Positions 1 through 27,830 of a DNA stretch of 27,830 nucleotides are shown one piece after another. This DNA comes from a virus: positions 1 to 27,830 of the IMG/VR virus record IMGVR_UViG_3300042549_011227, one strand, 5' to 3'. Under the pieces are notes generated by a model that was given only the letters and a program-made list of their open reading frames with translations, was not told the DNA's origin and ran no database searches. The translations under genes were made by a program, and so were the position numbers. Numbering within the stretch: the first letter of the stretch is position 1; each line of letters starts with the position of its first letter.

Positions 1-117
1 GCTGCCGAGGCTCCCGCTGCCGAGGCTCCCGCTGCCGAGGCTCCCGCTGCCGAGGCTCCCGCTGCCGAGGCTCCCGCTGCCGAGGCTCCCGCTGCCGAGG
101 CTCCCGCTGCCGAGGCT
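1..117 (+). repeat. 15-nt tandem repeat array (AAEAP codons)
   Basis: Seven perfect copies of GCTGCCGAGGCTCCC are followed by a truncated eighth copy in which the last codon becomes CGG. The array starts at or before the window edge. It is in frame with the downstream coding sequence, so copy-number change would lengthen or shorten the linker without a frameshift. Perfect nucleotide identity indicates recent expansion or homogenisation. Confidence 0.97.
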
Positions 118-675
118 CGGTTCTCCGAGGTGATGAAGATCCTGTCGGCCCTGTTGCCGGCGGCCGCGTCGCAGGACTTGGTGTCACTGGGAGACGCACT
201 CGAGGCGGCCTTCCGCCGCCCCGCGCCCTATGACGTGCTGTTCACGGTGCAGCCGAACCCGGCTTCATTCGACGCCGAAGCCTTGCGTGAGGCCATGTTC
301 GGCGACTTTCCCGAAGGCTTGGTGCTCGGCGCCGCCGCCCTCGACGCCACCGACCGCTACCTGGCCAAGAGCCTCACGGCGATCCCCGACGACGCCATGG
401 CCGCTGCCTGGGCCTCCGATGAGGATGACCTGGACGATCGCGACGCCGTTCGCCCCGCCTTCGTCGGCCTGACCGTCCTGTTCCGTGAGCACAACCGCCG
501 CTTCAACGGCCTGACCACCACCCCGGCCATCATCACCCGGGTCTATGCCGACATGCGGGTCAACCTGATGATCCTGCCTGACGGCGGCGAGCCTTACGCG
601 CGGCTGGACATCCCGTTCGAGCCGGTCCTCGACCCGGACGCCCTCGGGCGCGCCTGGACCCACATCCACTTCTGA
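1..675 (+). CDS. C-terminal part of unknown phage protein with AAEAP repeats (5' partial)
   Basis: The reading frame is open from base 1 and ends at TGA 673-675, so the gene begins upstream of the window; the GTG at 130 and ATG at 133 are internal codons rather than the obvious start. The first 39 codons read Ala-Ala-Glu-Ala-Pro repeatedly and run without a break into an ordered-looking domain of about 185 residues (from FSEVMKIL to AWTHIHF). The repeat segment would be an extended, Pro/Ala-rich linker. I do not recognise the domain. It lies immediately upstream of the gpW-like gene, where a lambda-type operon would have the terminase large subunit, but nothing in the sequence looks like terminase. 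Codon use is the same GC-rich pattern as the head genes, so it most likely belongs to the phage operon. Confidence 0.75.
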   Translation, partial: AAEAPAAEAPAAEAPAAEAPAAEAPAAEAPAAEAPAAEARFSEVMKILSALLPAAASQDLVSLGDALEAAFRRPAPYDVLFTVQPNPASFDAEALREAMFGDFPEGLVLGAAALDATDRYLAKSLTAIPDDAMAAAWASDEDDLDDRDAVRPAFVGLTVLFREHNRRFNGLTTTPAIITRVYADMRVNLMILPDGGEPYARLDIPFEPVLDPDALGRAWTHIHF

Positions 676-724
676 TCCGGATCCGGGCGGCCTTCGGTCC
701 CCGTTGTCGCGAGGGCCGCCCCGT

Positions 725-991
725 ATGGCATCGACCACCAACCGTCCGCCCGAGCTGATCGGGGTCGCTGACGACACCCTGCGGCTCTGGCTTACCCAGG
801 CCCAGCAGGCCATCCAGGACCTGACCACGGGCGGCAAGGTGCAGAGCGCCTCCTACGCCCAGAACGCCGGGTCCAAGGCCGTTGCCTACACCAGGGCCGA
901 CCTGCCGGCGCTCTACCGTCGTGTGCAGACCCTGTCCCAGGCGCTCGGCCTCGTCGAGCGTCGTCGCCCGATGAGGCCCTACTTCGGATGA
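725..991 (+). CDS. gpW-like head-to-tail joining protein
   Basis: A small protein of 88 residues from ATG 725; a TTG at 704 would add seven residues, but the ATG has a purine-rich GAGGGC stretch about ten bases upstream. The pattern of an N-terminal helix with repeated Gln/Ala, a short basic turn and the segment YTRADLPALYRRVQTLSQAL resembles the gpW family of lambda-like phages, which plugs the portal after DNA packaging and completes the connector. Position supports this: it directly precedes the portal gene, and its stop overlaps the portal start as ATGA at 988-991, indicating translational coupling. The family call rests on size, pattern and gene order. Confidence 0.7.
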   Translation: MASTTNRPPELIGVADDTLRLWLTQAQQAIQDLTTGGKVQSASYAQNAGSKAVAYTRADLPALYRRVQTLSQALGLVERRRPMRPYFG

Positions 992-2664
992 GCAGCCGAC
1001 CCGCCCTCGTCGATCCGCAAGGCCGCCCCCTGACGGCCGAGCCTCCGCGCGCCCGCGCCCGCGCCAGCACCGGCGCGCCGTCCGCGCGCTACCCCTATGG
1101 CCAGGCCGCCTTTCCCTACCAGGCCGCGTCCTGGATTTCGCCGGAGATGGGCGAATGGCAGCCGCAGATCCGCTCGCCGGATTCGGAGATCAACCAGTTC
1201 CGCGACCGCATGGTCGCCCGCCAGCGCGACCTGGTCCGCAACGACGGCATGGCCTCGGGCGGTATCGCCAAGATCCTCGACAACACCGTCGGCTCGCGGT
1301 TCCGCTGGCGCTCGACCCCCGACTACCGCGCCCTGGCCCAGGCCACGGGCATCAAGGCCTTCGACGCCGCCTGGGCCAACGAATACCGTCAGGCGGCCGA
1401 GAGTCGTTGGCGCGGCTACTCCGAAGATGTCGGCCGCTACAGCGACGTCTCGCGCCAGCTGCCGCTGGCCGAGCAGCTGCGCCTGGCCCTGCGCCACAAG
1501 CTTGTCGACGGCGACAGCCTGATGGTCGCCTATCACCTGCCCGAACGGGTCGGCCGCGGCCGCGCCAAATACGCCACGGCCTGGAAGCTGATCGATCCGG
1601 ATCGGCTGTCCAACCCCTACCAGCAGCAGGATGACCGCTATCTGCGTGGCGGCGTCGAGATTGATGACGACGATGTCCCCGTCGCCGTCCACATCCGCAA
1701 GGCTCAGCCCAACGACTGGTACGCCGGCGTCGACCAGATGACCTGGGAACGGGTGCTCATTGAGGATGAGGACGGTTGGCGCCGTGTCATCCACGACTTC
1801 GACCACGACCGCGCGAACCAGCACCGGGGCGTCGGGGTCTTCGCCCCGGTTCTGGCCCGGCTGAAGATGCTGGCCACCTACTACGGCCTCGAGCTGCAAC
1901 AGGCCGCCCTGCAGGCCTCGCTGGGCACCTATCTCACCAGCCCCTACGATCCCGCCCAGGTCATGGACGCGGTCGGCCAGGACGACGACAGCCTGTCGGC
2001 CTACCAGCAGCTGCGCCTCGACTGGGCCAAGGAACGCCCGGCCCTGTTCAACGGCGTCAACGTCGCCGGCCTCGCCCCCGGTGAGGACATCAAGACGGTG
2101 TCTTCGACCCACCCTCACGAAGGCTTCGAGGCCTTCGCCCATGAGATGCAGGCCGGCTCGGCCTCGGCCCTCGGCATCACGCTCGAGCAGTTCAACCAGC
2201 GCTGGAATGAGATGAACTACTCCAACGCCCGGGGGTCCTTCATGGACACCTGGAAGACGTTGATCCGGCGGCGTCACCAGTTCGAGACCGGCACCGCCAA
2301 CCCGGTCGTCACCACCTGGATGCACGAGCCCTTCGAGAACGGCGAGCTGCCCCTGCCGGCGGGCGCCCCCGACTACATCGAGCATCGCACCGAATACAGT
2401 CGCGGCATGTGGCTGGGCCCGGCGCGCGGCTGGATGGATCCCGTCAAGGAACCGCAGGGCGCCGTGCTCGAGATGGATGCCGGCCTCACCACCCTGCAGG
2501 AAGTCGGCGGCGTCCAAGGCTTCGACTACGAGGAACGCCTCGACCAGCGCGCCATCGAAGTCCAGGCCTTCAAGGATCGGGGCCTCACGCCTCCCAGCTG
2601 GGCGGCGATGAACGTCGGCGCCGACCAGGCTTCCCAACCTCAAGAGGTCCCGAAAGCCAAATGA
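988..2664 (+). CDS. Portal protein, lambda gpB family
   Basis: 558 residues, the usual size for lambda-family portals. After a basic, Pro-rich N-terminus of about 40 residues comes the typical segment RDLVRNDGMASGGIAK (about 80-95), then the family-like core with LVDGDSLMVAYHLPE and WKLIDPDRLSNPYQQ, and a C-terminal part containing ITLEQFNQRWNEMNYSNAR. The protein forms the dodecameric ring at one capsid vertex through which DNA enters and to which the tail complex attaches. The start ATG overlaps the upstream stop and its own stop overlaps the protease start, both as ATGA, so three genes are coupled in a row. Strong assignment. Confidence 0.93.
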   Translation: MSSRPALVDPQGRPLTAEPPRARARASTGAPSARYPYGQAAFPYQAASWISPEMGEWQPQIRSPDSEINQFRDRMVARQRDLVRNDGMASGGIAKILDNTVGSRFRWRSTPDYRALAQATGIKAFDAAWANEYRQAAESRWRGYSEDVGRYSDVSRQLPLAEQLRLALRHKLVDGDSLMVAYHLPERVGRGRAKYATAWKLIDPDRLSNPYQQQDDRYLRGGVEIDDDDVPVAVHIRKAQPNDWYAGVDQMTWERVLIEDEDGWRRVIHDFDHDRANQHRGVGVFAPVLARLKMLATYYGLELQQAALQASLGTYLTSPYDPAQVMDAVGQDDDSLSAYQQLRLDWAKERPALFNGVNVAGLAPGEDIKTVSSTHPHEGFEAFAHEMQAGSASALGITLEQFNQRWNEMNYSNARGSFMDTWKTLIRRRHQFETGTANPVVTTWMHEPFENGELPLPAGAPDYIEHRTEYSRGMWLGPARGWMDPVKEPQGAVLEMDAGLTTLQEVGGVQGFDYEERLDQRAIEVQAFKDRGLTPPSWAAMNVGADQASQPQEVPKAK

Positions 2665-3536
2665 CCCGCGCCCTCGCCAACTTCCCCCACCTGGCCCAGC
2701 GGCTGTTCAACACCCCGCTGGCCCTGCACCCCGGCAAGGCCGAGGTGGTCATGGCCGCCCTGTCCGACCACTTCGGCCTGTCGAACCTGCTGCGCCCCGA
2801 CGGCCAGATGGTCGCCCTGCCCAGCTTCGACCTGGAGGAAGAGGCGGAGGCCGCCTGGACCCCGTATCGGGTCATCGAGGGCGTCGCCATCATCCCGATC
2901 GAAGGCACCCTGGTCCACAAGTTGGGCACCTTGCGGCCCTATAGCGGGATGACCGGCTATGACGGCATCCGCGCAAACCTCTCGCTGGCGCTGGGCGACG
3001 ATAGTGTCCGAGCGCTGATGTTTGACATCGACAGCGGCGGCGGCGAGGTCGCCGGCTGTTTCGACCTGGTCGACGAGATCCACGCTGTCCGGGGCGAAAA
3101 GCCTATGTGGTCGGTGCTCTCCGAAAGCGCCTACTCCGCCGCCTATGCCCTGGCCTCGGCGACCGACCGGATCATCGTGCCCCGAACGGGCGGCACCGGC
3201 TCTGTCGGGGTCATCTCGCTGAACGTCGACCTGACACGCGCCCTCGAGAGGGACGGGATCGACGTCACCCTGATTACCTACGGCGACCAGAAGGCAGACG
3301 GCCACCCGGCCAGCAAGCTCAGCGATGCCGCCAGGGCGCGCAAACAAGCCGACGTCAACATAGTCGGCGATCTCTTCGTCGAGACCACGGCCCGCAACCG
3401 AAAGATGGCGGTATCCAAGGTCAAGGCGACCCAGGCCGGCACCTTCCTGGGCGCGCGCAGCGTCGAGGTCGGCTTCGCCGACGCCGTCCAGTCGCCTTCC
3501 GACGCCTTCCGGGCCCTGCTCGCCGAGCTGGGCTGA
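2661..3536 (+). CDS. S49-family capsid maturation protease (gpC-like)
   Basis: Read from ATG 2661, which overlaps the portal stop by four bases, giving 291 residues. It has the ClpP/SppA-type fold signatures of S49 peptidases: DIDSGGGEVAG (about 122-132), the serine segment SESAYSAAYALASA with the probable nucleophile Ser159, and a lysine segment YGDQKADGHP with probable general base Lys211. In lambda the homologue gpC (439 aa) processes the portal and scaffold, and its C-terminal third is the scaffold Nu3. Here the protein stops right after the protease core, and the scaffold-like part is a separate gene starting 52 bases later. A longer in-frame reading exists upstream but overlaps the portal gene and lacks the coupled start. 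Confidence 0.92.
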   Translation: MTRALANFPHLAQRLFNTPLALHPGKAEVVMAALSDHFGLSNLLRPDGQMVALPSFDLEEEAEAAWTPYRVIEGVAIIPIEGTLVHKLGTLRPYSGMTGYDGIRANLSLALGDDSVRALMFDIDSGGGEVAGCFDLVDEIHAVRGEKPMWSVLSESAYSAAYALASATDRIIVPRTGGTGSVGVISLNVDLTRALERDGIDVTLITYGDQKADGHPASKLSDAARARKQADVNIVGDLFVETTARNRKMAVSKVKATQAGTFLGARSVEVGFADAVQSPSDAFRALLAELG

Positions 3537-3542
3537 TCCTCC

Positions 3543-3569
3543 CCCGCGGCTCCCGACCGGGAAAGCGGG
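3543..3569 (+). promoter_or_regulatory. Hairpin between protease and scaffold genes
   Basis: CCCGC (3543-3547) pairs with GCGGG (3565-3569), with an inner TCCC/GGGA pair (3551-3554, 3559-3562). It is modest in length, has no T tract, and lies just upstream of the scaffold start. It may affect stability or initiation; function is inferred only from position. Confidence 0.35.
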
Positions 3570-3588
3570 TCAACCAGGGACTACTGCC

Positions 3589-4248
3589 ATGAAAATGAAA
3601 ACCGGCCTGTTTGGCCGCGCCATGCCGTTCGCCCACTTCGCCGGCCTCGGCGGCAAGAAAGCCTCGGAAGAAGACGACAAGGCTCCCGCCGGCAAGACGG
3701 CCGCGGAAGACGACGACGACACCTCCGCCGAGGATGACGACGACAAGGACTCCGCCCGCGCCGAGGGGGAAGACGACGCGCCCGGCGACGATGACGACAA
3801 GTCGGCCGAAGAGGACGACGACAAGGCCCGGGCCGACGATGGCGACGACGACAAGGATGCCGAGGAAGACGAACCGCCGCCCCCGAAGACGAAGAAGGCC
3901 AAGGCCGCCAAGCCGGTCAGCGCCGACTTCCGCAAGGGTCGCACCGCCGAGCGCAAGCGCTGCGCCCGGATCTTCAACGACCCCGCCGCCGCCCGAAACC
4001 CCCAGGCCGCCGCGACCCTGGCCTTCACCACCGGCCTGTCGTCCTCGGACGCGATCGCCATGCTCAAGACCCTTGGTCCCGGCAAGGCCTCGAGCCGCCA
4101 GAACCCGGACCTTGGCGCCGACCGCGAGCGCACCGGCGCCCAGCCCCAGACCGGCAAGGGATGGGACCGGGCCCTCAGCGGCGTGACCACCCCGCGCGGT
4201 CAGTCGGCCGGCTCCGGCTGGGACAGGGCCCTCGGCGCCCGCCGCTAA
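3589..4248 (+). CDS. Putative Nu3-like scaffold protein, highly acidic
   Basis: 219 residues from ATG 3589. Residues about 24-105 are a low-complexity run of Asp, Glu, Lys and Ala, repeatedly giving clusters of three or four Asp. After a basic stretch (PKTKKAKAAKP) comes a folded-looking segment, ERKRCARIFNDPAAARNPQAA followed by LAFTTGLSSSDAIAML, resembling the C-terminal scaffold segment that is usually fused to S49 proteases in related prophages. A Gly/Arg/Ser-rich tail ends the protein, with the block GWDRALSG near its end repeated as GWDRALGA. The inferred role is internal scaffold for capsid assembly, later degraded by the protease. The split from the protease and the long acidic insertion are unusual. 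No database comparison was possible. Confidence 0.6.
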   Translation: MKMKTGLFGRAMPFAHFAGLGGKKASEEDDKAPAGKTAAEDDDDTSAEDDDDKDSARAEGEDDAPGDDDDKSAEEDDDKARADDGDDDKDAEEDEPPPPKTKKAKAAKPVSADFRKGRTAERKRCARIFNDPAAARNPQAAATLAFTTGLSSSDAIAMLKTLGPGKASSRQNPDLGADRERTGAQPQTGKGWDRALSGVTTPRGQSAGSGWDRALGARR

Positions 4249-4260
4249 CCCCTCTTAACC

Positions 4261-4280
4261 CCGGCGGCCCTGGCCGCCGG
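4261..4280 (+). terminator. Hairpin with pyrimidine tail between scaffold and decoration genes
   Basis: CCGGCGGCC (4261-4269) and GGCCGCCGG (4272-4280) are perfect complements, making a stem of eight to nine base pairs with a minimal loop, followed by TCCTTCCTTT. The T-rich tail resembles a weak intrinsic terminator and the position, 12 bases after the scaffold stop, fits partial termination or an RNA-processing and stability element. Confidence 0.5.
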
Positions 4281-4333
4281 TCCTTCCTTTCACAGAAGGC
4301 CGGAGATCCCGGCCAGGATTCCGGAGACCTTCC

Positions 4334-5023
4334 ATGGCCGACCCTCAAGTCGCTCCCCTGACCGAACGCCGCCACGCCGGCGGTTACATCGTCTGGCAGC
4401 CCGATGACGGGCAGATGACCAACAAGCAGATCGTGCTTTCCAGTGCGATCGCCGCCATTGTCGGCGCTGGCCTGGTCCTGGGTCAGATCACGATCGGCGC
4501 CCGAACGGCCGTCGGCGCGGCCGGCAACCCCGCCCCCGCCGGCGCGACCATCAGCGCCGCCCCTGTCTGCACCCTCGCGGCCAAGGTCGGGGTTCACAGC
4601 TTCGTCTGCGTCACCGCCGGCGCAACCGGCAAGTTCCGTCACATCGATCCGCAGGGCGAGATCGTCGGCGTCGCCACCACCGGCACCCCCTACACCGGCG
4701 GCGGCATGACCCTGACCATCACCGACTCCGGGACCGACCCGGCGCTTGGCGAGACCTTCACCGTCACCGTCACCGCCGCCGCCGCCTCGGGCAAATGGGT
4801 GCCTTACGATCCCACCGCGCTCAACGGCGCCCAGACTGCCGCCGGCATCCTCTGGTCGGAATACTCCGACTGCACCCTGGCCGACCAGGCCGCCACCGCC
4901 ACCGTCCGCGGCCCCTGCAAGGTGAACCGCAACGAGCTGATCTGGGGCGCGAACGTCACCACGACCCAGCACAAGACCGACGCCTACGCCGCCCTGGACC
5001 TCCTCGGCGTCCAGAGCGTCTGA
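4334..5023 (+). CDS. Head decoration protein, lambda gpD-like with insertion
   Basis: 229 residues from ATG 4334, about twice lambda gpD (110 aa). The first part, with IVLSSAIAAIVGAGLVLGQIT (30-55), matches the opening strand of the gpD fold, and the later part GKWVPYDPTALNGAQTAAGI followed by ILW matches its second half. Between them sits roughly 90 residues of beta-rich sequence (VGVHSFVCVTAGATGKFRHI and onward to TFTVTVTAA), an insertion type I recall from other prophage decoration proteins. Decoration trimers bind the expanded capsid at three-fold sites and stabilise it. The position between scaffold and major capsid gene agrees with lambda order. Hairpins lie in both flanking gaps. Confidence 0.85.
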   Translation: MADPQVAPLTERRHAGGYIVWQPDDGQMTNKQIVLSSAIAAIVGAGLVLGQITIGARTAVGAAGNPAPAGATISAAPVCTLAAKVGVHSFVCVTAGATGKFRHIDPQGEIVGVATTGTPYTGGGMTLTITDSGTDPALGETFTVTVTAAAASGKWVPYDPTALNGAQTAAGILWSEYSDCTLADQAATATVRGPCKVNRNELIWGANVTTTQHKTDAYAALDLLGVQSV

Positions 5024-5032
5024 CCCAGACCG

Positions 5033-5073
5033 CGCCCCGGACCTCAGCCCTCACTTGAGTGCGGTCCGGGGCG
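5033..5073 (+). promoter_or_regulatory. Long hairpin between decoration and major capsid genes
   Basis: CGCCCCGGACC (5033-5043) pairs perfectly with GGTCCGGGGCG (5063-5073) around a 19-nt loop. There is no T tract, so it is not a classic intrinsic terminator. A second small hairpin, GGACC TGC GGTCC, follows at 5140-5152. Together they occupy an unusually long 159-bp gap before the capsid gene. Likely roles are mRNA 5'-end protection, processing or tuning of capsid output. Confidence 0.6.
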
Positions 5074-5182
5074 ACCCGGCCCTCTCCAAAACGCCCGCGA
5101 AACCCGGCCCTGGGCAGGCCGCCTTCGCTCCGGCCCATTGGACCTGCGGTCCGGGCGGCAGCTCTCTCAGGACATCCCTTCC

Positions 5183-6220
5183 ATGGCACAGATCAACATC
5201 TTCCAGAACGACGCCTTCTCGACCTTCGAGATGACCAGCGCCATCGAGCGCCTGCCCTTCATCCCGGAGGGCCTCGGCTCCCTCAACATCTTCTCCGACA
5301 TGCCGATCCGCACCACGGCCCTCGGCGTCGAAGAGCGGGACGGCGTGCTGACGGTTATCCCGACCAGCGAGCGCGGCGCCCCGATCCCGACCGAACGCAC
5401 CACCGAGCGTCGCAAGATGCGCTATTTCGAGGTTCCCCGGATCGTCCAGGGCGACACCATCACGGCCGCCGAGATCCAGAATATCCGGCAGTTCGGTCAG
5501 GAGACCGAGCTGATGCAGGTTCAGACCGAGGTGGCCCGCCGCCTGGCCGGCCCCACGGGCCTGATCACCAACATCAAATACACCCACGAGAACATGCGGC
5601 TGGCGGCGGTCCAGGGTAAGCTGATCGATGCCGACGGCACCGTCCTCTACAACTGGTTCGACGAATTCCAGGTGGCGGAAGCGGCGACGGTCTTCTTCGA
5701 CCTGGCCTCGCAGACCGCCAACACCATCCGCGGCATCTGCAACAGCATCATCCGCGGCATGTACCGGTCGGCCAAGGGCGCCATGCCGCCCGGCACGCGC
5801 ATCGTCGCCCTCTGCGGCGACGGCTTCTATGACAAGTTCGTGCAGCACACCGACGTCGTCCGCACCTTCCTCAACTGGCAGGCTGCCGAGGAACTGCGCG
5901 GCGGGATGGGCGGCGCCTTCGACAGCTTCCCCTTCGGCGGCATCGAATGGTCCAACTATCGCGGCTCGGACGACAACACGACGATCAAGATCGCCACGGA
6001 GGAAGTGAAGTTCTTCCCGATCGCGCCGGGCATTTTCGAACGGGCCCTGGCCCCGGGCGAGACCTTCGAGTGGGTCAACACCCCCGGCAAGGAATTCTAC
6101 GTCATCAACATCCCGGACCGGGATCGCAACAGCTACGTCCGTTTCGAGGCCTACAGCTACCCGCTGTTCATCTGCAAACGGCCGGAAGTGCTGCGCAAAG
6201 GCTCGTCGGCGGCCAGCTAG
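5183..6220 (+). CDS. Major capsid protein, lambda gpE family
   Basis: 345 residues from ATG 5183, preceded by CAGGACATCCC as a plausible ribosome site; a TTG at 5138 would add 15 residues that look like non-coding sequence. Family features are the N-terminal FSTFEMTSAIERLPFIPEGL, the segment PIRTTALGVEERDGVLTVIP (41-60) and TERRKMRYFEVPRIVQGDTI (74-93), then the C-terminal EFYVINIPDRDRNSYVRFEA. This is the HK97-fold shell protein needed in hundreds of copies. It sits directly after the decoration gene, with stable hairpins in the gaps on both sides. Size matches lambda gpE (341 aa). Very secure call. Confidence 0.95.
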   Translation: MAQINIFQNDAFSTFEMTSAIERLPFIPEGLGSLNIFSDMPIRTTALGVEERDGVLTVIPTSERGAPIPTERTTERRKMRYFEVPRIVQGDTITAAEIQNIRQFGQETELMQVQTEVARRLAGPTGLITNIKYTHENMRLAAVQGKLIDADGTVLYNWFDEFQVAEAATVFFDLASQTANTIRGICNSIIRGMYRSAKGAMPPGTRIVALCGDGFYDKFVQHTDVVRTFLNWQAAEELRGGMGGAFDSFPFGGIEWSNYRGSDDNTTIKIATEEVKFFPIAPGIFERALAPGETFEWVNTPGKEFYVINIPDRDRNSYVRFEAYSYPLFICKRPEVLRKGSSAAS

Positions 6221-6273
6221 GCCACCGTCTCCCCAAACGGTCGCCGCGTGGCTTGGGCCCCGCGTGGCGGCCG

Positions 6274-6319
6274 GGGGCGCGGCGGATGGGTTCCCGATGC
6301 CCGCGTACCGCCGCGCCCC
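6274..6319 (+). promoter_or_regulatory. Long hairpin after major capsid gene
   Basis: GGGGCGCGGCGG (6274-6285) pairs perfectly with CCGCCGCGCCCC (6308-6319) around a 22-nt loop that itself contains GGGTTCCC. It occupies the 149-bp gap between the capsid stop and the next gene, which shows no ORF of its own. It could block 3' exonucleases and keep the capsid message abundant, or attenuate read-through into the low-copy connector gene. Confidence 0.55.
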
Positions 6320-6369
6320 ACCCTCCGGCCCAGGCCCCTGCCTGCCCCTCTGCCAGACTGGAGATCTCC

Positions 6370-6741
6370 ATGGCCATCGACTGGGACGCCGTCGTCCTCG
6401 GCCCGGTCATGGGGATTTTCGGCGGTCCGCCCGCCGGATCCGCGTCGGGCGCCGCCATTACATATTTCGCCGCCGATCGCCTGGGCCAGCCGGGCCTGCC
6501 TCTGCCCGACGCGGTCTTCGACGAAGGCCATGAGGTGGTCACGCTCGAGGACGGCCAGCCGGTGTCCAGCGTCATGCCGGCCCTCGGGGTCCGCGCCTCC
6601 CGCTTCGCCGGCCTGCCTGGCGAGCCCGCCCAGAACGGCCAGGTGCAGATCCCCGGTCGCGGCCTCTACGTCGTCCGCGACACCCAGCCCGACGGTCAGG
6701 GCCACGTCACCCTGCTGCTCAACCTCATGGTCCCGGCCTGA
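6370..6741 (+). CDS. Head-tail attachment protein, gpFII-like
   Basis: 123 residues from ATG 6370, with GGAGATCTCC just upstream. The composition and layout, N-terminal Ala/Gly-rich part and C-terminal beta segment RGLYVVRDTQPDGQGHVTLL, match the small proteins that sit after the major capsid gene in lambda-like operons and are related to gpFII, which forms the last ring of the head and the tail docking site. The position at the exact junction between head genes of lambda type and tail genes of Mu type makes it the adaptor in this chimera. Family assignment is by size, pattern and order. Confidence 0.6.
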   Translation: MAIDWDAVVLGPVMGIFGGPPAGSASGAAITYFAADRLGQPGLPLPDAVFDEGHEVVTLEDGQPVSSVMPALGVRASRFAGLPGEPAQNGQVQIPGRGLYVVRDTQPDGQGHVTLLLNLMVPA

Positions 6742-6776
6742 CGCCGAGAGCCCAAACGACGCGAGGCCCCGATTTC

Positions 6777-7361
6777 ATGAACTCGCCCCCCGACTTCCGC
6801 GACCTGGTCCGCGACGCCCTGCAGGGGCGCACGGACGCCGGACCGCGCGTCTTCACCCCGCGCACCTGGCCAACGAAGGTCGAGGCCATGCCGATTATCC
6901 TGGTCCGCTACGCCCGCAGCGACCGGGTCAGCCTGGGCCGGGGAGACATCCAGTTCACCGCCACCGATTCCATCGAGATCGAGCTGCAGGCCGCCGCCTT
7001 CGCCGCCGGCGATGACGCCGCCGCCCTGGTCGCCGAGGACGAAGCCTGGCGGATCCAGAAACAGGTCGAGGCGGCGATCGTCGGCTATGCGCCCCTGACC
7101 CAGCTGATCCAGCAGTTCCCCCATATCCGCTCGGGGATCGCCCGCAGTTCCGAAGGCCAGCGGGTGTTCGTCGGCATCAAGACCGACCTCGGCCTCGAAT
7201 ACTATCAGGGGCCCGAGGACTTCGGCGCCTATGACGGCGACGAGGTGACCGCCGACCCGCTGCCCGATCTGCAGCAGGTCCGCATCGATACCGACTACGC
7301 CGAGCCCGGCGCGCCCGAAACGCCGAACCACGGCCCGATCGGCAACGTCGATCTGGTCTGA
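6777..7361 (+). CDS. Probable tail terminator (Mu gp37-like position)
   Basis: 194 residues from ATG 6777. The central region IELQAAAFAAGDDAAALVAE followed by DEAWRIQKQVEAAIVGYAPL looks like the alpha/beta layout of tail terminator or tail completion proteins, which cap the growing tail and join it to the head. It lies between the head attachment gene and the sheath gene, where Mu-like phages have gp37/gp38. The C-terminal 35 residues are acidic and proline-rich (PLPDLQQVRIDTDYAEPGAP). No diagnostic motif is visible, so the call depends on gene order. The first copy of the shared GCGAGCGCCGCTCGCAT hairpin follows 12 bases after the stop. Confidence 0.55.
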   Translation: MNSPPDFRDLVRDALQGRTDAGPRVFTPRTWPTKVEAMPIILVRYARSDRVSLGRGDIQFTATDSIEIELQAAAFAAGDDAAALVAEDEAWRIQKQVEAAIVGYAPLTQLIQQFPHIRSGIARSSEGQRVFVGIKTDLGLEYYQGPEDFGAYDGDEVTADPLPDLQQVRIDTDYAEPGAPETPNHGPIGNVDLV

Positions 7362-7371
7362 CCCTCTCGAC

Positions 7372-7389
7372 TGCGAGCGCCGCTCGCAT
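7372..7389 (+). repeat. Late-operon hairpin repeat, copy 1
   Basis: The core GCGAGCGCCGCTCGCAT at 7373-7389 forms a seven-base-pair stem (7372-7378 with 7382-7388) and a GCC loop. It lies between the tail terminator and sheath genes. This is the shortest stem of the four copies; a CTCATCCTTTTATCC stretch follows. Confidence 0.8.
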
Positions 7390-7423
7390 CCCCTCATCCT
7401 TTTATCCGCCGGAGCCGCGCGCC

Positions 7424-8908
7424 ATGACCGTGCCTTTCAGCCAGATTCCCAGCACCCTTCGCGTGCCGCTCTTCTATGCCGAGCTGGACGCCAGCCGCGC
7501 CAACAGCCTGCAGGTCAACCAGCGGACGCTGATCCTCGGGCCCAAGACCTCGGCCGGGACCCTGGCGGCCAACATCGCCGTGCCGATGACCAGCCTGGGC
7601 GCGACCCGCGCCGGCGGCGGGGCAGGCTCCGTCCTGGCCCTGATGGCCGACGCCTACCGCGCCAACGACGCCTTCGGCGAGACCTGGATCCTGCCGCTGG
7701 ACGACAGCGCCGGCACGGCCGCCACCGGGACCATCGTCGTCACCGGCCCGACCACCGCCGCCGGGGTGCTCAGCCTCTATGTCGCCGGCAAGCGGGTCCC
7801 TGTGACCATGGCGTCGGGCCTCAGCGCCACGGCTGCCGGCGCCGCCATCGCCGCGGCGATCAACGCCGACCCCGACCTGCCGGTGACCGCCGCCAACTCG
7901 ACCGGCACAGTGACCTGCACGGCTCGCAACAAGGGCACGGTCGGCAACGACATCGACCTTCGCGTCAACTATCGCGGATCGAGCGCCGGCGAGGTCACCC
8001 CCGCCGGCCTCGGCGTGACCATCACCGCCATGGCCAGCGGCGCCACCAACCCGGTCCTGACCACCGCCCTGGCCAACCTTCAGGACGAACCGTTCGACGT
8101 CATCGTCTGCCCCTATACCGACGCCACGACGATCGCCGCCCTCAAGGCCTTCCTCAACGACAGCGTCGGGCGTTGGTCCTGGCAGGTCCAGGTCTACGGC
8201 CATGTGATCGCCGCCTACAGCGACACCGCCGCCAACCTGCTGACCTTCGGCGCCACCCAGAACGATCAGCACGCAACCATCATGGGCATCTACGACAGCC
8301 CGGCTCCGGCCTGGATCTGGGCGGCGGAAATCGCCGCGGCTTCGATGGTCTCGCTGCGCAACGACCCGGGCCGGCCGCTGCAGACCCTGGCGCTGCAGGG
8401 GCCGCTGATCAAGGCGCCGCCCCTGGCCAGCCGGTTCAACCTCTCGGTCCGCAACAGCCTGCTCTACAAAGGCATTTCGACCTTCACCGTCGATCGCGAC
8501 GGCACGGTGAGGATCGAAAACCTGATCACCACTTACCAGACCAATGCCGGCGGCCAGCCCGACAACAGCTATCTGCAGGTCGAAACGCCCTTCACCCTGA
8601 TGTTCGTGCTCCGCTTCCTGCGGAACCGCATCACCAGCCGCTACGGCCGGGTCAAGCTGGCCCGCAACGGGACCAACTTCGCGCCGGGTTCGGCCATCGT
8701 CACCCCGAACATCATCAAGGCCGACCTGATCGCCGCTTATCGGGAACTGGAGTTCCTCGGCATGGTCCAGGACGCGGAAGGGTTTGCCGCCGCCCTGATC
8801 GTCGAGATCAACGCCGCCAACCCCAGCCGGCTCGACGTCCTCTACCCGGCCAACCTAGTCGGCGGGCTGCGGATCTTCGCGCTGCTGGCCCAGTTCCGCC
8901 TGGCCTGA
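7424..8908 (+). CDS. Contractile tail sheath protein (Mu gpL-like)
   Basis: 494 residues from ATG 7424, close to the Mu sheath (495 aa). Typical features are the N-terminal VPFSQIPSTLRVPLFYAELD, the early RTLILGPK strand, the inserted variable domain (about 100-200), and the conserved C-terminal region with LLYKGISTFTVDRDGTVRIE, ITTYQTNAGGQPDNSYLQVE and the end strand NLVGGLRIFALLAQFRLA. The sheath contracts to drive the tube through the cell envelope, so its presence establishes a myovirus-type tail. Hairpin repeats lie in the gaps on both sides, consistent with its being a high-copy structural product. Very secure. Confidence 0.95.
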   Translation: MTVPFSQIPSTLRVPLFYAELDASRANSLQVNQRTLILGPKTSAGTLAANIAVPMTSLGATRAGGGAGSVLALMADAYRANDAFGETWILPLDDSAGTAATGTIVVTGPTTAAGVLSLYVAGKRVPVTMASGLSATAAGAAIAAAINADPDLPVTAANSTGTVTCTARNKGTVGNDIDLRVNYRGSSAGEVTPAGLGVTITAMASGATNPVLTTALANLQDEPFDVIVCPYTDATTIAALKAFLNDSVGRWSWQVQVYGHVIAAYSDTAANLLTFGATQNDQHATIMGIYDSPAPAWIWAAEIAAASMVSLRNDPGRPLQTLALQGPLIKAPPLASRFNLSVRNSLLYKGISTFTVDRDGTVRIENLITTYQTNAGGQPDNSYLQVETPFTLMFVLRFLRNRITSRYGRVKLARNGTNFAPGSAIVTPNIIKADLIAAYRELEFLGMVQDAEGFAAALIVEINAANPSRLDVLYPANLVGGLRIFALLAQFRLA

Positions 8909-8924
8909 TCGGCCACCCTCGCTA

Positions 8925-8961
8925 CCGTCAGCCATGCGAGCGCCGCTCGCATGGCTGACGG
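8925..8961 (+). repeat. Late-operon hairpin repeat, copy 2 (17-bp perfect stem)
   Basis: Bases 8925-8941 pair without mismatch to 8945-8961 around a GCC loop. The shared core is 8936-8952. It begins 17 bases after the sheath stop and ends 33 bases before the tube start. With no T tract directly after the stem it looks more like a stability or processing element than a standard terminator, though partial termination is possible. Confidence 0.9.
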
Positions 8962-8994
8962 CCGTTCCAAGTTTCCCACCACAGGAATCACGCC

Positions 8995-9351
8995 ATGGCC
9001 GCTCTCGCCGGTATCGTCTACCTCACCGTCTCGGGCCGCCGCATGCGCGTGGTCGGCGAGGCCACCTACAAGCTATCCGGCCGCAAGCGGGAGACGCTGA
9101 CCGGCCAGGACAATGTTCACGGCTTCAAGGAAATGCCGATCGCCGGGCGGATCGCCGCCACCGTGCGAGCGGACGGCGACCTCAGCATGGCGACGGTCAA
9201 GGCCTGGACTGACGAGACTGCCGTGCTCGAGCTGGCCAACGGCAAGGTCGTCGTCGGCCGCAACATGTGGACCGTCGAAGAGCAGGAGGTGAACACCGAA
9301 GAGGGCACCTTCCCGCTAGTCCTCGAAGGTCCCGACGTCACCGAAAACTAA
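8995..9351 (+). CDS. Tail tube protein (Mu gpM-like)
   Basis: 118 residues from ATG 8995, preceded by CAGGAATC. The size and the pattern IVYLTVSGRRMRVVGEATYK followed by KRETLTGQDNVHGFKEMPIA and ADGDLSMATVKAWTDETAVL match the Mu-type tail tube family, a single beta-sandwich whose hexamer rings stack into the inner tube. It follows the sheath gene directly, as in Mu. The C-terminal VEEQEVNTEEGTFPLVLEGP is also typical. Secure call. Confidence 0.9.
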   Translation: MAALAGIVYLTVSGRRMRVVGEATYKLSGRKRETLTGQDNVHGFKEMPIAGRIAATVRADGDLSMATVKAWTDETAVLELANGKVVVGRNMWTVEEQEVNTEEGTFPLVLEGPDVTEN

Positions 9352-9384
9352 GTGTTCCCCCCACATCCAGACGAGGCCCAACCC

Positions 9385-9921
9385 ATGACCGAACTTGCCG
9401 ACTCCCTGACCATCGACCTTCGCAAGGCGCTGACCGAACAGACTGATTCCGGGGAGCGCAGCATCACCCAGTTGCAGCTGCGGGAGCCGACCGGAGGTGA
9501 GATGCGGGACGCGGAGGGGCTAAAGCTGAACGTGCCCGTCACCATCCGGGTTGTGGCCCTTGTGACAGGCCTCAAGGAGGCGACAGTGCGTGGTCTGCCG
9601 TCTCGGGACCTGAAAAGGGCTGGAGACTATCTTTCAGCCTTCGTTCTCGCTCCGGAGCGCGTCTTCGAAACGGCGACACTGCCTAGCACCCTGGACTTCC
9701 CTCTCGCGTCTCCTTTGCTCGGGCCGACTGGCGCTGTCGCGGTCATCAGCTTGTCGGAGCCAACCGCCGGACAGCTGGAAGAGTTTGAGCACCTTGATGG
9801 GTGGGCTAGGCGGGTCAAATCCGTCGCCACCGTCGCGGCTCTTCCAGAGTCGGTCGTGGGCCGGATTGCGGTTAGGCCGCTGGCGGACATGGGGGCCTAT
9901 CTCGACGCTTTTTTCGCCTGA
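9385..9921 (+). CDS. Tail assembly chaperone, short form (gpE/gp41-like), duplicated domain
   Basis: 178 residues from ATG 9385; a GTG at 9352 directly after the previous stop would add 11 residues with no visible ribosome site. It lies between tube and tape measure genes, the standard place for the chaperone that coats the tape measure during tail assembly. The protein contains two similar halves: ITQLQLREPTGGEMRDAE to DYLSAFV (27-87) and AVISLSEPTAGQLEEFE to AYLDAFF (119-177), both with the (R/S)EPT(G/A)G motif of this family. The last codons contain the slippery heptamer T TTT TTC, so this is the 0-frame product. Third codon positions are less GC-rich than in the neighbouring sheath and tube genes. 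Confidence 0.85.
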   Translation: MTELADSLTIDLRKALTEQTDSGERSITQLQLREPTGGEMRDAEGLKLNVPVTIRVVALVTGLKEATVRGLPSRDLKRAGDYLSAFVLAPERVFETATLPSTLDFPLASPLLGPTGAVAVISLSEPTAGQLEEFEHLDGWARRVKSVATVAALPESVVGRIAVRPLADMGAYLDAFFA

Positions 9922-10061
9922 GGCCGCTGGGTTGCCAGCACATCCTGGTCGCCCTCGCCCTTCGGTTCGGCTGGACTGACCAGGCCATGATGGCAATGCG
10001 GTGGTCGAAGCTGATCTTTTACTATGACGAGCTGGTGCGGATCTCGCGCCGCGCGACCTAA
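9385..10061 (+). CDS. Tail assembly chaperone, -1 frameshift long form
   Basis: Predicted as join(9385-9915, 9915-10061). After slippage on T TTT TTC (9909-9915) translation continues in the -1 frame for 48 codons, RLRPLGCQHILVALALRFGW through FYYDELVRISRRAT, to TAA 10059-10061, giving about 225 residues. The -1 frame has no plausible start of its own at this point but encodes a protein-like sequence with aromatic and charged residues expected of the long chaperone form. The stop is followed immediately by AAGGAG and the tape measure ATG. The same arrangement of short and frameshifted long forms is established for lambda G/GT and P2 E/E'. Not tested experimentally here. Confidence 0.8.
9909..9915 (+). 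other. -1 ribosomal frameshift slippery site T TTT TTC
   Basis: In the 0 frame the codons are GCT TTT TTC GCC TGA, and the heptamer obeys the X XXY YYZ rule with X and Y both T. Ten bases downstream, GCTGG (9926-9930) pairs with CCAGC (9935-9939) around GTTG, and further on CCTGGTC (9944-9950) pairs with GACCAGG (9978-9984). These are candidate stimulatory structures. Confidence 0.82.
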
Positions 10062-10070
10062 GGAGCGTCC

Positions 10071-11663
10071 ATGGTCAAGCCGTTCCAGGTCGATATTACC
10101 GCCAGGGACCGGACCCAGGCGGGGATCCGCGCCGCCGAAAGGCGCTTCGAGGGCATGCAGAAGCCACTCGAACGGCTGTCAAAGCGCACCGATCGATGGG
10201 CCGGCGGCTCGGGGATGGCTCGGGTCGCTAGAGGCCTAAGCGGGATTTCCGGGGCTGGCGCGGACGCAGCTCGCGGCCTGGGTGCGGCGATTGAGGGGGC
10301 TTCTGGACTGGGCCTGGCGGCATCGGCTGCAGCATGGGGCTTGGGGAGTTTTGTCGCCGTCGCTGGCCTAGCGGTCGCTGTTGGAACCAAGTTCGGCGTT
10401 GAGTGGGTCAAATCCACGTCTGCCACCACACGGCTGGCGCGCGGTATCGGTATGGCGTCGCAGGAGCTGCAGCAGTTTCAGATAGCCGGTAAGCTTGCCG
10501 GCGTGGGTGCCGAAGCGATGACCTCCGCCCTGCAGGGCGTCGGCGATGTCTTCAACGACGCTGCCTGGGGCCGAAACGTCGAGGCGCAGGGGATGCTCAG
10601 CCAGTTGGGCATCCGGCTGAAGCGGACCAAGGACGGCGCCGTCGATGTCAAGGCCGCGATGATTGACATCGCCAAGGCTATGGAGGGCCGGTCGCCCCAG
10701 ACCCAGCGCAAGATCGCCAGCATCCTCGGGGTTGAAGGGGCCTTGCCCTTCCTCAACCGTGGGCGCGCTGCCGTCCAACGTGACCTGAACGACGCCATGC
10801 GAAGTGGCGCCATCGTTATGGACGACCAAGGGAAGTCTGCTGAAGAATTGGAGCGCTCCCTCGCGCGGCTTGAGTGGCGCGTTGCGGGCCTCAAGCGCTC
10901 AATGACCGAAAACTGGGTCATGCCCTGGCTGAAGCCTGCGATAGAAAGTGCGGGTCGGAAGGGGGGCTGGATTGAGACTTTGACTGGCGCGATTGACGGC
11001 GACCCCAAGGCGACTGCCAAGATCCGCAAGACCTTTTTCAATGACCACGCAAAGCCGCGACTGGTCGCCAGCGGCTTTGGCGAGTTCGCCAACCGCATCG
11101 AGCAGCAGGAAAGCCGGGGGCGCCAGTTTTTTAAGGGGACTAACCGTCCTCTGGTTTCCTCCGCCGGCGCGATCGGCGTGATGCAGTTGATGCCGGAAAC
11201 GGCCGCCGCCACCGCGCGTAAGCACGGCATCGCTTTCAGCCTGGAGCGGCTGAGAAACGATGAAGCCTACAACCGCCGTCTCGGCCGCCTGCATCTCTGG
11301 GACCTCCAGCAGAAGTACGGCACGGAAGTCCTGGCGGCCGCCGCCTACAACGCCGGGGAGGGGCGGCTGGACGGCATGTGGCGGGGCAAGGGGGCGAACC
11401 GCCGCTGGCAGCCTGGTTGGTTGAAGACTATCGGCGACCCCCGGAAGGGGGAGATCTCGGAGGAGGCGTTCATGCAGCGCATCCCCATACCGGAAACCAA
11501 TGGCTACGTCGCCGCCACCGCCGGCCTCTCTGCCAGGCCGGGCCAGGCGACCGTCGACATCAATCTTCGTGGCGCGCCACGCGGCACGACGGCCCAGGTC
11601 AGCGGCGATCGCCATACCGAGGCCCGGGTCAAGATCGCGCACGCGATGGTCGACCACCACTAG
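10071..11663 (+). CDS. Tail tape measure protein with lytic transglycosylase (SLT) domain
   Basis: 530 residues from ATG 10071, with AAGGAG at 10060-10065 as a clear ribosome site. Residues 1-60 are basic and helical; 65-108 are Ala/Gly-rich and hydrophobic; the middle is helical; residues about 335-440 form an SLT-type lysozyme-like domain with the catalytic-Glu segment RIEQQESRG (Glu347 probable), GAIGVMQLMPETA (366-378) and AAAAYNAGEG (422-431). The protein sets tail length and is probably injected with the DNA; the transglycosylase would open peptidoglycan locally. It is short for a tape measure (Mu about 711 aa), and a third of it is enzyme, implying a short tail. Codon use is less GC3-biased than its neighbours. 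Confidence 0.88.
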   Translation: MVKPFQVDITARDRTQAGIRAAERRFEGMQKPLERLSKRTDRWAGGSGMARVARGLSGISGAGADAARGLGAAIEGASGLGLAASAAAWGLGSFVAVAGLAVAVGTKFGVEWVKSTSATTRLARGIGMASQELQQFQIAGKLAGVGAEAMTSALQGVGDVFNDAAWGRNVEAQGMLSQLGIRLKRTKDGAVDVKAAMIDIAKAMEGRSPQTQRKIASILGVEGALPFLNRGRAAVQRDLNDAMRSGAIVMDDQGKSAEELERSLARLEWRVAGLKRSMTENWVMPWLKPAIESAGRKGGWIETLTGAIDGDPKATAKIRKTFFNDHAKPRLVASGFGEFANRIEQQESRGRQFFKGTNRPLVSSAGAIGVMQLMPETAAATARKHGIAFSLERLRNDEAYNRRLGRLHLWDLQQKYGTEVLAAAAYNAGEGRLDGMWRGKGANRRWQPGWLKTIGDPRKGEISEEAFMQRIPIPETNGYVAATAGLSARPGQATVDINLRGAPRGTTAQVSGDRHTEARVKIAHAMVDHH

Positions 11664-11675
11664 GAGCCTGCGCCG

Positions 11676-13007
11676 ATGTCGGACTTCGTCAAGTCGCTGC
11701 GTCAGGCGTCCTTCCGGGGCGTGCCGTTCGCGGTCCTGACCAGTGAAGGGCAATATGGCCGGCGACTGGCCATCCATGAGTATCCCTTTCGGGACAAGCC
11801 CTGGCTCGAGGATCTCGGCCGCAAGACCCGGCCCATCACCTTCACCGCCTTCCTGGTCTCCGATAGCCTGGTCTATGGCGGCGGCGATGTTCAGGCGCAG
11901 CGCGAGAAACTGGTCGCCGCCTGCGAGGCTCCGGGATCCGGCAAGCTTGTCCACCCGACCCTCGGCGATCTAACCGTCGCCGCCGATGGCGTGGTCATCA
12001 CCGAGCGCTGGAACGAACATCGCTACTTCGAGGTGGCCTTCCGGTTCATCGAGGACGGCGGTCGGATCTATCCCGCCACCACAGCCGCCACTGGCCCGAA
12101 GGTCGCCGCCAAGGGCCTGGAGGGAATGCTTGAGGCGGCGGAGGCCTGGTCTGCCAAGGCGACCGCCGCACTGGCCAAGGGCTCGATCGCCGTACAGAAG
12201 GCCTTGGCCACGGCGCGCGGCTGGACAGACCGGATCACCGGCCTGGGCCAGGACGCCGCCGGCATGTTCCGGCTGACCGGCGCCCTTTCCGGCAGTTTCG
12301 GGCGCTACTTCCTTGGCCGGCTCCGCGGGGGCTTTACGGCGGTCACCGCCTTCCGCCAGCCCCTTACCAGCGTTACCGACCTGATCGTCGACAGCGCCGC
12401 CGGCCGCGCCCTGCTGGCGCTGCGCGGCGACGCCGTCCTCGCGGCCTTGGGGGCCCTCGGCCAGGGCGGCAGCCTGGAGGATGTCGCCGCCGCCGTCGCC
12501 GCCCAGGTCGAGGCCCTGGCCGACAGTCTGGCCGGGCCCGCCGATCGGGTTCGGCTGCTGATCGATCTGACCGCCTACGCCCCTTCCCTGGACCTGCTGT
12601 CCAGCGCCGTCGGCGGCGCCCTGGGCGACCTCTACCGCCGGGCGGCGGTCATCGCCCTGGCCAATGCCGCGACAACCTATCAGCCGGCGTCCTTCGACGA
12701 CGCCTCGGAAGTCCTGGCCCGGGTCCTCACCGTTCTCGACGCGGAGATCCTCATCGCCGGCGACGCCGGAGAGGACGGGGTGTTCTCGGCGCTTCGCGCC
12801 CTCAGGGCGGCGGTGGTCGAGGACCTGAGGGCGCGGGGGGCCAATCTCGCGCCGATCGCCGACTTTGCGACCCCGGAGCCCATGCCGTCCCTGACCCTCG
12901 CGCAGCGCCTGTACCGCGACCCGTCACGGGCCGCGGAGCTGGAGATCCAGGCTGATCCCATCCACCCCCTGTTCATGCCGACCGCCTTCCGCGCTCTGGC
13001 ACGCTAG
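11676..13007 (+). CDS. DNA circularisation / baseplate protein (Mu gpN-like)
   Basis: 443 residues from ATG 11676, with GGAG overlapping the preceding stop. The N-terminal 125 residues carry the conserved gpN pattern: ASFRGVPFAVLTSEGQYGRR, HEYPFRDKPWLEDLGRKTRP, and VHPTLGDLTVAADGVVITER ending in FEVAFRFIEDG. The rest is Ala-rich and helical. The domain is named for a DNA circularisation activity reported historically, but in Mu the protein is a tail or baseplate component encoded after the tape measure, exactly as here. The structural role is more likely than a DNA role. Confidence 0.88.
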   Translation: MSDFVKSLRQASFRGVPFAVLTSEGQYGRRLAIHEYPFRDKPWLEDLGRKTRPITFTAFLVSDSLVYGGGDVQAQREKLVAACEAPGSGKLVHPTLGDLTVAADGVVITERWNEHRYFEVAFRFIEDGGRIYPATTAATGPKVAAKGLEGMLEAAEAWSAKATAALAKGSIAVQKALATARGWTDRITGLGQDAAGMFRLTGALSGSFGRYFLGRLRGGFTAVTAFRQPLTSVTDLIVDSAAGRALLALRGDAVLAALGALGQGGSLEDVAAAVAAQVEALADSLAGPADRVRLLIDLTAYAPSLDLLSSAVGGALGDLYRRAAVIALANAATTYQPASFDDASEVLARVLTVLDAEILIAGDAGEDGVFSALRALRAAVVEDLRARGANLAPIADFATPEPMPSLTLAQRLYRDPSRAAELEIQADPIHPLFMPTAFRALAR

Positions 13008-13015
13008 GAGCTTCC

Positions 13016-14077
13016 ATGGCCGAGCTGGATGATGAGCTGACGCTGGTCGTCGGCGGCCAGGCCATCTCCGGCTGGCAAGATGTCGAACTGACCCAGGGGA
13101 TGGAGCAGATCCCCAACCACTTCGACATTCAGCTGACCGAACGATATTCGGGCGAAATGAACCAGGCCGTCGTCAAGCGCGGCGACCCCTGCGAGGTCCG
13201 GCTTGGCGCCGACAAGGTGCTGACCGGCTTCATCGACCGCTACATCACCACCGGCGACCCGTCGAACATGCAGGTCCGCATCATCGGCCGAGGCAAGACC
13301 TGCGACCTGGTCGACTGCAGCGCAGAGTGGGACGGCGGCCAGATCAGCGGCTCCAACGCCGCCGAAATCGCCACCAAGCTCTGCGCCGCCTACGGGATTA
13401 AGGTCCGTCAGGTCGGCGATGTCGGACCCGCCATCCCGCAGTTCAACTTCATGCTGGGCCAGACGCCGTTCGAGATCATCGACTCCATCTGCCGCTTCGC
13501 CGGCCTTCTCTTCTATGAGAACAGCGACGGTGACCTTGTGATCAGCGGCGTGGGATCCGAAGAGGCCGCCAGCGGCCTGGCGGAAGGGGAGAACGTCGAG
13601 CGGGCTTCGGTCACCTTCGCCCACGACGAACGGTTCAGCGAGTACCACGTCTATCTGATGGCCACCCAGGTCCTGGGCGACGTCGGCCAGGGCGGCAACC
13701 AACTGTCGGTCGAGAAGGACCCCGGCGTCGCCCGCAACCGCAAGCGGTTCATCATCGCCGAGGCCCCCGCCGGCGGACAGGACGTCTCAAAGCGCCGGGC
13801 CATCTGGGAAGCGACGCGGCGTGCCGGGCGCGGCACCCTGATCGACGCCACGGTAGATAGCTGGCGCGATTCCGCGGGTAAGCTGTGGGCCCCGAACACG
13901 CATGTGCCGGTCGCCCTGCCAAGCTGGCGTCAGCCGGCGGGGCTCAAGCGCGTGCTGTCTCAGGTGACCTTCCAGCGGAATGCCAAGGGCAGTCGGGCGC
14001 GCCTGATTCTCATGCCGAAGACCGCCTTCCTGCCCGAGCCCATTCAGCTTCTGCCCTTCTTCGCGGATCTCGCATGA
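13016..14077 (+). CDS. Baseplate hub protein (Mu gpP/gp44-like)
   Basis: 353 residues from ATG 13016 with TAGGAG directly upstream. Sequence features are the opening LTLVVGGQAISGWQDVELTQ, the domain GDPCEVRLGADKVLTGFIDR, the typical MQVRIIGRGKTCDLVDCSAE segment and the later QTPFEIIDSICRFAGLLFYE. This is the hub component at the centre of contractile-tail baseplates, analogous to T4 gp27 and the gpD hub of P2. It follows gpN and precedes gp45, as in Mu, and overlaps the next gene by ATGA at 14074-14077. Secure call. Confidence 0.9.
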   Translation: MAELDDELTLVVGGQAISGWQDVELTQGMEQIPNHFDIQLTERYSGEMNQAVVKRGDPCEVRLGADKVLTGFIDRYITTGDPSNMQVRIIGRGKTCDLVDCSAEWDGGQISGSNAAEIATKLCAAYGIKVRQVGDVGPAIPQFNFMLGQTPFEIIDSICRFAGLLFYENSDGDLVISGVGSEEAASGLAEGENVERASVTFAHDERFSEYHVYLMATQVLGDVGQGGNQLSVEKDPGVARNRKRFIIAEAPAGGQDVSKRRAIWEATRRAGRGTLIDATVDSWRDSAGKLWAPNTHVPVALPSWRQPAGLKRVLSQVTFQRNAKGSRARLILMPKTAFLPEPIQLLPFFADLA

Positions 14078-14646
14078 ACCGACTGTTTACCCAGATGAAG
14101 CGGGCGCTGGGCCTGGCGGTGATCAAGCTGATCGACGACACCGGCCCCTATCAGATGGTGCAGGTCGACCTGGGGCCGATCGGCCAGGACGGTAAGGCGC
14201 TGCAGCTGCGCGACAAGACGCCGGTCCTGCAGCACTACGGGTTCAGCTCCAACCCGCCGCCCGGTTCTGACGCCGCCATCATCGCCCTCGGTGGTGACGC
14301 CAACCAGGTGCTGGTCATCGCCACCGGCAACCGCGAATTCCGCATCCCGATGCCGTCCGGCGGCGCCGTCATCCACGACAACGACGGACACTTCATCAAG
14401 ATCATTCCCGGCCAGGGGATTCATTCGCTGGGCGTCCTGCTGCAGGACGGCGACAGCACGATCAACGGCGAGACCCTGGTCAATGGCAACATGACCGTCG
14501 TCGCCCCGGCCAACGTCATCCTTGATGCGCCGGCTGTGTCAACCACCGGCAACCTGGCGGCCGGCACCGGAGCGACCGGCAGCTTCACCACTCCGACGGG
14601 CGACGTCGTCACCGTCCAGGCCGGCGTCATCACCAACATCGGATAG
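14074..14646 (+). CDS. Baseplate assembly / spike protein (Mu gp45-like)
   Basis: 190 residues from ATG 14074. An OB-fold-like N-terminal half (DDTGPYQMVQVDLGPIGQDG, LQHYGFSSNPPPGSDAAIIA, then NQVLVIATGNREFRIPMPSG) precedes a C-terminal beta-repeat region (INGETLVNGNMTVVAPANVI, APAVSTTGNLAAGTGATGSF). This is the membrane-piercing central spike arrangement of the gp45/gpV family. In Mu, gp45 is the tip that first contacts the outer membrane. The order after the hub and before gp46/gp47 agrees. Translationally coupled to the hub gene. Secure call. Confidence 0.9.
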   Translation: MNRLFTQMKRALGLAVIKLIDDTGPYQMVQVDLGPIGQDGKALQLRDKTPVLQHYGFSSNPPPGSDAAIIALGGDANQVLVIATGNREFRIPMPSGGAVIHDNDGHFIKIIPGQGIHSLGVLLQDGDSTINGETLVNGNMTVVAPANVILDAPAVSTTGNLAAGTGATGSFTTPTGDVVTVQAGVITNIG

Positions 14647-14654
14647 GATCTGCC

Positions 14655-15071
14655 ATGCAGCCCCAAGGGACGGGCGTCATCAACGTCGCCTACTATAACA
14701 ACGCCGTCGCCCGGTTCGGCGAGATCAATAGCTGCGAGCAGCTGACGCTGGTCATTGAAGAGGTGAGGGCGGCCATCCAGGCCGAGCTCGACGGCATCGC
14801 CGCCCAGCTCGAGGCCCTGGCCCCGATCGTCTCCCTGGCGGAGATGAACCTCACCAACCTGTCCAGCGTCATCGACTTCCTGACCGGCTTCGTCGACCTG
14901 GTACTGGGCCCGCTGATCAAGCCCTATCTGACCTATACGGCCCAGCTCGCCGCCATGTCCGCCCAGATCGCCGCCGTTCTGGCGGCCATGCAAGACGCCA
15001 TCGACCGGTTGGGCGACTGCGACTGTTCCGTGCCGACCATCACTATTCCGGCGGTGCCGCCGCCGCCCTAG
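14655..15071 (+). CDS. Unknown helical protein inserted in baseplate cluster
   Basis: 138 residues from ATG 14655, nine bases after the spike gene stop. It is predicted to be largely helical: IEEVRAAIQAELDGIAAQLE, an amphipathic to hydrophobic centre LSSVIDFLTGFVDLVLGPLI, then TAQLAAMSAQIAAVLAAMQD, a CDC motif (GDCDCSVP) and a proline run at the end. Mu has no gene at this position between gp45 and gp46. It may be a small baseplate or spike-associated component. I recognise no family. Codon use and tight spacing support a real gene. Confidence 0.7.
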   Translation: MQPQGTGVINVAYYNNAVARFGEINSCEQLTLVIEEVRAAIQAELDGIAAQLEALAPIVSLAEMNLTNLSSVIDFLTGFVDLVLGPLIKPYLTYTAQLAAMSAQIAAVLAAMQDAIDRLGDCDCSVPTITIPAVPPPP

Positions 15072-15108
15072 TCCGCGGCCGTTCAATCCCCCAACGCACG
15101 GAGCCGCC

Positions 15109-15552
15109 ATGGCCGACATCGCCACCCGCTGGTCGACAGAGGATGGGCGGGGAGACTGGGCCCTGGTCGGGCCGGATCTCGCGGCCGACCTCGAGATCCA
15201 GACCGCCGTCATCCTCAGCCTGTTCAGCGATCGCGTTGCCGGGCCCGATGACGTCATCCCGGACGGTACGGCGGATCCGCAGGGATGGTGGGCCGACGAT
15301 GCCGAACATCCCCTGGGCTCAAGGCTCTGGCTGCTCGACCGGGCCAAACAGACCGACCAGGTCCTGCAGGACGCCCGCGTCTACGCCCAGGAAGCCCTGG
15401 CCTGGCTGGTCGCCGACGGGGTCGCCGCCAGCACCATCAGCGAGGCCAGCTGGGTCCGCGCCGGGATGCTGGGCCTGGTGGTGACGATCTTCAAACCGGA
15501 CGGCTCCAGCGCCGTCTTCCGCTTCGAGAGCGCCTGGTTGGGAACTGTTTAG
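15109..15552 (+). CDS. Baseplate wedge protein, Mu gp46 family
   Basis: 147 residues from ATG 15109. The gp46 pattern is visible: an N-terminal DGRGDWALVGPDLAADLEIQ, then LETAV-type helix (TAVILSLFSDRVAGPDD), GWWADD followed by LGSRLWLLDRAKQ, and the C-terminal LGLVVTIFKPDGSSAVFRFE. This family is the gp25/lysozyme-like wedge component in Mu-type baseplates. Its stop abuts the next ATG with no gap, matching the coupled gp46-gp47 order in Mu. Confidence 0.88.
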   Translation: MADIATRWSTEDGRGDWALVGPDLAADLEIQTAVILSLFSDRVAGPDDVIPDGTADPQGWWADDAEHPLGSRLWLLDRAKQTDQVLQDARVYAQEALAWLVADGVAASTISEASWVRAGMLGLVVTIFKPDGSSAVFRFESAWLGTV

Positions 15553-16695
15553 ATGCCCTATCCCCGCAAGACCCTCACCGAACTGCGCGCCGAGGTCTAC
15601 GCCGACATCGACGGGGCCCTGGAGGGCTCACAGTCTCTGCTGCGCCACTCCAACCTGCATATCCTCGGCGCCGCCCAGGCCGGGGCAGTCAATGGCCTCT
15701 ACGGCTATCTCGACTATATCGCCCGTCAGAGCGTTCCCTACACGGCCGAGGGTGAGAACCTGATCGCCTGGGCGGCGCTCAAGGGCGTGGTCCAGAAGCC
15801 GCCGGGCGCGGCCCATGGGCCTGTGCCGCTGACCGGAGCCCCGGATTCGCTGATCCTGGAGGGGACGCGGATTGTCCGGGCGGATGGGGCCAGTTTCAGC
15901 CTGACCGGCGACGTCACCCTCGACGGGGCTGGGCTGGGCACGGGCCAGGTGACCGCCGATGTTCCGGGCCTGGCCGGCAACACCCCCGCGGGTTCGGTCC
16001 TGGCGCTGGCCTCGCCGATCGCCGGGGTCAACTCGACCATCACCCTGGTCAGCCCGATCGACGGCGCGACGGATATCGAGAGCCTGCCGGCCTTGAGAAC
16101 CCGAATGCTCGAGGCCTATGCCGCCCCGGCGCGGGCGGGCACGCCGGCCGACTATATCCGCTGGGCCAAGCAGGTGCCGGCCGTGACCCGGGCGTGGGCC
16201 AAGCGCAATGGCATGGGCGCGGGTACGGTCCTGGTCTGGTTCATGGAAGACATCGCCCGCGCCGGGTTCGGCGGTTTTCCCCAGGGCGACGACGGCGTCG
16301 CCACGGATGAGGAGCGGGCGACCAGCGCCACGGGCGATCAGCTGATCGTCGCCGACTACATCTTCCCGCTGCAGCCGGTTCCGGCCCTGGTCTTCGCCGC
16401 CTCGCCTCTGCAGAACCTTCTGGTCTTCACGATCGCCGGCCTTGCGGGATCCAGCACGGCCACCCGCAACCTGATCGCCCAGGCGATCCGCGACGTCCTC
16501 TATGACCAGGGCGAGCCCGGCGGGCTGGTCGAGCTCAGCTTCATTACCGGCGCCCTGTCGGCCATCCCGGCGGCGACCGGCTATGTCATCACCGGCATCA
16601 CCGCCAGCGCCGGCACGATCAACCCCAGTGGCGACGGCAACATCACCTCCGACAGCGGCTGCCTGCCAGTGCTCAGCTCGGTGACCTACACATGA
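15553..16695 (+). CDS. Baseplate J protein, Mu gp47 family
   Basis: 380 residues from ATG 15553, which immediately follows the gp46 stop. Family features include the start KTLTELRAEVYADIDGALEG, LYGYLDYIARQSVPYTAEGE, DVPGLAGNTPAGSVLALASP, and the block LRTRMLEAYAAPARAGTPAD followed by VTRAWAKRNGMGAGTVLVWF. Baseplate J proteins form the outer wedge that triggers sheath contraction. Size matches the family. Overlaps the next gene as ATGA at 16692-16695. Confidence 0.93.
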   Translation: MPYPRKTLTELRAEVYADIDGALEGSQSLLRHSNLHILGAAQAGAVNGLYGYLDYIARQSVPYTAEGENLIAWAALKGVVQKPPGAAHGPVPLTGAPDSLILEGTRIVRADGASFSLTGDVTLDGAGLGTGQVTADVPGLAGNTPAGSVLALASPIAGVNSTITLVSPIDGATDIESLPALRTRMLEAYAAPARAGTPADYIRWAKQVPAVTRAWAKRNGMGAGTVLVWFMEDIARAGFGGFPQGDDGVATDEERATSATGDQLIVADYIFPLQPVPALVFAASPLQNLLVFTIAGLAGSSTATRNLIAQAIRDVLYDQGEPGGLVELSFITGALSAIPAATGYVITGITASAGTINPSGDGNITSDSGCLPVLSSVTYT

Positions 16696-17291
16696 CGGCG
16701 CCGCTGTTCAGTCGCGTCGACTACCGCCGCGCCCTGCAGCGGCTGCTGCCCCGCGGCCGCGCCTGGCCGCGCGATGAGGATTCGGTGCAGGTGCGGGTGC
16801 TCGATGGGCTGGCGGGATCGCTGGCGGCGCTCGACGCCTCGGCCCAGTTCCTGCTGGCCGACAGTTTCCCGGCCCAGGCGGTCAGCCTGCTGCCGGACTG
16901 GGAGGCGACGCTCGGACTGCCCGATCCCTGCAGCGGCGACACCCCCAGCATCCCTGCGCGCCAGGGCCAGGTGGTCGCCAGGCTCGCAGACAATGGTGGC
17001 GCTTCGGTCCTGGACCTGACCGCCTATGCCGCCCGCCTGGGCTTCACCATCACCATCCAGACCTTCTCGCCATTCCGCATGGGGGTCAGCGGCATGGGGA
17101 CCGGGATCTATGTCGAGGCCGCCGCCCACGCCTTCGCCGTCCAGGCGCCGGAGACAACGGTCACGCCGTTCCAGATGGGGCTGAGCGGCATGGGCGATCC
17201 CTTCCAGGGCTTCGGCAACGACGTCCTCGAGTGCGAGATCTCCGCCCTCGCCCCGGCCCACACCACCGTCATCTACCAGTACGGCGCCTAA
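16692..17291 (+). CDS. Tail protein, Mu gp48 / YmfQ (DUF2313) family
   Basis: 199 residues from ATG 16692. The N-terminus YRRALQRLLPRGRAWPRDED and the segment FPAQAVSLLPDWEATLGLPD are the hallmarks of the YmfQ/gp48 family, which connects the baseplate to the fibres. A repeated block is visible near the end, SPFRMGVSGMGTGIY and TPFQMGLSGMGDPFQ, and the protein ends with LECEISALAPAHTTVIYQYG. It is the last of the six Mu-ordered baseplate genes. Secure call. Confidence 0.9.
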   Translation: MTAPLFSRVDYRRALQRLLPRGRAWPRDEDSVQVRVLDGLAGSLAALDASAQFLLADSFPAQAVSLLPDWEATLGLPDPCSGDTPSIPARQGQVVARLADNGGASVLDLTAYAARLGFTITIQTFSPFRMGVSGMGTGIYVEAAAHAFAVQAPETTVTPFQMGLSGMGDPFQGFGNDVLECEISALAPAHTTVIYQYGA

Positions 17292-17343
17292 GCGCGAGCG
17301 CTCCCCGCCGGCTGGGTCCTCCCATCATCGATCGAGGCCTGCC

Positions 17344-18009
17344 ATGCACCAGTACGACCACCCGACAGCCGTTCCCGTCCAGCCCGATCCCGGCGCGCCC
17401 GGCACGCCGGGATTCATGCGCGACGGCGACCCCGGGGCCGGAACCCCGCCCAGCATCTGGTCCAGCAAGCTGGCCAATTCGATGATGATGGAGCTGATCA
17501 ACGCCGTGCAGGGCGGCGGTCAGACCCTGGATCAGGACAATGACGCCCAGCTGCTGGCCGCCATCACCGCCATAGCCACCAGTGCCGCGGGAGCGGCGGC
17601 GGGCTTTGTCGGCGAGATCCGCACCAAGGCCGGCCCGACGGTGCCGTCCGGCTGGCTGGAGTGCAATGGCGCGGCTGTCAGTCGGACCACCTATGCCGGA
17701 CTGTTCGCCGAGATCGGCGTGCTCTGGGGACCGGGCAACGGCACCACCACTTTCAACATTCCGGACCAGGACGACGCCTTTTTCCGCGGCATCCGATCTG
17801 GTCGGGCGATCGGTGAGTTCGAAGCCTCCAGCTTCCCCGCCCACACCCACGGCGCGGGCTTCATCGACACGGAGGGGCGGTCCGACGCCGGCAGCAGCAT
17901 GATCGTCCCGACCAACACGGGCGGCCTGTCCGGCTTCAGCACCGCCAGCGCCGGCGGGGCTGAAAACCGCCCGGACAGCTACGGCGTGATGTTCATCATC
18001 AAGACCTGA
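17344..18009 (+). CDS. Tail fibre protein with phage tail collar domain
   Basis: 221 residues from ATG 17344. The N-terminal 85 residues are Pro/Gly-rich followed by an Ala-rich helix (LANSMMMELINAVQGGGQTL). Residues 88-221 form a tail-collar domain: GEIRTKAGPTVPSGWLECNG, NGTTTFNIPDQDDAFFRGI, the histidine motif SFPAHTHGAG (163-172) and the typical end AENRPDSYGVMFIIKT. Such short collar fibres are receptor-binding or fibre-tip proteins. Its position after gp48 and before the long fibre indicates the adhesion module. Confidence 0.88.
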   Translation: MHQYDHPTAVPVQPDPGAPGTPGFMRDGDPGAGTPPSIWSSKLANSMMMELINAVQGGGQTLDQDNDAQLLAAITAIATSAAGAAAGFVGEIRTKAGPTVPSGWLECNGAAVSRTTYAGLFAEIGVLWGPGNGTTTFNIPDQDDAFFRGIRSGRAIGEFEASSFPAHTHGAGFIDTEGRSDAGSSMIVPTNTGGLSGFSTASAGGAENRPDSYGVMFIIKT

Positions 18010-18041
18010 CGCCGCCCCCTCCTTTCCCGCCCGACCCATAA

Positions 18042-18072
18042 GCCCCGAAGCGAGCGCCGCTCGCATCGGGGC
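18042..18072 (+). repeat. Late-operon hairpin repeat, copy 3
   Basis: The core GCGAGCGCCGCTCGCAT is at 18050-18066. The stem runs 18042-18055 with 18059-18072: six inner pairs, one A-A mismatch, then seven outer pairs in GCCCCGA/TCGGGGC. It lies 32 bases after the collar fibre stop and 25 bases before the long fibre start. Confidence 0.85.
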
Positions 18073-18097
18073 ATTCGCCGTTTCAAGGACCCGCTTC

Positions 18098-20767
18098 ATG
18101 TCCGCTGTCGCCATTCCCGGCCCGATCGCCACCGCCCTGACCAGCGCCGACTGGGAACTGGACCTGATCTTCTGCCAGGGGTCCGAGGACCTGGTCGAGG
18201 ACTGGACCGGGTCCTCGGTGCAGCTGGTCCTCTGGCGCAAGCTGGCGGCCCAGTCCTGGCGTCTCGAGCTGGACAGCGCCGAGGCCGAGGGCCTGCTGCC
18301 CCCCACTCCTTATGTCCCCGTGCGGATCCGCGTGCCGGCGGCGACCATGAACACCCTGGCGGCCGGGACCTACGCTGGCGAAGTCCGGCGGATATTCCCG
18401 GGCGGCGGTGTGGAGTTCGTCGCCACCTTCAGCCTGGAGCTCGACCAGGGCCAGACGACTCCGGAGGGTGATCCCGGCGGCGTCAGTAACGGGGTGACCT
18501 CCGGCGAGACGGTCAAGTTGCTGCGTCAGGTCGGCGCCCTGAAGATCCTCCGCGCCGGCGGCGCCCGGGGGCTGAGCGCCAAGCAGGTGGCCATCGACGG
18601 AGAGTCGGAGGGCCTGTCGCCGACCGCCAGCGACGGCGAATTCGCCAACTGGCTGCGTCAGCCGGCGGTGGATGCTGCCGAGGCCGGTATCGGCTCGATC
18701 TCTCAGGCGGTTGAAGCGGTGTTGGCCGAGCCAGGCGGTAGCTTGCCGGTGGCGCGTGACGCGGCGCTCGACCAGTTGGAAGCGGAAGGTGGCGAGCAGC
18801 TTGCCGCCCTGGCTCTGGCCGCCGCGGCAATCCTGTCGGAACCGACTGGAAGCCTGCCGGTCGCGCGTATAGCTGCTCTTGCCGCCGTCGCGCTCGCCGG
18901 CTCTGCAGTGACCTTGTATTTCGATACGTGGGCCGCCCTTGCCGCCCGCTCAACGGCTGGTCTCGTGGATGGTCAGCAGGCGAAGGTCCGCAGCGCCGAC
19001 GCGGGGACGCACACCGATCCCGTAGTCGGTGGCACGGTGAACAACGCGGGTGTGTTCTGTTGGAGCGCATCGCCTGCTGGATGGAAGCGTCTGGCAAATC
19101 TGGAAGCGGACGACGCGGCCAGCTTCCGCGACCTGGCGGCAGCGCAGGCCGTCCTTGCTGCTGCCTCCCAGGTCGGTGCGGCCGCCGAGGCTGCCAAGGG
19201 CGCATCGCTCCGCGCCGTCATGACCGCGACGGCTCAGACCATGGCCGGGCGGTATGACCTATGGGGCGGGGCCGCTAACCTGGTGCCGATCGCCTCCGAC
19301 ATGCTGGACGGGGTTGTTCTGGGCGTGGACAAGGTCACGGGCCGCTTGGGCGGCTCCGCCATCGCCCTGTTGCTGAAGGACGTCGTCGATGCGCAGGGCG
19401 TCTGGCGGCATAACGGGTCCGGTTCCACACTACCGCTGATCGTCGATCGCGACTTCGGCTGCGTCCTGGGAATCGACACTGCGACGGGCGCCGCCACCGG
19501 TTCGCTGATCGCCTCCTTGACTGTTTCCGGCAGCGGCGATGAAACCGCGGCCCTGGCTGCGGCCGACATCCCGATCCGGGCGCAGTGGAACGGCATCATC
19601 GGCAGCGGCGAGAGCCTGTCGGTCGGCGCCAAGGCCCGGCCCGTCCTGTCGACGTCGCAGCCCTACAACAACCTGACCTTCGGTTCAGGCCCGAAGGCCA
19701 GCCGCGCAGGCAACAGTTTCGGCGGCCTGAACACCTCGCCCGGAACCTCGACATCCAAGGCTCTCGTCGAGGACGTTTTGAATACGACGGGCACGGACGC
19801 TGATGGGGAGACGCCCTCGTCCGGTATGGCCAACGGCCTGGTCGAGCGCGGCGCCCGGTTCGGCATCCCGACTTCGTCAGTGTGGTTCGCATCCAGCGCC
19901 GGCCGCTCAGGCGACTATCTCTACCAGCTGATCAAGGGCGCTGCGCAGTACACACAGTTCCTGAACCATGTCACGGATGCCAAGACGCTGGCGACGGCCG
20001 CTGGCAAGAGCTACGCGCTGCATTTCGTGCCCCTGATCCTCGGGGTCAACGACGCCAGCGCCGGCACCTCCTACGCCACCTTCAAGAGCCAGCTAACGCA
20101 GTACGCGACTGATCTGGATACCGATGGCCGCGCCGCCACCGGGCAGACCTCCCCGGTTCATATGCTGATCACCCAGGCCTATCGCGGCGAGGCTGTGGAG
20201 CTGGCACAATTCGATGCCGTCAATGAGCATCGCCTGATCCATTTCGTCTCGCCGATGTTCTTCTTCCCCTGGGACGCCGACCACGTCCACCAGACCAATG
20301 TTGGCACCCGCTGGATGGCTGAATATCTGGCACGCGCCGCGTCCCAGATCATGGACGAACACCGCGAGCCCGACTGCCTGTGGCCCATCGCCTGCTGGGC
20401 GGTCGGGACATTCGTCTACCTCAAGTTCCGGGTTCCGACGCGGCCGATCCAGTTCGATACGACGACGCTTCTGCCGACAACCGACAACGGCATGAAGATC
20501 GTCGACGACACCGGGACGCTGACCCTCTCGTCGCCTCTGGTGATCGACGGCGACACGCTCCGCTACACCATCAATCGGACCCTGGGGACCAACCCGGTCT
20601 GGCGCTGCGGCCTCGACTATGTCGGGACCGGGAACCAGTACCTGAACGTTCGAACCCACAATCTGCGGGACGCTACGCCCGACAGCCGCGTCATCGACGG
20701 CGTCGCTCGGCCCCTTTTCCACGTCGCCCCGCACTTTTCCTTTCCCATCCAAAAAGTGGACATCTGA
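18098..20767 (+). CDS. Long tail fibre / tailspike with SGNH (GDSL-like) hydrolase domain
   Basis: 889 residues from ATG 18098. The N-terminal 150 residues look like a baseplate-anchoring beta domain. A helical Ala-rich connector follows, with a repeated block EPGGSLPVAR (from 211) and EPTGSLPVAR (from 248). The enzyme domain begins about 490: block I is GESLS with probable nucleophile Ser506, block II is in ASSAGRSGDYLYQL, block III is LGVND with Asn651, and block V is DADHVHQ with Asp728 and His731. These are the four SGNH landmarks in order. The C-terminal 130 residues are beta-rich. The likely role is receptor binding with deacylation of a host surface polysaccharide. Substrate cannot be told from sequence. 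Confidence 0.8.
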   Translation: MSAVAIPGPIATALTSADWELDLIFCQGSEDLVEDWTGSSVQLVLWRKLAAQSWRLELDSAEAEGLLPPTPYVPVRIRVPAATMNTLAAGTYAGEVRRIFPGGGVEFVATFSLELDQGQTTPEGDPGGVSNGVTSGETVKLLRQVGALKILRAGGARGLSAKQVAIDGESEGLSPTASDGEFANWLRQPAVDAAEAGIGSISQAVEAVLAEPGGSLPVARDAALDQLEAEGGEQLAALALAAAAILSEPTGSLPVARIAALAAVALAGSAVTLYFDTWAALAARSTAGLVDGQQAKVRSADAGTHTDPVVGGTVNNAGVFCWSASPAGWKRLANLEADDAASFRDLAAAQAVLAAASQVGAAAEAAKGASLRAVMTATAQTMAGRYDLWGGAANLVPIASDMLDGVVLGVDKVTGRLGGSAIALLLKDVVDAQGVWRHNGSGSTLPLIVDRDFGCVLGIDTATGAATGSLIASLTVSGSGDETAALAAADIPIRAQWNGIIGSGESLSVGAKARPVLSTSQPYNNLTFGSGPKASRAGNSFGGLNTSPGTSTSKALVEDVLNTTGTDADGETPSSGMANGLVERGARFGIPTSSVWFASSAGRSGDYLYQLIKGAAQYTQFLNHVTDAKTLATAAGKSYALHFVPLILGVNDASAGTSYATFKSQLTQYATDLDTDGRAATGQTSPVHMLITQAYRGEAVELAQFDAVNEHRLIHFVSPMFFFPWDADHVHQTNVGTRWMAEYLARAASQIMDEHREPDCLWPIACWAVGTFVYLKFRVPTRPIQFDTTTLLPTTDNGMKIVDDTGTLTLSSPLVIDGDTLRYTINRTLGTNPVWRCGLDYVGTGNQYLNVRTHNLRDATPDSRVIDGVARPLFHVAPHFSFPIQKVDI

Positions 20768-20769
20768 CC

Positions 20770-21750
20770 ATGGCCCTGAACCCCGTCATCCGGCTCGCCA
20801 CCCCGGTTCCCGGCGCCAGCGCTTTCCCGCTGACCCCCGGCGACTTCAGCCAGGTCTTCAACTTCCCCTACGAGACGGAGGCCAGCGGCCACTGGTTGTT
20901 CGGGACCGATAACCCCAACCGCCTCGACATGATCGCCAGCCAGCCGATGGCGCGGACGGTGATCCCGACTCTGACCGCCGGCGGCTCCGGTTACCCGGTC
21001 TCGACAACGGTGCCTCTGATCTTCAGCGGCGGGGTGCAGGCCACCGGCGGCAACGCCGCGACGGGGGTTGCCCTGACCAACGGCTCCGGCGTGGTGACCT
21101 CGATCCGGATCACCAACCACGGCCACTACACCTCGGCCCCCACCGCGACCATTTCGACGGCCGGCGGCGGTTCAGGCGGAACCGTCACCATCGCCCTGGG
21201 CGCTGCGGCCACAGACAGCACCGGCTTCCTGACGACCGGTGGAGGAACCAACAGCGGCTTGATGTCACCGATCAACGAGGCGGCCGACCAGACCGAGATC
21301 ATCGTCTTCAAGCGCCAACTCACCGCAGGGCATATGATCTTCGACAGCATGCCCAACGGCACGGTGACGGACGGGCAGGCGGCATACCACTCGGGATCCG
21401 GCGTCTTCAAGGTCCAGACCGGCGGCATGACGGTGCAGGAGCAAACCGTTGCGCCGCCGACCAACTCGGCCGGCGATTGGCTATGGCTTGGGGTGTCCTG
21501 CCGGGGCTCCAGCGGGCGCATCGTGCAATGGGGCGGCGGCGCGGCCTACACCGCCACCGGAACTCGGCCGGTCAACGCCATTCCGTACAAGTGCAACATA
21601 GGCCCGGGCCGCTTTGGCGTCGGCCTCACAGGCTTCATCGACTGCGCAGAACGGATCGTCATCCCGCGCGGCATGACGGCGCCCGAGATGGTCGCCGCCT
21701 ACGGCCGCAGCAAGTCTCGGCTCGCCGCGCGTGGGATCACGATCCTTTAG
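20770..21750 (+). CDS. Probable accessory tail fibre / receptor-binding protein
   Basis: 326 residues from ATG 20770, two bases after the long fibre stop; a longer in-frame reading to 20380 only overlaps the fibre gene. The protein is Gly/Thr/Ser-rich and beta-rich, with a repetitive part (TLTAGGSGYPVSTTVPLIFS, VTSIRITNHGHYTSAPTATI) that resembles beta-prism or head-binding repeats, and a second half (DQTEIIVFKRQLTAGHMIFD to the end SKSRLAARGITIL) with the feel of concanavalin/LamG-like phage tail proteins. A direct role in adsorption is inferred from the fibre location. I do not recognise a specific family with certainty. Confidence 0.6.
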   Translation: MALNPVIRLATPVPGASAFPLTPGDFSQVFNFPYETEASGHWLFGTDNPNRLDMIASQPMARTVIPTLTAGGSGYPVSTTVPLIFSGGVQATGGNAATGVALTNGSGVVTSIRITNHGHYTSAPTATISTAGGGSGGTVTIALGAAATDSTGFLTTGGGTNSGLMSPINEAADQTEIIVFKRQLTAGHMIFDSMPNGTVTDGQAAYHSGSGVFKVQTGGMTVQEQTVAPPTNSAGDWLWLGVSCRGSSGRIVQWGGGAAYTATGTRPVNAIPYKCNIGPGRFGVGLTGFIDCAERIVIPRGMTAPEMVAAYGRSKSRLAARGITIL

Positions 21751-21824
21751 TGAGCAGGGGCCGGGCGAGCGGCCTTTGCCCGCTCACGACACCGTCTCAC
21801 TCCACCAGTTCCAAGGGGGCCACC

Positions 21825-22175
21825 ATGACTTTCGATCCCGACCGCTTCTGGGCGGCCTTGGGGGCCGTGCCCGGGGCGGCGCTCTATGGCCTCTATCATC
21901 TGGCTATCCTGCTCAGGGAGGGGCGCAAGGTGACGCTGACCGACATCCGCGACCTGCTGCTCAACATCGCCTGCGCGGTGCTTTGTGGCGTGCTGCTGGC
22001 CTATATGCTGGCCAAGCCGGTCGCTGCCTTGATCCCCTGGGTCACGCTGCGCGACCCGGTGACCATCGGTTTCGTCCTCGGCGCGTTTGGTTGGGAGTTG
22101 CTGCCGCTCGTGTTCGCCAAGTTCAAGGGCCGGGCGGCGAAGGAGCTGAACCGCATCGACGGAGGCGACCAATGA
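21825..22175 (+). CDS. Small membrane protein, holin candidate
   Basis: 116 residues from ATG 21825, preceded by AAGGGGG. Three hydrophobic segments are visible: FWAALGAVPGAALYGLYHLA (8-27), LLLNIACAVLCGVLLAYMLA (about 44-63) and VTIGFVLGAFGWELLPLVFA (about 79-98), followed by a basic tail KFKGRAAKELNRIDGG. Three-segment topology with a charged C-terminus is typical of class I holins, which open the inner membrane to time lysis. It sits at the head of the lysis cassette and overlaps the next membrane gene as ATGA. No specific holin family is recognised. Confidence 0.6.
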   Translation: MTFDPDRFWAALGAVPGAALYGLYHLAILLREGRKVTLTDIRDLLLNIACAVLCGVLLAYMLAKPVAALIPWVTLRDPVTIGFVLGAFGWELLPLVFAKFKGRAAKELNRIDGGDQ

Positions 22176-22471
22176 CCGGATCCGACTGGCTGGCCCTGAT
22201 TTCGGCGGCGACCTGCAGCGCCGCCCTTGGCCTCAGGGCCAATATGCTCAAGCCGACCTTCAGCAGCTGGTTCGCCGCCCCGACCATCGTCTGGCTGCCG
22301 TTGATGCTGTCGTCGATCGTCATGGCCAGCGTCGCCTTGGCGATCCTCAGGGGCGCCCATATGAGCGGCCTGGTCGCTGTGGCCTTCGCCGCCCAGGCCG
22401 TCGCATCAGTCTCCCTGCTATGGAACCTGGCCCGCCAGTCGCAGCCCCGCCACGGCGGCCCCCACCCCTGA
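22172..22471 (+). CDS. Second small membrane protein of lysis cassette
   Basis: 99 residues from ATG 22172, overlapping the preceding stop by four bases. It has three hydrophobic stretches: WLALISAATCSAALGLRANM, FAAPTIVWLPLMLSSIVMAS running into VALAIL, and LVAVAFAAQAVASVSLLWNL, with a short polar tail. As the coupled partner of the first membrane gene it could be a second holin subunit or an antiholin; neither can be chosen from sequence. The fourth hairpin repeat follows 30 bases after the stop. Confidence 0.55.
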   Translation: MTGSDWLALISAATCSAALGLRANMLKPTFSSWFAAPTIVWLPLMLSSIVMASVALAILRGAHMSGLVAVAFAAQAVASVSLLWNLARQSQPRHGGPHP

Positions 22472-22501
22472 TCTGATCTCCTTCATCGTCGATCGACCCC
22501 C

Positions 22502-22528
22502 GCCCATGCGAGCGCCGCTCGCATGGGC
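22502..22528 (+). repeat. Late-operon hairpin repeat, copy 4 (12-bp perfect stem)
   Basis: Bases 22502-22513 pair perfectly with 22517-22528 around a GCC loop; the core is 22508-22524. It is followed directly by TTTGCC, so this copy comes closest to an intrinsic terminator. It lies between the membrane protein pair and the endolysin gene. Confidence 0.88.
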
Positions 22529-22550
22529 TTTGCCATGACTGGACCCCGCC

Positions 22551-23189
22551 ATGACCGCTACAGCCGCCCCGCGCAGGATCGATCCCGCACGCTTCGATGT
22601 CTTCGCGCCCAAGGCGGTGCGGGGAACCCTGGAAGCGCTCGAGGTCGCCGCCGATCATCACGGCCTGATCGACCGCCTGGCTCTGGCCCATTGGCTAGGT
22701 CAGATGAAGGTCGAGAGCCGGGGCTTTTCGGTGATGGTCGAGAGCCTGAACTATTCGGTGGTCGGCCTGATCCAGACCTTCGGCCGCCACCGGATCAGCG
22801 CCGAGGACTGCGAACGGCTGGGCCGGACCCCCGGTCGTCCGGCCAATCAGGAAGCGATCGCCAACCTGGTCTACGGCGGGGCCTGGGGCCGGGCCAACCT
22901 GGGCAATACCGAACCGGGCGATGGTTGGCGGTTCCGGGGATCGGGGTTCAAACAGATCACCGGCCGGGCCAACATCCGCGAGGCCGGCTATGAGACCAAC
23001 CCCGAGATCCTGCGCACCGATGTCCGCGCCTCGGCCATGGCGGCCGCCAATTTCTTCGTCCGCCACGGATGCCTGGCCCCGGCCCGCGCCGACGACGTCA
23101 AGGCCGTGACGCTGAAGGTCAATGGCGGCGTCAACGGCCTGGCCGACCGGATCGCCGCCACGGCCGGCGCCAGGAAGATCCTGCTGTGA
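22551..23189 (+). CDS. Endolysin, glycoside hydrolase family 19 type
   Basis: 212 residues from ATG 22551. The GH19 lysozyme/chitinase-like pattern is clear: AHWLGQMKVESRGFSVMVES with probable catalytic Glu55 and second acid Glu64, then LNYS, YGGAWGRANLGNTEPGDGW (108-126), and RFRGSGFKQITGRANI (127-142), ending in a helical part with LKVNGGVNGLADR. It would cleave peptidoglycan at the end of infection. No signal peptide is seen, so it needs a holin, agreeing with the upstream membrane proteins. Its TGA overlaps the GTG of the next small gene. Confidence 0.9.
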   Translation: MTATAAPRRIDPARFDVFAPKAVRGTLEALEVAADHHGLIDRLALAHWLGQMKVESRGFSVMVESLNYSVVGLIQTFGRHRISAEDCERLGRTPGRPANQEAIANLVYGGAWGRANLGNTEPGDGWRFRGSGFKQITGRANIREAGYETNPEILRTDVRASAMAAANFFVRHGCLAPARADDVKAVTLKVNGGVNGLADRIAATAGARKILL

Positions 23190-23311
23190 GCTCGCGCCTG
23201 TTCGTCCTGGCCGCCCTCGGCGCGATCGCTGCCGCCGGCGGCCTTGTCTTTCTCGCCCTGGCCCTCGCGGGCCTTCGCAGCGCCGCCGTCATGGCGGGAC
23301 TGCCTCTCTAG
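23186..23311 (+). CDS. 41-aa single-pass membrane peptide in lysis cassette
   Basis: A very small ORF starting at GTG 23186, overlapping the endolysin stop as GTGA and ending at TAG 23309-23311. The product begins MSSRLFVLAALGAIAAAGGL and continues as a single long hydrophobic stretch to a short end MAGLPL. The coupled start, one clean transmembrane segment and the AGGAG ribosome site of the next gene overlapping its stop support a real gene. It could contribute to lysis timing or membrane anchoring. No family recognised. Confidence 0.6.
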   Translation: MSSRLFVLAALGAIAAAGGLVFLALALAGLRSAAVMAGLPL

Positions 23312-23320
23312 GAGTCCAAC

Positions 23321-23761
23321 ATGGATATCGCCCTGGCCTTTATGGCCCGCCACTGGCTCTGGTTCGTCACCGCCGCCCTGGTCGCCGCTTTCGGGATACA
23401 GAGCGCTCGGCTCGAACACGCCAAGGCCGACCTCCGAAATCCCGCCACCGGCAAGACCTGGCAGTCCGAGGCGAAGCGGGATGGGCCGCTGCTGAAGCGG
23501 GCCGTCGCGGATCTCGGCCAGTGCCGGGACAATGAGGGCAGGCTGCAGGGCTCGCTGGAAGTGCAGAACGCCGCTGTTGAGCGCCTCGGCGCCGACGGGC
23601 AGGCGAGGTCAGCAGCCGCCGCCAGCGCGGCTGCTGACGCCCGCCAGGCGCGCGCCCTGGCCGACCGCACCGCCGCCCAGCTGGCGGCGTTCAAGTCGGC
23701 GGACAGCTGCTCCGGCCGAGAGGCCGCGATCCAGACCCTTGTAGAAGGACTGACCCGATGA
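23321..23761 (+). CDS. Rz-like inner-membrane spanin candidate
   Basis: 146 residues from ATG 23321, with TAGGAG as ribosome site. An N-terminal signal-anchor (HWLWFVTAALVAAFGIQ, about 11-27) is followed by a long periplasmic helical region rich in Ala, Arg, Glu and Gln (LLKRAVADLGQCRDNEGRLQ, AAADARQARALADRTAAQLA), the layout of i-spanins. A Cys near the end (SADSCSGREA) is present. Together with the overlapping next gene it would fuse inner and outer membranes in the final lysis step. The call is by topology and position, since spanins are poorly conserved. Confidence 0.72.
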   Translation: MDIALAFMARHWLWFVTAALVAAFGIQSARLEHAKADLRNPATGKTWQSEAKRDGPLLKRAVADLGQCRDNEGRLQGSLEVQNAAVERLGADGQARSAAAASAAADARQARALADRTAAQLAAFKSADSCSGREAAIQTLVEGLTR

Positions 23762-24084
23762 ACCACCGTCTCGCCATCACCATCGCCCTGTTGGCCGCCT
23801 ATCCCATCATCACCGCCGCCGGCGGGGGCGGGGGCTGCGCGACGACCGCCGAGCCGAAGATCGTCACCGTCGAGGTCAAGGTTCCCGTGGTCGCGCCTTG
23901 CCCGGATCAGCGGGCCCCGGCGCCGACTTTCATCGATAGCCTCGAGGCCATCCGCGCCAAGGCCGCTGTCGGCTCCGACGGCCTGGTCGCCCTGCTGCTC
24001 GGCGGTCGCGAGCAAAGGATCCAGCACCAGGCCGAGAGCGACGCTCAGATCGGGGCGTGTGCGCGGCCGCCAAACCCTGGCTAG
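23758..24084 (+). CDS. Rz1-like outer-membrane spanin candidate
   Basis: 108 residues from ATG 23758, overlapping the i-spanin stop as ATGA. The N-terminus is a signal-like segment (RLAITIALLAAYPIITAA), then five Gly and Cys27, which would be the lipidated residue although the sequence before it (GGGGC) is a poor lipobox. The following VTVEVKVPVVAPCPDQ is characteristic of small phage spanin lipoproteins. The remaining 60 residues are helical. The last gene of the late operon; a double hairpin and terminator follow. Confidence 0.65.
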   Translation: MNHRLAITIALLAAYPIITAAGGGGGCATTAEPKIVTVEVKVPVVAPCPDQRAPAPTFIDSLEAIRAKAAVGSDGLVALLLGGREQRIQHQAESDAQIGACARPPNPG

Positions 24085-24136
24085 TCCTGGCCGCCGCCGT
24101 CGCAACGTCCTGGAAGGCTTAGGCCTCGGACGGTTC

Positions 24137-24170
24137 GCGGGCGCGCTTCACCCGCACCTGTCGCGCCCGC
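24137..24170 (+). promoter_or_regulatory. Hairpin preceding the late-operon terminator
   Basis: GCGGGCGCG (24137-24145) pairs perfectly with CGCGCCCGC (24162-24170) around a 16-nt loop, ending exactly where the terminator stem begins. The two can stack as a tandem structure. Confidence 0.65.
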
Positions 24171-24201
24171 AAGGCCCCCGGCTCACCGCCGGGGGCCTTT
24201 T
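24171..24201 (+). terminator. Rho-independent terminator at end of late operon
   Basis: AAGGCCCCCGGC (24171-24182) pairs with GCCGGGGGCCTT (24188-24199) around TCACC, giving 12 base pairs, with the T run at 24198-24201. This is the clearest intrinsic terminator in the window and lies about 90 bases after the last lysis gene. Confidence 0.9.
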
Positions 24202-24384
24202 GCGTTTCGGAGCCGGAGGTCCGGCGAGGATGGTTGGCCAGCCTTGGCCGACAAAGGGACCAGGGTTACGTTGATCAAGTTGGAAGTCTGGCCATTGTCG
24301 AAGCTTCAACCACCGGAGCTTAATGTCGCTCTGTTCAATCCCACGCTCAGTGCTCTATGGGGATGCGAGGAAAACGGGTGAGAG

Positions 24385-25128
24385 ATGTCCTGGAAAACGG
24401 AAGTCGCGAAATACATTGCGTTCACCAATCCGCCGACACTGCTGGACGCATCCATCCTGTGGAACAAGGCCTTCGGCATCCCCCCGCAGACCTACGGACA
24501 GCCGATGCCAGGCGTGACGCAGGCTATGGGGCTAGTTGATGGTTGGCGTGGAGCGTTAACGACCCAGGCCGGACGCATCGAGTTTGCGCTCATGGCGCAA
24601 GAACCAACAATTTCCGCTCAACCGCCGCCGCCGCCTAGCGGCTTGCCAGACCTACCAAAGGCGCTTGCTGACGGCGCTCGAAATTTCGGACGCGTAATCG
24701 ATGGTCTGACGATCGTTCGAATCGGTCTTGCGGCTGAATTTTTTCAGTTGGTGGAGAGCTCGGACGCTGCCGTCGCCGAAACTTGCAAAGACATCGGGCT
24801 GCCCGCACCAGCTCGAGGTGCCACTGACTTTCTCTATCAAGTCAACGTCAAGCTGCCGATTGATGGCACAAATCTGATCATGAATCGTCTTTGCAAGTGG
24901 GCCTCCGGGGCGGTTCAGTACCTGACCCTCGTCATGCCCCCCATAGGGACGATGCATTCTTCGCAGAGCCAAGAGATCTTCTCGTTTGATGTTCGAACCC
25001 TGTCGCTTGACCTGAACACGGCAGCGGAGACGCCGATTGCGGATGGCGGGCTCGTCGCGGGGTTGTGGACCACCCTTGCGCAGGAGGTGTATGCAATATT
25101 ATCTGACGGTCATGCACGTCTTCGATAA
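24385..25128 (+). CDS. Unknown protein, accessory island gene A
   Basis: 247 residues from ATG 24385. No family is recognised. The protein has no signal peptide or membrane segment, a proline run (AQPPPPPSGLP, about 75-85) between an N-terminal part and a C-terminal alpha/beta domain with alternating strands (IDGLTIVRIGLAAEFFQLVE, DFLYQVNVKLPIDGTNLIMN, EIFSFDVRTLSLDLNTAAET). The strand pattern is faintly like the sporadically distributed TIGR04255-type proteins, but this is an impression and not a match. Codon use is clearly less GC-biased than the phage genes. The next gene overlaps its end by 38 bases, suggesting an operon. Confidence 0.75.
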   Translation: MSWKTEVAKYIAFTNPPTLLDASILWNKAFGIPPQTYGQPMPGVTQAMGLVDGWRGALTTQAGRIEFALMAQEPTISAQPPPPPSGLPDLPKALADGARNFGRVIDGLTIVRIGLAAEFFQLVESSDAAVAETCKDIGLPAPARGATDFLYQVNVKLPIDGTNLIMNRLCKWASGAVQYLTLVMPPIGTMHSSQSQEIFSFDVRTLSLDLNTAAETPIADGGLVAGLWTTLAQEVYAILSDGHARLR

Positions 25129-25765
25129 CTTGGTTCACCGCAAATCGACCTCTGCCGCAGCCATGACCGCGGCGATGATCGTGGCCTCGTCCGCGTCAGC
25201 CGGGCCTGTGCCCGATCGCTCGCTGTCTACGGTTGTTCCCGCCGTTCTCGATCGCGCAATGACCCGGACGACAGCCGTATCCCCACAGACTGTTAAGCAG
25301 GCCAAGGTTACGGCAACTTTTTCTGGCGTCGCATGGGGGGCGGCTCTGCCGGAAATGCAGTGCCATAAACTCTGGCTTTCCGCCGATAACTCGCGGGCCG
25401 ATACTCAATCCGGCTTCTGGCAGGCAAAGAGCACTGTCGTTCAGTCAGTCATCCAGGAGCTTCTTTCCGCAGAGGCGGAGCTTAGCGACCTCGCCCGCCT
25501 TAAAGATGGTTGGGACGGTGAGGGAGCACCGGCCCCAACCGCAGCCGCAATTGAACGGGCGAAGTCCGTTGTTCGACGGTTGGTGGCTACCGGCTCGATT
25601 GGAATCTCAGTCCACGCCGATGGTCGCGTGATCGTCGAGCGGAATGACGACGACGCCTCGAACGAGATCATAGTGGGTGATACAGGCCCGCTTGTGGTCT
25701 GGTCGTCGAAGGATGGTCGGAGTCAGTACATCAGCGATCTTTCGCTGCTCGCCTCCATCTCTTAA
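25091..25765 (+). CDS. Unknown protein with GWDGEGA motif, accessory island gene B
   Basis: 224 residues from ATG 25091, which overlaps gene A by 38 bases; AGGAGG lies only three bases before this ATG, so ATG 25112 (seven codons later) is an alternative. Residues 20-37 are hydrophobic and end in ASA-GP, like a signal peptide or single membrane segment. The C-terminal half has LARLKDGWDGEGAPAP (135-150), a motif I recall from uncharacterised proteins often paired with other unknowns, followed by a helix and strands ISVHADGRVIVERNDDD and IIVGDTGPLVVWSSKDGR. The function is unknown. It sits between two other unknowns of the same composition, 14 bases upstream of gene C. Confidence 0.75.
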   Translation: MQYYLTVMHVFDNLVHRKSTSAAAMTAAMIVASSASAGPVPDRSLSTVVPAVLDRAMTRTTAVSPQTVKQAKVTATFSGVAWGAALPEMQCHKLWLSADNSRADTQSGFWQAKSTVVQSVIQELLSAEAELSDLARLKDGWDGEGAPAPTAAAIERAKSVVRRLVATGSIGISVHADGRVIVERNDDDASNEIIVGDTGPLVVWSSKDGRSQYISDLSLLASIS

Positions 25766-25779
25766 TCGGGGCAGCCTGC

Positions 25780-26394
25780 GTGGTCCTTCAGTGTTCCGCG
25801 CTGCTCGCGTCTCTGACGGGTTTGTCCAGCGACGCCATGAAAGTGGACGCCGAGGCTCCAGACTGTGCCTGTGAGGCCTGCTCGCTTAGTGCGATCGGTC
25901 CTGTTCTGTTAGAGGAAGTCCTCGTCCGGATCGTTGTTAGTCCGCACCATATCGACCGTAAGAAAAATCGATGCCGGTCAGCGGCGCTGAGCCATGCCGA
26001 GACTTTCGGGATGTCGACCTTTCGATCCGCTCATGCGACCGATCAGGAGATACTGGCCACCGCGACCGCGCTGGCTGAATCGGCTAGGGGGAGCGATCCG
26101 AATGCGGGCGTTTTCGGTGTGCTTCTTTTGCCTGCTCAAGCCGTGAAAGCAATAGTCGACCCTGGAATGCCGACGCCAGTTTACTGCATCTATGATACCG
26201 CGTTGGAAGCGGATGCGAAGCTTCCGGCAAGGCCGGCGCATTGTGACGTCTTTCAGCGGGTAGACAGCACCCCACAGACCGTCCAACAGGAAAGGCGACA
26301 GCGCCTTTTTGCCGCCGTCCAAGCGACGTTCATGACTGTAGCACAGTTCAGAAATGGACTGCTGTCAGGGCTTGCGGCAGCAAACGCCCCTTAG
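25780..26394 (+). CDS. Unknown protein, accessory island gene C
   Basis: 204 residues from GTG 25780, with CGGGG eight bases upstream; ATG 25837 (residue 20) is an alternative that would remove a weakly hydrophobic N-terminus. A cysteine cluster CACEAC (29-34) is followed by LLEEVLVRIVVSPHHIDR, with the HHID motif at 56-59, then FGMSTFRSAHATDQE, a strand GVFGVLLLPAQAVKAI, and VYCIYDTA (134-141) followed by RPAHCDVF (151-158). The conserved-looking His, Asp and Cys residues could form an active or metal-binding site, which is speculation. Lower GC, shared with genes A and B. No family named with confidence. Confidence 0.7.
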   Translation: MVLQCSALLASLTGLSSDAMKVDAEAPDCACEACSLSAIGPVLLEEVLVRIVVSPHHIDRKKNRCRSAALSHAETFGMSTFRSAHATDQEILATATALAESARGSDPNAGVFGVLLLPAQAVKAIVDPGMPTPVYCIYDTALEADAKLPARPAHCDVFQRVDSTPQTVQQERRQRLFAAVQATFMTVAQFRNGLLSGLAAANAP

Positions 26395-26448
26395 CTCACC
26401 ATAGATCTTTGTCGTGAGGATTCACGCCAGGTGATGGCCTCGGCGCCG

Positions 26449-26478
26449 TTGACGCCAAAACCCTGTACGGCCTAGCGT
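26449..26478 (+). promoter_or_regulatory. Candidate promoter for the 76-aa gene
   Basis: TTGACGC (26449-26455) followed after 15 bases by CCTAGCGT (26471-26478). This partly fits the Caulobacter housekeeping pattern TTGACGS / GCTANAWC as I recall it. The start codon is only eight bases further, so the leader would be minimal. Confidence 0.35.
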
Positions 26479-26485
26479 CGCTACC

Positions 26486-26716
26486 ATGGACGAGATCGAA
26501 ACCCGCTTGGCGGCGCTGGAGCTGTGGGCGATCGAGGTCGGGGCGTTCATCGACCCGGCCGCCCTGGCCGACGCCAAGCGATCGATCCTCGGCGGCGTCG
26601 ACGAGGCGGCCGAGGAAGAGCGGACGATCCGCCTGGGCGCCGTCGGCCTGATCGAGGACGCGCAACGCCGCTGGGCGCCGCCGGCCGAGGGCTTGATGAT
26701 CCCCGGCGAGGGCTAG
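26486..26716 (+). CDS. Small acidic helical protein of unknown function
   Basis: 76 residues from ATG 26486. The product is almost entirely helical and acidic (MDEIETRLAALELWAIEVGA, DEAAEEERTIRLGAVGLIED). Codon use returns to strong GC3 bias, unlike the island just upstream. The antisense reading over the same stretch has no protein-like pattern, so this strand is the coding one. Its TAG and the stop of the convergent higA gene are the two strands of one CTAG palindrome at 26713-26716. No family recognised; it may be a host or phage gene. Confidence 0.6.
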   Translation: MDEIETRLAALELWAIEVGAFIDPAALADAKRSILGGVDEAAEEERTIRLGAVGLIEDAQRRWAPPAEGLMIPGEG

Positions 26717-27033
26717 GCCCCGCTCGCCGGGAACGGCGTGATCGCCGCCAGGTCCTCGGCCATGGCGCCGCGGGCGACCTTCAGGTCATGGGTTGCCTGC
26801 AGGTTCAGCCAGAACTGCGGCTCGTTGCCGAAGAGCTTGCCCAGCCGCAGGGCCATGCTGGCGGTGACGGCGTTCGAGCCGTCCAGGATGTTGTAGAGCG
26901 CCGGCCGGGAGATGCCGAGGGCGCGGGCGATCTCGGCCTTGCCCTGGGGCATGGCGTCGATGATGTCGGCGAGGATCGCGCCGGGGTGGACGGGATCCAG
27001 ACCATCGGGGCTGGCTGCGGGGATGCGGGTCAT
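26713..27033 (-). CDS. higA: HigA-family antitoxin (XRE-type HTH)
   Basis: 106 residues on the - strand from ATG 27031-27033. The start GLDPVHPGAILADII is the standard HigA N-terminus; the helix-turn-helix is KAEIARALGISRPALYNILD (32-51) followed by GSNAVTASMALRLGKLFGNE and PQFWLNLQATHDLK, all diagnostic of the HigA addiction-module family. It would neutralise HigB and repress the operon. It lies downstream of higB with an unusually long 113-base spacer. Converges with the 76-aa gene and shares a CTAG stop palindrome with it. Confidence 0.92.
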   Translation of the reverse strand: MTRIPAASPDGLDPVHPGAILADIIDAMPQGKAEIARALGISRPALYNILDGSNAVTASMALRLGKLFGNEPQFWLNLQATHDLKVARGAMAEDLAAITPFPASGA

Positions 27034-27093
27034 GGTGGCTGTTCTTTCATCTTGCGGCGGGTCTGATCAAGACCATCGTTCGGAACGGGTGGC

Positions 27094-27113
27094 GGCAGGC
27101 CGTGGGGCCTGCC
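27094..27113 (-). promoter_or_regulatory. Hairpin in higB-higA spacer
   Basis: GGCAGGCC (27094-27101) and GGCCTGCC (27106-27113) pair perfectly around a four-base loop. There is no T tract on the - strand. It could slow decay or influence relative toxin and antitoxin expression. Confidence 0.6.
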
Positions 27114-27130
27114 TTGAGAGGGGTGGGGGA

Positions 27131-27146
27131 GGGGCCCGTCGGCCCC
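27131..27146 (-). promoter_or_regulatory. Hairpin abutting higB stop codon
   Basis: GGGGCC (27131-27136) pairs with GGCCCC (27141-27146) around four bases, immediately after the higB stop in the transcribed direction. A second spacer structure in tandem with the one at 27094-27113. Confidence 0.5.
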
Positions 27147-27425
27147 CTAGTGGTAGTCCTCGATATCGACATCCTCGGCGCCGTTGTCCCATCCAAAGGT
27201 GATCCGGTAGTTGCCGGAAACCCAGACCGAGAACCGGCCGGGCTGGCCCGGCTCTAGGGAGTGGAACCGCAGGCCCGGCAGGTTCAGGTCCGAAGGCTTG
27301 GTCGCCGCGTCGAGAGCGGTGAGGATGCGGGTGATGCGTGCGGTGTTCTGGACCGGCAGGCGGCGGGTGTCTCGGGCGTTCGCGTGGAAGGCGGCGAGGG
27401 CTTTGTTTTTGAAGGTCTTGATCAT
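27147..27425 (-). CDS. higB: HigB-family toxin (RelE/ParE superfamily mRNA interferase)
   Basis: 92 residues on the - strand. The start is taken at ATG 27423-27425 (MIKTFKNKALAAFHANARDT), the usual HigB N-terminus; an in-frame ATG at 27459-27461 would add 12 residues but lies upstream of the predicted transcription start. Family segments are RLPVQNTARITRILTALDAA, LNLPGLRFHSLEPGQPGRFS and VWVSGNYRITFGWDNGAEDV ending DIEDYH, closely matching HigB of the RelE superfamily, which cleaves mRNA at the ribosome. Paired with higA downstream. No ribosome site precedes the ATG, in keeping with a leaderless message. Confidence 0.93.
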   Translation of the reverse strand: MIKTFKNKALAAFHANARDTRRLPVQNTARITRILTALDAATKPSDLNLPGLRFHSLEPGQPGRFSVWVSGNYRITFGWDNGAEDVDIEDYH

Positions 27426-27432
27426 GTCGTTA

Positions 27433-27476
27433 TATGTAAAGCGATACTTGTCATATGTCAAGCATCGCTTTACATA
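27433..27476 (-). promoter_or_regulatory. higBA promoter within a 44-bp near-palindromic operator
   Basis: TATGTAAAGCGAT (27433-27445) and ATCGCTTTACATA (27464-27476) are perfect inverted copies, and the inner CTTGTCATATGTCAAG shares the same centre, so 20 of 22 positions per half are complementary. On the - strand the region contains TTGACA (27461-27456), a 17-base spacer and TACATA (27438-27433), a near-consensus vegetative promoter. Binding of HigA or the HigBA complex here would cover both hexamers. The start of transcription is expected about 27426. Confidence 0.85.
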
Positions 27477-27536
27477 AATTGCATCCCGGCGCTATTTTTC
27501 CGCATCCCCTAATGCGGGATTTTGGGACCTGACCGA

Positions 27537-27830
27537 CTAGGGCCATTGCCCCATGGCGGCGGCCTTGATCGTCCAGTCCGGATGGCCTGGCCAGCCGCTG
27601 TCGCGCAGGGGCAGGTGAGGCGTGTTCGGTTGGCCCGCCCAATAGGACACTGTCCCCGGACAGTCCGGGTCGGGGCAGCTGGACAGGACATTGACCAGGG
27701 AGAAGGCCTCGCCGCGGGCGGCGATCAGGGCGTCCAGGTCGACCGGCCGATAGGCCTGGCAGACGTTGCACGACGCGGCGCACGACCCGCCGGCGCGGAC
27801 CACCTCCCGCAGGGCCCCGGCGGTCTGCAT
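27537..27830 (-). CDS. Small cysteine-rich protein, possible zinc ribbon (start at window edge)
   Basis: 97 residues on the - strand if the ATG at the very end of the window is the start; an earlier start beyond the edge cannot be excluded. Cysteines lie at 17, 21, 24, 52 and 57, forming CNVC and CPDPDC pairs separated by DLDALIAARGEAFSLVN, a layout like the zinc-ribbon-type small proteins I recall from Caulobacterales. Ends with WPGHPDWTIKAAAMGQWP. Function unknown. GC-rich codon use suggests a resident or phage gene rather than part of the low-GC island. Confidence 0.65.
   Translation of the reverse strand: MQTAGALREVVRAGGSCAASCNVCQAYRPVDLDALIAARGEAFSLVNVLSSCPDPDCPGTVSYWAGQPNTPHLPLRDSGWPGHPDWTIKAAAMGQWP

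Follow-up and report, generated by a model that had tools for sequence, protein, structure and literature searches.

The 15-bp core repeated along the late operon of this temperate phage is, judging from sequence comparisons, likely to be a dispersed parS- or operator-like DNA recognition site read by an orphan ParB-like protein whose gene lies in the phage's own early region. The sites themselves, their occurrence both within and between genes, the symmetric switches between site classes and the association with a ParB-like gene were observed directly. In the mechanism that we propose, the ParB-like protein would bind the sites and, as a CTP-type clamp, would load on the phage genome at points typically a few kb apart; its job may resemble that of KorB or of the stoperators, so that lytic and late genes would be held down in the prophage, or expression would be shaped. 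Some intergenic copies are additionally built into longer hairpins adjoining abundantly expressed tail genes, and for these a separate role in RNA (mRNA 3' end, stability, or partial termination) is plausible.

The window, i.e., the whole stretch of 27,830 nucleotides analyzed, contained four exact copies of GCGAGCGCCGCTCGC, a near-perfect palindrome with C as the center base on the + strand in all of them (Table 1). As the initial annotation had stated, the four identical cores were located between genes of the late operon, which runs rightward, and the gene positions agreed with its description of copies flanking the sheath gene and preceding the long fiber and endolysin genes. The copies were not random: with up to 2 mismatches allowed, 8 matches were obtained over both strands (the 4 sites counted twice) vs. 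a shuffle mean of 0.94 and a maximum of 4, and the Markov model predicted 0.01 copies (log10P -9.2; this and the other log10P values and expected counts for palindromes are uncorrected Markov estimates, many palindromes having been tried). The reported complementarity of the outer arms was also recovered in copies 2, 3, and 4, which displayed 11, 7 (past one A-A mismatch), and 6 further pairs, respectively, and folded strongly; copy 1 presented a single extra pair. Simple U-tract terminators fitted poorly, in agreement with the same annotation, since T tracts were weak at the four copies and none of them was called as a terminator. The region gave 9 terminator calls vs. a shuffle mean of 9.4, the GC-rich stem followed by a U tract of intrinsic (Rho-independent) terminators was not found at any of the four copies, and no Rfam model matched at the gathering threshold.

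Table 1. Positions of the core copies and of neighboring features in the window.
Feature	Position	Strand	Remarks
Site copy 1	7373..7387	+	Between the 194-aa and sheath genes; without outer stem
Site copy 2	8925..8961	+	Core 8936-8950 within an 18-bp inverted repeat; between sheath and tube genes
Site copy 3	18042..18072	+	Core 18050-18064; 7-bp outer stem past A-A mismatch; precedes 889-aa fiber gene
Site copy 4	22502..22528	+	Core 22508-22522; 6-bp outer stem; precedes endolysin gene
Tail sheath gene	7424..8908	+	phrog_165; PF04984; flanked by copies 1 and 2
Tail tube gene	8995..9351	+	phrog_185
Long tail fiber gene	18098..20767	+	phrog_4201
Endolysin gene	22551..23189	+	phrog_181
Window start, 15-nt tandem repeat (AAEAP codons)	1..118	+	In-frame continuation of the gene ending contig G002

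A search of relatives, which had been suggested together with the first description of the core, revealed the element inside genes of sibling phages as well as between genes, and both arms changed together between phage groups. All of the 11 phage records longer than 25 kb contained repeated copies of the family core, the dispersed quasi-palindrome RTGCGAGCG-C-CGCTCGCAY. Copies of the 19-mer RTGCGAGCGCCGCTCGCAY were carried by 19 records, in 36 stretches vs. 2 for a permuted control 19-mer, and all 11 records >25 kb among these carriers encoded a large orphan ParB-like protein. In several records no dispersed 15-mer ranked above the core. Sites of 13 bp numbered 4-21 per motif record, in both coding and intergenic DNA, and their spacing was more even than random in 18 out of 21 records.

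The location of the family sites (n = 138) bears on an alternative, namely that the copies are RNA hairpins at mRNA 3' ends acting as terminators or stabilizers of the sheath, fiber, and endolysin transcripts. Together with the strong folding of copies 2-4, this alternative is favored by an intergenic excess (54 sites vs. 13.5 expected), by outer stems of at least 6 contiguous pairs in 11 of the 54 intergenic sites vs. none of the 84 within genes (Fisher p 1.7e-5), and by the 3' gap of the tail tube gene, where the nine phages with a site all displayed at least 4 extra pairs, of differing sequence. In contrast, most sites (the 84) were genic, in either orientation, the core sequence was, beyond pairing, fixed in each phage and switched genome-wide between phages, copy 1 had no outer stem, T tracts and terminator calls failed at the four window sites, and the association with ParB would be left unexplained; we consider RNA hairpins improbable as an account of the core. 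Because some intergenic copies lie in longer hairpins, the earlier RNA reading was partly right: the outer arms are genuinely complementary, whereas RNA structure as the main explanation of the conserved core does not agree with sites in genes, genome-wide class switches, and an accompanying phage DNA-binding protein.

The ParB gene was absent from the window itself, and the link to ParB rests on a second contig, IMGVR_UViG_3300042549_011231 (G002), which contained three more sites and a ParB-like gene at 15623-17854. The 15-bp sites of the window phage, seven in all, shared the same center base on one strand in every case. The second contig is probably the other half of the window phage, and its ParB the phage's own, to judge by the sequence continuing across the contig ends. 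It also encoded an integrase (PF00589). No ParA was found among 9 other proteins of this contig (Pfam) or 6 other proteins of G008 (PHROGs), part of the genes being scanned. The ParB-like protein displayed a ParB_N (CTPase-fold) domain (PF02195, 4.9e-08, 33.4 bits with a cut-off of 26.3), whose GERRWRA-like motif was kept in most alignment rows, and a PDB profile search gave matches to Spo0J, Noc, and ParB (7.2e-29 for Spo0J). In the predicted model the HTH domain comprised helices at 220-293, with mean pLDDT of 80-90 for most blocks, and Foldseek matched the model with Noc and ParB (E between 5e-06 and 1e-04), at a whole-model pLDDT of only 60.6. Beyond these domains, additional winged helices were predicted, and the C-terminal part is long.

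When records were gathered by a search with ParB only and palindromes were then counted de novo, GCGAACG-N-CGTTCGC was found in 8 records (class AA) and GCGCACG-N-CGTGCGC in 2 (class CA), the best arm of each record giving log10P between -8.8 and -46.6; as ParB was the criterion by which these records were gathered, its presence in them adds no independent evidence. Within each phage the site class was switched genome-wide, also at orthologous positions. In the tail-tube gap, class AG sites were carried by AG phages and class AA sites by AA phages. At an aligned position, parB encoded ASGAR in class AG phages and ANGVR in class AA phages, which indicates a joint change of the two half-sites by way of the protein, and a head gene behaved likewise (ASAARM vs. 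ANAVRM or ANGVRM). A different site, GTGCA-N6-TGCAC, was common to the phages VarioGold, Aval, G837, and G838, although G837 had few copies (3, log10P -4.7); it often presented an ACGT center, which we take to resemble parS. The ParBs of these four phages constituted one clade (bootstrap 99, SH-aLRT 97), distant from the window-type ParB, in a tree that left out G830, G833, G834, and G836 (another ParB type) as well as G829 (without usable domain).

ParB was the only protein common to the four GTGCA phages, the only one common to five distant AA phages, and the only one common to all 21 motif records, where the next best protein reached 18 of 21. This argues against stoperator-like operators of another phage DNA-binding protein, such as a CI-like repressor or other HTH regulator, with ParB merely traveling along, an alternative to which we assign a slightly lower probability than to the RNA hairpins. 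On its side are the stoperators of cluster A mycobacteriophages, a precedent for dispersed phage-specific sites (available text of PMC6550527), and the HTH regulators that the early regions of motif phages also hold. Moreover, the recognition helix of the ParB HTH did not correlate with the AG, AA, or CA class, nearly identical helices occurring in AG and AA, which also counts against the reading of the core as a ParB site. The three classes were scattered over the ParB tree, and the alignment columns separating AG from AA (1 with all sequences, 29 in the close set) are uninterpretable beyond phylogeny.

A host-wide repeat (uptake signal, REP-like element, HIP1-like oligomer, or FtsK polar sequence) acquired by phages of one host group would agree with the shared center base of the seven window-phage sites and with the rank of the core among dispersed 15-mers. 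We consider it very improbable, as 21 of the 385 genomes sampled from Alphaproteobacteria contained the core, with 22 copies in total and no more than 2 per genome, and a single genome out of 398 from Pseudomonadota contained the 17-mer, samples that may not include the true host; besides, classes differed between phages, and GTGCA sites occurred in Variovorax and Acidovorax phages with matching ParB. The generic host terminator, the outcome against which the initial annotation had proposed to check its own reading, was rejected along with the host-wide repeat on the lack of enrichment in the sampled genomes. The one named prophage relative, in Sphingomonas formosensis (62%, sheath), lacked the site in its 21.5-kb prophage locus, the whole genome having one copy, and no close host emerged when the class sample was searched with terminase and primase.

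Regarding known systems, KorB and the OB operators of plasmid RK2 present the combination found here: a single replicon over which numerous short palindromes are scattered, and a protein of the ParB family. The OB sites show odd symmetry around an S base, and their number is likewise comparable. KorB differs in belonging to a plasmid and not to an integrating phage, in needing KorA, and in its site sequence, whereas binding is predicted for the phage protein, to which the extra predicted winged helices and long C-terminal part belong. KorB combines a CTP clamp with long-range silencing (available text of PMC11790492). ParB-parS partition systems share the ParB_N fold, the HTH, and palindromic sites, but the phage sites are genome-wide, not clustered, and ParA was missing among the scanned neighbors; as the phage carries an integrase, partition is not an obvious need. 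The centromeres of the phage-plasmids N15 and P1 similarly join a phage ParB/SopB with inverted-repeat sites, which are dispersed in N15; both are plasmid prophages with ParA, in contrast with the integrase-encoding contig described here. Cluster A stoperators are, as here, dispersed over the phage and variable in sequence with the phage, and are repressor-bound (available text of PMC6550527); they differ in being asymmetric sites of the immunity repressor (PMC9283540, in the text available), whereas here near-palindromes without such asymmetry have a ParB-like candidate reader. Orphan ParB-CTPase proteins and those of prophages have been surveyed (PMC12704722), and the prophage-borne proteins with the ParB fold mostly lack a ParA-binding motif; in the available main text of that source DNA sites on the phage genome are not described and "palindrom" occurs 0 times. 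The open-access literature gave no mention of the 15-mer or its reverse complement and no description of dispersed sites for a phage ParB or VarioGold, including the available text of PMC12704722, PMC9658991, PMC7556043, and PMC6536676, many subscription papers being outside this scope. It has been suggested that phage ParB-like proteins guide the modification of DNA to particular sites while it is being packaged (available text of PMC6536676), which is another possible role for such sites.

More tentatively, and with somewhat less than an even chance of being right, integrating temperate phages may carry a genome-wide clamp-loading network, in which parS-like sites, often a few kb apart, would serve a large orphan ParB-like protein covering the entire phage DNA and regulating (or protecting) it, site specificity having been switched several times with all sites of a phage rewritten in concert, even through codons. 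A ParB-read site would provide phage ParB-like proteins of largely unexplored role with a function and with a DNA target that can be read, would extend genome-wide control of the KorB or stoperator type to integrating phages of Proteobacteria, and would offer a set of naturally switched sites in which to study the evolution of ParB-family specificity. It would also imply caution, as what looks like a recurring "hairpin" in a GC-rich phage genome may be a site on DNA rather than a structure in RNA.

The association with ParB was also apparent in 22 phages chosen by terminase, where strong dispersed palindromes were found in 3 of 8 with ParB_N over the cut-off vs. 0 of 14 others (p 0.036); with three earlier non-seed records added, the figures were 6 of 11 vs. 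0 of 14 (p 0.0026). Evidence on the other side is that sites inside parB were only slightly above chance (12 of 26 records vs. 7.5 expected, p 0.04) and that no strong dispersed palindrome was obtained in several phages with ParB-like proteins (G793, G798, G803, G805, G829, G830, G833, G836, and Serratia phage BZS1); G798 had an AT-rich arm only 3-5 times, and G792 and G800 displayed only a looser GCGAA-N5-TTCGC (log10P -8.8 and -4.2, respectively). For BZS1 dispersed sites had been predicted beforehand because it encodes a 280-aa ParB-like protein, and none were found, nor were any in its relative phiNP, in which ParB is not annotated. The background phages RcOceanus, RHph_TM3_3_3, IPK, and Haboob showed no palindrome below log10P -5.2, IPK being unannotated and RcOceanus having a small ParB-like nuclease gene. 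In ON073792, which encodes both ParA and ParB, GTTCAG-N4-CTGAAC appeared five times.

The four identical 15-bp hairpin cores that the initial annotation had placed in late-operon gaps were exact at their positions (see table), every copy lying in an intergenic gap within this Mu/SfV-like myophage's rightward late operon. The complementarity claimed for the outer arms held in copies 2 and 4 and, beyond an A-A mismatch, in copy 3; the outer arms of copy 1 did not pair. A simple terminator, already regarded as improbable, fits poorly, there being no terminator-like prediction at any of the four copies, and no Rfam family matched their region.

The 15-mer was scarce in bacteria (of 385 alphaproteobacterial genomes, 21 contained it, with 22 copies in all and a maximum of 2 per genome; the 17-mer was present in 1 of 398 Pseudomonadota genomes) and strongly repeated in some phage records (12 copies in 50.5 kb in G011, 8 in 52 kb in G012, 5 in 45 kb in G008, and 6 each in G013 and G003, of 46 and 48 kb, respectively). 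In G003, G006, G008, G011, and G013 it ranked as the top dispersed 15-mer or belonged to the leading set of overlapping ones. The extended form RTGCGAGCGCCGCTCGCAY occurred in 36 IMG/VR stretches from 19 records vs. 2 for a permuted control. Numerous phage copies were intragenic, on both strands, indicating that the element is not restricted to late-operon gaps. Along the G011 genome, the centre base of the twelve sites was C in the first eight and G in the last four, a single polarity switch.

The best supported reading, from sequence comparison, is that the sites serve a phage ParB-like protein. The 8 long records first compared all encode a large protein of the early region that has a ParB N-terminal domain, and a ParB-like gene was present in 11 of 11 records >25 kb bearing the 19-mer; it was not found in the six compared of the 8 remaining 19-mer records, which are fragments <22 kb. 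Both PHROGs and Pfam assigned the protein as ParB-like, and a profile built from 13 relatives matched Spo0J, Noc, and ParB structures. The predicted structure was weak overall (mean pLDDT 60.6) and better over the first 300 residues, where the model suggests a winged-helix-like start followed by the ParB_N fold and HTH helices; fold matches of this predicted model were Noc and ParB. A ParB-type clamp would likely load along the phage genome and could in this way control lytic and late genes in the manner of KorB or of stoperators; alternatively, it may organise or protect the genome, or act in its modification during packaging. KorB itself is an established case of a clamp that slides and silences at long range (PMC11790492).

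The ParB-like gene of the window phage lies on contig G002 (IMGVR_UViG_3300042549_011231), its probable other half, together with an integrase and three more sites. The 15-nt repeat closing G002 is the one opening the window, with a continuous reading frame and 108 coinciding bases, and its twofold occurrence was seen in no other fetched contig. Of the records compared, G002 gave the highest correlation with the window in tetranucleotide usage (r 0.957). All seven 15-bp sites of both contigs share the centre base on one strand (chance 1 in 64 if random). ARAGORN called a 92-nt tRNA-Pro (GGG) on the minus strand of G002 (15232-15323); it mostly overlaps a predicted early-region gene and is probably either spurious or an unusual tRNA.

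An IMG/VR search by ParB alignment only returned 47 loci, including 33 whole records, 3 of which contained the 15-mer (AG class, GCGAGCG-C-CGCTCGC). De novo palindrome counting in whole records found GCGAACG-N-CGTTCGC (AA) in 8, with 4 to 21 thirteen-bp copies, the maximum being in G787, and GCGCACG-N-CGTGCGC (CA) in 2, which showed that relatives carry this site in other symmetric forms. This odd-palindrome type was absent by such counting from six ParB records (G792, G793, G798, G800, G803, and G805); a wider palindrome scan found GCGAA-N5-TTCGC seven times in G792 and four times in G800 (Markov-model log10P -8.8 and -4.2, respectively). Downstream of the tail-tube gene (423-430 aa), the gap carried an AG site in AG phages and an AA site in AA phages, in each case with its own complementary flanks. 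Aligned parB codons read ASGAR in AG phages (window plus G002, G012) and ANGVR in AA phages (G786, G787), and a head gene read ASAARM in G795 vs. ANAVRM or ANGVRM in G786-G788. In this coding-site switch both half-sites were altered jointly, along with two protein residues; joint change is expected if one trans-acting reader serves all sites in a phage. Record G787 (IMGVR_UViG_2814123113_000001; 95.7 kb) has two terminases and two ParB genes and is probably two adjacent prophages, its left half having mainly the shorter CGAACG-N-CGTTCG and its right half mainly the full 19-mer type.

In the odd-palindrome group, the AG, AA, or CA class could not be predicted from the HTH sequence, and these classes were scattered over the ParB tree; the deciding residues therefore lie outside the HTH, or a further factor is involved. 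Some ParB-like phages lacked sites, including Serratia phage BZS1, where they had been expected, and sites inside parB were barely enriched.

That an RNA hairpin explains the intergenic copies remains a rival. Of the 138 sites surveyed (21 long records plus seven fragments), 54 were intergenic vs. 13.5 expected (p 6e-20), and outer stems of at least 6 pairs occurred at 11 of these 54, window copies 2 and 4 included, vs. 0 of 84 coding sites; hairpin formation is thus an extra property of some intergenic copies. In 18 of 21 records the sites were spaced more evenly than expected at random (sign test p 7e-4; as several records are related, the test is not fully independent).

Two named phages selected for ParB contained GTGCA-N6-TGCAC: VarioGold (Variovorax) in 6 copies and Aval (Acidovorax) in 4. 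In an unbiased set, selected by terminase similarity only, PF02195 scored above cut-off in 8 of 22 new records >25 kb. Dispersed palindromes with log10P <= -8 occurred in 3 of these 8 (G838, G819, and G834) vs. 0 of the 14 others (Fisher p 0.036), whose best value was -5.3. When three earlier records of the same search that had not seeded the alignment (G787, G788, and G795) were added, the result became 6 of 11 vs. 0 of 14 (p 0.0026), these three being already known positives. The ParB-like protein of G834 is of a different, shorter kind; TTACC-N4-GGTAA occurred there five times (4252, 13015, 22305, 31543, and 58531), at intervals of ~9 kb with the last about three times that, one copy lying near the short ParB_N gene at 22490. 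The VarioGold-type site was found in G838 and, in a weak version, in G837 (3 copies, log10P -4.7). In the ParB tree, VarioGold, Aval, G837, and G838 formed a single clade (bootstrap 99, SH-aLRT 97). Apart from an antisense frame that overlaps its gene, ParB was the sole protein common to these four, and five distant AA phages likewise had only ParB in common.

Other features of the window are included in the table.

Hairpin cores and other features of the window
Feature	Position	Strand	Remark
Gene, possibly scaffold/protease-like	3589-4248		lies between the genes for portal and major head protein
Acidic region	3648-3873		Asp/Glu-rich imperfect repeats, in gene 3589-4248
Core copy 1	7373-7387		
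Core copy 2	8936-8950		
Core copy 3	18050-18064		
Core copy 4	22508-22522		
Low-GC region	24100-26700		near right end; GC 0.60 at 24001-26000; few confident genes
Strong hairpin, then TTGCGTTTCG	24171-24199		downstream of lysis genes; the region's best candidate intrinsic terminator
Small HTH gene	26713-27033	-	adjoins HigB-like gene
HigB-like toxin gene (PF05015)	27147-27461	-	probable toxin-antitoxin pair with small HTH gene (26713-27461)
22-nt inverted repeat	27433-27476

Follow-up and report, generated by a model that had tools for sequence, protein, structure and literature searches.

The sequence considered here, hereafter the window, is the whole stretch of 27,830 nucleotides (27.8 kb) that forms positions 1 to 27,830 of the IMG/VR virus record IMGVR_UViG_3300042549_011227. 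Towards its end, three intact and consecutive open reading frames, designated A, B and C (24385-26394), occupy the plus strand between the terminator of the late operon and a higBA pair (Table 1). The first-pass annotation had described them as a trio with a 38-base overlap between A and B and a gap of 14 bases between B and C, an arrangement borne out by the ORF coordinates. The start codon of B is ATG 25091, with AGGAGG immediately 5' of it, and C is called from GTG 25780; on account of the length of the C family proteins, the true start of C may instead be ATG 25837, which would give a protein of 185 aa.

Table 1. Coordinates of the genes, signals and conserved residues in and around the A-B-C island
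Feature	Position	Strand	Description or evidence
Intrinsic terminator closing the late operon	24171-24199	+	12-bp perfect stem, loop of 5, T-rich tail
Gene A	24385-25128	+	247 aa, 'TDFLYQ[VI]N ... NR..[KR]W' family of unknown function
Gene B	25091-25765	+	224 aa, WDG domain at the C-terminus
GWDGEGA, WDG domain core of B	25508-25528	+	alignments
Gene C	25780-26394	+	204 aa from GTG 25780; R/F/S/H family
Invariant Arg of C	25927-25929	+	21/21 sequences
Invariant Phe of C	26005-26007	+	21/21 sequences
Invariant Ser of C	26014-26016	+	21/21 sequences
Invariant His of C, within PAHCDV	26239-26241	+	21/21 sequences
HigA	26713-27033	-	TIGR02607 2.5e-22, above cut-off
HigB	27147-27461	-	PF05015 2.2e-12, above cut-off

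The GC content of the island is 58.9% (57.5% for A, 59.1% for B and 58.7% for C) as against 68.2% over positions 1-24275, where the lowest value for any segment of 2,010 bases is 64.2%; the lower GC noted earlier is thus confirmed. The position assigned to the island, after the late-operon terminator and before higBA, is equally upheld by the hairpin and by the HigA and HigB matches. Judged by these matches, the higBA genes (26713-27461) are a genuine pair, so that the end of the phage would carry two cargo modules side by side. They lie on the opposite strand to A-B-C, with one gene in between. The intervening 76-aa ORF (26486-26716, plus strand) has a GC3 of 0.95, phage-like and unlike A-B-C, and gave no match to anything. 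No tRNA was detected in the whole window and no Rfam element in positions 24000-27830. Searches with A, B and C returned nothing above cut-off from Pfam and NCBIfam and nothing convincing from PHROGs, in agreement with the earlier remark that none of them matches a known structural or lysis function of phages.

Membership of B in the WDG family was assessed by a profile match and by the W[DN]G core. A B profile built without the window protein recovered it at 1.3e-10, and the core is present. In PADLOC, B matched positions 259-338 of the 384 of a PDC-M32A model (E=0.0017); the relatives of B likewise match the C-terminal region of PDC-M32A, and a Bacteroidales homologue matches four PDC-M32A models there. 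Among the motifs singled out by the first-pass annotation, GWDGEGA proved to be the conserved core of this domain and the H of PAHCDV in gene C is invariant, whereas CACEAC, HHID and DTA are not conserved among the relatives. Viral contigs also contain the WDG domain by itself or fused to an HNH-like region. In one such contig (L019:7293-8529) the domain is attached to a zinc-finger/HNH-like region, and the frame behind this gene is C-like but truncated; in another place (L017:570-1842, minus strand) a WDG-domain gene has no C behind it and the next gene is Panacea-type in appearance, by eye only. The N-terminus of B (25091-25210) is moderately hydrophobic and signal-peptide-like. The counterparts of B at L012, L033 and L037 contain stronger hydrophobic segments, and in some members B may be associated with the membrane.

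Gene C was recovered at E=0.0026 by a profile that was derived from the downstream genes and excluded the window, the best decoy among 418 unrelated ORFs scoring E=5.6. All 21 aligned proteins of the family share four invariant residues, R, F, S and H. All four are kept in the window protein, which therefore belongs to the R/F/S/H family by both its invariant residues and its profile match. The family is divergent and includes PDC-M32B proteins among its members; a search of the window C against PADLOC, including the M32B models, gave no match at E<=1. An AF2 model of C (pLDDT 74, pTM 0.71) found no match in PDB or BFVD, and the modelled fold is possibly new. With respect to known toxin families, C has neither a Pfam or NCBIfam match above cut-off nor a PDB fold match. 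Damaged relatives also occur, the C gene of G361 carrying a stop and the C-like frame of L019 being cut short.

The first B-C pair outside the window was seen at a Bacteroidales locus, in which the gene immediately behind a B homologue is C-like. A total of 396 Bacteroidota genomes were surveyed with the B profiles and then with the C profile, with inspection of the neighbouring genes, and many B-C pairs were present among the neighbours of the B-profile matches. The C profile matched at 36 places in these genomes, with the B domain directly upstream of C in 25 and either B or a TIGR04255 gene upstream in 31, a count that is partly circular because the C profile had been built on genes that follow B or TIGR04255, the newly found loci forming its independent part. 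At the remaining five places, the upstream gene of L126 is B-like (E=0.0005), and at L124, L125, L127 and L128 C is directly preceded by a gene of 259-302 aa on its own strand, with a resemblance to B by eye only. A further B-C pair was found at L129, and among the wide regions retrieved, matches of the C profile lay solely beside the known operons. Given these frequencies, B and C form, as far as gene order can tell, a genuine unit, in most cases preceded by a third gene of variable type. Co-occurrence of homologues had been set beforehand as the test of the suggestion that the three genes act together; the B and C families are direct neighbours in a constant order at dozens of loci, and theirs is therefore not a case of homologues that almost never co-occur. 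The suggestion is well supported for B and C; A is joined to them by position only, and its one homologue occurs without B-C.

Searches of a plasmid set by tblastn with A, B and C found nothing at E<=0.01, and the B core, the C proteins of L002 and L061 and the A homologue of L023 had no match in plasmids. A and B were without match in phages, and when viral contigs were scanned directly with peptide patterns of A, B and C, no relative came to light.

The sole homologue of A detected (L023:1-717), located at the edge of a viral contig, was picked up by a pattern drawn from similar proteins and then confirmed by alignment (BLASTP 2e-7, with the TDFLYQ block in common); neither B nor C was detected in L023 by profile search. 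When plasmids were searched with part of A at E<=10, the matches were all weak (E 2-4); none of the three regions inspected was operon-like, and one of the three carried no annotation. A did not match any solved structure by sequence, and its AF2 model on a mixed alignment (pLDDT 48) was too poor for a fold search. No match of A to the curated TIGR04255 model was found at E<=1, and the profile-profile comparison gave E=0.057 over 35 columns only. An assignment of A to TIGR04255 or to the SecB-like chaperones is not supported, and the profile tie to TIGR04255 is not significant.

Elsewhere, several unrelated types of gene precede B-C, usually 210-260 aa in length. The upstream gene encodes a TIGR04255 protein at L048, L061, L072 and L079, a DUF3467 protein at L010 and other proteins of about 210-250 aa at L036-L039, L126 and L128; no recognised gene precedes the pair at L002, L016 and L129. 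The operons with TIGR04255 share with the window a gene of about 250 aa followed by B and then C. They differ in that the window A has no TIGR04255 match, and a C-family gene lies within 2 kb at only 9 of the 25 TIGR04255 places. The third position in some TIGR04255 operons is taken by a PemK-like gene (L066 and L067; PF02452 at 4e-13 for the L066 gene). The third gene of L058 and L094 resembles a HEPN-like small protein by eye only, and Pfam gave no match for it.

PDC-M32 belongs to the PDC families, computational candidates most of which are without experiments (PMC12988326). In the literature found, one paper mentions PDC-M32, in a Sinorhizobium prophage (PMC12429752), and no family member or homologue with a tested function is described. 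Pairs of PDC-M32A and PDC-M32B were identified at L040, L043 and L057, with best-model values of 1e-110 to 1e-155 for M32A, whose proteins align with the model over its full extent, and 1e-44 to 1e-54 for M32B. Because the M32B proteins of these three loci carry the C signature, PDC-M32 has the appearance of an N-terminal module fused to B, with C behind it. In both the window and PDC-M32 a WDG domain is encoded ahead of an R/F/S/H protein, and in the window the second gene directly follows the WDG gene. However, M32A is one protein of 375-384 aa, whereas the WDG domain of the window resides in the separate, shorter B, and the N-terminal part of M32A was not detected in the window, A being unrelated to it by sequence. 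A single protein of about 380 aa matched over the whole M32A length is lacking, since B aligns with the C-terminal positions only, and C has no M32B model match, the R/F/S/H family being common to both by the wider profile. The window lies outside the strict definition of PDC-M32.

Toxin-antitoxin-chaperone (TAC) modules with a SecB-like chaperone (PMC5105189) also resemble the locus, having three small genes of which one is a possible helper of a toxin-antitoxin pair, and higBA lies near the window operon. The two differ in that higBA of the window is on the opposite strand with a gene between, C is not HigB, and no relation of A to SecB emerged. TAC membership through the neighbouring higBA was rejected on the grounds of the opposite strand and the intervening gene.

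The surroundings of the relatives, taken as raw adjacency at individual loci, include several genes of anti-phage defence. L089 adjoins HsdM, HsdS and GmrSD; L092, a PDC-M32 locus, adjoins an Eco57I/MmeI enzyme and GmrSD; L088 adjoins an OLD-type ATPase and L057 a PDC-S60-type gene. L094, a TIGR04255 operon without C and with another third gene, adjoins the BREX genes BrxHI, PglZ and an AAA_15 ATPase. Other loci, such as L085, L086 and L087, are located among ordinary or housekeeping genes.

The profile matches place the predicted B-C core in a widespread, uncharacterised gene pair related to the PADLOC candidate PDC-M32. Because this pair recurs, often beside anti-phage defence genes, a cargo defence or toxin-antitoxin-like role is probable. 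The explanation we favour, to which we give an even chance, is that A-B-C is an acquired, phage-borne cargo operon related to PDC-M32 and acting as a toxin-antitoxin-like or abortive defence module. C would be the effector or toxin, with B as the partner or inhibitor dedicated to it, while A would be an exchangeable helper that reads a trigger or stabilises the complex; carried by a phage, the operon may block competing phages or secure the maintenance of the lysogen. This explanation draws on the lower GC of the island, the match of B and its relatives to the C-terminus of PDC-M32A, the inclusion of PDC-M32B in the C family, the B-C linkage, the PemK third gene and the defence neighbours at L088, L089, L092 and L094. 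Counted against it are the housekeeping surroundings of some loci, a C model unlike any known toxin, an A without a recognised connection to the upstream families elsewhere, and the status of PDC-M32 as itself a prediction. The defence or toxin-antitoxin-like role proposed by the first-pass annotation has indirect support, from the PDC-M32 relation, the defence neighbours at several loci and PemK in the third position.

The place of A is the point on which a narrower explanation departs, namely that B and C are a conserved functional pair and A an unrelated, co-transcribed cargo gene, the unit having two genes as at L002, L016 and L129. The absence of a recognisable third gene at these loci, the lack of B or C beside the A homologue of L023 and the unrelated types of upstream gene elsewhere are consistent with it; yet A overlaps B and has a similar GC content, and B-C is usually preceded directly by a gene of 210-260 aa. 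We regard a two-gene unit as unlikely. The function may also differ, with the island serving as cargo for, say, stress, regulation or lysogenic conversion and playing no role in either defence or addiction. Such cargo agrees with the lack of a known function in any relative, with the occurrence of the WDG domain in other contexts and with the housekeeping surroundings of some relatives. The defence-gene neighbours, the PemK third position and the PDC-M32 relation argue against it, and it seems unlikely. Decay into a functionless remnant, as the damaged C frames of G361 and L019 might suggest, appears very improbable for the window in view of its three successive open frames, the four retained invariant residues of C and the retained WDG core of B.

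An extension of the favoured cargo-defence explanation, possible but on the doubtful side, would make B-C the unchanging centre of an extensive and so far unrecognised superfamily of defence systems whose first gene is freely swapped (TIGR04255, DUF3467, the N-terminal part of M32A, the window A type and others). C would then be an effector marked by the R/F/S/H signature and a fold unlike solved structures, used by the phage as a weapon against competitors. TIGR04255 operons, PDC-M32, orphan WDG proteins and the unnamed R/F/S/H family, which stand apart in the databases, are joined here as one testable gene pair, of which the window is a compact, phage-borne example with named residues. If C is indeed a toxin, it would represent a new effector family.

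Some of the TIGR04255 operons are of interest in their own right. Those of L066, L067 and L093:8875-9258 consist of a TIGR04255 gene, a short middle gene and then a PemK/MazF toxin (PF02452), and we know of no description of a toxin operon of this type with a TIGR04255 protein. At L063, L065 and L070, TIGR04255 is followed by a repeat-like protein of about 240 aa and then by a protein of 171 aa whose type is unknown, so that three genomes share one and the same trio.
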